This document shows positions 1 to 47,159 of a stretch of DNA of 47,159 nt, in pieces. Source of the stretch: an uncultured Lachnospiraceae bacterium (GTDB lineage: Bacteria > Bacillota > Clostridia > Lachnospirales > Lachnospiraceae). Position 1 is the first letter of the stretch, and each line of letters begins with the position of its first letter. The position numbers were made by a program, and so were the translations under genes. Where the stretch lies: the NCBI GenBank assembly GCA_900314255.1, contig OMUP01000208.1, positions 1 to 47,159 of the forward strand, written 5' to 3'. The notes beneath the pieces are model-generated. The model saw nothing but the letters and a program-made list of their open reading frames with translations, was not told where the DNA came from and did no database searches.

Positions 1-2
1 CG

Positions 3-902
3 TTCGGCAAGAGCCTGAAAAAGCACAAATGGCTGTACGTCATGCTGATTCCGGGACTTCTGTATTTTATCTTGTTCCGGTATGTGCCGATGGGCGGACT
101 GGTTATCGCATTCAAGGATTATTCACCGTTCCTCGGACTGTGGAAGAGCCCGTGGGTAGGCTTCAAGAACTTTACGGATTTCTTCATGACATCCGGTGAC
201 TTCGGAAGACTGCTGCGGAACACGCTTGGTATTTCCTTGCTGCAGCTCGCACTGCAGTTCCCGGCACCGATCATTCTGGCGCTGCTGCTCAACGAAATCC
301 GTCATCAGTGGTACAAGCGGACGATTCAGACATTTGTCTACATTCCGCATTTTGTATCGTGGGTTATCGTAGCATCGCTCACCTATCAGCTGTTCAACAG
401 CAGCGATGGTCTTCTGACACAGCTGATTCAGTCATACGGCGGCACGGCACCGAGAATTCTTGAATCTTCAAGTACTTTCTGGGGCCTTATCGTAGGACAG
501 GATATCTGGAAAGAGACCGGATACGGCACAATCATCTATCTCGCAGCACTGTCAGGCGTTGATCAGGAAATGTATGAGGCAGCCCGTGTGGACGGCGCAG
601 GAAGATGGCAGATGATGTGGCACATCACACTGCCGGCGATCAAGAGCGTTGTCATCATCATGCTGATTCTCCGTGTCGGGTCCATCCTGAACACAGGATA
701 CGAACAGATCTTCCTGATGAGAAATGATCTGAATATTGCGACATCGGAAGTGTTTGATACATACATCTACACCCGAGGTATCGTGCAAGGACAGTATTCG
801 TACACGACGGCGGCTGGTATGTTCAAATCGATCGTCGGTATGATCATGGTACTTGGTGCGAACCGGGTTGCCAAGGCAGCTGGCGAAAGCGGAATTTATT
901 AA
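3..902 (+). CDS. Sugar ABC transporter permease, LplB/YteP type (5' end cut off)
   Basis: Inner-membrane subunit of a carbohydrate ABC importer of the LplB/YteP type. The reading frame is open from the first bases of the window, before the first in-frame ATG at 42. The codons before that ATG read FGKSLKKHKWLYVM, the usual cytoplasmic lead-in of this family, so the true start lies upstream of the window. Several hydrophobic segments are visible. The EAA loop that contacts the ATPase is seen as YEAARVDGAGRWQMMWHITLP, and the protein ends in the typical LGANRVAKAAGESGIY tail. The next permease starts 22 bp downstream and the binding protein follows, so this is the first visible gene of an importer operon. 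The downstream lyases suggest RG-I oligosaccharides as substrate; that is inference. Confidence 0.93.
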   Translation, partial: FGKSLKKHKWLYVMLIPGLLYFILFRYVPMGGLVIAFKDYSPFLGLWKSPWVGFKNFTDFFMTSGDFGRLLRNTLGISLLQLALQFPAPIILALLLNEIRHQWYKRTIQTFVYIPHFVSWVIVASLTYQLFNSSDGLLTQLIQSYGGTAPRILESSSTFWGLIVGQDIWKETGYGTIIYLAALSGVDQEMYEAARVDGAGRWQMMWHITLPAIKSVVIIMLILRVGSILNTGYEQIFLMRNDLNIATSEVFDTYIYTRGIVQGQYSYTTAAGMFKSIVGMIMVLGANRVAKAAGESGIY

Positions 903-924
903 AGAAGGGAGGAATGATTCTGAT

Positions 925-1830
925 ATGTCGAAACTGAAACGAGACAGCCATGGCATCAAAATGAGCGTCGGATACCGTGTCGCTGATATCATCATTTATA
1001 CGCTGATGGGTCTCATCGGACTGATCACCGTTCTTCCTTTCCTGTACATTGTTGCCGGATCCTTTGCAACCGATAAGGAACTGACGGAGCGTGCATTCTT
1101 CATCATCCCGAGAGTATGGTCACTGAACGCGTACACGTATGCAGTCAGGACGGCGAATATTCTGGCAGGTCTCTGGAACTCCATCAAACTTACCGTCCTC
1201 GGAACAGTTGTTTCGATGCTGCTTTCTACAACCTTTGCCTATCCGCTTTCCAAAACCTATCTGAAGGGCCGGAATTTCATCCTGAATCTGGTCATCGTGA
1301 CGATGGTGTTCTCCGGCGGTATGATTCCGACCTTCATGGTCATCAAGGCATATGGCCTGTACGATACGTACTGGGCTCTGGTTCTGATCGGCGCGATCAG
1401 TCCGTTCAATATGATCATCATCAAGAACTTCTTCCAGGAAATGCCGGTTGAGCTCGAGGAAGCAGCTTATATCGACGGTGCAAGTGAAATTAAGACTTTC
1501 TGGAAGATTGTCCTTCCGCTTTCCAAACCGGTTATCGCTTCTATTTCCCTGTTTTACGCAGTCGGATACTGGAACGACTACTTCAATGCCATGATTTATC
1601 TGTCGGATACGAAGAAGTTCACGGTACAGATTATGCTGCGCAACATCGTACTGCAGGCATCTCAGATCAATGAGGCAAATCTGGATTTCTATGACGCCAA
1701 TGGCGCTCCGCCGGACAAGGCCGTGAAAATGGCAACAACAGTCATAGCAACAGTACCGATTCTGATTGTGTATCCGTTCGTACAGAAATTTTTCACCAAA
1801 GGTGTAATGGTCGGTGCGGTAAAGGGATGA
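925..1830 (+). CDS. Sugar ABC transporter permease, LplC/YtcP type
   Basis: Second membrane subunit of the importer, 301 residues. I place the start at ATG 925, behind GGGAGG at 907-912. An in-frame start at 853 exists but lies deep inside the previous permease and has no ribosome binding site. Six hydrophobic segments are apparent. The EAA loop reads EEAAYIDGASEIKTFWKI followed by VLPLSKP, and the C-terminus FFTKGVMVGAVKG is characteristic of LplC/YtcP proteins. It should form a heterodimer with the preceding permease. No ATP-binding subunit is encoded nearby; in Bacillus subtilis such importers share the MsmX ATPase, and a similar distant ATPase is likely here. Confidence 0.95.
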   Translation: MSKLKRDSHGIKMSVGYRVADIIIYTLMGLIGLITVLPFLYIVAGSFATDKELTERAFFIIPRVWSLNAYTYAVRTANILAGLWNSIKLTVLGTVVSMLLSTTFAYPLSKTYLKGRNFILNLVIVTMVFSGGMIPTFMVIKAYGLYDTYWALVLIGAISPFNMIIIKNFFQEMPVELEEAAYIDGASEIKTFWKIVLPLSKPVIASISLFYAVGYWNDYFNAMIYLSDTKKFTVQIMLRNIVLQASQINEANLDFYDANGAPPDKAVKMATTVIATVPILIVYPFVQKFFTKGVMVGAVKG

Positions 1831-1882
1831 ATACCGCAGGACTTAAGAAAAAAGAGAATTATCAAAAGGAGGAATCAAAGAT

Positions 1883-3499
1883 ATGAAAACAATGATCAGA
1901 CGCGCAGCTGCTTCTCTGGCAGCTGGTGTCATCGCAGCCGGCACACTGGCAGGCTGCGGAAGCAGCAGCGGAAGCACGACAACAAGTGCAGCTGCCACCA
2001 CGTCCGGTGCAGCAGCATCGACGACAAAGGCAGGGGAGACCACAAAGGCTTCATCCGGTGAGCGTCCGACGGTGACATTCAGCACCATCGATTTCAATGC
2101 CGGCGCATCCAACACCGGTGACAATGCCGAATCGACTCTGAATATGATCAAGGATTACACCAACACCGATATTCAGATTCAGTGGATTCCGACGGATACG
2201 CTTGACGAGAAAAACTCGCTGGCTATGCAGTCCCCGGATACAATGCCGATGATCATGACCTGGAACGGTGCTGTAACCGGCAACGTTGTTACATGGGCAA
2301 AGCAGGGCGCTTTCGTTGATGTGGCACCGTACCTGAAAGATTCTACAAAGTATCCGAACCTTTCCAAGCAGAATGCACAGGTTGCCAAGTCACTGAGCGT
2401 AAACGGCAAGCAGTTCGGCATCTACCGCGCACGTGTCATCGGCCGGTACGGCCTGAGCTACCGCAAAGACTGGGCAGAAAAGCTTGGTCTGTCTGAGCCG
2501 AAGACAATTGATGATGTTGAGGCAATGCTGAAGGCATTTACCGAGGATGATCCGGATGGAGACGGCCAGAACGATACAGTCGGAATGGAGATGACATCCT
2601 ACACGGGACCGTTCGACATCATGCAGACGTGGTTCGGATGCGGAAACGGCTGGGCTGAAAAAGACGGAAAGCTGATCCCGGTATGGCAGCAGGACGAGTA
2701 CTTCACTGCACTTGACTGGTTCAAGAAGATTTATGATGCCGGCTATATGCCGTCTGACTGGGCTACCCGTCAGACAGACTCCTGGTCGGATGGCTGCAAG
2801 AAGGGACAGAACGGTGTTTACATCGATGTTCTTGACGGCGCAACCCGTATCACCGACTACTTCCAGAAGAATGATGTGAAGTCGGTTACCAATCCGGATG
2901 AGACCGCATCCATGAACCTCGTCGGCACGATCAACGGCAAGACGATGGCAACATCCGGCTACAACGGCTACTTCACACTGTCTGCAAAGACATGTGATAC
3001 TCCGGAGAAGGTCGAGGCTGCGCTTCACTTCCTGGACAAGATGTGCGATGAAGACATGATGGTTCTCGCTCAGTATGGCGTTGAGGGCATCAACTATCAC
3101 ATGGAAGACGGCAACATCGTACAGGATGACCTGGCCGACAAGTCTCTTTCCGCAAACCACAATGGTCTGAACCAGCTCGTTCCGTACATTCCGTACACCG
3201 AGCCGCAGAACAAGACTCTGAAGAAGACAGAGCAGAAGCAGCTTGAGACGAAGGTTATTGCGGAAAACAATGATGTTGCAATCATGAATCCGGCACTTCC
3301 GTACCTGAACACCTCGGCTACCTATGCTGCGAACGGCGGCCAGCTGGACAAGGACATCTCGGCAGCCCGTACCCAGTATATCTGCGGTGAAATCGACAGA
3401 GATGGCCTGAATGCGGCAATTCAGAGTGCGATGGACAAGGGATACTCCAAGATCATTGACGAAGTGAACGAAGCATACAAGGCTGATACATCGAAATAA
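1883..3499 (+). CDS. Extracellular solute-binding lipoprotein, LplA/YtcQ type
   Basis: Substrate-binding lipoprotein of the importer, 538 residues. The start at 1883 follows AAAGGAGG with good spacing. The signal peptide has an RR pair, a short hydrophobic stretch and the lipobox LAGC, giving a lipidated Cys25. A low-complexity Ser/Thr/Ala/Gly linker (residues about 26-55) follows. The length matches the large LplA/YtcQ class rather than the roughly 420-residue MalE-like class. A DPDGDGQND stretch near residue 223 looks like a calcium-binding loop. It probably delivers RG-I oligosaccharides to the two upstream permeases. The hairpin after the stop may raise its transcript level relative to the downstream enzymes. 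Confidence 0.95.
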   Translation: MKTMIRRAAASLAAGVIAAGTLAGCGSSSGSTTTSAAATTSGAAASTTKAGETTKASSGERPTVTFSTIDFNAGASNTGDNAESTLNMIKDYTNTDIQIQWIPTDTLDEKNSLAMQSPDTMPMIMTWNGAVTGNVVTWAKQGAFVDVAPYLKDSTKYPNLSKQNAQVAKSLSVNGKQFGIYRARVIGRYGLSYRKDWAEKLGLSEPKTIDDVEAMLKAFTEDDPDGDGQNDTVGMEMTSYTGPFDIMQTWFGCGNGWAEKDGKLIPVWQQDEYFTALDWFKKIYDAGYMPSDWATRQTDSWSDGCKKGQNGVYIDVLDGATRITDYFQKNDVKSVTNPDETASMNLVGTINGKTMATSGYNGYFTLSAKTCDTPEKVEAALHFLDKMCDEDMMVLAQYGVEGINYHMEDGNIVQDDLADKSLSANHNGLNQLVPYIPYTEPQNKTLKKTEQKQLETKVIAENNDVAIMNPALPYLNTSATYAANGGQLDKDISAARTQYICGEIDRDGLNAAIQSAMDKGYSKIIDEVNEAYKADTSK

Positions 3500-3535
3500 T
3501 CCGGTCACATATGTAAGGGACTGGTGTCAGACAAA

Positions 3536-3582
3536 GGCGGGCAGTGGAAGGAAAGCGGAAACTGCCTGCCTTGTTCTGTTTT
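3536..3582 (+). terminator. Intercistronic stem-loop after the binding-protein gene
   Basis: GGCGGGCAGT at 3536-3545 pairs with ACTGCCTGCC at 3561-3570, with one G-T pair, and is followed by the T-rich TTGTTCTGTTTT. The U tract is interrupted, so this is probably a partial terminator or a 3'-protecting hairpin within the operon rather than a full stop. Confidence 0.7.
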
Positions 3583-3624
3583 ACGGAGGACGGCGGATAA
3601 AGAGCCGTTCCAACGGAGGAGAAA

Positions 3625-6360
3625 ATGCAAGAAACAGAGATGATCCTGCACCGTCTGCCCGGGCGGGCGGCGACTGGTTTCACGACATTTGGCAGCTGTT
3701 TTGTGCGCGGAAGTGTTAAGGCAGAGAAGTTGCACTGGCACCTCACCGGCATGGATGGGGATGTTCCTGTTCAGTCCCGGATCACAGCGTACTGGCCTGA
3801 CGGCTCTGTGAAATGGGCGGCTCACACAGCCGATGCCGGACGCATGGGGAGTGAAGTGAAGCTGACGGCGGTGAACGGGGATGACAGCGGCGCCGAAAAC
3901 GGGAAAAGCTGTAAAGTGACGCAGACACCTGAGGCGATTGATGTCACAGCCGGGAGTACACAGGTGCGTGTGTACAGGCAGGGAACTACGATCTTTTCGG
4001 ATCTGTATACGCAAGGACGCCTGACAGCCTGTGATGCAAAGCTGATTCTGCTGCTGGAGCACAGGACAGGCAGTGCGTCCTTTGAGAAGGAGACAGGTAC
4101 ACCGTCTGGTACCCAGACCGAAGAGCGGATCGGACGCATTCATGATGCGGAGGTCATCGAAAAGGGTCCTCTGTGCGTGGTCGTGAAAATCACCGGATCG
4201 CACGCCGGAGAAGTCCGCAAAGACATAAGTGAACTTCCGGTATCCGGTGATGTGGCGCAGAAACGTACCGGAAGTACCAGCCGTGAGGATGAGCTGATAC
4301 CATTTGCCCTGTATATGCAGATTTACCGGGACTGCCCGAAGCTGATGTTTTCGTATTCATTCGGGTACGACGGGGATGAAAAGAAGGATTTTCTGAAGGG
4401 GGTCGGACTGTCGGTGCGCTTCCCGCTTTCGGGGGCGCTGTACAACCGCCACATCCGCGTGCTGACGGATCACGGCAGTTTTCATGAAGCCAGTCAGATG
4501 ATGCTGACCTGGCGCCCGCGGATTTCAAAGAGTGTGTATTATCACCAGATGCAGGGGGAATTTCTGGATCCGGATCCTGAAGCGGAGGAGGGAAAGAAAG
4601 TCCTGGAGGCGGCGGGGGAGATGCCGTCCTGGGATGAGTATCTTTTGTGGCAGGACAGTCCCGATCACTTTCAGATCAGCAAGAAGACGGGAAAGCGGGA
4701 TGTGTGCCAGATCACCGGCCTGCACGGCCACAGAAGCGACGGAATCCTGGCTGTCGGGGGTGAAAATGGGGGACTGATCTGCGGCGTCAAGGATTTCTGG
4801 CAGAGGTATCCGTCGGCCGTGCGCGTGACGGGGCTGACAGGCGGCACGGGGACGATGCAGCTGTGGTTCTGGCCGCCGATTTCGCCGGCATTTGATTTCC
4901 GCCATTATGAAGATACCGGGTATTCCCAGACGTATTACGAAGGATTTGATGTCTGCGGAGCAAGTGCGTACGGCATCGCGTCTACCTGCGAATTTTCGCT
5001 TTCTGGTTTTACAGGACAGATTCCGCGTGAAGACAACCTCAGGCAGTTTGACAGCGAGGTACAGAAGAAAGCGCTGTATATGGCATCACCCGAGTATTAT
5101 CACAGTCTTCACGCTTTTGGGTACTGGAGCCTTCCGCGCCGCAGCACGCCGGCTGAGGCATTTCTGGAAGATCAGCTCGAGAGGGCTGTGAATTTCTATC
5201 TGCGCGAGCAGGATGAGCGGAAGTGGTACGGGATGTTTGATTACGGTGATTTCATGCACACGTATGATCCCGAGCGTCATATCTGGCGGTACGATATGGG
5301 CGGATATGCCTGGCAGAACACGGAGCTGGTTCCGACATACTGGCTCTGGTACGAGTTCCTGCGCACACAGCGCACGGATGTGTTTGAGATGGCAGCGGCC
5401 ATGACACGGCACTGTTCGGAGGTTGACATCTACCATTTCGGGCCGCTTAAGGGACTTGGATCCCGCCACAATGTCCGTCACTGGGGCTGCCCGTGCAAGG
5501 AGGCGCGCATTGCCATGGCAGGGCATGACCGCTTTGCTTATTATCTGACCGGAGACTTCCGGCTCGCAGATGTGATGGATGAACTTTCCGACGCACAGGA
5601 CGCGCTGCTTGTAGAAGATCCGCTCCGGTTCTTCACAGACAAATCGAAGATGAGTGCGCCGACCCATGCCAGAAGCGGGCCGGACTGGTCTTCACTTGTC
5701 AGCGACTGGATGAGTGCCTGGGAGCGCCGGAACGATGAAAAGTTTAAGGAACGGATTCTGACCGGCATAGCTGATCTGAAAGCCATGTCTCACGGCCTGC
5801 TCTCCGGACCGGATTTTGAATTTGATCCGAAGTCCTGTCATCTCGTCTGGAAAGGCGACCGAAAGACCGGCGGCAGTCATCTGATGATCTGTCAGGGCGC
5901 ATCGCAGACGTGGCTGGAGCTGACCGATCTGCTGGACGATCCGGAGTGGACCCGGATGCTGGCGGAACTCGGGGCGTTCTATCCACTCCCGAATGACGTT
6001 CAGAACAAAATGACGGATGGTGCCATCGGGCAGCGCCAGTTCACGTATCCGTTTATGGCGGCGGGGCTGATGGCATTTGCCGCGAAGTATTACGGCGACC
6101 GGAAACTGGGTGAAAAGGTCTGGCAGATTCTGCTGGGTGCCCTGCCGGATGAAGTGCAGGATGTATATCTGCGCGTCCGCCCGAGAATAAACAAAGGGAA
6201 CCGGGAAGTGCTGTTTGAAATACCGGGCGTTACGACCAATGTATTCTCCCAGTGGTGCCTGAATACAATTGTGGCGCTGGATTTTATCCGGGACTGTCTG
6301 CCGGATCGCTTTGATATTCCTGAGGATGAGATGGCCGTGGCATACCGGAAAAAAGACTAA
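3625..6360 (+). CDS. PcRGLX/YetA-like exo-rhamnogalacturonan lyase family protein (PL26-like)
   Basis: A 911-residue protein resembling the PcRGLX/YetA family (RIFT-barrel N-terminus, central alpha/alpha toroid, C-terminal beta domain). Characterised PL26 members are exo-acting lyases that release an unsaturated galacturonosyl-rhamnose unit from RG-I. The N-terminal motif WPDGSVKWAAHT is typical of the RIFT-barrel module. The central region (about residues 480-830) is rich in Trp, Tyr and His, for example KWYGMFDYGDFMHTYDPERH and RHNVRHWGCPCKEAR, as expected for a sugar-binding toroid. There is no signal peptide, so it should be cytoplasmic. The start follows CGGAGGAG. In B. subtilis yetA sits with the lplABC transporter genes, the same grouping as here. 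The family call rests on recalled similarity, and activity is inferred. Confidence 0.82.
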   Translation: MQETEMILHRLPGRAATGFTTFGSCFVRGSVKAEKLHWHLTGMDGDVPVQSRITAYWPDGSVKWAAHTADAGRMGSEVKLTAVNGDDSGAENGKSCKVTQTPEAIDVTAGSTQVRVYRQGTTIFSDLYTQGRLTACDAKLILLLEHRTGSASFEKETGTPSGTQTEERIGRIHDAEVIEKGPLCVVVKITGSHAGEVRKDISELPVSGDVAQKRTGSTSREDELIPFALYMQIYRDCPKLMFSYSFGYDGDEKKDFLKGVGLSVRFPLSGALYNRHIRVLTDHGSFHEASQMMLTWRPRISKSVYYHQMQGEFLDPDPEAEEGKKVLEAAGEMPSWDEYLLWQDSPDHFQISKKTGKRDVCQITGLHGHRSDGILAVGGENGGLICGVKDFWQRYPSAVRVTGLTGGTGTMQLWFWPPISPAFDFRHYEDTGYSQTYYEGFDVCGASAYGIASTCEFSLSGFTGQIPREDNLRQFDSEVQKKALYMASPEYYHSLHAFGYWSLPRRSTPAEAFLEDQLERAVNFYLREQDERKWYGMFDYGDFMHTYDPERHIWRYDMGGYAWQNTELVPTYWLWYEFLRTQRTDVFEMAAAMTRHCSEVDIYHFGPLKGLGSRHNVRHWGCPCKEARIAMAGHDRFAYYLTGDFRLADVMDELSDAQDALLVEDPLRFFTDKSKMSAPTHARSGPDWSSLVSDWMSAWERRNDEKFKERILTGIADLKAMSHGLLSGPDFEFDPKSCHLVWKGDRKTGGSHLMICQGASQTWLELTDLLDDPEWTRMLAELGAFYPLPNDVQNKMTDGAIGQRQFTYPFMAAGLMAFAAKYYGDRKLGEKVWQILLGALPDEVQDVYLRVRPRINKGNREVLFEIPGVTTNVFSQWCLNTIVALDFIRDCLPDRFDIPEDEMAVAYRKKD

Positions 6361-6374
6361 AGAGGGCGATAAAA

Positions 6375-8606
6375 ATGGAACAGAGAGAAGACATGAACCG
6401 CGGCCTGGTGGCGGTAAATACGGCAAAGGGCATCTTCCTTTCGTGGCGGCTTTTCAGACGCGAGGCAGACGGATACGGTCCGAAAGGGCTCACGGGACCG
6501 GCATTTGCCATATATCGGAACGGTAAGAAGATCGCCGTTGTGAAGCACACGACAAATTTCCTGGATAAGGACGGCAGCCTTAAGGATACCTATCAGGTAG
6601 AACCGGAAGGACAGACGTCAGATCCACAGGCCGGGAAGCGTGCCAGCTGCCGGGCAGACAGGCGCAGTGCACCTGTTCCGGTATGGAAGAGCGGGAAGAA
6701 TTATATCGATGTGCCGGTGAAAAAGCCGGCTGACGGGGTGACTCCGGCGGGAGAGCGCTATACCTACAGCCTCAATGACATGAGTGTGGGCGATGTGAAC
6801 GGCGACGGCGAGTATGAGTACATCGTGAAATGGTACCCGTCCAACGCCAAGGATGTGTCCCAGAAAGGGTGGACCGGGCCGACGTATCTGGACTGCTACA
6901 CGCTTTCCGGCCAGCTTCTGTGGCGGCTGGACATGGGCCCGAATATCCGTTCCGGGGCGCACTACACGCAGTTCATGGTCTATGATTTTAATGGCGACGG
7001 TAAGGCAGAGATGGCTCTTGTCACGGCGCCAGGCACGAAGATGACGAGATTCAGTGCGGACGGCAGCGTGAAAGAGGAGTCTTATATCACCATTCCGGAG
7101 GCTGACAGAAAAAGAAATGTAAGGAATTCAGACCGGTATGCTGCCAGCGCAGAAGAATATCGGGAACATCTGGTTTCGATGTTTCAGACGTGGCCGGAGA
7201 GGCCGGAGGTCGTGTCCGGACAGTGGCCGGGCACGCTCGAGGAATGTTTCGGCATTCCGGTGCGGTATTCATATCCGCTGAGTCGGGCGGACGCAGAGAC
7301 GCTGACTGATTATTTCCTGGATGTGTATGCGCCGTCGCGCAGCCCGAAAAATGAGCTCCGGAAGTTCGAAGGATTTATCTTCCGGGGACCGGAGTATCTG
7401 AGCATGTTTGCAGGGGATGGGCAGGAGCTGGAGACGATTCCGTATCCGTTCCCGAGAGTGGATGACGGACTGGCGTGGGGCGATTATGCGATGAACCGCA
7501 TCGAGCCATGCAACCGTGTGGACCGCTTTCAGGCAGGCGTCGCCTATCTTGACGGACAGCGGCCCTATCTGATTGTCTGCCGCGGCTACTACACGCGCAC
7601 GACGATAGCCGCTTATGATTTCTTCGGCGGACACTTCCGGGAGACATGGAAAGTGGATTCCGGTTTTGTCCCGATGAAAAATCCGTTCAACGACACACCG
7701 CATATCCACATCGGTTCGGATCCGGTGTACGGACGGCTGGCAGGACAGGGAGACCACAGTCTTTCGGTGGCCGACGTGGACGGAGACGGAAAGCAGGAAC
7801 TCATCTACGGGGCTGCCTGCATCGATCACGACGGCAGTCTGCTCTACAGCAGCTGGGGCCGCCTGCCGGATGGTACAGAGGCGAAATTCGGACACGGGGA
7901 TTCTATGCATGTCGCGCACATTGATCCCGACAGACCGGGCTTTCAGATTTTCAACGTATTTGAGGCTGGCAAAGAGGCGCCGTACGGCTATGCGCTCCGC
8001 GACGCAGCCACCGGCGAGGTGATAAGTGACAGCAGCGGCAGGCCGTTCGGCGTATATTGTGAGAAAGACATGGACCGCTGCATGGTGGGCGATATTGACA
8101 GCTCGGAACCGGGGCTTGAATGCTGGTGCGGCGGCGTTGTGTACAACTGCCGCGGAGAGAAGAGGGATATCCCGTTCCCTTCCACCGATCAGGCTATCCG
8201 CTGGGCCGGCGACCTTTCGACACAGCTGATCGGCCCGGCCGACTGGATGGATATGCATGACCGCACCGGTGTGATTTCCGATCCGCAGCACGGCGTGATG
8301 CTGAGACCGGAGGGGACACTTACCAACAATTACACGAAGGGCAATCCCTGTCTTGTTGCCGATCTTTTCGGAGATTTCCGGGAGGAGATTGTGCTGCGGC
8401 TGGCGGACAGCTCGGCATTCCGTATTTACATGAATACGGAGCTCACAGATTTTGAGCTGTACACGCCGATGGATGATACCATGTACCGCACAGGGATTGC
8501 CTGGCAGAACAATGTCTACAATCAGACCAATTACACAAGTTACTATTATGCACATGACTGCGATTTTTCAAAAATACCGCTGGATGATAAGGAGGAAGAA
8601 AGATGA
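6375..8606 (+). CDS. Rhamnogalacturonan lyase, PL11 family (YesW/YesX-like)
   Basis: Predicted PL11 lyase that cleaves the RG-I backbone by beta-elimination. The N-terminus (NRGLVAVNTAKGIFLSWRL, then FAIYRNGKKI) is the diagnostic fibronectin-like start of PL11. Three Asp-rich calcium loops of the beta-propeller are visible: GDVNGDGEYEY, YDFNGDGKAEM and ADVDGDGKQEL. The motifs GVAYLDGQRPYL and CRGYYTRTTIAAYDFF are strongly conserved in the family. There is no signal peptide, unlike secreted YesW, so it is probably intracellular and YesX-like. At 743 residues it is longer than the roughly 610-620 usual for YesW/YesX; the extra sequence lies at about residues 222-331. It starts 14 bp after the preceding gene and overlaps the next by 4 bp. 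Confidence 0.93.
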   Translation: MEQREDMNRGLVAVNTAKGIFLSWRLFRREADGYGPKGLTGPAFAIYRNGKKIAVVKHTTNFLDKDGSLKDTYQVEPEGQTSDPQAGKRASCRADRRSAPVPVWKSGKNYIDVPVKKPADGVTPAGERYTYSLNDMSVGDVNGDGEYEYIVKWYPSNAKDVSQKGWTGPTYLDCYTLSGQLLWRLDMGPNIRSGAHYTQFMVYDFNGDGKAEMALVTAPGTKMTRFSADGSVKEESYITIPEADRKRNVRNSDRYAASAEEYREHLVSMFQTWPERPEVVSGQWPGTLEECFGIPVRYSYPLSRADAETLTDYFLDVYAPSRSPKNELRKFEGFIFRGPEYLSMFAGDGQELETIPYPFPRVDDGLAWGDYAMNRIEPCNRVDRFQAGVAYLDGQRPYLIVCRGYYTRTTIAAYDFFGGHFRETWKVDSGFVPMKNPFNDTPHIHIGSDPVYGRLAGQGDHSLSVADVDGDGKQELIYGAACIDHDGSLLYSSWGRLPDGTEAKFGHGDSMHVAHIDPDRPGFQIFNVFEAGKEAPYGYALRDAATGEVISDSSGRPFGVYCEKDMDRCMVGDIDSSEPGLECWCGGVVYNCRGEKRDIPFPSTDQAIRWAGDLSTQLIGPADWMDMHDRTGVISDPQHGVMLRPEGTLTNNYTKGNPCLVADLFGDFREEIVLRLADSSAFRIYMNTELTDFELYTPMDDTMYRTGIAWQNNVYNQTNYTSYYYAHDCDFSKIPLDDKEEER

Positions 8607-9475
8607 CACCGCAGAAATTCAGAGTGTTTAATCCGATCACACAGGAAATTGAGACGAGAGACACAACACCTCTGAAAGTGATTTATTACTGCTTTCCGGG
8701 CGGGAAGCACAAGGTACTGACCATGAGCTACGACGACGGCCGGAGCCAGGACAGACGTCTTGTGGAGCTGTTTAATGAGTACGGGATCAAGGGTACCTTC
8801 AATATCAACGGAACGCTCACGCAGGATGAGCGGATTCCTTTTGAGGAATTCCGGGAACTGTACAAAGGGCATGAAATCGCCTGCCATACAGCCCAGCATC
8901 CGACCATCCGGCGCAGTCCGAATGAGTCCATTGTGCAGCAGGTCATGGAGGACCGCCGGATCCTGGAGCATGTCATGGGGTATCCGGTGCGGGGCATGGC
9001 ATACCCGAACGGGTCATGTGACAACCGCATTGCCGAACTGATGAAGGCCTGCGGAATTGCATACGGGCGCACGGTAGTTTCCAGCCACAGCTTTGAGATT
9101 CCGGAGAATTTCCTGCTCTGGAATCCGACGGCCCATCACACGGACACAGCACTGCCGGAACTGACCGATGCCTTTGTGAAGCTGTATAAGAAGCAGTACA
9201 CCTACATGTTCTATCTCTGGGGCCACAGCTATGAATTTGACACGAATAACAACTGGAAGGTGATCGAGGACTTCTGCCGGAAAGCCGGAAGAAAAGAAGA
9301 CATCTGGTATGCGACCAACATTCAGATTGTCGATTACATGCAGGCCGTGAGCCGGCTTGAGGTCGGAGTAAACGGGGATTTTGCATATAATCCGAGCGCC
9401 TGCTCCGTGTGGCTTTCGGTAAATGATGATACATTCATCGAATGCAGACCTGGCGAGATCACGCCTCTGGCGTAA
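8603..9475 (+). CDS. Polysaccharide deacetylase-like protein (NodB/CE4 fold)
   Basis: A 290-residue NodB-homology protein. Motif 1 is TMSYDDG (residues 40-46) with the catalytic-base and metal-ligand Asp pair. Motif 2 is CHTAQHP (94-100), giving the two metal-binding His. A motif-3-like RGMAYPNG follows, so the metal site appears intact. There is no signal peptide or membrane segment, whereas most CE4 peptidoglycan or chitin deacetylases are exported. The ATGA overlap with the PL11 gene and the AAGGAGG upstream indicate translational coupling. RG-I galacturonate is commonly O-acetylated, so the likely job is removal of acetyl groups from imported oligosaccharides; that substrate is an inference from neighbours. 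Confidence 0.88.
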   Translation: MTPQKFRVFNPITQEIETRDTTPLKVIYYCFPGGKHKVLTMSYDDGRSQDRRLVELFNEYGIKGTFNINGTLTQDERIPFEEFRELYKGHEIACHTAQHPTIRRSPNESIVQQVMEDRRILEHVMGYPVRGMAYPNGSCDNRIAELMKACGIAYGRTVVSSHSFEIPENFLLWNPTAHHTDTALPELTDAFVKLYKKQYTYMFYLWGHSYEFDTNNNWKVIEDFCRKAGRKEDIWYATNIQIVDYMQAVSRLEVGVNGDFAYNPSACSVWLSVNDDTFIECRPGEITPLA

Positions 9476-9478
9476 AGG

Positions 9479-11689
9479 ATGGGGAATTTGTCACAGGAAG
9501 AGTTTTTGGAGAAGATGAGGGACCCGGGGGACGACTACAGTGCCGTCCCGTTCTGGTTCTTTAATGATGCGCCGGATGAAAAGAAAATCCGGGCGCAGCT
9601 TTCTGACATGAAAGAGAAAGGCGTGAGTGCCTTTGTCCTGCATCCCCGGATCGGAATTCCGCGGGACATCCCGTATCTTTCGGACCGCTATTTTGACGCG
9701 GTGATCAGTATTGTGCAGACAGCAGCGTCTCTTGATATGAAGGTCTGCCTGTACGACGAGGGCATGTATCCTTCGGGCTCAGCTCACGGCGCCGTCGTCG
9801 CCGAAAATCCGGACTGGGCGGCCAGAGGGATCTGCCTGTCTGACGCAGAGGGCAGCAGGCCGGGCGATGAGACAATTGCAGTTCTCCCGGATGGCAAATA
9901 TCTGGTCTATACCTTCACCGGCGGGACAATCCGGGGCATTCATTTCGGGGAGGACGACGGAGAAAATCCGCCGCCGGCAGCCGATCTGCTGAATCCGGAC
10001 GCTGTGGCGGCCTTCATCCGCCTGACGCATGACCGGTATTATGAAAAACTGAAGCAGTATTTCGGCAGCACGATTTTTGCCTTTTTCACCGATGAGCCGG
10101 ACCCGACGGGCAGAAACACCGAGGCGTTCCGCCCCTGGGCCAGGGGGCTCGAGAAGGAAATAACGGCACAGGGCGGGAAGCTGGAAGAGCTCGAGGATCT
10201 TTTTACCGGCCAGGAAAACGGTACGACAAGGATCTACGCACGGCTTTTCAAAAAGCGGCTCAGAGAGACCTTTTACCGGCCCCTTTCGCAGTGGTGCGAA
10301 GAACACGGAATCGTGCTGATGGGGCATCCGGCGGCTTCCGACGACGTGGATGAAGAGTTCTGTTTTCAGTATCCGGGACAGGATCTGATCCAGCGGCGCA
10401 TCGAGCCCAAGAAGGGCGGAATCACCGGTATGGAGAGCGTGCAGGCAAAGCTTGCGGCAGACATTGCACGTGATCTCGGGCGGGAGCGCAGCATCAACGA
10501 GTGTTTTGGCGTGTGCTTCCGGAAAGGCTGGCCGTGGTATATGACGGCGGAGGATATGAAGTGGTATACCGACTGGCTCGGCCTGCGCGGCTGCAGCCTG
10601 TTTGTGCCGCATGCTTTCTTTTATTCGGTGCGCGATGATGCCACGGGCAAGCGCAGCGGCGAGAGACCGCCGGATGTCGGCCCGCACAATATCTGGTGGC
10701 CGCATTACCGGAAATTCGCCATGTATTTCAGGAGGCTTTCCTGGCTGAATACAGGCAATGAGAGTGCAGCGAAGATTGCGGTGCTGTGCGCTGGAAATGA
10801 GGTGCCGTATGAAGAGGTGGCGCCGCTGTACCGCGCGCAGATCGGTTTTCAGTATCTTCCGGTCCGCCTGCCGGAAAAGCTGCATGTGGAAGATGGGAAG
10901 CTTGTCTGCCGGGATCAGGCTTTTGACGCGGTATTTGATCCGTTTGATCTGATACACAAAGAACTGCAGACGTGTGAGCTTCCTGCCGGGGCAGAACAGC
11001 TGTGTGTCCTGCACACGGCACAGGAGGTGCTGCAGCAGGCAAAGACCCATCCGCTCTGGCGCGCGGTTGAGACGCGAGACAGGCAGCCGCAGCTTCGGGC
11101 CGAGAGGTTTGTAAAGGATGGAGCCGGCTGCGTTCTTCTGGGCAACGACGGCGGACAGACTATACGGACGCAGCTGAGTGTTCCTGGAAGCGCAGCCTGC
11201 CGTTTTCTTACGGCCGTCGATTTGTGGCAGGGAAAGGCGTGGAAGCTTTCGGCGCCGGACGGAAGGGCTGAAATCGTCCTTCCGCCGGACAGCACACTCC
11301 TGCTTCTCACGGGCGGCGCACCGGAGAATCTGCCGGAAGAGGTGTGCCCGGACCCGGAAGAACTGCCGGACTGGACGGCGCGTTTTAAAGAAGAACCGAC
11401 AGAAGAAAGCGAGAACAGGAAAGTGTATTCGCTTTGTCTCGCGCCTGGTGAAAGCAAAAAAGCGGTTTTCCGGCTGACGGCAGAAGAAATGTGCGAACTG
11501 TATGCCGACGGGCAGCTGGCCGGTGTGTCCTTCTGGAATCCGCATGTATTTGATCTGAGAGACGGGCTTTCAGCAGATGCTCCACACAGACTAAAACTAA
11601 TCGTGACCGGAAATGCCTGCAATTTGTTCACGGAACACCGGGTGCCGTACGGCCTGGGAGTTGACAATAAAGACGGCAGCGCTCTGTGA
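9479..11689 (+). CDS. Putative glycoside hydrolase, GH106-like (possible alpha-L-rhamnosidase)
   Basis: A cytoplasmic protein of about 736 residues with the look of a TIM-barrel glycosidase. PFWFFNDAPDEKKIRAQL, then LYDEGMYPSGSAHG (residues about 91-104), FAFFTDEPD, INECFGVCFRKGWPW and VPHAFFYSVRD recall GH106 alpha-L-rhamnosidases and relatives. Candidate acidic catalytic residues lie in the DEG, DEP and NECFG motifs. The last 200 residues look like a beta-rich accessory domain. The start is uncertain: ATG 9479 has AAAGG directly against it, while TTG 9488 sits nine bases after that AAGG and is better spaced. It closes the RG-I operon and would plausibly release rhamnose. The family assignment is tentative. 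Confidence 0.65.
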   Translation: MGNLSQEEFLEKMRDPGDDYSAVPFWFFNDAPDEKKIRAQLSDMKEKGVSAFVLHPRIGIPRDIPYLSDRYFDAVISIVQTAASLDMKVCLYDEGMYPSGSAHGAVVAENPDWAARGICLSDAEGSRPGDETIAVLPDGKYLVYTFTGGTIRGIHFGEDDGENPPPAADLLNPDAVAAFIRLTHDRYYEKLKQYFGSTIFAFFTDEPDPTGRNTEAFRPWARGLEKEITAQGGKLEELEDLFTGQENGTTRIYARLFKKRLRETFYRPLSQWCEEHGIVLMGHPAASDDVDEEFCFQYPGQDLIQRRIEPKKGGITGMESVQAKLAADIARDLGRERSINECFGVCFRKGWPWYMTAEDMKWYTDWLGLRGCSLFVPHAFFYSVRDDATGKRSGERPPDVGPHNIWWPHYRKFAMYFRRLSWLNTGNESAAKIAVLCAGNEVPYEEVAPLYRAQIGFQYLPVRLPEKLHVEDGKLVCRDQAFDAVFDPFDLIHKELQTCELPAGAEQLCVLHTAQEVLQQAKTHPLWRAVETRDRQPQLRAERFVKDGAGCVLLGNDGGQTIRTQLSVPGSAACRFLTAVDLWQGKAWKLSAPDGRAEIVLPPDSTLLLLTGGAPENLPEEVCPDPEELPDWTARFKEEPTEESENRKVYSLCLAPGESKKAVFRLTAEEMCELYADGQLAGVSFWNPHVFDLRDGLSADAPHRLKLIVTGNACNLFTEHRVPYGLGVDNKDGSAL

Positions 11690-11740
11690 GCAGCCGGACA
11701 ATTGCCTGTAAAAAGGATAGTCAAATCTCTGCTGGAAGTA

Positions 11741-11749
11741 TGATATACT
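11741..11749 (+). promoter_or_regulatory. Extended -10 promoter close to the YesL-like start codon
   Basis: TGATATACT matches the extended -10 pattern TGnTATAAT, with no clear -35. The expected transcription start, about seven bases downstream, falls at roughly 11756, only 3 bases before the ATG at 11759. Confidence 0.6.
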
Positions 11750-11758
11750 GATAGCACT

Positions 11759-12397
11759 ATGAAAAATTCCGGTAAAAATCCATTTATCAGAACAACAGCC
11801 CTGGTCATGACGTTTATCGCCCTGGCCGGGCTTGTTCTTGTGTTCAGCATCCCGATTGTGACAGCGGGACCGGCGCTGACAGCCGGTTATTATGTGGCGC
11901 TCAAGGCGGTCGAGGGCAGTGAATATAAAATCTGGCAGGGCTTTCGGCACTCATTTGCTCAGAATCTGCGGCCTGGCATCGCGCTGGGACTGCTTGTGTT
12001 CATCCCGGGCGGTCTGATTCTTTTTGCACTGGAAAAGACCCGCGCGGCAGGAGCATCCGGCAGAGGTGCTGTTTTCACGGTGCTTTATGTCGTCCTGCTC
12101 CTGGTATTCGCAACATATGCCTCCGCTGCCGTTTATGTTTTTCCGCTGCTTTCGCGCTTTGACAACACAACGGGAGAAACGATGCGCATCGCCGTTTTCA
12201 CGGCATTCCATTTTCCACAGTCTACGATTATAATGACGGCAGGACTTCTCTTCATCCTGCTTATGACAGAGCGCACGGTCTGGTGGATGGGGCTTGTGTT
12301 TCTTCCACTGTGGCTCTATCTGACAGCCTATATGGATGCACCCGTGCTGGCTGCGCTGCTTGAAGAGAAGAATCAGCATCAGGAGGAAGACAGATAA
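11759..12397 (+). CDS. YesL-like DUF624 membrane protein
   Basis: A 212-residue integral membrane protein with about five hydrophobic segments. SIPIVTAGPALTAGYYVA early in the protein is the DUF624/YesL signature. In B. subtilis yesL belongs to the rhamnogalacturonan-use cluster, and the gene here lies just after the RG-I operon, so a role tied to that pathway is likely although the biochemical role is unknown. No Shine-Dalgarno sequence precedes the ATG, and a promoter -10 box ends nine bases upstream, which suggests a leaderless or nearly leaderless transcript. The next gene starts 2 bp after its stop and is probably co-transcribed. Confidence 0.85.
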   Translation: MKNSGKNPFIRTTALVMTFIALAGLVLVFSIPIVTAGPALTAGYYVALKAVEGSEYKIWQGFRHSFAQNLRPGIALGLLVFIPGGLILFALEKTRAAGASGRGAVFTVLYVVLLLVFATYASAAVYVFPLLSRFDNTTGETMRIAVFTAFHFPQSTIIMTAGLLFILLMTERTVWWMGLVFLPLWLYLTAYMDAPVLAALLEEKNQHQEEDR

Positions 12398-12399
12398 CC

Positions 12400-13326
12400 A
12401 TGACAAGTGTCGCCGTCATCGGCGCCGGGGCAATCGGCGCGTATTACATTTACGGTCTGTATGACTGCAAGGATATCAACCTGACGGTCATCGCCTCCGG
12501 GGAGCGCAGAAAGAAGCTGCAGGACGAAGGGCTCACGATCAACGGGCGCCGGTATGACCTGGCGGTCAGAACGCCGCAGGAACAGGCGGCGGCCGGAACG
12601 GACCTGCTGCTTGTGTGCGTGAAATACGGGGCGCTGCGGGAGATCCTGCCGGATATCCGGACGATGACGGGGGAGAACACGATTGTCTTAAGCCCCATGA
12701 ACGGCATCGATTCCGAAGAAATCATCGGCGAGGTCATCGGAAAGCAGCACATGGTCGGTTCGTTCATGCGGATTTCATCCGAGCGGATCGGGCAGAATGT
12801 CGTGTTTAACCCGGAGAAGACGGACGGCATTTTCTTCGGAAAGCTCCCGGACGGAGCGCCGCAGAAGGATGTGCAGAAGGCGGCGGATGTCTTCCGGGGG
12901 TCCGGTGTTCGATGGCGGATTTCAGAAGACATTGTGCACGACATCTGGGACAAATACATGCGCAACATCTGTTTCAACCTGCCGCAGGCACTTCTTGGCG
13001 TCGGCGTGGGTGCGTTCTATGACAGCGAACACGTCGCGTGGATTTCCAAAGCGCTTGAGGAGGAAGTCCGGAAGACCGCGGCGGCGGAAGGGATTGTCCT
13101 TGACCCGCTGGTCCGGAAGCTGAAGGACCGGAAAAAGGCAGCGTATTCGACGCTGCAGGACATCCGGGCGAAGCGGCACACGGAAATCGAGATGTTTGCC
13201 GGGACGCTTCTGCGGGTGGCTGCAAAGCACGGGCTGAAGCTTCCGTACACGGAATATACCTATCATGCGATCCGCGCTCTCGAGGAGAAGAACGACGGAA
13301 AGTTTGACTATAATGACGAAGAGTAA
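12400..13326 (+). CDS. 2-dehydropantoate 2-reductase family protein (PanE/ApbA-like)
   Basis: A 308-residue NADPH-dependent reductase of the ketopantoate reductase family, which reduces 2-dehydropantoate to pantoate for coenzyme A synthesis. The dinucleotide-binding motif [11 protein letters not shown] is at residues 5-15, [10 protein letters not shown] follows the Rossmann core, and [13 protein letters not shown] carries the conserved catalytic-region Lys and Asn. Two domains are consistent with the family length. Many members of this family act on other 2-oxo acids. With no panB or panC nearby, the exact substrate is uncertain. It is tightly linked to the YesL-like gene upstream and lies 19 bp before trpS. 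Confidence 0.85.
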
Positions 13327-13345
13327 CATATGGAGGAAGGCAAGT

Positions 13346-14446
13346 ATGAGTGACAAGATTATTCTCACCGGAGACCGCCCGACGGGACGGCTGCACATCG
13401 GACATTATGTGGGGTCGCTTCGCAACCGCGTGGTTCTGCAGAATTCCGGCGAATTCAAGAAGGTATTCATCATGATCGCCGACGCGCAGGCGCTGACGGA
13501 CAACTTCAAGAATCCGGAGAAGGTGCGTCAGAACATCATCGAGGTGGCGCTGGACTACCTGTCCGTCGGCATTGATCCGGCGAAGGCGACGATTCTGATT
13601 CAGAGCCAGATTCCGCAGCTCACAGAGCTGACGTTCTACTATGCGGATCTGGTGACGGTCGCCAGACTGCAGAGAAATCCGACCGTCAAGTCGGAGATCC
13701 AGATGCGCGGCTTCAACGCCGACATTCCGGTCGGCTTCTTCACCTATCCGATCAGCCAGACGGCCGACATCACGGCCTTCAAGGCGACGGATGTTCCGGT
13801 CGGCGAGGACCAGGAGCCGATGCTGGAGCAGGCCCGTGAGATCGTGAGAAGCTTCAACCGCATCTACAGCCCGGACAAGCCGGTCCTCATCGAGCCGAAG
13901 ATTGATCTGCCGAGCAACCAGGCGTGCCTGCGTCTGCCGGGCACGGACGGCAAGGCCAAGATGAGCAAGTCGCTGGGCAACTGCATCTATCTGTCCGATG
14001 ATTCCAAGAGCGTTTGGGAGAAAGTCCGCAACATGTACACCGACCCGCAGCATCTTCAGGTATCCGATCCGGGGCACGTCGAGGGCAATACGGTGTTCAC
14101 GTATCTGGATGCATTTGTCATGGAGGATTCGTTTGCGAAGTACTGGCCGGAATTCAGCTCGATGGACGAGCTGAAGGCGGCGTACGAGCACGGCGGCATC
14201 GGCGACATGAAGTGCAAGAAGTTCCTGTACAGTGTGCTGGAGGAGACGCTCACTCCGATCCGCGCGCGCCGTCACGAGTATGAGAAAGACATCGCCGGCG
14301 TCTACGAGATCCTGAAGAAGGGTACGGACGAGGCCCGCGAGGTGGCGCAGAAGACGGTCGACGAGGTCAAGGCGGCCATGAAGATCAACTATTTTGATGA
14401 CGACGCCATGGTGCGCGAGCAGCAGGCGAAGTACAACAATCAGTGA
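13346..14446 (+). CDS. trpS: Tryptophanyl-tRNA synthetase
   Basis: Class I aminoacyl-tRNA synthetase that charges tRNA-Trp. The HIGH-type motif is [10 protein letters not shown] near the N-terminus and the KMSKS motif is AKMSKSLGN near residue 205. GDRPTGRLH and the [16 protein letters not shown] stretch are typical of bacterial TrpRS. I start at ATG 13346, behind GGAGGAAGG; an earlier in-frame start at 13265 falls within the previous gene. That gives 366 residues, slightly longer than the usual 330-340. No T-box leader fits in the 19-bp gap upstream, so it is probably read through from the panE-like gene. Confidence 0.97.
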
Positions 14447-14483
14447 CAAATGTCTGCAGGGGGCAGATCTGAAAGGAGAAAAC

Positions 14484-15494
14484 ATGAGAATTCTTGTGAC
14501 AGGCGGTGCCGGATTCATCGGAAGCCATACGGTCGTGGAGCTGCAGCAGGCCGGATATGACGTTGTTGTTGTGGACAATCTCGTGAACGCAAGCGAAGAG
14601 TCGCTTGCGCGCGTGGAAAAGATCACCGGAAAGCCGGTTCCGTTCGTCAAGGCGGACATCGGCGACCGGGCGGCCATGAACGACATCTTTGACAAATGGC
14701 AGTTTGACTGCGTCATTCATTTCGCGGGCCTCAAGGCCGTCGGCGAATCGGTCGGCAAGCCGGTCGAGTACTACACCAACAACATCGCCGGCTCGCTGGT
14801 TCTGTTTGACGTGATGAGAAAGCACGGCGTGAAGAACATCATCTTCTCGTCCTCTGCGACGGTTTATGGCTCTCCGGCCTTCGTTCCGATCACGGAGCAG
14901 TGCCCGAAGGGGACCTGCACGAACCCCTACGGCTGGACCAAGTGGATGCTCGAGCAGATCCTGACGGATATCCACACGGCAGATCCGGAGTGGAACGTCA
15001 TTCTGCTGCGCTATTTCAACCCGATCGGTGCGCACGAGTCCGGCCTCATCGGCGAGAACCCGAACGGCATTCCGAACAACCTGATGCCGTACATCACCCA
15101 GGTTGCCATCGGAAAGCTCAAGAAGCTGCACGTCTACGGCAACGACTACCCGACGCCGGACGGCACGGGCGTGCGCGACTATATTCACGTCGTTGACCTC
15201 GCAAAGGGCCATGTGTGCGCGGTGAAAAAGATCACGGAGAATCCGGGACTTAAGATCTACAACCTGGGCACCGGCAAGGGCTCTTCGGTTCTTGACATTG
15301 TGAAGAACTTTGAGGCGGCAACCGGTGTGAAGATTCCGTATGAGATCACGGCAAGAAGACCGGGCGACATCGCGGAATGCTACTGCGACGCGAGCCTGGC
15401 CGAGAAGGAAATGGGCTGGAAGGCTGAAAAGACGCTGAAGCAGATGTGCGAGGATTCCTGGCGTTTCCAGCAGATGAACCCGAACGGCTATTAA
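14484..15494 (+). CDS. galE: UDP-glucose 4-epimerase
   Basis: NAD-dependent short-chain epimerase of 336 residues that interconverts UDP-glucose and UDP-galactose. The N-terminal GGAGFIGSHTVVEL binds NAD, IFSSSATVYG gives the catalytic Ser, and NPYGWTKWMLEQ gives the Tyr and Lys of the YxxxK pair. LRYFNPIGAHESGLIGEN is diagnostic for GalE. The start at 14484 follows AAAGGAG with good spacing. It sits between trpS and glmM in the same direction, so it may supply sugar nucleotides for cell-envelope polymers and the Leloir pathway. Confidence 0.97.
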   Translation: MRILVTGGAGFIGSHTVVELQQAGYDVVVVDNLVNASEESLARVEKITGKPVPFVKADIGDRAAMNDIFDKWQFDCVIHFAGLKAVGESVGKPVEYYTNNIAGSLVLFDVMRKHGVKNIIFSSSATVYGSPAFVPITEQCPKGTCTNPYGWTKWMLEQILTDIHTADPEWNVILLRYFNPIGAHESGLIGENPNGIPNNLMPYITQVAIGKLKKLHVYGNDYPTPDGTGVRDYIHVVDLAKGHVCAVKKITENPGLKIYNLGTGKGSSVLDIVKNFEAATGVKIPYEITARRPGDIAECYCDASLAEKEMGWKAEKTLKQMCEDSWRFQQMNPNGY

Positions 15495-15521
15495 TCCAAA
15501 GACAGGAAAGAAGAAAGATTC

Positions 15522-16877
15522 ATGGGTAAGTATTTCGGAACAGACGGCTTCCGCGGGGAAGCCAACGTGACACTGACAGTCGAGCACGCCTACAAAGTCG
15601 GCCGGTATCTGGGATGGTTTTACGGAAAGAATCATCCAGACGGCAAGGCGAAGATCGTCATCGGCAAGGACACCCGCCGGAGCAGCTACATGTTCGAGTA
15701 TTCGCTGGTTTCCGGCCTTGTGGCATCCGGCGCGGACGCGTATCTGCTGCACGTGACGACGACGCCAAGCGTTGCGTACGTGACCCGCACCGACGACTTC
15801 GACTGCGGCATCATGATCTCCGCGAGCCACAATCCGTTCTATGACAACGGCATCAAGCTCATCAACGAGCACGGCGAGAAGATGCGCGAGGATGTGCTGG
15901 ACGGCGTGGAGAAATATCTCGACGGTGAGATGGAGGAGATCCCATTTGCCAAGAGAGAAAAGATAGGCTGCACGGTCGACTATGTGGCCGGGCGCAACCG
16001 CTACATGGGGTATCTGATCAGCCTCGGCATTTACTCGTTCCGCCACTACCGCATCGGTCTGGACGCGGCCAACGGTTCGTCCTGGCAGCTGGCCAAGAAC
16101 ATTTTTGACGCGCTGGGCGCGAAGACGTTTGTGATCCACGCGGAGCCGGACGGCTTCAACATCAACAACGGCTGCGGCTCGACGCACATCGAGAGTCTGC
16201 AGGAGCTGGTCCTGCGCGAGCATCTGGACGCGGGATTCGCCTTTGACGGCGACGCGGACCGCTGCCTTGCCGTGAACGAGCGCGGCGAGGTGGTCACCGG
16301 CGATCACATTCTCTACATCGCCGGCCGCTACATGCAGAAGAAGGGACAGCTCGACGGCAACAAGGTTGTCACCACCGTCATGAGCAACTTCGGCCTGTAC
16401 AAGGCGTTTGACGCCTGCGGCATCGAGTACGACAAGACCAAAGTCGGTGACAAATACGTCTACGAGGACATGGTTGAGCACGGCTACCGCGTCGGCGGCG
16501 AGCAGTCCGGCCACATCATCTTCAGCAAATATGAGACGACCGGCGACGGGCTGGTTACCGCCCTCAAGATCATGGAAATCATGATTGCCGAGAAGAAGAC
16601 GCTGTCGCAGCTTTGCGAAGGCTTCACGATGTATCCGCAGGTTCTGGAGAATGTCCGCGTCGCCGACAAGACGAAGGTGCTCTCTGACCCGGATGTGAAG
16701 GCGGCCGTGGATGCGGCGGCAGAAGCGCTGGGCAGCGACGGACGGATTCTGGTGCGCCCGAGCGGCACGGAGCCGCTCATCCGCGTGATGGCGGAGGCGT
16801 CGGACAAGGAGACCTGCGCCCGGTACGTCGGCCAGGTCGTTTCCTGCATTCAGGCGAAAGGATATGCAGTTTCATGA
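15522..16877 (+). CDS. glmM: Phosphoglucosamine mutase
   Basis: A 451-residue alpha-D-phosphohexomutase that converts glucosamine-6-phosphate to glucosamine-1-phosphate for UDP-GlcNAc and peptidoglycan synthesis. KYFGTDGFRG at the N-terminus is the GlmM form of the family. MISASHNPFYDNGIK carries the phosphorylated Ser, FAFDGDADRC is the metal-binding loop, and RPSGTEPLIRVMAE is the C-terminal phosphate-binding loop. All key motifs are intact. GAAAGAAGAAAG upstream gives a modest ribosome binding site. Its last codons overlap the next gene by 4 bp (ATGA). Confidence 0.95.
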   Translation: MGKYFGTDGFRGEANVTLTVEHAYKVGRYLGWFYGKNHPDGKAKIVIGKDTRRSSYMFEYSLVSGLVASGADAYLLHVTTTPSVAYVTRTDDFDCGIMISASHNPFYDNGIKLINEHGEKMREDVLDGVEKYLDGEMEEIPFAKREKIGCTVDYVAGRNRYMGYLISLGIYSFRHYRIGLDAANGSSWQLAKNIFDALGAKTFVIHAEPDGFNINNGCGSTHIESLQELVLREHLDAGFAFDGDADRCLAVNERGEVVTGDHILYIAGRYMQKKGQLDGNKVVTTVMSNFGLYKAFDACGIEYDKTKVGDKYVYEDMVEHGYRVGGEQSGHIIFSKYETTGDGLVTALKIMEIMIAEKKTLSQLCEGFTMYPQVLENVRVADKTKVLSDPDVKAAVDAAAEALGSDGRILVRPSGTEPLIRVMAEASDKETCARYVGQVVSCIQAKGYAVS

Positions 16878-17446
16878 GCAGCAGGGAAGACGAGAACAGC
16901 CGCAAGGAACAGGAGAAGGGGAAAACGCCGGTTTTCATCGATGCCGACAAGGAAATTGAAAAGGCGGAGGCGGCGTCCGAGGGACAGCCGGCCATATACC
17001 GCCTGATCGGCGACCCGAAGCGGGTGGCCGCCCTCATCGGCGCAGCAGTTTTTCTGCTTGGGGCCGGCCTGATGATGTTCACCGTGACCGATGCCGCGGG
17101 GACACAGAGCGTATCCGTCTCCCTGTGGAGCGGATTTGGCGCCGGCAACGTCCTGGGGAAGATTTCTGTTGCATTTCTCATCCTGGGCGTCGTGTGCCTG
17201 ATCACGTCCCGGATCCGCGGCGCGCTGCTGGGCGGAATGATTTCTCTGTTTCTGCTGGCCGTCACGCTGGTCGTCTCGGCACTGCAGGGCCGCACACTTT
17301 TCGGGAGCGGCTCGCACGTTTCGCTGGGGCTCGGCAGCCTGATCGCGCTGGGCGGTCTGATTCTGTATCAGACGGCGCTGATGATGGTCTATATGCAGAT
17401 CGTTTTAAAGAAAACCAGAAGGCCCAGCGCAAAGAAGGGCGCCTGA
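16874..17446 (+). CDS. Unknown four-helix membrane protein
   Basis: A 190-residue protein I do not recognise. The first 45 residues are highly charged (many Glu, Lys and Arg) and probably cytoplasmic. Four hydrophobic segments follow, at about residues 49-70, 92-112, 115-137 and 153-180. The C-terminus is a short basic tail. It starts inside the end of glmM with an ATGA overlap, so translation is coupled to that gene. No catalytic motif is visible. Confidence 0.8.
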   Translation: MSSREDENSRKEQEKGKTPVFIDADKEIEKAEAASEGQPAIYRLIGDPKRVAALIGAAVFLLGAGLMMFTVTDAAGTQSVSVSLWSGFGAGNVLGKISVAFLILGVVCLITSRIRGALLGGMISLFLLAVTLVVSALQGRTLFGSGSHVSLGLGSLIALGGLILYQTALMMVYMQIVLKKTRRPSAKKGA

Positions 17447-17468
17447 GGCACAGGGCACTTTTGAATCG

Positions 17469-17477
17469 TGCTATAAT
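17469..17477 (+). promoter_or_regulatory. Extended -10 promoter for ispE
   Basis: TGCTATAAT is a perfect extended -10 box, 35 bp before the ispE ATG, with no strong -35. It gives a short leader that contains the AGAAGGG ribosome binding site. ispE and the regulator after it therefore probably have their own promoter. Confidence 0.7.
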
Positions 17478-17512
17478 GATGACAGTCGGAAGGTTCGTGA
17501 CAGAAGGGTTTT

Positions 17513-18403
17513 ATGGACACAATTAAGGTTAAAGCCAGAGGAAAGATCAATCTCGGTCTGGACGTGCTCGGGCGGCGGCCGGACGGGTACCATGAGGTTC
17601 GCATGGTTATGCAGACGGTCGGCCTGTACGACAGTCTTGAGATCACGAAGATTCCGGAAGAGGAAATCCGGATCCGGACGAATTTGAAATATCTGCCGGT
17701 CGATGAGAACAACCTGGTCTACAAAGCCATCCGCCTCATGAAGCAGATGGCCGGATTTGCGGGCGGCGTCGCCGTTGATCTGCACAAGTTCATTCCGGTG
17801 TCTGCCGGCATGGCGGGCGGCTCGACGGATGCGGCCGGCGTGATGTTCGGCGTCAACAAGCTGTATAATCTGAATTTTGATCTGCCGCAGATGATGGAGA
17901 TGGGGCTGAAGCTGGGCGCTGACGTCCCGTACTGCCTGATGCGCGGGACCGCGCTGGCAGAAGGAATCGGCGAAAAGCTGACCCGCGTTCCGGCGGCGCC
18001 GCACATGGACATTCTGCTGGCCAAGCCCCGGATCAGCGTGTCCACCCGCATGGTGTACGAAAAACTTGATTCCACGCCCATCACCTCTCACCCGGACACC
18101 ATGGCGATCCTGAAAGCCATCGCGGCCGGTGATGTTGAGGCGCTCTGTGCCTCCATGGGAAATGTTCTCGAGAGCGTTACGATCCCGATGTACCCGGTCA
18201 TCGCCCGGCTGAAGCGCCAGATGATGGACACCGGCGCCATCGGCGCCATGATGAGCGGCAGCGGCCCGACGGTCTTCGGCATCTACCGGGATGCGGAGAG
18301 CTGCGCGCGGGCCAGAGACGTTCTCAGGAAAGCCGGAGACGCCAGACAGGTGTACACGACGGAGACATTCAATCCGCCGGGGGCTGCTGTCCGCGATTAT
18401 TGA
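17513..18403 (+). CDS. ispE: 4-diphosphocytidyl-2-C-methyl-D-erythritol kinase
   Basis: GHMP-family kinase of 296 residues in the non-mevalonate (MEP) isoprenoid pathway. It phosphorylates the 2-hydroxyl of CDP-methylerythritol. The N-terminal KARGKINLGLDVLGRRPDGY is the IspE signature. The ATP loop is PVSAGMAGGSTDAA, and the C-terminal GHMP motif is GAMMSGSGPTVFG. The start is at 17513 behind AGAAGGG, and its own extended -10 promoter lies just upstream. A GntR-type regulator follows 34 bp later. Confidence 0.96.
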   Translation: MDTIKVKARGKINLGLDVLGRRPDGYHEVRMVMQTVGLYDSLEITKIPEEEIRIRTNLKYLPVDENNLVYKAIRLMKQMAGFAGGVAVDLHKFIPVSAGMAGGSTDAAGVMFGVNKLYNLNFDLPQMMEMGLKLGADVPYCLMRGTALAEGIGEKLTRVPAAPHMDILLAKPRISVSTRMVYEKLDSTPITSHPDTMAILKAIAAGDVEALCASMGNVLESVTIPMYPVIARLKRQMMDTGAIGAMMSGSGPTVFGIYRDAESCARARDVLRKAGDARQVYTTETFNPPGAAVRDY

Positions 18404-18437
18404 TGATTTATACAAACGAAACATAAGGAAATAACAC

Positions 18438-19160
18438 ATGAAAGGTGAACTGGTATTAAATTCAAACGACTATCTTCCGCTGCGGGATGTGGTGTTCCAG
18501 ACCCTGCGGCAGTCGATTCTGACGGGACAGATGGAGCCCGGCGAGCGTCTGATGGAAGTCCAGCTTGCTGAAGAACTTGGTGTTTCCCGGACGCCTGTCC
18601 GGGAAGCGATCCGGATGCTGGAACTGGAAGGGCTGGTCGTCATGATTCCGCGGCGCGGCGCCCAGGTTGCAGCCATCACGGAGCAGGATCTGCGGGACGT
18701 GCTGGAAGTGCGCGCCACGCTGGAACGCCTGGCGGTGCGTCTTGCCTGCGAGCGCTTCACGGAGGAAGGGTACAGGAATCTGGAGAAGGCGAACCGGGAA
18801 TTTGCCCACCTTGCGCGCCTGAAAAACAAGAGCGTGGTGGACATCACCAACGCTGATGTGCATTTCCACGATGTCATCTATCAGGCGACCGGCAACCGGC
18901 GTCTGATCCAGATCGTGCAGAACCTGCAGGAGCAGATGTACCGCTACCGCATGGAATACGTGCGCGACCTGAGCAGCCACGAAAACCTCATCGCCGAGCA
19001 CACAGAAATCATCCGCGCGCTGGAAGCGCGCGACGAGGCGAAGGCGGAGGAGATCATCGTCACCCACATCTCCAATCAGGAAAAAGAAATCCTCCGGCTC
19101 CTCCACGAACGCGAGAACGAAAAGCAGGAAGGCCGCCGGCACCACATCGAAGGAGACTGA
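18438..19160 (+). CDS. GntR-family transcription regulator, FadR/FCD subfamily
   Basis: A 240-residue DNA-binding regulator. The winged-helix domain is at about residues 10-78: LRQSILTGQMEPGERLMEVQ and LGVSRTPVREAIRMLELEGL are the GntR helix-turn-helix and wing. The FCD effector domain follows (about 85-225), with DVLEVRATLE, the HFHDVIYQATGN motif and a later His in AEHTEIIRAL; these Asp and His residues usually hold a metal and an organic acid ligand. The start follows AAGGAAAT. Its closeness to ispE suggests co-transcription, but the target genes and ligand cannot be read from sequence. Confidence 0.93.
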   Translation: MKGELVLNSNDYLPLRDVVFQTLRQSILTGQMEPGERLMEVQLAEELGVSRTPVREAIRMLELEGLVVMIPRRGAQVAAITEQDLRDVLEVRATLERLAVRLACERFTEEGYRNLEKANREFAHLARLKNKSVVDITNADVHFHDVIYQATGNRRLIQIVQNLQEQMYRYRMEYVRDLSSHENLIAEHTEIIRALEARDEAKAEEIIVTHISNQEKEILRLLHERENEKQEGRRHHIEGD

Positions 19161-19197
19161 GGCGGAGCTGCTTCCCTGATTCTTAAGGTTAACCGGC

Positions 19198-19268
19198 CAG
19201 GCTGGCTGGCCTGGTCTGGAGGCCGGGCTGGCTGGCCCGGTCTGGAGGCGGGGCTGGCTGGCCCGGTC
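19198..19268 (+). repeat. 26-bp GC-rich tandem repeat, about 2.7 copies
   Basis: Copies at 19198-19223 and 19224-19249, plus a partial copy at 19250-19268, share the core GGCTGGCTGGCC followed by CGGTCTGGAGGC. It lies between the end of the GntR gene and array A. Confidence 0.85.
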
Positions 19269-19620
19269 AGCAAAATTAGCTTGTTTGTGATTTCCGGTGA
19301 CACTTTTGGCCCGTGGCGGCCGGGGTGGTCAGCGGAAATTCGTTTTTTCTTGCTTCCGGTGACGTTTTGGGCCGAAACAGGCCGGCTGGGACATCGGAAA
19401 TAACCGGATTTTTGATTCCCGCTGACGATGGACTTCCGGATGGGCTGATATTGTCATCGGAATAGCCTGCTTTTCTGGTTTCCGCTGACACAGGATTTCC
19501 AGATGGGTTAATTTGTGCCCGGAATAACTTGTTTTTCTGGTTTCCGATGACGTTCGTCCCCGAACGGATGGGGCGGCTCATCGGAAAGCTTGTTTTGGAT
19601 CAATTTTGTTGAATTCCGAG
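19267..19620 (+). repeat. Palindromic repeat array A (6 units, about 62 bp apart)
   Basis: Units begin at 19267, 19328, 19390, 19453, 19515 and 19577, spaced 61, 62, 63, 62 and 62 bp. Each has a left arm near GTCAYCGGAAA and a right arm near TTTCCGGTGAC, about 30 bp apart. The arms differ between units at one variable position (T, C or G) and are not always compensated. The sixth unit is degenerate on its right side. The array lies between the convergent GntR and pncB genes. From 19621 to the pncB terminator at 19785 I see nothing recognisable. Arrays B, C and D belong to the same family. Confidence 0.85.
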
Positions 19621-19784
19621 GTGGTTTGCCATAACTAATTCATTAAAAAGTTCCCTGCAGCCACATTGTGATGAATCCGGCGCTGGAAATCAGCTTGAAA
19701 GTTCATCAAAAAGCCTGACCACGTGCCTTCTGTGCTGAATTCCCGTCGCTGCCTGGCCCCGGCGTTCCCTGGTTTAAAGCAATT

Positions 19785-19824
19785 AAAAAGTACACCGGAA
19801 ACAAGAATCATGCTTCCGGTGTAC
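19785..19824 (-). terminator. Terminator of pncB
   Basis: Read on the minus strand, GTACACCGGAA pairs with TTCCGGTGTAC around a 13-base loop, followed by TTTTTAATT. Plus-strand arm positions are 19790-19800 and 19814-19824. The 13 bases CACCGGAAACAAG are identical to the start of array D units. Confidence 0.85.
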
Positions 19825-19872
19825 CTGGTCTTTTATTCTCTTTTATTCCTGTCCTGATTTTCTGCCTGAATC

Positions 19873-21318
19873 TCAGACTTTCGCGTACTCGTCGAGCAGG
19901 CTCTTCTTGACGTCGTAAAGGCGCTGGCTCAGGTCGACGTGTACCTGGTGCGGGTTCACGAGGCGCTTGCTTTCGTCCCAGAGCGTCGCCATTTCCTTCT
20001 TGCAGTACGCCTGAATGTCCATGACCTTCGGCGACTTGTAGATGCACTGGCCGGACTTGAAGATCGGCACGAGGATCTCGCGCAGCGTGTATTCACCCGG
20101 CTTGAGAAGCGTCTTCTTCCAGGTCTCGACCGGATCGAAGAGCAGAAGCGGCTGATTGCCGTCGATCTTCTCGTCTGCGAGGGCGATCAGGTCGGCCACG
20201 ATCATGCCGTTGCGGTCGTACACGCGGTAAATGGTCTTGTTGCCCGGATTCGTGATCTTCTCGGAATTCTCAGAGAGCTTGATCTTCGGGACGAAATTGC
20301 CGTCGTCGCCCATGATGGCGGCGAGCTTGTAGACACCGCCGAAGGCCGGCGTATCCTTGGATGTGATCAGGTTGGTGCCCACACCCCAGGAGTCGATTCT
20401 GGCGCCCTGCGTTTTCAGGGAAGAAATCAGATACTCGTCCAGATCCGAGCTTGCGGCGATCTTGGCGTCGGAGAAGCCGGCTTCGTCCAGCATCGCTCTC
20501 GCCTTCTTTGTCAGGTAGGCGAGGTCGCCGGAGTCGAGGCGGATGCCGTAGTTGTGGAGCGGAATGCCGGCTGCGCGCATTTCCTGGAATACCTGGATGG
20601 CGTGCGGAACACCGGACTTCAGCGTGTCATACGTGTCGACAAGAAGCGTGCAGGCATTCGGGTAGATCTTCGCGTACTCGCGGAATGCGGTCAGCTCGTC
20701 CGGGAAGCTCATGATCCAGCTGTGGGCGTGTGTGCCCATGACCGGAACGCCGAACATCTGGCCGGTGAGGACATTGGAGGTGCCGACGCAGCCTGCGATG
20801 ACAGCGGCTCTGGCGCCGTAGATACCGGCGTCCGGACCCTGCGCGCGGCGCAGACCGAATTCCATGATGCCGCCGCCATTTGCCGCGTAGACAATGCGCG
20901 CCGCCTTGGTGGCGATCAGGGACTGGTGATTGATGATGTTGAGAATCGTGGTCTCCAGAAGCTGGGCCTGCATGATCGGCGCGATGACCTTGACGATCGG
21001 CTCGCGCGGGAACATGACGGTGCCTTCCGGAATCGCGTAGATGTCGCCGGTGAAGCGGAAGGTGCGCAGATAGTCAAGGAAATCTTCCTCGAACAGGCCG
21101 GTGCTGCGAAGGTAGGCGATGTCCTCATCGGAAAAATGAAGATCGTTGATGTAGTCGATGACCTGTTCCAGGCCGCAGGAGATGGAATATCCGCCGTCAT
21201 CCGGGTTGCGCCGGTGAAACGCGTCGAATACGACGGTGCGGTTGTTGCCCGTCTTGAAGTATCCCTGCATCATGGTGAGCTCATACAGGTCGGTTAACAT
21301 GGTGAGATTTCTTGACAT
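19873..21318 (-). CDS. pncB: Nicotinate phosphoribosyltransferase
   Basis: A 481-residue enzyme of NAD salvage that joins nicotinate to PRPP to give nicotinate mononucleotide. LTDLYELTMMQGYF at the N-terminus, the loop MEFGLRRAQGPDAG, GTHAHSWIMSF with the His of the nicotinate phosphoribosyltransferase group, and GIRLDSGDLAYLTKKAR are all characteristic. I choose the start at 21318, giving MSRNLTMLTDLYEL, because GGAAGGAACG lies just upstream; a longer frame from 21360 lacks a ribosome binding site. It is the last gene of a minus-strand run and ends in its own hairpin terminator. Confidence 0.95.
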   Translation of the reverse strand: MSRNLTMLTDLYELTMMQGYFKTGNNRTVVFDAFHRRNPDDGGYSISCGLEQVIDYINDLHFSDEDIAYLRSTGLFEEDFLDYLRTFRFTGDIYAIPEGTVMFPREPIVKVIAPIMQAQLLETTILNIINHQSLIATKAARIVYAANGGGIMEFGLRRAQGPDAGIYGARAAVIAGCVGTSNVLTGQMFGVPVMGTHAHSWIMSFPDELTAFREYAKIYPNACTLLVDTYDTLKSGVPHAIQVFQEMRAAGIPLHNYGIRLDSGDLAYLTKKARAMLDEAGFSDAKIAASSDLDEYLISSLKTQGARIDSWGVGTNLITSKDTPAFGGVYKLAAIMGDDGNFVPKIKLSENSEKITNPGNKTIYRVYDRNGMIVADLIALADEKIDGNQPLLLFDPVETWKKTLLKPGEYTLREILVPIFKSGQCIYKSPKVMDIQAYCKKEMATLWDESKRLVNPHQVHVDLSQRLYDVKKSLLDEYAKV

Positions 21319-21363
21319 AACGTTCCTTCCGTGTCCGCTTTTGCGAACCGTTTTCTGCACATT

Positions 21364-21395
21364 CAGCCTGTCGGCGCAAATCTGCCGGCAGGCTG
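21364..21395 (-). terminator. Intercistronic stem-loop upstream of pncB
   Basis: CAGCCTG-T-CGGC at 21364-21375 pairs with GCCG-G-CAGGCTG at 21384-21395, with one internal mismatch. On the minus strand no U tract follows, so termination is doubtful; it could be an RNA-stabilising hairpin between the two genes. Confidence 0.5.
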
Positions 21396-21405
21396 AAAAA
21401 CACAG

Positions 21406-21900
21406 TTATTTGCTCTTTTTCGTGCTGGCGGTATCCTTGCTCTGCTCGCGAACGGTCTTTTCCGCCTTCTTCAGGCTTGCAGACAGACGGCCGGAGAGAC
21501 TCTTTTTCTTCGGAATCTCGGCCTTGCCGCCGCGGATCGACTTGATGCCGGTGAGGTAAATGCCGCTGATTTCGGCCTTGACCTGTGCCTTGACCGGAAC
21601 CGTGTCATACACATCCGGGTCGCAGAGCATCGTCATGATGCGGGGACCGATCTTGACCTTGACGACCGGCATCTTGCGGCCGCGGAGATATTTCGGAACC
21701 TGATCCATGACGGATTGCTGGAAACCGGCGTCTTTGAATTTCATTTTCTTTTTGTCGATGATCAGCATGGATACGACCTGCTTGGCCGCCTCGATCTGAT
21801 CCTGCTGGACAGCCTGCTTCTTGCGCAGACGGTTGCCGAGAATCACGAGAACAACGGTGACGGCGGCGAGTACGATGAGGACAATAGCCCAGACTGGCAT
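21406..21900 (-). CDS. Unknown membrane-anchored protein with basic tail
   Basis: A 164-residue protein I do not recognise. It begins MPVWAIVLIVLAAVTVVLVI, a single N-terminal membrane helix, followed by a cytoplasmic domain containing VSMLIIDKKKMKFKDA and VVKVKIGPRIMTMLCDPDVY. The C-terminal 40 residues are rich in Lys and Ser. I place the start at 21900 because AGGAGGTATCC lies just upstream; the longer frame to 22101 runs through the plsC terminator and is not credible. The LIIDKKKMKFKDA stretch may be a fold core, but no function is suggested. Confidence 0.75.
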   Translation of the reverse strand: MPVWAIVLIVLAAVTVVLVILGNRLRKKQAVQQDQIEAAKQVVSMLIIDKKKMKFKDAGFQQSVMDQVPKYLRGRKMPVVKVKIGPRIMTMLCDPDVYDTVPVKAQVKAEISGIYLTGIKSIRGGKAEIPKKKSLSGRLSASLKKAEKTVREQSKDTASTKKSK

Positions 21901-21930
21901 GAAAGGATACCTCCTGAAAATAAGTGCCGC

Positions 21931-21971
21931 AAAACCGGCTTCCGGCCTGCCTGTGTCAGGCCGGAAGCCGG
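21931..21971 (-). terminator. Strong terminator of plsC
   Basis: A perfect 15-bp stem (plus-strand arms 21935-21949 and 21957-21971, CCGGCTTCCGGCCTG) with a 7-base loop, followed on the minus strand by TTTTGCGG. Confidence 0.9.
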
Positions 21972-22006
21972 TAAGCGCGCATTTGGCATGATTATAACAC
22001 GAACCT

Positions 22007-22747
22007 TTATTTTTGCAATGAATTGAAAACTTTCTCCATCGAATCGTGAACCTGCGTGTGCAGCTGGTTCTGCGCGGCGCGGGGCATGCCAGCCGTTTCA
22101 ATGGCGGGGAGAATCGTCACGGTGGTCTTTGCACCTTTGACGCCGAACGGCTTCAGATCCTCGAACATCTCGCGGGTGCCGGTCTGCACGACCGGAACGA
22201 CCGGGAGGCCGGGCTTGGTGGCGAGCTTGAACGCGCCGCCCTTGAACTCAAGCATTCCGCCGCCTTTGTTGCGGGTCCCTTCCGGGAAGATGAGGACGGA
22301 GATGCCATTTTTCATGAGGGCAATGCCGTCGAGCACCATCTGGGCGCCGGCCCGGACGTTGCTGCGGTCCAGAAACAGGCAGTGGATGTTGCGCATCCAG
22401 GTGGAGAGCAGCGGAATGTGCTCCATTTCCTTCTTGGCCACGACGCTGATGCGCCCCGGCAGGATGCTCGCCAGAATGATGATGTCGAAGAAGCTGCGGT
22501 GGTTGCCCACATACAGCACCGCCTGATTTTCCGGGATGTTCTGCATGCCGGTGATCTGCGGCTTCACGCCGGCCAGATGCCACAGCACTTTGAGGGCGGA
22601 TTTTACGATCGGGTAGCAGAACGCGTCCTTTTTCTCCGGTGAGAAATGTCCGATCAGCGCCGCCACCGGCAGCAGAATCAGACTGGCCGCGAAGAATATT
22701 ACAAGCCAGACGAGGCACAGGAGTGTCCGCAGAGGATTGCAGGTCAT
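22007..22747 (-). CDS. plsC: 1-acyl-sn-glycerol-3-phosphate acyltransferase
   Basis: A 246-residue membrane acyltransferase that adds the second acyl chain to lysophosphatidate to make phosphatidate. An N-terminal hydrophobic region (residues about 8-32) is followed by the HX4D motif NHRSFFD (His83, Asp88) and the substrate-binding FPEGTR (154-159). PVVPVV near residue 185 is the usual third motif. The start at 22747 follows AAGGAG with normal spacing. A strong terminator lies 35 bp past its stop, separating it from the unknown membrane-anchored gene. Confidence 0.95.
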   Translation of the reverse strand: MTCNPLRTLLCLVWLVIFFAASLILLPVAALIGHFSPEKKDAFCYPIVKSALKVLWHLAGVKPQITGMQNIPENQAVLYVGNHRSFFDIIILASILPGRISVVAKKEMEHIPLLSTWMRNIHCLFLDRSNVRAGAQMVLDGIALMKNGISVLIFPEGTRNKGGGMLEFKGGAFKLATKPGLPVVPVVQTGTREMFEDLKPFGVKGAKTTVTILPAIETAGMPRAAQNQLHTQVHDSMEKVFNSLQK

Positions 22748-22818
22748 AACAGGCTCCTTCCGGCGGCGTGATGGTGCCGCCCTTCCTTTTGTTAAATGTA
22801 TTGTAGCGCATCCGCGCC

Positions 22819-23958
22819 TTATTGTGTCAGAGTTACGAGGGCGGAAGCGCCGGAAGATTTCGTGATTTCGCCGTCCGTCGTGACGAAGACAGCCTCCGTG
22901 TCCGGGAGAGACTCAACCAGGGCCAGCCCGGCCTCCTGCCCGAGGCAGAAGCACACCGTGCTCAGCGCATCCGCGTCTGCAGACGACGCCGTCAGGATGG
23001 TCACCTGCGACAGCCCCGACTGGCACGGGTACCCCGTGGCCGGGTCGAGAATGTGGTAGTAGAAGTTTCCGTCCGCATCCGTAAACTGCCGCTCATAATT
23101 GCCGCTGGACACGATGCTCAGATCCGCCGCGCGCACCGTGGCCAGATACGTGTCGCTGCTGGCAAATGGCTTCCGGATCCCGATGGTATAATCTTCAGCT
23201 CCCGTGATCTCTCCGCCGCTTTCTGTTCCGCCGGACTTGCCGCCGAATACCAGAACGTTGCCGCCGAGATTGATGACGGCCCGCCGGATGCCCTTTTCCA
23301 GAAGATCCTCGTGCAGACGGTCCGCGATGTAGCCCTTGGCCACGGCTCCGAGATCAAGGACATATCCCGCCGGCATGGTCACGGTCCGGTCCGCCTCTGG
23401 GTCCGATGCGTCCTTCGGGCTCACCGAGATTTTTGAGTCGTCCACGAAGGCAAGCGCCGCCTGAATGTCCGCCTCGTCCGGGACAGCCGGGTTATCGGAG
23501 GTGAAGTCCCACAGACGGCTCACAGCCCCGATGCTGACCGCAAAGGCGCCGCCGCTCATGGAAGAATAGTCGAGGGCGGTCTGCAGGCAGTCGGCGAGCT
23601 GCCACGGAACTTTGTCGGTCAGTCCGGCGTTCAGGTTCCAGAGGGCACTGCCTTCTTTCTGCATCGAGAAAATATCCTCGTACGCCTCACAGTCCGAAAT
23701 GACCTCTTTCACAGCCGCCTTCGTCTTCTGACCGGAATAGTCGCCGGCCAGCGTTTCGTAGGCGGAGATTGAAATGATGGTGTCAAGCGAAAAGGCCTGC
23801 TCTGTGATCGGAGATGACAGAGTCCTGCGGCATCCGGTGAGGAAGGTGCAGGGCAGCAAAAAGACAAGAAAAGTGAGACAGGCAAGAAAAGACGCGCCTG
23901 TTCTCCGGAACTTTCCGCACGGTTTTTGGGAAGAACTGTTTTGTGCCGGTATGTTCAT
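22819..23958 (-). CDS. apbE: FAD:protein FMN transferase lipoprotein (ApbE family)
   Basis: A 379-residue exported lipoprotein. A hydrophobic signal segment ends in LTGC, giving lipidated Cys43. ApbE enzymes split FAD and attach FMN to Thr in proteins such as Rnf/Nqr or extracellular electron-transfer flavoproteins. Family motifs are present: SLDTIISISAY, GAVSRLWDF, DLGAVAKGYIADRLHE, INLGGNVLVFGG and YYHILDPATGYP. The ribosome binding site is weak (GAGAGAG). It is divergent from the FKBP-type lipoprotein gene. No flavinylated target protein is encoded in this window, so its substrate is elsewhere. Confidence 0.95.
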   Translation of the reverse strand: MNIPAQNSSSQKPCGKFRRTGASFLACLTFLVFLLPCTFLTGCRRTLSSPITEQAFSLDTIISISAYETLAGDYSGQKTKAAVKEVISDCEAYEDIFSMQKEGSALWNLNAGLTDKVPWQLADCLQTALDYSSMSGGAFAVSIGAVSRLWDFTSDNPAVPDEADIQAALAFVDDSKISVSPKDASDPEADRTVTMPAGYVLDLGAVAKGYIADRLHEDLLEKGIRRAVINLGGNVLVFGGKSGGTESGGEITGAEDYTIGIRKPFASSDTYLATVRAADLSIVSSGNYERQFTDADGNFYYHILDPATGYPCQSGLSQVTILTASSADADALSTVCFCLGQEAGLALVESLPDTEAVFVTTDGEITKSSGASALVTLTQ

Positions 23959-24009
23959 ACGCTCTCTCTGATTCAGCTGCTTGTGTGCATTTTACATATC
24001 CTTGCTAAG

Positions 24010-24034
24010 TATAATCCGCAGCCTGTGATATAAT
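24010..24034 (+). promoter_or_regulatory. Two -10-like boxes upstream of the FKBP-type lipoprotein gene
   Basis: TATAAT occurs at 24010-24015 and again at 24029-24034; the second is preceded by TGA, giving an extended -10. No -35 at ideal spacing is evident. The second box leaves a leader of about 35 bases that holds the AGGAAGGA ribosome binding site. Confidence 0.55.
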
Positions 24035-24075
24035 CAATGAAATCGGCTTTGAAAATCAGGAAGGACAATCTCTTT

Positions 24076-25341
24076 ATGAAAAGAAAAAACATTCTGGCGG
24101 CAGCTGCCGCACTGCTCCTGTGCGTACCGCTGACAGCCTGCGGAAACAGTTCCGATGGCACCGCTTCGTCTTCAGCCACAACGGCAAGTGCCGCAGCAAC
24201 AGCGGCCGCGACGGCGGAAGCGATCGTATCGCCGGATCAGGTGACCGAGGACACCGACACGTCAAACCGGGCGCTGCAGGCTTCGGAGTACGACAGCTTC
24301 TACCAGATGACGGCGGCCGTCTACAAAAAGTATGTGACGCTTCCGGAATACAAGGGCATCGCGGTGACGGTGGACCGTTCCTCGGAGGACGTGAGCGATG
24401 ACACCGTGGAGGAGACGATTCAGTCGATGCTCGAGGATTCCGCATCGACAGTGGATGTGACGGCGGACGGTGTGACCCAGAGCGGCGACACCATCACGCT
24501 GGATTATCAGGGACTGCTGGACGGCGTGGCATTTGACGGCGGCACGGCCACCGATCAGACATACACCATCGGCTCCGGCAAGTTCATCTCGGATCTGGAC
24601 GAGGGCCTCGTGGGCCTGAAGGCCAATGTGCAGACCGACATCCCCTGCACCTTCCCGGACGACTATTCCTCGAGTGATCTGGCGGGCAAGTCGGTGATCT
24701 TCCGCGTGACCATCAAGAGCATCACCCGCAAGGACGTGCCGGAGCTCACCGATGCGTGGGTTCAGGCCAACGCCGCCAATTACAATTACACCGATGAGAC
24801 GACGGCTGACCAGTTCCGCCAGGCAGTGAAGGAAGAGCTGGTCTCTCAGAAAGTGGCGTCCAACGACAGCACCAAGTTCAAGGATATCCTGGCGACCATC
24901 GCCGACGGTCTGACCGTCGACAAATATCCGGAAAAAGAACTGACCAGCCTCACCAACACCATGGTGAACAATGTCAAGACACAGTACCAGAATTACGGCG
25001 CCTCGAGCGGCTACACCAGCTTTGACGGCTATCTGCAGGGAATGTACGGCATGGAAAATGAGGCGGCATTTACCGACTATGCCAGCACCTATGCGCAGAA
25101 CTACCTGCTGACCAAGATGATTGTGACGGAGATCGCCGACGCCGAGGACATTCATGTGACGGAAGAGGAGATCAACGATCTGGGCGAATCCCTGGCTTCT
25201 TACTACGGTTACGACGGATATGACACGATTATCAGCTCTCTGGGCAAAGAGATGAACTGCGAGGTCGGCTATGAGTATCTGTACGGCAAGGTGGAAGAAG
25301 TCGTGAATGCCGCAGCGGTTGAGACGACGACAAATGGCTGA
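24076..25341 (+). CDS. Lipoprotein peptidyl-prolyl isomerase, trigger-factor-like
   Basis: A 421-residue surface lipoprotein. The signal peptide MKRKNILAAAAALLL ends in LTAC (lipid Cys22), then comes a Ser/Thr/Ala linker. An FKBP-type isomerase domain covers about residues 137-205 (GDTITLDYQGLLDGVAFDGG, then TIGSGKFISDLDEGL). The rest resembles the helical C-terminal chaperone arms of trigger factor. The ribosome-docking N-terminal domain of true trigger factor is absent, so this is probably an extracytoplasmic folding factor. I start at 24076, behind AGGAAGGA, not at the earlier in-frame ATG 24037, which sits in the promoter region. The next gene begins inside its last codons. Confidence 0.88.
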   Translation: MKRKNILAAAAALLLCVPLTACGNSSDGTASSSATTASAAATAAATAEAIVSPDQVTEDTDTSNRALQASEYDSFYQMTAAVYKKYVTLPEYKGIAVTVDRSSEDVSDDTVEETIQSMLEDSASTVDVTADGVTQSGDTITLDYQGLLDGVAFDGGTATDQTYTIGSGKFISDLDEGLVGLKANVQTDIPCTFPDDYSSSDLAGKSVIFRVTIKSITRKDVPELTDAWVQANAANYNYTDETTADQFRQAVKEELVSQKVASNDSTKFKDILATIADGLTVDKYPEKELTSLTNTMVNNVKTQYQNYGASSGYTSFDGYLQGMYGMENEAAFTDYASTYAQNYLLTKMIVTEIADAEDIHVTEEEINDLGESLASYYGYDGYDTIISSLGKEMNCEVGYEYLYGKVEEVVNAAAVETTTNG

Positions 25342-26095
25342 GTCAGAGTATCACACACACGAATTTCCGCCTTTTTACCGGCCGGATTCCAGAATCCTGA
25401 TTCTGGGCTCGTTCCCGTCGGTCAAGTCCCGCGAGGCCGGATTTTACTACGGCCATCCGCAGAACCGGTTCTGGCCGCTTCTGGCCTGCATCTTTCATGA
25501 GCCGCGGCCGGGCAGCCAGAGAGAAAAGGAAGCGCTGCTGGCGCGGAACCACATCGCACTGTGGGACGCCATCGAGTCCTGCGAGATCCGCGGCAGTTCG
25601 GACGCGAGCATCCGTGAGGCCCGTTCCACGGACATCCCGGCGTTGCTGGCGCAGACACAGGTTCAGAAGATTGTCACCAACGGGAAGCTGGCGGACAAAT
25701 ACTACAAGAAGTACAACGAAGAACGGACCGACATTCCGGCGGTGTGCCTTCCGTCGACCAGCCCGGCCAACGCGGCGGTCCGCTTTCCGCAGCTCCTGGC
25801 GGCCTGGGAAAAGGAACTGCTGCTGCCTGTCCGGCTTCATCTGACGTTCACGGGCCGCGTGCAGCACGTGGGATTCCGCGTCACGGCCTTTGACACGGCA
25901 AGAAGGCTCGGCCTGACCGGCTGGGTCAGAAACTGCCTGCGGTCTGATATGACCGAGGCGGAGGTTCAGGGAAGCCCGGAGCAGGTGGAAACATTTGTCA
26001 GGGAAATGCGGGGCGTGCCCCGGTTCGCCGTCCGGAACGTGGCCAGGTACGAGTGCCCGCTGAAGGACGACGAGACGTATTTTGACATTCGGTGA
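25334..26095 (+). CDS. Two-domain protein: hypoxanthine-type DNA glycosylase fused to acylphosphatase
   Basis: A 253-residue protein with two recognisable halves. Residues 1 to about 160 resemble the uracil-DNA glycosylase superfamily, closest to DNA-deoxyinosine (HDG, family 6) enzymes: ILILGSFPSVKSREAGFYYG, PQNRFWPLL and the C-terminal active-site motif LPSTSPAN. Residues about 165-253 are a complete acylphosphatase: FTGRVQHVGFRVTAFDTARR carries the catalytic Arg and LTGWVRN the catalytic Asn. The usual GVGFR is HVGFR here. I start at ATG 25334, which overlaps the preceding gene by 8 bp; its ribosome binding site is weak. The two activities have no obvious link, and the combination may be a lineage fusion. 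Confidence 0.88.
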   Translation: MAESEYHTHEFPPFYRPDSRILILGSFPSVKSREAGFYYGHPQNRFWPLLACIFHEPRPGSQREKEALLARNHIALWDAIESCEIRGSSDASIREARSTDIPALLAQTQVQKIVTNGKLADKYYKKYNEERTDIPAVCLPSTSPANAAVRFPQLLAAWEKELLLPVRLHLTFTGRVQHVGFRVTAFDTARRLGLTGWVRNCLRSDMTEAEVQGSPEQVETFVREMRGVPRFAVRNVARYECPLKDDETYFDIR

Positions 26096-26109
26096 AATCT
26101 GTACGGATT

Positions 26110-26153
26110 CCTTCCGGTGCGGCGCGCAAAGCTGCGCCGGGAGGGATTTTTCT
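26110..26153 (+). terminator. Terminator after the glycosylase-acylphosphatase gene
   Basis: CCTTCCGGTGCGGC at 26110-26123 pairs, with G-U pairs, with GCTGCGCCGGGAGG at 26131-26144 and is followed by ATTTTTCT. Confidence 0.85.
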
Positions 26154-26228
26154 GTCTGCGGGCCATATATTTGCGCTTCAGACGGGGGTAATATTCACAA
26201 CATTGCAAAAACGTTTCCCTGCCGGGAC

Positions 26229-26258
26229 TTGACGGGGCGGCGGGCGCCGCTGTATGAT
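26229..26258 (+). promoter_or_regulatory. Promoter of the metK riboswitch transcript
   Basis: TTGACG at 26229-26234 and TATGAT at 26253-26258 with an 18-bp spacer, about 30 bp upstream of the aptamer. Confidence 0.75.
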
Positions 26259-26289
26259 TCCAATCGTAAATTTCATAGAGGTTTTGTCC

Positions 26290-26415
26290 CTTATTTCGAG
26301 TGGTGGAGATACATAGGATCTGTGAAGCCCGGCAACCCGCGCCAGCATCTGCAGGACGCGAAGGTGCCAAACCTGAGCGAACAACCGTTTCCAGGATGGT
26401 TCGAGCAATAAGAGG
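26290..26415 (+). promoter_or_regulatory. SAM-I riboswitch (S-box) controlling metK
   Basis: Closing stem P1 is formed by CTTATT (26290-) and AATAAG (to about 26413). The conserved S-box core is present: GTGGTGGAGATACA, TGAAGCCCGGCAACC, and AAGGTGCCAAACCTG with the GAGCGAACAA stretch. Family knowledge: SAM binding stabilises P1 and allows the downstream terminator to form, shutting off metK when SAM is plentiful. Confidence 0.95.
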
Positions 26416-26434
26416 ACGCAAATCGCCTGATTTG

Positions 26435-26470
26435 GGTCCTTTCTGGCTGTCAATCCGGAAGGACCTTTTT
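26435..26470 (+). terminator. Riboswitch-controlled terminator upstream of metK
   Basis: GGTCCTTTCTGG at 26435-26446 pairs with CCGGAAGGACC at 26455-26465, followed by TTTTT. The upstream AGAGGAC (around 26411-26417) can pair instead with GGGTCCT as an antiterminator. Confidence 0.92.
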
Positions 26471-26524
26471 CTATCCTTAAAAATGCGGACAAGATCGATT
26501 GAAGTCAAGAAGGAGAAAAAACAA

Positions 26525-27730
26525 ATGGAGAAAAGACTGTTCACATCCGAGTCCGTGACAGAAGGACATCCGGACAAGGTCTGCGACGCGATTTCTGACG
26601 CGATTCTGGACGCCTGCATGGCACAGGATCCGATGAGCCGCGTTGCATGCGAGACAGCTGCCTGCACCGGATTCGTTCTGATCACAGGCGAAATCACAAC
26701 AAAGGCAAAGGTTGACTATCAGGCAGTCGCACGCCAGACGATCAACGAGATCGGCTACACGAATTCTGAGCTCGGCTTTGACGGCAATACCTGCGCGGTA
26801 TTCGTTGCCATCGACCAGCAGTCCCCGGATATCGCGATGGGCGTTGACAATTCGCTCGAGACAAAGGCTGACCTGCGCGCTCTTGAGAAGAACATGACCG
26901 ACGAAGAGATCGGCCAGATCGGCGCCGGCGACCAGGGAATGATGTTCGGCTTTGCCACAAACGAGACACCGGAGTATATGCCGTATCCGATCAGCCTGGC
27001 TCACAAGCTCTGCCGCCAGCTGACCAAAGTCCGCAAGGATGGCACACTCAGCTATCTTCGTCCGGACGGCAAGTCCCAGGTTTCCGTAGAGTACGATGAG
27101 AACGGCAAGCCGTGCCGCCTCGAGGCTGTTGTCATTTCCACACAGCACGACCCGGATGTAACCCAGGAGCAGATCCACAAGGACATCCGCAAGTATGTAT
27201 TCGATCCGGTTCTGCCGAAGGAGCTGATCGACGACAAGACAAAGTTCTTCGTAAATCCGACCGGCCGTTTCGTAATCGGCGGCCCGCACGGCGATGCAGG
27301 TCTCACCGGCCGTAAGATCATCGTCGACACCTACGGCGGCTATGCCCGTCACGGCGGCGGCGCATTCTCCGGCAAGGACTGCACAAAGGTTGACCGTTCG
27401 GCTGCCTATGCTGCCCGCTACGTTGCGAAGAACATCGTTGCGGCCGGCCTGGCTGACCAGTGCGAGATCCAGCTTTCCTACGCAATCGGCGTAGCAGAGC
27501 CGACCTCCATCTCCATCAACACCAACGGCACCGGCAAGCTCTCCGATGAGAAGCTGACCGAGATCGTCCGCGACAACTTCGACCTTCGTCCGGCCGGCAT
27601 CATCAAGATGCTTGACCTCCGCCGCCCGATCTACAAGGCAACCGCCGCATACGGTCACTTCGGCCGCACCGACGTAGACCTTCCGTGGGAGAGACTCGAC
27701 AAGGTTAAGGAACTCAGAAAGTACCTGTAA
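26525..27730 (+). CDS. metK: S-adenosylmethionine synthetase
   Basis: A 401-residue cytosolic enzyme that makes S-adenosylmethionine from methionine and ATP. The N-terminal [19 protein letters not shown], the ATP-binding [12 protein letters not shown] and the P-loop-like [19 protein letters not shown] are the standard MetK signatures. The C-terminal [11 protein letters not shown] is also typical. The start at 26525 follows AAGGAG with suitable spacing; an open frame from 26300 runs through the riboswitch and is not used. Expression is controlled by the S-box and terminator just upstream. Array B begins after its terminator. Confidence 0.98.
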
Positions 27731-27761
27731 TCTGACAACTGTCACTCAAAAACGACTTGCT

Positions 27762-27812
27762 GGAGCCTGCTGCAATTCCATGACAAATGGAACTGCGGCA
27801 GGCTCCTTTTTT
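27762..27812 (+). terminator. Terminator of metK
   Basis: Long hairpin: GGAGCCTGC-T-GCA and TTCCAT pair with ATGGAA and GC-G-GCAGGCTCC, followed by TTTTTT. Confidence 0.93.
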
Positions 27813-27884
27813 GTGGGGAAGAAACGGGGGTGTGGGCTGGTCTGGGGGCCTGGGACTGACCGGCTGGCCTGGGGCAGGCCGATC

Positions 27885-28795
27885 GTCATCGGAAAGCAAG
27901 CTGGACGACGTTTCCGGTGCGCTTCCGGGGCTTGTGGGCAGGCGGGTGTCACCGGAAAGCAAGCTGGGTAGTGTTTCCGGTGCGCTTCCGGGGCTTACTG
28001 GCAGGCGGTAATCATCGGAAAACAAGCCAGGCGACAAATCCGGTGCGCCCTGAGGCGGTCCGGGCTGGCGGCAGTCATCGGAAAGCAAGTTTGTGGAATT
28101 TCCGATGCGCCCTGAGGCGGTTTGGGCAGCCGACAGTCATCGGGAAGCAAGTTCGTGATATTTCCGGTGCTCTTTTCAGCCATTTTCTGCTCGTTATGTC
28201 ATCGGGATTGAGTGAAGCGCCTGCATAGATGACGTCTTCCCCGAATTCAGGGCAAAAAGAGCACCGGAAACTTGTTATTTTGTAATTTTGCTGACTAGCA
28301 AGCCGCGCTTCTGACGAAAAGGTCATCGGAGACCCACCAACTTGTTAATTTTGCTGCCCGACCAGCCCCGCTCTCGGAAGGTTTCACCGGTAATCCATAA
28401 TCTGGCCATTTCCGGTGCGCTCTGAGGCGGCCCGACAGCCGTCAATCACCGGAAATCAAGTTGGGCAGCATTTCCGGTGCGCCCTGCGGTGGTCCGGGCT
28501 TCCGGCAATCATCGGAAAGCAAGTTTGCGGCATTTCCGGTGATTGTTTTTGCCCTTCCCTGCTCGTTATGTCATCGGGATTGAGTGAAGCGCCTGCATCG
28601 ATGACGTCTTCCCCGAATTCAGGGCAAAAAGAGCACCGGAAACCTGCTTTTTTGTATTTTTGCTGACCAGCAACCCTGCTTCTGACGAAAAAGTCATCGG
28701 GGACCCGCCAACTTGTTAATTTTGTTGCCCGACCAGCCCTTATCCCTGGCAGGAATCACCGGAAATCCACAAACTTATCATTATCGCTGCCTGGG
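27885..28795 (+). repeat. Palindromic repeat array B (15 units, about 62 bp apart)
   Basis: Units begin at 27885, 27948, 28011, 28074, 28136, 28198, 28260, 28322, 28383, 28445, 28508, 28570, 28632, 28693 and 28755; every interval is 61-63 bp. Arms are near GTCAYCGGAAA and TTTCCGGTGCG. Spacers fall into related groups, for example GCCCTGAGGCGGTCCGGGC and relatives. The last interval units (6 to 9) reappear as units 12 to 15, 372 bp downstream. The flank 27813-27884 is GC-rich with no gene. After 28796 a C/T-rich stretch with repeated CCCTGGCAGGCTCTTTT-like segments leads to the nuclease stop codon. Confidence 0.9.
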
Positions 28796-28890
28796 CATCT
28801 CTTTCCCTGGCAGGCTCTTTTCCGGGCAGCCCTTCCCTTGGCAAGCTCTTTTCCTGGCTTCCTTCTCTGGCGAAGTGCCGTGAAGAGCTG

Positions 28891-29709
28891 TCACAGGCAA
28901 TATTCGCGGATCATGGCATTGATCTCGCCTGTTCCGAGCGGGCTGACCGATGTCTCTTCTGTAATAATCAGCTGCTCACCTGGATAAATCTGGTTCTGCT
29001 GGTAATCCTTAAGCCTTCTGACAGCGTTCCTGGCGTAGTCATGGTCGTCCATCATGCCGCGGTGTTCCCAGTACAGAACAGTTCTCTTTCGCACATTCAA
29101 AATCGTGAAATCCGGATAAATGGTGCCGCTGCGCAGCGTCAGCGGGCATTCATATTTATATGGAATCTTTCTCCGGTAGAGCGCATTTGCAATATTGAGC
29201 TCCGATTTCGAACGGACATGTTCCCCTTGCTCTGTGATAAAATCCGACTTCAAATCCGAAATTGATTTCCCCTCATATGGCGTTTCAAGCCAGTTGTGCA
29301 CGAGCACTTCATCAGGCAGGTCCGAAGCCATGACAAATTTCCGGGCTCTTTCCGGAAATTTCAGATATAAATTCTGAATCTGCTCCGGGATCAAGGCGCC
29401 TGTCTGCAGCAGTTTCTCAAGTGCTCTGATTTCCTGCCTGATCAGGCGCAGAGATTTCTCATCATACGATTTCTGAAGATACGTTTTAATTTTCTTCTCG
29501 TCCCGGACGGAGATATACACGCCGGTCCGATCCGAGGCGCTGCTTCGCAGATAATACATCACCCTGCCGCCGCGGGTAATAAGATGAATTTTCCCCTGCG
29601 GATAATTTTGTGACCGCGCCTCCAGTATGTTCTGCACGCGCTTCAGCTCTGCAAGACGCTTCCTCGCCTGCAGATATACACCGGCTTCTTTCATTATGTT
29701 GCTTTTCAT
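28891..29709 (-). CDS. PD-(D/E)XK nuclease-like protein between arrays B and C
   Basis: A 272-residue protein of an uncharacterised family I associate with Clostridia. The N-terminal half is helical and charged (about residues 8-110, possible coiled coil). The C-terminal half resembles a PD-(D/E)XK nuclease core: HVRSKSELNIANALYRRKI (Glu170), then GTIYPDFTIL (Asp200) and VLYWEHRGMMDD (Glu215). The last motif has E-H-R where canonical enzymes have E-x-K, so catalysis is uncertain. The start at 29709 follows GGAGGTGC; the frame extends upstream to 29817 without a better start. The gene is visibly more AT-rich than its neighbours and is flanked by repeat arrays of one family, both suggesting a mobile or acquired element. 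No signal peptide. Confidence 0.8.
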   Translation of the reverse strand: MKSNIMKEAGVYLQARKRLAELKRVQNILEARSQNYPQGKIHLITRGGRVMYYLRSSASDRTGVYISVRDEKKIKTYLQKSYDEKSLRLIRQEIRALEKLLQTGALIPEQIQNLYLKFPERARKFVMASDLPDEVLVHNWLETPYEGKSISDLKSDFITEQGEHVRSKSELNIANALYRRKIPYKYECPLTLRSGTIYPDFTILNVRKRTVLYWEHRGMMDDHDYARNAVRRLKDYQQNQIYPGEQLIITEETSVSPLGTGEINAMIREYCL

Positions 29710-29947
29710 CTGCACCTCCTGCAAAAAGAATTTCATTGGCAGAACTGCCATGGAAACAAAAAGATAATGTCTGATAAGAAAACAGGAAAAATCATCCGGC
29801 CTAAGCCGCTGTGTCACATCAATTGGAAAAATAAAAGGGGAAATATCAAAGAAAAATTGCCGCTCTCAGCAACTATCCATATAGTATCATATGCAAGAGA
29901 ATAGCGAAAGCTCATTGCCATTTTTTTCTTTTCTGACACTGCCGCCA

Positions 29948-30720
29948 GTCAGCGGAAAACAAGCCAGGCGACAAATCCGGTGCGCCCTGAAGCGTTCCGG
30001 ACAGCCGTCAATCATCGGAAAGCAAGTTCGTGGCATTTCCGGTGCTCTTTTCAGCCCCTTCTTGGTCATTCTGTCATCGGGATTGAGCAAAAAGCCTGCG
30101 TAGATGACGTCATCCCCGAATATAGGGCAAAAAGAGCATCGGAAACTTGCTTTTTTGTAATTTTGCTGACCAGTAAACCCTGTCTCCGGCAAAAACGTCA
30201 CCGGGAATTCACTAACTTGCTAATTTTGCTGCCCGGGCAGCCCTGATTTCCAAGATGTGTCACCGGAAATCAACAAGAACTTGTTTTTAGCTGCCTTTCG
30301 GCTGCCGGGAAACTGTCGGGCTATTGTTGACAGGCTGTCGGGAAGCTGCCGGAAATTGTCGGCAGGTCGAGGAATCACCGGGAATTCCAAAAAGCCGGAT
30401 CCCGATGCGTATTTTTAGTGAATTTACGGATAGCGTCAGCAAAATTGACTTGAAAACAGGATCCCGATGCGCAATTCAGGCAAAATTCCGTGACAGAGGC
30501 ACCAAAAGCAAGAAAGAATGGCAATCCCGATGACAAGAAGCCTGTGATGGGGCTGAAAAAAGCATCGGGATTACCACAAACTTGTTTTCCGCTGACTACC
30601 GGTCTGCTAGGCAAGCTATGGCGTCATCGGGATTTGCAAAACTGATAATTCCGATGCCATCCCAAGCCCGCCGGGGGCCGAAATGTCATCGGAATTCAAG
30701 TTATTTTAATTTCCGGTGCA
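29948..30720 (+). repeat. Palindromic repeat array C (about 12 units)
   Basis: Units begin at 29948, 30011, 30073, 30135, 30197 and 30259, then at 30374, 30435, 30498, 30561, 30623 and 30685. Intervals are 61-63 bp except a 115-bp gap filled by degenerate CTGTCGGG-type repeats (about 30300-30370). Units 1-5 match array B units 3 and 5-8 closely. Units after the gap drift toward arms CATCGGGA and TCCCGATG. The array lies between the nuclease start and the mreB promoter. The 29710-29947 stretch upstream is AT-rich and should hold the nuclease promoter, which I cannot pin down. Confidence 0.87.
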
Positions 30721-30742
30721 GGACCATCCGGTGCAGGACCAT
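30713..30742 (+). repeat. 15-bp tandem repeat at the end of array C
   Basis: CCGGTGCAGGACCAT is repeated exactly at 30713-30727 and 30728-30742, followed by diverged TCGGCG-type copies. It begins in the right arm of the last array C unit, which suggests slippage from the array. Confidence 0.85.
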
Positions 30743-30914
30743 TCGGCGAAGAGCCGCCCAGTCGGCGCAGAACCGCCCCGCCGACTGTGCCTGCCCATCC
30801 CTCACATCCCGTCCCTGCCCTCTCCCTTCCCTCCAGTTCCGCCCCTTCCCCGTCCCTAAAAACGAAAAAATTCAGCTGTCTTCTCTTGCTGTGGATTTTC
30901 CTCCTTTTCGCGTC

Positions 30915-30920
30915 TATAAT
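30915..30920 (+). promoter_or_regulatory. Candidate -10 box of the mreB operon
   Basis: TATAAT at 30915-30920, about 40 bp before the mreB ATG. The -35 is weak (TGGATT at 30892-30897, 17-bp spacer). Confidence 0.5.
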
Positions 30921-30959
30921 AAATTTGTATCTTAAGCGCAAAATTACGAGGAGACAGAA

Positions 30960-31955
30960 ATGTTGACTACAGATATAGGCATTGACCTTGGAACCGCGAG
31001 CATTCTTGTATTTGTCAGGGGGAAAGGGGTCGTGCTGAAGGAGCCGTCTGTCGTGGCTTTTGACAGGGACTCCGGGAAGATCCGTGCCATCGGCGAAGAG
31101 GCCCGGCTGATGATCGGCAGAACACCGGAGAATATCGTGGCGGTGCGCCCGCTCAAAGAGGGCGTGATTTCGGACTACCGCGTCACGGAAAAGATGCTGA
31201 AGTACTTCATCCAGAAGGCGGTGGGCAGAAGGCTTCTGAAGAAGCCGCGGATCTCTGTCTGCGTGCCGTCGGGTGCGACGGAAGTGGAGCGCATGGCGGT
31301 CGAGGAGGCGGCCATGGCGGCGGGCGCCAGAGAAGTGGCGATCATCGAGGAGCCGCTGGCAGCGGCCATCGGCGCCGGAATCGACATCAACCGTCCCTGC
31401 GGCAACATGATTGTCGACATCGGCGGCGGCACCAGTGATATCGCCGTGATTTCGCTGGGCGGCACCGTCGTTTCCACATCCATAAAGATCGCCGGCAACG
31501 ATTTTGACGAAGCGATCGTCCGCTACATGCGCAAGCAGCACAACCTGCTGATCGGCGATCAGACCGCAGAGGAGATCAAGATCAAGGTGGGCTGCGCCTA
31601 TCCGCTGCCGGAAGTGAAGAAAATGGATGTCAAGGGCCGCAACCTGGTCACCGGACTCCCGAAAAATGTGACCGTTTCCTCGGAAGAGACGGAAGAGGCA
31701 CTGCGCGACGCCACCAGCCAGATCGTGGAGGCGGTGCACAGCGTGCTGGAGAAGACGCCGCCGGAGCTGGCCAGCGATATTGCCGACCGCGGCATCGTGA
31801 TGACCGGAGGCGGAAGCCTGCTGCAGGGACTTGACCAGCTGATCGAGTCGGGAACGGGAATTCACACGATGGTGGCCCAGGACCCGATGAAGTGCGTGGC
31901 CATCGGAACCGGAAAGTTCCTGGAGTTTCTGGCAGGAGAGAGCGGAAACGCCTGA
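30960..31955 (+). CDS. mreB: Rod-shape-determining actin homologue, MreB/Mbl family
   Basis: A 331-residue bacterial actin that guides lateral cell-wall synthesis from beneath the membrane. TDIGIDLGTASILVFVRGKG is the first phosphate-binding loop, EEPLAAAIGAG the connect region, VDIGGGTSDIAVISLGG the second phosphate loop and VMTGGGSLLQGLD the adenosine site. The start follows GAGGAGAC. Length and motifs fit MreB and its paralogue Mbl equally well, so the symbol is a family-level choice. No mreC or mreD follows; instead recD2 and comF are downstream with tight spacing. Confidence 0.93.
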   Translation: MLTTDIGIDLGTASILVFVRGKGVVLKEPSVVAFDRDSGKIRAIGEEARLMIGRTPENIVAVRPLKEGVISDYRVTEKMLKYFIQKAVGRRLLKKPRISVCVPSGATEVERMAVEEAAMAAGAREVAIIEEPLAAAIGAGIDINRPCGNMIVDIGGGTSDIAVISLGGTVVSTSIKIAGNDFDEAIVRYMRKQHNLLIGDQTAEEIKIKVGCAYPLPEVKKMDVKGRNLVTGLPKNVTVSSEETEEALRDATSQIVEAVHSVLEKTPPELASDIADRGIVMTGGGSLLQGLDQLIESGTGIHTMVAQDPMKCVAIGTGKFLEFLAGESGNA

Positions 31956-31977
31956 AACGGATTCTGAGGGGCGAAAG

Positions 31978-34236
31978 TTGCAGGAAGAACAGGAGACGAT
32001 AGAAGGATTCGTGGAAAAAATCATTTTCCACAATCCGGACAATGGATATACCGTGCTGTCGCTGCGCCGCAAGACGGAGGAGATCACCTGCGTGGGCGAG
32101 ACCTTCGATCTGGACGAGGGCGAGTACATCGAGGCGGCGGGGCAGTGGACAGTGCATCCGGTCTATGACCGGCAGTTTAAAATCAGTGCCTACCAGGTGA
32201 AGATTCCCGAGGACACCGCGGCCGTGAAGCGCTATCTTGGATCCGGCGCCATCAAGGGCATCGGCGAGAAGATGGCCGCCCGCATCGTGAAGAAATTCGG
32301 GGCGGATACGCTGCATGTGCTGGAAGAAGAGCCGGAGCGTCTGGCGGAGGTCAAGGGCATTTCATACGACGGTGCGCTCAAAATCAGCGCGCAGGTCATC
32401 GAAAAGCGCCAGATGCGGGACACCATGATGGCTCTGACACAGTACGGCATCGGCATGAAGCTGGCAACGGATGTCTACAACCGCTACGGGGACGACACGC
32501 TCACCGTGCTGCAGAAAAATCCATACAGGCTGGCGGAGGACATCACAGGGATCGGATTCGGCACGGCCGATGAAATTGCGCGCAAGACAGGCGTCGAGCT
32601 CACATCGGGCTTCCGCATCCGCGCAGGCATTCTGTATACACTGCAGATGGCAGAAGGGGAAGGACACATGTATCTTCCGGCGGATGTCCTGCAGCGGAAA
32701 TCCGGCGCTCTTCTGCAGCTTGATCTGCCGGATTTCGACAACATTCTTGAAGAACTCTCCATCGAAGGAAAACTGATTCTGAAGAAAAGCGCAGAGGAAG
32801 TGCCCTGCGTCTATCTTCCTGCGCTGTACCGGGCCGAGTCGGAGACGGCCGGGTATCTCGCGGCGCTGAATGAGTTTCACGAGGATGTGAGCGGCGAGGA
32901 GGAAATCCGCGGCGGCATCCGCCGTATCACGCATAAACTGAACATCGAGCCGGATGAAACGCAGGAAGATGCCGCCTTCACGGCGGTGACCAATCCGGTC
33001 GTCGTCATCACCGGCGGACCGGGCACCGGCAAGACCACGATCATCCGGACAATCATCTCGTACTTTGAGTGGCAGCAGCTGGATGTGGCGCTGGCCGCAC
33101 CGACAGGCCGTGCGGCAAGGCGCATGACCGAGGCCACAGGCCGCCCGGCGCAGACCATCCACCGGCTGCTGGGAGCCTCCGGAAAACCGGATGACGCGGA
33201 AAAAGACGCGGCCGGGCAGGCCCACGTGACATTTACCCTGGACCGGGACAACCCGCTGGATGCGGATGTGCTCATCATCGACGAGTCCTCCATGGTCGAC
33301 ATCTTTCTGATGCGATCGCTTCTGACGGCGCTCTCGCCGGGCACCCGCCTGATTCTGGTGGGCGATGTGGACCAGCTCCCCAGCGTGGGACCTGGAAACG
33401 TGCTGCGCGACATCATCGACTCGGGCGCCTTCCCGGTCGTGAAGCTCACGAAAATCTTCCGGCAGGCAGCGGAGTCCGACATCGTCATGAACGCGCACCG
33501 CATCAACAACGGAGAGCCGGTGACGCTGACCACCCGCAGCCGGGATTTCCTGTATCTGAAGCGGGACACGCCGCAGCAGATCATCGGCGCCATCTACACG
33601 CTGGTGACCGACAAGCTGCCGAAATACGTAAACGGCACGGCTTCCGACATCCAGATCCTCACGCCGTCCCGCAAGACGGCCCTGGGCGTCGAGCCGCTGA
33701 ACAAAATCATGCAGGAAATGATCAACCCGGCGGCGCCGGGCAAGCCGGAGCGCAAGGTGGCAGATACCATTTTCCGGCTCGGCGACAAGGTCATGCAGAC
33801 GCGCAACGACTACACCAGAGAGTGGACGCGCCGAAGCGCCTCCGGCACCGCCGATGAAAAGGGCGTCGGCGTCTACAACGGCGACACCGGCGTGATCACG
33901 GCCTTCTCGGATGTTTTTAACACGGTGACGGTTCTCTACGACGACGGCCGCGAGGCAGTCTACCCGTTTGAGGAACTCGAGGAGCTGGACCTGGCCTACG
34001 CGATGACGATTCACAAGGCCCAGGGCTCCGAGTACAAAGCGGTCGTCATGCCGCTCTTTCCTGGACCTCCGATGCTGATGAACCGCAATCTTCTCTACAC
34101 CGCCGTCACCCGCGCAAAGAACTGCGTCGTGCTGGTCGGGCACGCCGACGTATTTGTCCAGATGGAGAGGAGCCGCCAGGCATCGCGGCGCTACTCCTCG
34201 CTGGCGTCCCGCATCCGGGAGGTGAGCGGCCTTTGA
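31978..34236 (+). CDS. recD2: ATP-dependent DNA helicase RecD2
   Basis: A 752-residue superfamily 1B 5'-3' helicase of the RecD2 type, found in bacteria without RecBCD and involved in replication-fork and recombination repair. An N-terminal OB-like region is followed by helix-hairpin-helix segments (AIKGIGEKMAARIVKKFG, VKGISYDGALKI, ITGIGFGTADEIA). Walker A is GGPGTGKTT at about residues 346-354, Walker B IIDESSMVD near 432, and the UvrD-like C-terminal motif is MTIHKAQGSEYKAVVM near 674. The start is TTG 31978 behind GAGGGGCG; no ATG fits this position. Its stop overlaps the comF start as TTGA. Confidence 0.95.
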   Translation: MQEEQETIEGFVEKIIFHNPDNGYTVLSLRRKTEEITCVGETFDLDEGEYIEAAGQWTVHPVYDRQFKISAYQVKIPEDTAAVKRYLGSGAIKGIGEKMAARIVKKFGADTLHVLEEEPERLAEVKGISYDGALKISAQVIEKRQMRDTMMALTQYGIGMKLATDVYNRYGDDTLTVLQKNPYRLAEDITGIGFGTADEIARKTGVELTSGFRIRAGILYTLQMAEGEGHMYLPADVLQRKSGALLQLDLPDFDNILEELSIEGKLILKKSAEEVPCVYLPALYRAESETAGYLAALNEFHEDVSGEEEIRGGIRRITHKLNIEPDETQEDAAFTAVTNPVVVITGGPGTGKTTIIRTIISYFEWQQLDVALAAPTGRAARRMTEATGRPAQTIHRLLGASGKPDDAEKDAAGQAHVTFTLDRDNPLDADVLIIDESSMVDIFLMRSLLTALSPGTRLILVGDVDQLPSVGPGNVLRDIIDSGAFPVVKLTKIFRQAAESDIVMNAHRINNGEPVTLTTRSRDFLYLKRDTPQQIIGAIYTLVTDKLPKYVNGTASDIQILTPSRKTALGVEPLNKIMQEMINPAAPGKPERKVADTIFRLGDKVMQTRNDYTREWTRRSASGTADEKGVGVYNGDTGVITAFSDVFNTVTVLYDDGREAVYPFEELEELDLAYAMTIHKAQGSEYKAVVMPLFPGPPMLMNRNLLYTAVTRAKNCVVLVGHADVFVQMERSRQASRRYSSLASRIREVSGL

Positions 34237-34946
34237 AGACCCCATGGCAAATGAAGGACGCAGCGCTTGATATCCTCTTTCCGCCGGTCTGCCCGGTGTG
34301 CGGCCGGCCGTCCCGCTCGTACTTTCACCCGGAGTGCGAGGAAAAGCTTGTTCCCGTGCGCGGCGCGCGCTGTGCCGTCTGCGGAAAGCAGCTGAATGAC
34401 GAGCGGGAGAGTCTGTGTCTTGACTGCCGGAGAAAACGCCACGAATTCATCCAGGTGATTTCGGTGCTTCAGTATACCGAGGCGGCCAGACAGTGCATCT
34501 ACCGCTTTAAATATAAGAACAAACGCGAATACGCAAAGCCGCTCGCGTACCTGATGTGGAAATATGCGGCGCGCCGCATCCGCTTCTACCGGCCGGAGGT
34601 GATCGTGCCAGTGCCGATGTATGCGGCCAAAAAGCGGCGCCGCGGCTATAATCAGACGGAGCTCCTGGCGCAGGCGCTCTCAAGTGTCAGCGGTATTGAA
34701 TGCGCGCCGGATGCACTCGTGCGCACGCGCGCCACGCGGCCGATGAAGGAACTGACGGCGGGAGAGCGCGCGGCCAACCTCGCCGGTGCCTTTGAACCGG
34801 CCGGCGCGCTGCCCTGGAAACGGGTTCTGCTGTTAGACGATATTTACACCAGCGGGAGCACGCTGGACGCCTGTGCCGCGGCCCTCAAGGCGGGCGGCGT
34901 GCAGGAAGTCTACGGCATCTGCCTGTGCACGGGCGAGGGATTTTAG
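34233..34946 (+). CDS. comF: ComF family phosphoribosyltransferase-like protein
   Basis: A 237-residue ComF protein, related to competence and DNA processing in Gram-positive bacteria. The N-terminal zinc-binding part has CPVCGRPS, then CAVCGKQL and CLDCRRKR, giving four-plus Cys. The C-terminal half is a type I phosphoribosyltransferase fold, with VIVPVPMYAAKKRRRGYNQTELLA and the PRPP-binding VLLLDDIYTSGSTLDAC. The start is TTG 34233 in a TTGA overlap with recD2, with GGGAGG ten bases upstream; ATG 34251 is the alternative. It is translationally coupled to recD2. Confidence 0.92.
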   Translation: MKTPWQMKDAALDILFPPVCPVCGRPSRSYFHPECEEKLVPVRGARCAVCGKQLNDERESLCLDCRRKRHEFIQVISVLQYTEAARQCIYRFKYKNKREYAKPLAYLMWKYAARRIRFYRPEVIVPVPMYAAKKRRRGYNQTELLAQALSSVSGIECAPDALVRTRATRPMKELTAGERAANLAGAFEPAGALPWKRVLLLDDIYTSGSTLDACAAALKAGGVQEVYGICLCTGEGF

Positions 34947-34976
34947 GAGACAGGTAAGCATTTTCCAAGGAAGTTC

Positions 34977-35006
34977 TTGACGGAAAGAAGACCGTTGTGA
35001 TATAGT
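34977..35006 (+). promoter_or_regulatory. Promoter of the rpmG-secE-nusG-rplKA operon
   Basis: TTGACG at 34977-34982 and TATAGT at 35001-35006 with an 18-bp spacer; TGA just before the -10 makes it extended. This is the strongest promoter before the ribosomal gene run. Confidence 0.85.
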
Positions 35007-35009
35007 AGA

Positions 35010-35110
35010 ACGGCTATGGAAGCGGCCTTTTTTTTATGCGCTTAAAACGCAAAGGGAAAGGCAGGGCTCCGGGATTTGCCTTTTCCGGGGCTTAACCAAA
35101 TCTTATGAAA
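35010..35110 (+). promoter_or_regulatory. rpmG leader with early U tract and hairpin
   Basis: About 100 bases between promoter and rpmG. A short weak hairpin ending in a T8 run lies at about 35013-35034. Then GGGAAAGGCA (about 35054-35063) can pair with TGCCTTTTCC (about 35080-35090). This may be an attenuator or processing site, but no known leader family is recognised. Confidence 0.5.
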
Positions 35111-35124
35111 AGGAGATGGAAGTT

Positions 35125-35274
35125 GTGCGGGTAAAAATCACACTGGCATGCACAGAATGCAAGCAGCGCAATTATGACACGACGAAGGATAAGAGAACGC
35201 ATCCGGAGAGACTGGAACTGAAGAAGTACTGCAGATTCTGCAGAAAGCATACGCTGCACAGAGAGACAAAGTAA
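35125..35274 (+). CDS. rpmG: 50S ribosomal protein L33
   Basis: A 49-residue protein. [17 protein letters not shown] followed by [17 protein letters not shown] is bacterial L33, with the four Cys of the zinc-binding form (CxxC pairs). The start is GTG 35125, nine bases after AGGAG; an in-frame ATG at 35116 touches the same AGGAG and cannot use it. It lies directly before secE, the usual Bacillota order rpmG-secE-nusG. No tRNA-Trp gene lies in between. Confidence 0.95.
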
Positions 35275-35284
35275 GGACAGACTT

Positions 35285-35497
35285 ATGGCAGAATCCAAAA
35301 AGAAGGCTGTCAAGGACAGCAAAGTCAAAAGGTTCTTCAAGAATGTAAGTCTGGAATTCCAGAAGATCGTATGGCCTTCCGGCAGGCAGCTCACAAAGGA
35401 ATCGACGGCGGTGCTGATTGTTTCGGTAGCACTGGGAGCTGTAATCGCACTGATCGACTTCGGCCTGCGCGCCGGAATCGAAGTGCTCATCCGCTGA
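35285..35497 (+). CDS. secE: Protein translocase subunit SecE
   Basis: A 70-residue single-span membrane protein that stabilises SecY in the Sec translocon. The charged amphipathic N-terminus contains VSLEFQKIVWPSGRQLTKES, the SecE signature, followed by the membrane helix VLIVSVALGAVIALIDFGL. It starts 10 bp after rpmG behind AAGGAC and lies just before nusG, the standard gene order. Confidence 0.97.
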   Translation: MAESKKKAVKDSKVKRFFKNVSLEFQKIVWPSGRQLTKESTAVLIVSVALGAVIALIDFGLRAGIEVLIR

Positions 35498-35513
35498 GCA
35501 GGGGAGAAAAGCC

Positions 35514-36083
35514 ATGAGCGAGGAAGAAAAGAATACGGGAGCACAGCCGCAGTGGTATGTGGCGCATACGTATTCCGGCTATGAGAACAAAGTCAAGTCG
35601 GATATCGAGCAGACCGTAAAGAACCGCGAAGATCTGAAGGGAAGAATCGTCGCGGCTGCTGTCCCGACTGAAAAGGCGACAGTGGTCAAGGACGGAAAGT
35701 CAAGAACGGTGGACCGCAAACTGTTCCCGGGTTATGTGTACGTCAAGATGATTCAGGACGACCAGACCTGGTACGTTGTGCGCAACACCAACGGAGTGAC
35801 GGGATTTGTCGGCCCGGGGTCAAAGCCGCAGCCGCTTTCGGCGGATGAGGTCAGACAGCTGGGACTTGACGGACCGGAAGAGGCGGAAGCTGAACCGGTT
35901 GTCGAGTTCGCCGGCAGCGTGGGCGACAAGGTACGGATTATCTCGGGCGCATGGAGCGGATATGACGCCGTGATCCGGGAGATCAACAACAGCCGCCAGA
36001 CGCTTCAGGTAGGCGTCGAAGTATTCGGACGTGAGACACCTCTCACGATCGGATTCAAGGACGTCGAGATGATCGAGAAGTAA
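35514..36083 (+). CDS. nusG: Transcription elongation and antitermination factor NusG
   Basis: A 189-residue factor that binds RNA polymerase and couples transcription to translation. The NGN domain covers about residues 12-125 ([42 protein letters not shown]). The KOW domain at about 135-185 contains [18 protein letters not shown]. The linker is acidic ([13 protein letters not shown]). It lies between secE and rplK as in most bacteria. Confidence 0.97.
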
Positions 36084-36103
36084 CAGCATTCGCTGCTCCG
36101 TTT

Positions 36104-36145
36104 CACATGTGGGAGGCGCGGGCACGCGCCGCAACCACCACTTAT
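36104..36145 (+). promoter_or_regulatory. L11 leader hairpin
   Basis: GGCGCG (36115-36120) pairs with CGCGCC (36125-36130) around GGCA, and flanking GTGGGA and ACCACCAC can extend it. A similar GTGGGAGG...ACCACTT arrangement precedes rplA (about 36648-36685). These are probably ribosomal-protein leader structures. Confidence 0.55.
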
Positions 36146-36165
36146 TAACCAGGAGGTGCCACAAA

Positions 36166-36591
36166 ATGGCTAAGAAAATTACAGGATATATCAAGCTGCA
36201 GATTCCTGCCGGAAAGGCAACACCGGCTCCGCCGGTCGGCCCGGCACTCGGACAGCATGGCGTCAACATCGTTGAATTTACCAAGCAGTTCAACGCGAAG
36301 ACAGCAGATAAAGGGGATATGATCATCCCGGTTGTCATTACGGTTTACGCTGACAAGAGCTTCAGCTTCATCACGAAGACTCCGCCGGCAGCCGTTCTGA
36401 TCAAGAAGGCCTGCAAGCTGCAGAAGGCATCGGGCGAACCGAACAAGAACAAGGTCGCACAGCTCTCAAAGGAAGATCTGAAGAAGATTGCCGAGACGAA
36501 GATGCCTGACCTCAATGCCAACACGCTGGAAGCCGCTGAATCCATGATCCGCGGTACAGCAAGAAGCATGGGTGTCACGGTAGAGGAATGA
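36166..36591 (+). CDS. rplK: 50S ribosomal protein L11
   Basis: A 141-residue protein of the GTPase-associated centre. [20 protein letters not shown] and [21 protein letters not shown] are the L11 N-terminal signatures, and the 23S-binding C-terminal domain ends with [12 protein letters not shown]. The start at 36166 follows AGGAGGTG. It is followed by rplA in the usual order. Confidence 0.98.
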
Positions 36592-36692
36592 TCATGAACA
36601 GAGGGGATAAGGAAGGACGCGTGACGTCCGGCCTCATCCGCTAAACGGTGGGAGGAAATTCCCATTCCGATACGACCACTTGGAGGTAGATA

Positions 36693-37388
36693 ATGAAAAG
36701 AGGCAAGAAGTACGTTGAGGCGGCGAAACTGATCGACCGCGCAACGCAGTATGAAGCAGCCGACGCTGTCAAGCTCGTGAAGCAGACAGCAACTGCTAAA
36801 TTTGATGAGACAGTCGAAGTTCACATCCGCACAGGCTGCGACGGCCGTCATGCCGATCAGCAGATCCGCGGCGCTGTCGTTCTTCCGCACGGAACCGGCA
36901 AGAAGGTCCGCGTTCTCGTATTTGCCAAGGGCGCCAAAGCCGATGAGGCAGAGGCAGCCGGCGCAGATTACGTTGGCGCTGAGGAGCTGATTCCGAAGAT
37001 CCAGAAGGAAGGCTGGCTGGATTTCGACGTTGTTGTTGCAACCCCGGACATGATGGGTGTTGTAGGACGTCTTGGCCGTGTCCTGGGCCCGAAGGGCCTG
37101 ATGCCGAACCCGAAGGCCGGCACCGTTACGATGGACGTTACCAAGGCTGTTCACGACATTAAAGCCGGTAAGATCGAGTATCGTCTGGACAAGAGCAATA
37201 TCATCCACGTTCCGGTCGGCAAGGCTTCCTTCACCGAGGAGCAGCTCGCAGACAACTTCCAGGCACTTATGAATGCCATCGTGAAGGCAAAGCCTTCAAC
37301 CGTCAAGGGCGCTTATCTGAAGAGCATCACGCTCACCACAACGATGGGCCCGGGCGTCAAGGTCAGCACCGCCAAGTATGTTGGCTGA
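36693..37388 (+). CDS. rplA: 50S ribosomal protein L1
   Basis: A 231-residue protein of the L1 stalk, a known translational repressor of its own operon in other bacteria. [14 protein letters not shown], the RNA-binding [20 protein letters not shown] loop and [17 protein letters not shown] are diagnostic. The start follows TTGGAGG. A new promoter begins just after its stop, so rplJ and rplL form a separate unit. Confidence 0.98.
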
Positions 37389-37412
37389 GGCAGACCTGTC
37401 GAAGGTTCATGA

Positions 37413-37441
37413 TTGACATTCGATAGATCGAGGTGTAGAAT
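37413..37441 (+). promoter_or_regulatory. Promoter of rplJ-rplL
   Basis: TTGACA at 37413-37418 and TAGAAT at 37436-37441 with a 17-bp spacer, 25 bp after the rplA stop. Confidence 0.88.
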
Positions 37442-37477
37442 ACACCACGTCGGCTGAAAAGCCGGCACAAAGGATAT

Positions 37478-37650
37478 ATAATTTTACCTGAGACAGCTGG
37501 TCCCGAAAGGGTCAAAGAGAAATCGCCCGCCGAGGAGAACCGGAAGTTACGCTTTCGGTTTGCAGAAAAAGTGGCCCCGGCCGCTTTTCTGAAATGTCTG
37601 AATTTTCAGACCCCTCCGGCTTCAGGCCTGCGAGGGGTCTTTTTTTCGGG
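37478..37650 (+). promoter_or_regulatory. Ribosomal L10 leader with terminator
   Basis: The segment from CCTGAGACAGCTGG through CCGCCGAGGAGAACC fits the L10 leader, where L10(L12)4 binds and represses rplJL. It ends in a strong hairpin, AGACCCCTC and GAGGGGTCT (about 37608-37643), with TTTTTTT, which is either part of the attenuation mechanism or a regulated terminator. Confidence 0.85.
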
Positions 37651-37698
37651 TAGGATTACCATCCTTAAAAATTTTGTGGATAAGGAGGTAAAGCAAGC

Positions 37699-38199
37699 AT
37701 GGCAAAGGTTGAGATCAAAAAGCCGATCGTAGACGAAATCGCTGCCAACATGAAAGATGCACAGGGCGTTGTTGTTGCAAAATACCAGGGCATCACAGTA
37801 GAGCAGGACACGAAGCTGCGCAGACAGATGCGCGAGGCTGGCGTGATCTACAAGGTCTACAAGAACACGCTTGTGAAGAAAGCAATTGCCGGTACAGAGT
37901 TCGAGGGACTCGCTGATTCCCTGGAAGGACCGACCGCTGTTGCAATCAGCAAGGATGACGCAACAGCTGCGGCAAGAGTTCTGGCTAATTTCGCCAAAGA
38001 GGCACCGTGCCTTGAGCTCAAGGCAGGCGTCGTGGAAGGCAAGTTCTGCGATGCAAAGGCAATCGCAGAAATCGCAGCAATCCCGAGCAGAGATGTACTT
38101 CTCTCCAGACTTCTGGGAAGCTTCCAGTCCCCGATGGCCAATTTCGCACGTGTCATCAAGCAGATCGCCGAGAAGAAGGGCGAGGAACCGGCAGCCTGA
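37699..38199 (+). CDS. rplJ: 50S ribosomal protein L10
   Basis: A 166-residue base of the ribosomal stalk that binds L7/L12 dimers and, in complex with them, its own leader RNA. DAQGVVVAKYQGITVEQDTKLRR, VIYKVYKNTLVKKAI and the C-terminal L7/L12-binding helix are typical. The start follows AAGGAGG. It is followed by rplL. Confidence 0.98.
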   Translation: MAKVEIKKPIVDEIAANMKDAQGVVVAKYQGITVEQDTKLRRQMREAGVIYKVYKNTLVKKAIAGTEFEGLADSLEGPTAVAISKDDATAAARVLANFAKEAPCLELKAGVVEGKFCDAKAIAEIAAIPSRDVLLSRLLGSFQSPMANFARVIKQIAEKKGEEPAA

Positions 38200-38297
38200 G
38201 AAAGGCAGCCTGATGGCGGCATTCCGTAACCGATGTGCCGCATGACAAATGGCATCCGCCCGCGCGGCTGCCGCATCATTTGAAAAGGAGAAAAATC

Positions 38298-38660
38298 ATG
38301 ACTACACAGGAAATCATCGAGGCCATCAAGGGCCTGTCTGTTACAGAACTGAATGACCTGGTTAAGGCTTGCGAGGAAGAGTTCGGCGTTTCCGCATCCG
38401 CAGGTGTTGTTGTTGCCGGCCCGGCTGCTGCTGCTCCGGAAGAAGAGAAGACCGAGTTCGACGTTGAGCTGACTGAGATCGGCCCGAACAAGATCAAGGT
38501 TATCAAGGTTGTTCGTGAGATCACCGGCCTTGGCCTGAAGGATGCTAAGGACCTCGTTGAGGCAGCTCCGAAGGTTGTAAAGGAAGGCGTTGACAAGGCA
38601 ACTGCTGAAGATATGAAGAAGAAGATCGAAGAGCAGGGCGCTAAGGTTACCCTCAAGTAA
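38298..38660 (+). CDS. rplL: 50S ribosomal protein L7/L12
   Basis: A 120-residue stalk protein. The N-terminal dimerisation part is [20 protein letters not shown], then an Ala/Gly/Pro hinge, then the factor-binding C-terminal domain [20 protein letters not shown] and [16 protein letters not shown]. The start at 38298 follows AAAGGAG. A terminator follows, and rpoB does not come next as it does in most bacteria. Confidence 0.98.
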
Positions 38661-38701
38661 TTTATACCGCTTACCACTTCAATTTGATCGAACGTATGGA
38701 A

Positions 38702-38734
38702 GCCCGTCCGGAAGAAATTCCGGGCGGGTTTTCT
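38702..38734 (+). terminator. Terminator of rplL
   Basis: GCCCGTCCGGAA pairs with TTCCGGGCGGG around GAAA, with one T-G pair, followed by TTTTCTTT. Confidence 0.9.
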
Positions 38735-38804
38735 TTGGCGCATAAGCCAGTGACGAAGCAGACGGCCAGCCGGCGCACTTTTGGGCTTGAATCTGGCCCG
38801 CCGT

Positions 38805-39648
38805 GCATCGGAAATGGGCTTGCTGGCTGATTCCGGTGCGCATTTTGGCCCGGGTAGGGCTCGCCGCGCATCGGAAATGGGCTTGCCGGCTGATTCCGGT
38901 GCGCTTTTTGGCTTGAATCGGGCGTGACGTGCATCGGAAATGGGCTTGCTGGCTGATTCCGGTGCATTTTTTGGCCCTAATCCGGTCTGCCGAGCACCGG
39001 AATCAGCCTCCTGGTGATTTCCGATGACAATCCGCCTTTAATCAGGCGTTTTGGCGCATCGGACTGACTTGATTTCCGGATTTTGCTGACTCCTGCTTCC
39101 CAGAGCACCCCGCCGGCGCACCGGAAGCAAGCTTGTTCCTCATTTCCGGTGACACGGGAAGTTCTGCTTTCGGCGAAGCGCATCGGAGGCAAGTTTGTTT
39201 CTCATTTTCGCTGATCCGGACGGTTACAAAGCCCGCCACGCATCGAGAGCAAGCTTGTTCTTCATTTCCGGTGCGCTGCCAGGTGTTTACCGGGCCTGCC
39301 GTGCACCGGAAAAGAACTTTCCGGCGATTCCGATGCGAATTTTGGCCCTAATCCGGCCTGCCACGCACCGGAATCAGCCTCCTGGTGATTTCCGATGACA
39401 ATCTGCCTTCAATCAGGCGTTTTGGCGCATCGGATTGACTTGATTTCCGGATTTTGCTGACTTCCCGGCCTCGAATCACCCCGCCGGCGCACCGGAAGCA
39501 AGCTTGTTCCTCATTTCCGGTGACCCGTCCGGTTCAGCTTCAGGCGAAACGCACCGGAAACAAGCTTGTTCCTCATTTCCGGTGACCCGGTCGGTTCAGC
39601 TTCAGCCGAAACGCATCGGAGACAAGCTTGTTCCTCATTTCCGCTGAT
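38805..39648 (+). repeat. Palindromic repeat array D (14 units, about 62 bp apart)
   Basis: Units with left arm GCAYCGGAA begin at 38805, 38868, 38931, 38994, 39056, 39118, 39180, 39240, 39303, 39365, 39427, 39489, 39551 and 39613. Intervals are 60-63 bp. Right arms are near TTCCGGTGCG or TTTCCGGTGAC. Half the units carry the internal palindrome CAAGCTTG. Units 4-6 and 10-12 are near-identical copies 371 bp apart. The array fills the space between rplL and the NCS2 permease, where rpoB would be expected. From 39649 to 39800 I see no gene, only AT-rich leader sequence toward the permease promoter. Confidence 0.9.
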
Positions 39649-39832
39649 CCGGCACTTTCGGCTCTCACACTCCCACGCGCCCTCGCCACGAGCCTCTTGT
39701 CGAAAAGCCCGTTTTTAAGCCATTTTGGTGAATGTTTCGGAATTTTTCGCTCCGGCCCGGCCAAATATGTTAAAAAGGTAAAAACTGTAAAGAAAATATT
39801 AATTGTCACTTTCATAAATTATCACAGCATAG

Positions 39833-39838
39833 TATAAT
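39833..39838 (+). promoter_or_regulatory. Candidate -10 box of the purine permease operon
   Basis: TATAAT at 39833-39838, 71 bp before the permease start. No good -35 at 16-18 bp; TTGTCA at 39803 is 24 bp away. No purine riboswitch core was found in the leader. Confidence 0.45.
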
Positions 39839-39908
39839 AATCTGCGTTGGCCCGCGCGGGGCTTTTGCACGGCAGAGGTCCCGGCTGATTTCAAAAGGGA
39901 GGAGTAAT

Positions 39909-40970
39909 ATGAACGCAATTTTAACAGACATCATGGCGGTCATCGGCGTTGTGCTGAACGGACTGCCGCAGGGACTGCTTGCGCTCTCGCTCGGATTTGC
40001 CTCGATTCCGACAGCAATGGCATTCTTCGTCGGTGCCGTCGGCAATGCGGTCACACAGAACGTAGCGCCGATCTCGTTCCAGGCGGAGACCATTACCTAC
40101 GCCGGAACCTCAGGCAAGAACCGCTCGGAGCGCTGCACGATGATCTTTATCGGCGGTGTGATCATGGCGATCGTCGGCCTTACCGGCACGCTCACACGAA
40201 TCGTTGATTTCATCGGAGTGGATATCGCAAGCGGCATGATGGCCGGCGTCGGCCTGATCCTGGCGAAAACAGCGGTTGACATGATCCGCTCGGACAGACT
40301 TTCCGGATTTGTTTCTCTGGTTTCCGCGCTGATCACCTACTATATCTTCAGGAGCAGCAGCAATGTTCTTGTGTACACCATTCTGGTCTCTGTCGTTGCT
40401 TCCTGCGTGGCGTCTGCGATCTTCCAGAAGGGTGAAAGAAAGACCATCAAAGTTGAGGACGACAACTTCAAGAGACAACCGTTTACCTTCAACACCAATG
40501 TAATCATCGGAGCACTTGGCATGGCCTGCCTGAACATCGGTTCCAACATCTCCTTCGGTTCCATCACATCTGCTATGGCGCCGAACGCACATTACAATGT
40601 GGACCAGCTGACATTTATCTCGTCTCTGGCTGATATGTGCTCGTCGTTCTTCGGCGGCGCACCGGTTGAGTCGATTATCTCCGCAACCGCGGCTGCTCCG
40701 CACGCTGTCATCGCCGGCATCGCGATGATGGTTGTGATCGGCGTCATCCTGCTCACCGGCCTTCTTCCGAAAATCGGACGCTACGTTCCGAGTTCGTCCA
40801 TCGCCGGATTCCTGTTTGTACTTGGCGTCTTCAAGACCGTCTGCCTTGACGCTCCGACTGCGCTTGCAACCGCACCGGCTGTCGGCGGTCTGACCATGGC
40901 AGTAACCGCAATTTCCAACCCGTTCTTCGGGATGCTCGCCGGCATCGCCGCAAGACTGCTCGGACTTTGA
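39909..40970 (+). CDS. NCS2-family purine permease (short form)
   Basis: A 353-residue multi-span transporter with about ten to eleven hydrophobic segments. LGFASIPTAMAFFVGAVGNAVTQNVAPISFQAET near the N-terminus, GVDIASGMMAGVGLILAK and GGAPVESIISATAAAPHA recall nucleobase:cation symporters of the NCS2/AzgA group. It is shorter than the usual 430-450 residues, without obvious truncation. The start follows GGGAGGAG. The phosphoribosyltransferase 20 bp downstream suggests coupled uptake and salvage of a purine base; the exact base is not readable. Confidence 0.8.
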   Translation: MNAILTDIMAVIGVVLNGLPQGLLALSLGFASIPTAMAFFVGAVGNAVTQNVAPISFQAETITYAGTSGKNRSERCTMIFIGGVIMAIVGLTGTLTRIVDFIGVDIASGMMAGVGLILAKTAVDMIRSDRLSGFVSLVSALITYYIFRSSSNVLVYTILVSVVASCVASAIFQKGERKTIKVEDDNFKRQPFTFNTNVIIGALGMACLNIGSNISFGSITSAMAPNAHYNVDQLTFISSLADMCSSFFGGAPVESIISATAAAPHAVIAGIAMMVVIGVILLTGLLPKIGRYVPSSSIAGFLFVLGVFKTVCLDAPTALATAPAVGGLTMAVTAISNPFFGMLAGIAARLLGL

Positions 40971-40990
40971 TTTAAGAGGAAATATCAATC

Positions 40991-41563
40991 ATGGCAAATT
41001 CTTACGAAATTGATCTGTACGGAATCAAACGCACGCTTCCGCTGATCCCGATCGATGACAAAACCGCGTTCGCCAGCTTTGTCATCATCAGCGACACGGA
41101 ACTCATCAGCCGCGCCGCCGGAGAACTTATCAAAAAAATAGGCGATGTAGATGTGCTGGTGACGGCCGAGGCCAAGGGTATTGCTCTGACCTATGAGATG
41201 AGCCGTCAGCTGGGAATGAAGGACTTTATTGTCGCCCGCAAAGGTATCAAGAACTACATGAGAAATTACATCGGCGTCGAAGTGAATTCGATCACGACCG
41301 CTGGCACACAGCATCTGTATCTGGACGAGGCAGATGCTGACAAGGTGCGCGGCCGGCGCGTCTGCCTGGTGGATGACGTGATCTCCACCGGCGAGTCGAT
41401 CCATGCCATTGATGAGCTCGTGAAAAAGTCGGGCGGCAATGTGGTGTGCCGTGCCGCGGTTCTCGTGGAAGGCGGTGCCGCCGCGCGCAAGGACATTGTG
41501 TTCCTGCAGAAACTACCGCTGTTCAGGAAAAATGCGGCGGGAGAGTATGAGCCGATGAACTGA
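40991..41563 (+). CDS. Purine phosphoribosyltransferase-like protein
   Basis: A 190-residue type I phosphoribosyltransferase related to adenine or xanthine enzymes. VCLVDDVISTGESIHAI is the PRPP-binding motif, VLVTAEAKGIALTYEMSRQL the PPi loop region, and RKGIKNYMRNYIGVE the flexible loop. It should convert a free base and PRPP to the nucleotide in the cytoplasm. The start follows AGAGGAAAT, and it is co-transcribed with the permease upstream. Base specificity (adenine, xanthine or other) is not determined. Confidence 0.83.
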   Translation: MANSYEIDLYGIKRTLPLIPIDDKTAFASFVIISDTELISRAAGELIKKIGDVDVLVTAEAKGIALTYEMSRQLGMKDFIVARKGIKNYMRNYIGVEVNSITTAGTQHLYLDEADADKVRGRRVCLVDDVISTGESIHAIDELVKKSGGNVVCRAAVLVEGGAAARKDIVFLQKLPLFRKNAAGEYEPMN

Positions 41564-41622
41564 TCCATGCGCACTACCGGCGCGCAGGAACAGCGCCGAA
41601 AATACACACAGATAACAAAGAA

Positions 41623-41673
41623 CGGCACGAAGGCAGAATCCCTTTGAGAAAGTTGCCGGAGTGCCGGTTTTAT
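41623..41673 (+). terminator. Terminator after the phosphoribosyltransferase gene
   Basis: CGGCAC (41623-41628) with inner GGCA pairs with inner TGCC and GTGCCG (41661-41666), followed by GTTTTATT. The stem is interrupted, so strength is moderate. Confidence 0.65.
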
Positions 41674-41753
41674 TATCAGTTTTCAATAAAACATTCATTC
41701 ACTTTATAAAAAAAGAACAATCACAACACAAATTGTCCACAATTGTCCGGTAT

Positions 41754-41873
41754 TATACAGAATATAAGAACGAACAGAACAAACACCTGACCCCCACAGG
41801 CTGCTCGCTCTTATAACAAGTTTTCATACTTTCCCCCTCTTTTGGCCCCTGCACGTAAGCAGGGGCTTTTTTT
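41754..41873 (+). ncRNA. Candidate small RNA of about 100 nucleotides
   Basis: TTGTCC (41733-41738) and TATACA (41754-41759) form a weak promoter with a 15-bp spacer. The stretch 41765-41844 has no open frame with a ribosome binding site and ends in a strong terminator, GCCCCTGC (41845-41852), ACGTAA and GCAGGGGC (41859-41866), plus TTTTTTT. A promoter-terminator pair with no gene inside suggests an sRNA. Confidence 0.4.
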
Positions 41874-41911
41874 CGCGCATAAGCAGCAACGCGCCGCGTG
41901 GCTTATGCGCG
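41874..41911. repeat. 11-bp perfect inverted repeat
   Basis: CGCGCATAAGC at 41874-41884 and GCTTATGCGCG at 41901-41911, with an inner ACGCG-C-CGCGT palindrome. No T tract follows on either strand. A GCGCATAAGCC remnant occurs after the rplL terminator (about 38738-38748). Confidence 0.8.
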
Positions 41912-41984
41912 AAGGGGGGAGCCGGCACTGGTGCAGGGATGAAAAGACTTTAGACGGAGTGTCGTAACCTTCATATGTACATAT

Positions 41985-43202
41985 TTATTCCAGAGAGATT
42001 TTGCTGATGCCGTTACTCGTCACGAAGTACCATGGTGCTTTCGAATCCTTCAAAAGATCGTTTTTTTCTGCAATCAGCGCTCTGGGACCGGTTGAGTCTG
42101 TCACATCAAAATCCATGTCTTCGATGTAGATATGATGTTGAAAAATCCGGACGTGCGGTTTGGATATTCTGCTTTGAATGGCTTCGGAAGGAATTGTTTT
42201 AACAAGAGTTCCGTTTTCGTCCGTGATGTAGATGTCAGCTTTGCGGCTGTCGGAGGAACAGGCTGCGGTAAAGAAATACTGTCCATCGAAGGTCAGCTTT
42301 CCGCCCTGCTGGGCGAAAATGGTATCCTCTTTTGACTCGGGATCGAATTTGTGAACCGGAGAGTATTGGCCGGATCCAGGGGCTTGAATACAGTAATATA
42401 TGAGGGATCCTTTCTTGGTATAGTGAATCCGTCCATTGTCCGCCGTCAGGATAGTCTGCGGTTTTCCTGTGCGCAAATCAATTGCGATGAGCTCTGAACA
42501 GAGTGAGTCTGATGAAATGTATGTTGTATCAGTCAGCCACAGCGTATCGTCTGAGGTGTGCAGATCAGAAAGGCTGTGCTCTCTTTCCTGATCGGGGCTT
42601 TCATACAGCAGCTGTGCGCGCTGATCATGTTCGAGTGGCTGCATAAATACCTTATAGGAATATGATGAGTTCCCGGATGGACCGAGATCACAGATCATGT
42701 AAAGGGTATCTTTATAGATTACAGTCTGCTTTGCTCCGGGAGTTGTGCCGTCAATATTCTGGAAACCGTAATCAGTACGGTCGGAGCCGTCAGACTTTAC
42801 GGAATATAGGGATGCCATATTACCTTTACCGGGAACATTATGGAATGCCCACAGATAGATACGATTGTTATACAGAGTGATACTGTTGTTGATTGATCCG
42901 AAATATGCATCACAGTTTTCATTGTTATGCCTGCAGTTAATCTTGCGGCAAAGTTTTACAATCTGACCGGATGCATCATCGAAATAATACAGATACTCGG
43001 AATCATCTATCGCATAGGTCATATCATAGAAATAAATGCCTTCATTTGTATCGTCACCCATAGCATCAACTGTGCAGGCAAACTGGTGAATGCAGATGTC
43101 AGTATCGCCGGAAGTGTCGGAGACTTCTTTTGTGGGAACAAAAGAAGTGCACCCGGAAAAGAAAATGCAGAGTAATAGGCAGAGATACAGCGACCGTTTC
43201 AT
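41985..43202 (-). CDS. Lipoprotein with probable beta-propeller domain, function unknown
   Basis: A 405-residue lipoprotein: MKRSLYLCLLLCIFFSGC gives lipid Cys18. The body contains repeated short beta-type segments of the form IYFYDMTY, EYLYYFDD, RIYLWAFH, DTLYMICD and DTLWLTDT, with Asp/Gly turns, as in WD-like or DUF5050-type propellers. I do not recognise a named family with confidence. The start follows AGGGAGGT. Codon use and base composition are more AT-rich than most of the window. A smaller secreted protein gene lies upstream on the same strand, separated by a terminator. Confidence 0.8.
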   Translation of the reverse strand: MKRSLYLCLLLCIFFSGCTSFVPTKEVSDTSGDTDICIHQFACTVDAMGDDTNEGIYFYDMTYAIDDSEYLYYFDDASGQIVKLCRKINCRHNNENCDAYFGSINNSITLYNNRIYLWAFHNVPGKGNMASLYSVKSDGSDRTDYGFQNIDGTTPGAKQTVIYKDTLYMICDLGPSGNSSYSYKVFMQPLEHDQRAQLLYESPDQEREHSLSDLHTSDDTLWLTDTTYISSDSLCSELIAIDLRTGKPQTILTADNGRIHYTKKGSLIYYCIQAPGSGQYSPVHKFDPESKEDTIFAQQGGKLTFDGQYFFTAACSSDSRKADIYITDENGTLVKTIPSEAIQSRISKPHVRIFQHHIYIEDMDFDVTDSTGPRALIAEKNDLLKDSKAPWYFVTSNGISKISLE

Positions 43203-43235
43203 AATACCTCCCTGACCTGATAATCTAATAATGAA

Positions 43236-43285
43236 AAAGTCTCAGGCTCTGTATATATTGAAAAGCTTTACAGAGCCTGAGATTT
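43236..43285 (-). terminator. Terminator of the small secreted protein gene
   Basis: TCTCAGGCTCTGTA and TACAGAGCCTGAGA form a 14-bp stem; on the minus strand it is followed by CTTTTTC. Reading the other way it ends in TTTTATTA, so it may be bidirectional. Confidence 0.88.
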
Positions 43286-43296
43286 TATTAGTGTTA

Positions 43297-43665
43297 TTAT
43301 GGAGCAATTATTGTTTGATATGCCTTAATATCATTAACACATCCCGTGACAGTAGCTCTGATGCAATAGCGGCCTGTTCCTGCATACCATACAGTAGCTG
43401 CTGAGGTTCCAGGATCGGTGTAGGATCTAACTGTTGTAAAATACGTACCGTTTTCATCAAACATTATCGAAGCTATTGCTTCTACATTATGGGCTTCCAA
43501 GCAAGTGATCCCACAAGTCACCTTTGAGGTGGTTGCGGAATAGTTCATATGAAAACTAAGATTATTGCATGTTCCACTATAGCTTCCGCTAGAGGCATAG
43601 ACATTTATACCACGACAAAAAAGCAAAAGTACAATACACAGTAAACCTATTAAATATTTTTTCAT
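43297..43665 (-). CDS. Small secreted Cys-containing protein, unknown
   Basis: A 122-residue protein I do not recognise. MKKYLIGLLCIVLLLFCRG then INVYASSG is a signal peptide with a likely cleavage after VYA. The mature part is about 95 residues with five Cys and a beta-rich, Thr/Ser-rich sequence (TVRSYTDPGTSAATVWYAGTGRY). No clear Shine-Dalgarno precedes ATG 43665; the frame extends to GTG 43734, which lies inside a GGAGG and seems unusable. The gene is AT-rich compared with the rest. It may be a secreted small domain working with the adjacent lipoprotein. Confidence 0.7.
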   Translation of the reverse strand: MKKYLIGLLCIVLLLFCRGINVYASSGSYSGTCNNLSFHMNYSATTSKVTCGITCLEAHNVEAIASIMFDENGTYFTTVRSYTDPGTSAATVWYAGTGRYCIRATVTGCVNDIKAYQTIIAP

Positions 43666-43925
43666 AATATTTCTGTTCGAAGGAGACAACAAATAGCAGA
43701 AATATAAAATATAAGTTATTAGATTTTGACGCACCTCCGATCTTTGTACGGACGAAATTGGTAAAAATTATGAATTATCACGAGTTTATCTAAAAAAATT
43801 ATAAATTATTAACAAATATATGTCAAGATGAGACAGTATTGAAGTAGGGCTGTTTCACGAATTTTACATGTGCCTGTAATTCTTTTTGAGATGCCGTTGT
43901 GCCTGTCGTTTTCCCGGCCTGGTAT

Positions 43926-43933
43926 TGTATAAT
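43926..43933 (+). promoter_or_regulatory. Candidate -10 of the ABC ATPase gene
   Basis: TGTATAAT about 40 bp before the ATPase start; no convincing -35. The 43735-43925 stretch upstream is AT-rich with no gene. Confidence 0.45.
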
Positions 43934-43972
43934 CAGGAAAAGAAGTTCGTGATGACCGGGAAGGAAAAGGGT

Positions 43973-44725
43973 ATGGAACTGGTACTTAAGAATCTGACGA
44001 AGGTGTACGGCCGGAATCTGGCTCTTGACCACGTGAATGTGACATTTCACGAGGGTGTGTGCGGAATTCTGGGGACCAACGGGGCGGGAAAGAGCACGCT
44101 GATGAATCTCATCACCGATACGATAGCCCGCACGGATGGGAAAATCCTGTTTAACGGGAAGGATACGCTGAAACTCGGCAGGGCCTTCCGGAAGATCGTC
44201 GGGTATATGCCGCAGATGCAGGGGTATTATCCGACATTTTCCGGCCGGAATTTTCTTGAGTACATGGCGGACATCAAAGAAATTCCGAGGCGGGAAGCGC
44301 AGAGTCAGATTGAGCAGCTGTTAAAGCTTGTCAACCTTGAGGATGTGGCGCATCAGAAGGTGAACAGCTACTCGGGCGGTATGAAACAGAGACTGCTGCT
44401 GGCACAGGCGCTGCTGGGAGATCCGCTGATACTGCTCCTTGATGAGCCGACGGCCGGACTGGACCCGAAGGAGCGGATACGGATCCGAAACTACATTCAT
44501 ACACTGGCGGCCAACCGCATTGTTCTGCTTACGACGCATATTGTGAGCGATGTGGAGACCATCGCCGATACGATTCTTCTGATGAAAAATGGCAGGATCG
44601 CGGAGTATAATACGATCCCGGAGCTGATAAAGAAGATGCGGGACGCAAGTTTGCAGTGCCCGGTATCGCCCACTCTGGAGGATATATACCTCTACTATCT
44701 GGACGCGCAGGAAGAAGCCGTGTGA
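43973..44725 (+). CDS. ABC transporter ATP-binding protein
   Basis: A 250-residue ATPase. Walker A is GTNGAGKST (residues 34-42), the Q-loop is in GYMPQMQGYYP, the signature is SYSGGMKQR and Walker B is LILLLDEPTAGLDP, with LLTTHIVSDVE as the H-loop. These features match ATPases of ABC-2-type exporters. I choose ATG 43973 behind AAGGAAAAGG; ATG 43952 is possible. It ends 31 bp inside the 3' end of the opposite-strand membrane gene, and no permease follows it on the same strand, so its likely partner is that convergent gene. Confidence 0.93.
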   Translation: MELVLKNLTKVYGRNLALDHVNVTFHEGVCGILGTNGAGKSTLMNLITDTIARTDGKILFNGKDTLKLGRAFRKIVGYMPQMQGYYPTFSGRNFLEYMADIKEIPRREAQSQIEQLLKLVNLEDVAHQKVNSYSGGMKQRLLLAQALLGDPLILLLDEPTAGLDPKERIRIRNYIHTLAANRIVLLTTHIVSDVETIADTILLMKNGRIAEYNTIPELIKKMRDASLQCPVSPTLEDIYLYYLDAQEEAV

Positions 44726-47013
44726 AGCCAGACTCTGCGTATGCAGATGATTTCCGCCACCAGGATGGCGAGAAGCACGACAAGCCTGACGAGTGCCGGA
44801 GCCTCGGCGCGCATCAGGCTGAGGCCTAAACGGCGGCCTTCCACAGCTCCGTACGGGTCAAAGAAAAGGAAACTCCGCAGGCGGCTGCTGCCCCATATAC
44901 AAAGGGCACCGGTGAGAGCCAGACTGATCAGCGTGGCCTGCCGGGTCTTTGTGCACAGAAGCGATATGAGCAGCGCCCCTTCACCGAGTACCGCAAGACC
45001 CAGAAACCGCAGTCCGAAAATAAAGACAAGAAACCCTGCTATGGGGATCGGAAAGATGGCGTCTCTCAGCCAGGACAGACTCTGAACCGGCGCCATAATG
45101 CCGGTGAAATGGTACAGGCGGTTCATCTGCAGAAGATCCGGCCCGTGCACGGCGAGAGGGAGCAGTGCGCAGAACGCCAGCAGGATTTTCTGCGTGCGGA
45201 CATAGAAAATCTGATCTCCACGGTGGCTTAAACGCAGCAGCGGCGCCACCAGGCACTCCGTCTCGTAGGCGTAGACACCGGACTGAAGAAACGTGACGGA
45301 AAGGCACAGAAACAGAGCGTAGAGACTGTAGCGCACCGGCGTGGAGCGGTCCCGCCCGATCAGTGCGTCCCAGTCCGACTCCGGCAGGATCCAGATGCGG
45401 ATACCTCTGTCGGCTTCAAGCGTCTGTGCAGCGCCGGTCAGTTCCCGCATCCGCTCCAGGCAGGAGGAGCGCAGAGCAATTCCGGCATGCCGGTACTGAG
45501 CGATATACCAGGTGGTTTCGTCAATCTGACCGGTTTCGTACTCTTTCTGCCGGTCAGCATATTCCGCTTCTCCCTCCTGTACGGCGGCGTCTTCGGAGGC
45601 AATCCAGGAGGAGACGGCATCCGAATCCCAGACGCCTGTCAGCTTCCGCTCCGTCTGAGCGAGAAGATTTTCAACCGGTTCCCGGTACGGAACCACCTGA
45701 GGCAGGAGACGGAGTGTCAGGAGGAAAAGGACGATGAGGAGGAACGCTCCGCCCCGTGTCTTAAGCGACTTGTGGACATCCATGGCCCAAGCCGGCATAC
45801 GCTGGAAAAAGCGGTCGGACAGATGTGCGAGCTGTCCGCTGAGCTTCAGAAGCGCATAGCTTCGGTCCCCTGGATGCTTTTTTTCATACAGACTCCAGAC
45901 TGCGGAAGACGATGCGGCGCAGAAGATGACGCCCGCCGCCTTACAGGCAGAGCTGACAGATACCGGGAATCCGAAGAAATTCAGATTGACATAGAGCCGG
46001 AGCGGATCAAACGTCAGGAGCCCCTGAAACAGGTTAACATAGTACAGCCAGTTCAGCGCGCTCTGGACCGGAATCAGCCGATAGGCTGTGTATTCCAGCC
46101 CGAAAAGGATAGCGAGAAAACCGACGGATGCCGGAAAGAAACTGCAGCTTTCCAGAATCAGCCAGGCAGCGAGCGCACAGACAAGAAGCGCGGCGTATTT
46201 CATGAGCAGTGCCTGCGCGAGAAACGTGCGGATCGTCATCCGGGAAGCGATCTGCTGAAGCGGCGCGACGGACTGCACGGCAGCCTGAAGCTGCGGCGTC
46301 CCGTAGAGTTGGCAGGTATACAGCCATTCCGATGCATACAGAGCCGAGGTGATAATCAGGACATACACGGCCAGAGCGGCCAGTCGCGAGAAAAACAGTC
46401 TGCCCCGTCCGCCCGGCGCTGCATGCTCTGCCGTCCACATGCCCACCCGTCGGCTTTCCGTCATAGAGAGCAGAAAAAACAGGATCAGGATCAGAACTAT
46501 GACCGGCCCTGATCGGTGCGACAGAATAAGCGTCACCGGGGAATAATCGCCGACCGTGAGGTGCATTCCGGCAAGCGGTGCATAGTCACTGACTGTTTTG
46601 TCCAGACTGCGCATGACAAATGATCCGCTTGTCCGGAAGATGGAAATCTGGCCGATTACGTCCGCATTTTTCTGAATCTGGGCGAGGTATTCCGGGTAGG
46701 AGGATTCCTCGCGGATGAGCGGCTCAACGAAGGTGAGTAAAACGACTTCTTCGTCCGTGAGATCTGTCCTGGTTTCCAGAGGCTCCGTTACCTGACGGAT
46801 CTTCTCTGCGGCATCCGCGATGTCCAGCCCGGCATATCCGGCGGCGGTCCGGCAGTACAGTTCCCGCACCGCTTCAGAGGACAGACCGCGCGCCATGGCG
46901 GCGGATTCCCAGCGGCTGTGTTCTTCATAGGCAAACAGACACAAGTCCGCCGCAAGAAGCATGGCTGTAAGAATCCATATCCGAATACTGAAAAAAAGCC
47001 GCCTCCATTCCAT
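44695..47013 (-). CDS. Large ABC-2-like membrane protein
   Basis: A 772-residue integral membrane protein with about a dozen hydrophobic segments arranged in two halves. The first half has a membrane helix at residues 8-28, an extracytoplasmic helical domain (about 30-165), then a cluster of helices to about 385. The second half repeats the layout with a helix at about 425, an extracytoplasmic region (450-555), and a C-terminal helix cluster. This resembles a tandem ABC-2 permease. ATG 47013 has AAGG nine bases upstream. It is convergent with, and overlaps, the ATPase gene by 31 bp. The 47014-47159 stretch shows nothing definite. Confidence 0.75.
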   Translation of the reverse strand: MEWRRLFFSIRIWILTAMLLAADLCLFAYEEHSRWESAAMARGLSSEAVRELYCRTAAGYAGLDIADAAEKIRQVTEPLETRTDLTDEEVVLLTFVEPLIREESSYPEYLAQIQKNADVIGQISIFRTSGSFVMRSLDKTVSDYAPLAGMHLTVGDYSPVTLILSHRSGPVIVLILILFFLLSMTESRRVGMWTAEHAAPGGRGRLFFSRLAALAVYVLIITSALYASEWLYTCQLYGTPQLQAAVQSVAPLQQIASRMTIRTFLAQALLMKYAALLVCALAAWLILESCSFFPASVGFLAILFGLEYTAYRLIPVQSALNWLYYVNLFQGLLTFDPLRLYVNLNFFGFPVSVSSACKAAGVIFCAASSSAVWSLYEKKHPGDRSYALLKLSGQLAHLSDRFFQRMPAWAMDVHKSLKTRGGAFLLIVLFLLTLRLLPQVVPYREPVENLLAQTERKLTGVWDSDAVSSWIASEDAAVQEGEAEYADRQKEYETGQIDETTWYIAQYRHAGIALRSSCLERMRELTGAAQTLEADRGIRIWILPESDWDALIGRDRSTPVRYSLYALFLCLSVTFLQSGVYAYETECLVAPLLRLSHRGDQIFYVRTQKILLAFCALLPLAVHGPDLLQMNRLYHFTGIMAPVQSLSWLRDAIFPIPIAGFLVFIFGLRFLGLAVLGEGALLISLLCTKTRQATLISLALTGALCIWGSSRLRSFLFFDPYGAVEGRRLGLSLMRAEAPALVRLVVLLAILVAEIICIRRVWLHTASSCASR

Positions 47014-47159
47014 ATACTATACCTTCTGCCTGACCGGGCGTGAACGCTTGGTTCATCCGTACGGGAGATGTTGAGAGAATACTGGTTTTCGCTGCCGGGT
47101 ACATAGTTGAATGCACAGAAAGAATCCGATTACCGTAATACAAAATGCTGTTTGCTGTT

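What the first reader, a model, noticed from the sequence alone, without database searches (positions are those of the whole stretch)
19267..39648. Four intergenic arrays of a 62-bp palindromic repeat with helical-turn spacing
Seen directly: about 47 units in four arrays (A 19267, B 27885, C 29948, D 38805). Each has arms near GTCAYCGGAAA and TTTCCGRTGAC about 30 bp apart, and nearly every interval is 60-63 bp, close to six turns of B-DNA. All arrays have the same orientation, lie between genes, and several begin right after an intrinsic terminator. The period is not a multiple of three, so reading frames break at each unit; this points to a DNA- or RNA-level role such as phased protein binding, hairpin RNA or chromosome organisation. 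The function is inference.
Basis: partly seen in the sequence, partly recalled or inferred. Interest (0 to 1): 0.88.

Follow-up and report, generated by a model that had tools for sequence, protein, structure and literature searches.

The report
Nuclease-linked palindrome arrays phased by DNA turns
Gut bacteria of the Lachnospiraceae carry an undescribed family of likely DNA-cutting enzymes, many encoded beside their own array of mirror-image DNA sites spaced by whole turns of the double helix, which looks like a new kind of enzyme-plus-repeat genetic element.

Summary
The arrays are real: 46 units in the window, alternating inverted half-sites CANCGGAAW, steps 23/24 and 38/39 bp, period about 62 bp; 37 array segments in the parts of the genome examined. 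They are intergenic, mostly at gene 3' ends. Arm variation does not covary in this genome, so they look like DNA sites rather than RNA hairpins. The gene between arrays B and C (28891-29709, minus) encodes a PD-(D/E)XK-like nuclease without a Pfam or NCBIfam family. Its relatives lie beside arrays with other motifs: 62 of 113 distinct nuclease loci against 0 of 32 control loci, usually 5' of the gene. Across these 62 arrays (60 different reference 9-mers) the period is close to an integer number of DNA turns (about 53, 63, 74, 85, 94, 106 bp; one outlier, 44); slope 10.56 bp, intercept about 0. In the window's nuclease clade the L-to-R spacing stays near 24 bp while the other spacer is 38-39, 49 or 60 bp. 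Nuclease and arrays co-occur (3 of 3 against 0 of 8 genomes in the genus). Best reading: each nuclease binds its own phased array, and nuclease plus dispersed arrays form a REP/RAYT-like element with a different enzyme. Binding, cutting and mobility are inferred.

The parts
19268..19621 (.). Array A: alternating inverted half-sites CANCGGAAW, period about 62
   Evidence: the detector runs on to 19712 with weak half-sites
27887..28789 (.). Array B (15 units), downstream of metK and at the 3' side of the nuclease gene; 372-bp (6-unit) super-repeat
28891..29709 (-). PD-(D/E)XK-like nuclease gene, 272 aa from the ATG at 29709 (open frame from 29817), between arrays B and C
29950..30293 (.). Array C, first run (6 units), at the 5' side of the nuclease gene
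30376..30718 (.). Array C, second run (6 units)
38806..39646 (.). Array D (14 units), between the ribosomal L7/L12 gene and the gene at 39909

Best explanation
The arrays are the DNA binding sites of a PD-(D/E)XK-like nuclease encoded beside one of them. Each L-N14-R pair (half-sites about 24 bp apart) is one binding unit, probably for a dimer. Successive units are kept on the same face of the helix at 5 to 10 whole turns, so that bound units can act together. Nuclease plus arrays form a REP/RAYT-like element: arrays of the cognate motif are scattered through the genome, mostly at gene 3' ends, the gene sits in or next to one array, and arrays and gene turn over. Shown: association, motif diversity, helical quantisation, co-occurrence, and locus states at metK-mreB that fit stepwise gain. 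Inferred: binding by the nuclease, dimers, cleavage or nicking, and array spread by repair.
For: Comparing genes near arrays, the third-largest recurrent cluster is a family without Pfam match; the two larger are ABC and MATE transporters. Arrays found without a given motif lie at 38 of 75 nuclease loci (set 1) and 25 of 40 (set 2); 0 of 20 chosen control loci, 0 of 12 transposase loci and 0 of 115 shuffles. Nearest array is 5' of the gene in 51 of 62, median gap 102 bp. Periods n x 10.557 bp, intercept -0.05, 57 of 62 within 1.5 bp (28% by chance), R 0.84. Period class follows the nuclease tree: 11 changes against 18.0 shuffled, 0 of 200 as low. In the CANC clade L->R is 23-25 in 12 of 12 and R->L 38-39, 49 or 60. 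Genus: nuclease in exactly the 3 of 11 genomes with arrays; family: 8 of 9 against 114 of 388. G026: 32 matches to one nuclease-linked array, 2 of them on that nuclease's contig.
Against: No experiment. 51 of 113 distinct nuclease loci show no array by the strict detector. G091 has arrays but no nuclease at E 1e-15 (98% complete). The canonical lysine of PD-(D/E)XK is not conserved after the WEH motif. The AlphaFold model is poor (pLDDT 49), so no DNA-binding domain was identified. Odd spacings inside the window's own genome are mostly scattered when nearest neighbours only are counted. The 7-turn class alone is not clustered on the tree (116 of 500 shuffles as low). Related nucleases are not independent data points, so the p-values are generous. 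How a cell survives an active nuclease with hundreds of sites is unexplained.
Confidence: 0.62

Rival explanations
1. The arrays are operators and sinks: the nuclease binds the array 5' of its own gene, represses itself, and scattered arrays titrate or store it in an inactive state, possibly as part of a defence system.
For: The nearest array lies 5' of the gene in 51 of 62; phased operators fit cooperative repression; the C-terminal domain resembles candidate defence nucleases PDC-S68.
Against: Up to 29 half-sites in one array and dozens of arrays far from the gene are more than autoregulation needs. Defence neighbours were not searched for systematically; the recurrent neighbour clusters that I annotated are transporters and enzymes.
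Confidence: 0.2
2. The arrays are host chromosome-organising or transcription-end elements (BIME-like), bound by a housekeeping protein; the nuclease gene is a passenger that inserts into arrays.
For: Arrays lie mostly between convergent or tandem genes (12 convergent, 10 tandem, 3 divergent of the 25 segments with both flanks called, of 36).
Against: The motif differs from nuclease to nuclease, also within one genome (G528, G043), and 8 of 11 genomes of the genus have neither.
Confidence: 0.12
3. The arrays are transcribed and act as tandem RNA hairpins (terminators, sponges or a type III antitoxin-like RNA).
For: Arrays B and D fold better than shuffles, on both strands; arrays often precede the nuclease gene, as antitoxin repeats precede type III toxins (recalled).
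Against: Arm bases vary independently: 47 of 205 L-R pairs match at base 3 in the window's genome against 56.4 by within-array shuffle. Outside that genome there is a small excess (93 of 109 against 87.8, p 0.006, one of ten tests there). Quantisation at 10.56 bp is a B-DNA property.
Confidence: 0.05

Closest known systems
REP/REPIN/BIME sequences with RAYT (TnpA-REP) transposases
   Same: A gene for a DNA-processing enzyme associated with dispersed intergenic palindromic repeats that are often paired or clustered
   Different: Enzyme is PD-(D/E)XK-like, not a Y1 HUH transposase; half-sites carry no GTAG/CGTC tag; long arrays of alternating half-sites; period in whole DNA turns; motif differs from gene to gene
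PADLOC candidate defence proteins PDC-S68 / HEAT_CxxC_PDDEXK
   Same: C-terminal nuclease domain matches (E 1.3e-28 to PDC-S68 for the window protein)
   Different: Those models are 288 to over 1200 positions long; the family here is about 272 aa with an N-terminal half that has no convincing match in the four libraries searched
CRISPR arrays
   Same: Regularly spaced repeats beside a nuclease gene
   Different: Inverted half-sites instead of direct repeats; spacing set by helix turns; many arrays, mostly at gene 3' ends
Type III toxin-antitoxin loci (recalled)
   Same: Repeat array just 5' of a nuclease gene
   Different: Palindromes without arm covariation in the window's genome, arrays scattered over the genome, different nuclease fold (inferred)

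Membership tests
PD-(D/E)XK nuclease superfamily | E ... PD ... (D/E)xK catalytic residues | tested here: inconclusive
   E170, P199-D200 and E215 invariant in 33 rows, the expected lysine position (217) is not conserved; HMM matches to PD-DEXK models
REP/RAYT | Associated Y1 (HUH) transposase, PF01797 | tested here: not met
   Present in 6 of 9 array-positive and 5 of 11 array-negative genomes; those in the window's genome have open frames of 99-175 aa; 0 of 12 such transposase loci (from 11 genomes) has an array by the strict detector
REP/RAYT | GTAG or CGTC tag at the palindrome | tested here: not met
   Half-site profile CANCGGAAW has neither
REP/RAYT | Cognate gene next to repeats, repeats dispersed elsewhere | tested here: met
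   By analogy, with the nuclease as the gene:
CRISPR | Direct repeats with unrelated spacers | tested here: not met
   Alternating inverted half-sites
CRISPR | cas genes | not tested
   -
PADLOC PDC-S68 | Full-length match to the about 1200-position models | tested here: not met
   Only about the last 90-120 positions match
Homing endonuclease element | Cleavage of the uninterrupted site and copying of the gene into it | not testable with these tools
   Only locus states were seen: array without gene in G043, array with gene in G000, no array in G359, G398, G400 and G403 at metK-mreB

The most novel reading that the evidence does not exclude
A new class of genetic element: a single-gene PD-(D/E)XK-like nuclease that recognises its own palindromic array, in which the spacing rule is an integer number of DNA turns; nuclease and motif diversify together, several independent pairs live in one genome, and each can seed arrays across the chromosome.
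Probability: 0.55. Interest if true: 0.95.

Novelty: categorically new. Interest (0 to 1): 0.92.

Why it matters
If right, this is an unnamed enzyme-plus-repeat system common in Lachnospiraceae (nuclease in 122 of 397 sampled family genomes; in 22 of 247 genomes of other families of the order). It would supply dozens of natural nuclease-motif pairs for learning a DNA-recognition code, and a natural experiment in helical phasing, in which spacers seem to change by whole turns. It may also account for a class of intergenic repeats at which assemblies of these genomes break.

Tried and rejected
RNA hairpin function: arrays B and D fold well on both strands, but arm pairs do not covary in the window's genome. 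Outside that genome base 3 matches slightly more than shuffles for L-R pairs (93 of 109 against 87.8, p 0.006), which homogenisation within arrays could give.

RAYT as partner: no clear association. Viral origin: 109 pattern matches among viral contigs, none a relative; two distant hits in the phage collection, of which one (MT839528, 29% identity over 84%) shows no array and the other was not followed. The 8 plasmid hits match only the C-terminal part of the query and are annotated as ATPases or helicases, one unannotated.

Structure: AlphaFold on the window protein plus the C-terminal frame of L009 gave pLDDT 49, so no fold search was made. No PDB relative by sequence.

Quantised exceptions inside the window's genome: suggested by the all-pairs spectrum (51, 73, 113-115, 135), but weak with nearest neighbours.

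L010 (PVC MAG) is a look-alike with another palindrome (TTTCCGATGATCGGAAA). Literature: seven searches (listings only) showed nothing that describes this; passages were seen in PMC8049555 and PMC3733652. The library is open-access papers only.

Full report
Observation. The window holds four arrays (C in two runs) of alternating inverted half-sites, CANCGGAAW (L) and its reverse complement (R). Steps are L-to-R 23/24 and R-to-L 38/39 bp. Bases 1, 2 and 4 of the half-site (C, A, C) are invariant or nearly so in 42 aligned units, the third base is free. The unit is nearly its own reverse complement, so array orientation cannot be read from it. In the window plus 28 further stretches of the same genome, 37 array segments with 444 half-sites were collected. 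Many lie at contig ends and the model search of the genome scored only 150 of 1517 candidates, so this is a lower bound.

DNA, not RNA. If arms were hairpin stems, changes should be matched. In the window they are independent. In the genome, L-R neighbours agree at base 3 in 47 of 205 pairs against 56.4 in within-array shuffles, R-L neighbours in 59 of 186 against 55.9. In other genomes base 3 differs between arrays but is mostly uniform within one (CATCGG, CAGCGG or CAACGG), with a weak L-R excess (93 of 109 against 87.8). The period is better kept than its parts: 23 goes with 39, and 24 with 38 or 39, while 23 with 38 is rare (Fisher p 0.003 and 1e-6 in the window's genome for the two orders, 2e-5 and 5e-8 in others). 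Units are related by duplication, so these p-values are generous.

Setting. Of 36 array segments with gene calls, none overlaps a called gene by more than 60 bp. Of the 25 with both flanks called, 12 lie between convergent, 10 between tandem and 3 between divergent genes (crude gene calls of my own). In other genomes the calls were cruder still and four of 29 segments overlap a predicted frame by more than 90 bp.

Distribution of this motif. The three-half-site pattern matched 9 of 397 family genomes, 3 of 11 in the genus, and 3 of 295 in the order sample, all three of the same family and none of the 247 genomes of other families; the reversed control pattern gave none. Named carriers are Lachnospiraceae MAGs from goat omasum and yak rumen, UMB00063 (weak there, four half-sites; its contig length equals that of G043:C2) and a Blautia MAG.

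The partner gene. I compared 432 predicted proteins around arrays. The two largest recurrent clusters are ABC and MATE transporters. The third is a protein without Pfam match: it is beside arrays in the window, G189, G206, G043 and the goat MAG, and a second G189 copy lies some 4.6 kb from an array. It has no Pfam or NCBIfam family even at loose thresholds. Its C-terminal part matches PD-(D/E)XK models of PADLOC candidates, and one row weakly matches a phage Holliday junction resolvase family (E 3e-4). In 33 aligned rows W140, V165-K168, E170, Y186, E187, P199-F201, E215, H216, G218, Y225 and E252 are invariant.

Co-occurrence. In the genus the nuclease is found in G000, G043 and G397, exactly the three with arrays, and in none of the other eight (p 0.006). 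In the family sample 122 of 397 genomes have it, and 8 of the 9 array-positive ones (p 0.0004); G091 is the exception. In the order sample it is in 27 of 48 genomes of the family and 22 of 247 of other families (a broader model).

Generality. I then asked, without any motif given, whether other members of the nuclease family lie beside inverted arrays. A detector that needs at least five alternating inverted 9-mers (one mismatch) at regular steps, any period 44-110, found arrays in 38 of 75 loci (73 distinct nuclease places, as L243/L202 and L244/L205 are the same places). Controls: 0 of 20 loci that I picked in genomes of the set, 0 of 12 transposase loci, and 0 of 75 shuffles. A second set of 40 loci gave 25, with 0 of 40 shuffles. 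After dropping the duplicate L244, 62 loci with arrays remain of 113: nearest array 5' of the gene in 51, within 500 bp in 60, 60 different reference 9-mers. Several pairs live in one genome: five motifs at five of the nine G528 loci taken, and more than one in G043. Arrays also occur away from the gene: one nuclease-linked array of G026 has 32 matching places, 2 of them on the contig of that nuclease; three others were checked and show a 53-54 bp period. The G043 motif AATTCAGCT has three places there, one beside its nuclease.

Helical quantisation. The periods of the 62 arrays are 51.6-54 (26 arrays), 61-65 (20), 73-75.3 (9), 84.3-86 (4), 94 (1) and 105.7 (1), plus one at 44 that lies 1 kb from its gene. 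The fit is n x 10.557 bp with intercept -0.05; 57 of 62 lie within 1.5 bp of a multiple, 28% expected; Rayleigh R 0.84. The first set gave 10.56 and R 0.86; the second, tested at that fixed value, gave R 0.83. On a tree of 36 nucleases (L244 and L219 left out) the period class is clustered: 11 changes, shuffled 18.0, 0 of 200 as low; the 5- and 6-turn classes carry this, the 7-turn class does not. In the clade with CANC half-sites (12 rows), L-to-R is 23-25 in all, while R-to-L is 38-39 in ten, 49 in L177 and 60 in L187: one and two turns more. This points to a fixed binding unit and a linker that changes by whole turns. The 10-turn case L226 does not follow this simple pattern by hand comparison with its relative L221.

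Movement. Between metK and mreB, G000 has 3.2 kb with array B, nuclease and array C. G043, 97-98% identical in the two flanking proteins, has about 660 bp with a CAACG-type array and no nuclease. G359, G398 and G403 have 130-210 bp and G400 about 470 bp, without an array; in G404 mreB was not in the stretch taken. At another shared site both G000 and G043 carry arrays, but of different motif and length. So arrays and gene seem to come and go, and motif differs between species.

Mechanism. I infer that a nuclease dimer binds each L-N14-R unit and that in-phase neighbours cooperate. The spread of arrays could come from nicking or cutting followed by repair from another array, which would also homogenise motifs. 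None of this is shown. How cells tolerate an active nuclease is open: inhibition when bound, nicking only, or array-as-sink are possible.

Known systems. It works like REP plus RAYT but fails two of the three defining features tested. The searches named in Tried and rejected showed no description in the open-access library.

Noticed in passing
window 19788-19826: The NAPRT terminator-like hairpin on the minus strand has half-site-like arms (CACCGGAAA / CTTCCGGTG on the plus strand) only 20 bp apart; a half-site pair may double as terminator.
   Followed up: no
window 26288-26414: SAM riboswitch in front of metK.
   Followed up: no
window 19195-19268: A 26-bp GC-rich tandem repeat (2.8 copies) directly before array A.
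   Followed up: no
window 28039-28769: Array B is built of two copies of a 372-bp block (six units); array D repeats at about 371 bp.
   Followed up: partly
L204 (G000:C73:7133-7321): A match to the last 63 residues or so of the nuclease elsewhere in the window's genome, probably a remnant.
   Followed up: no
L355, L354 (G026): Further arrays with other motifs (TCATCATGA period 63; AAACTGTTT period 60) near the dispersed 53-bp arrays.
   Followed up: no
L352 (MT839528): A 4.2-kb faecal contig filed as phage carries a 29% identical relative of the nuclease without a detected array.
   Followed up: partly
L009:3263-4105: In the goat omasum MAG the nuclease gene next to the array is split over two frames.
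   Followed up: partly
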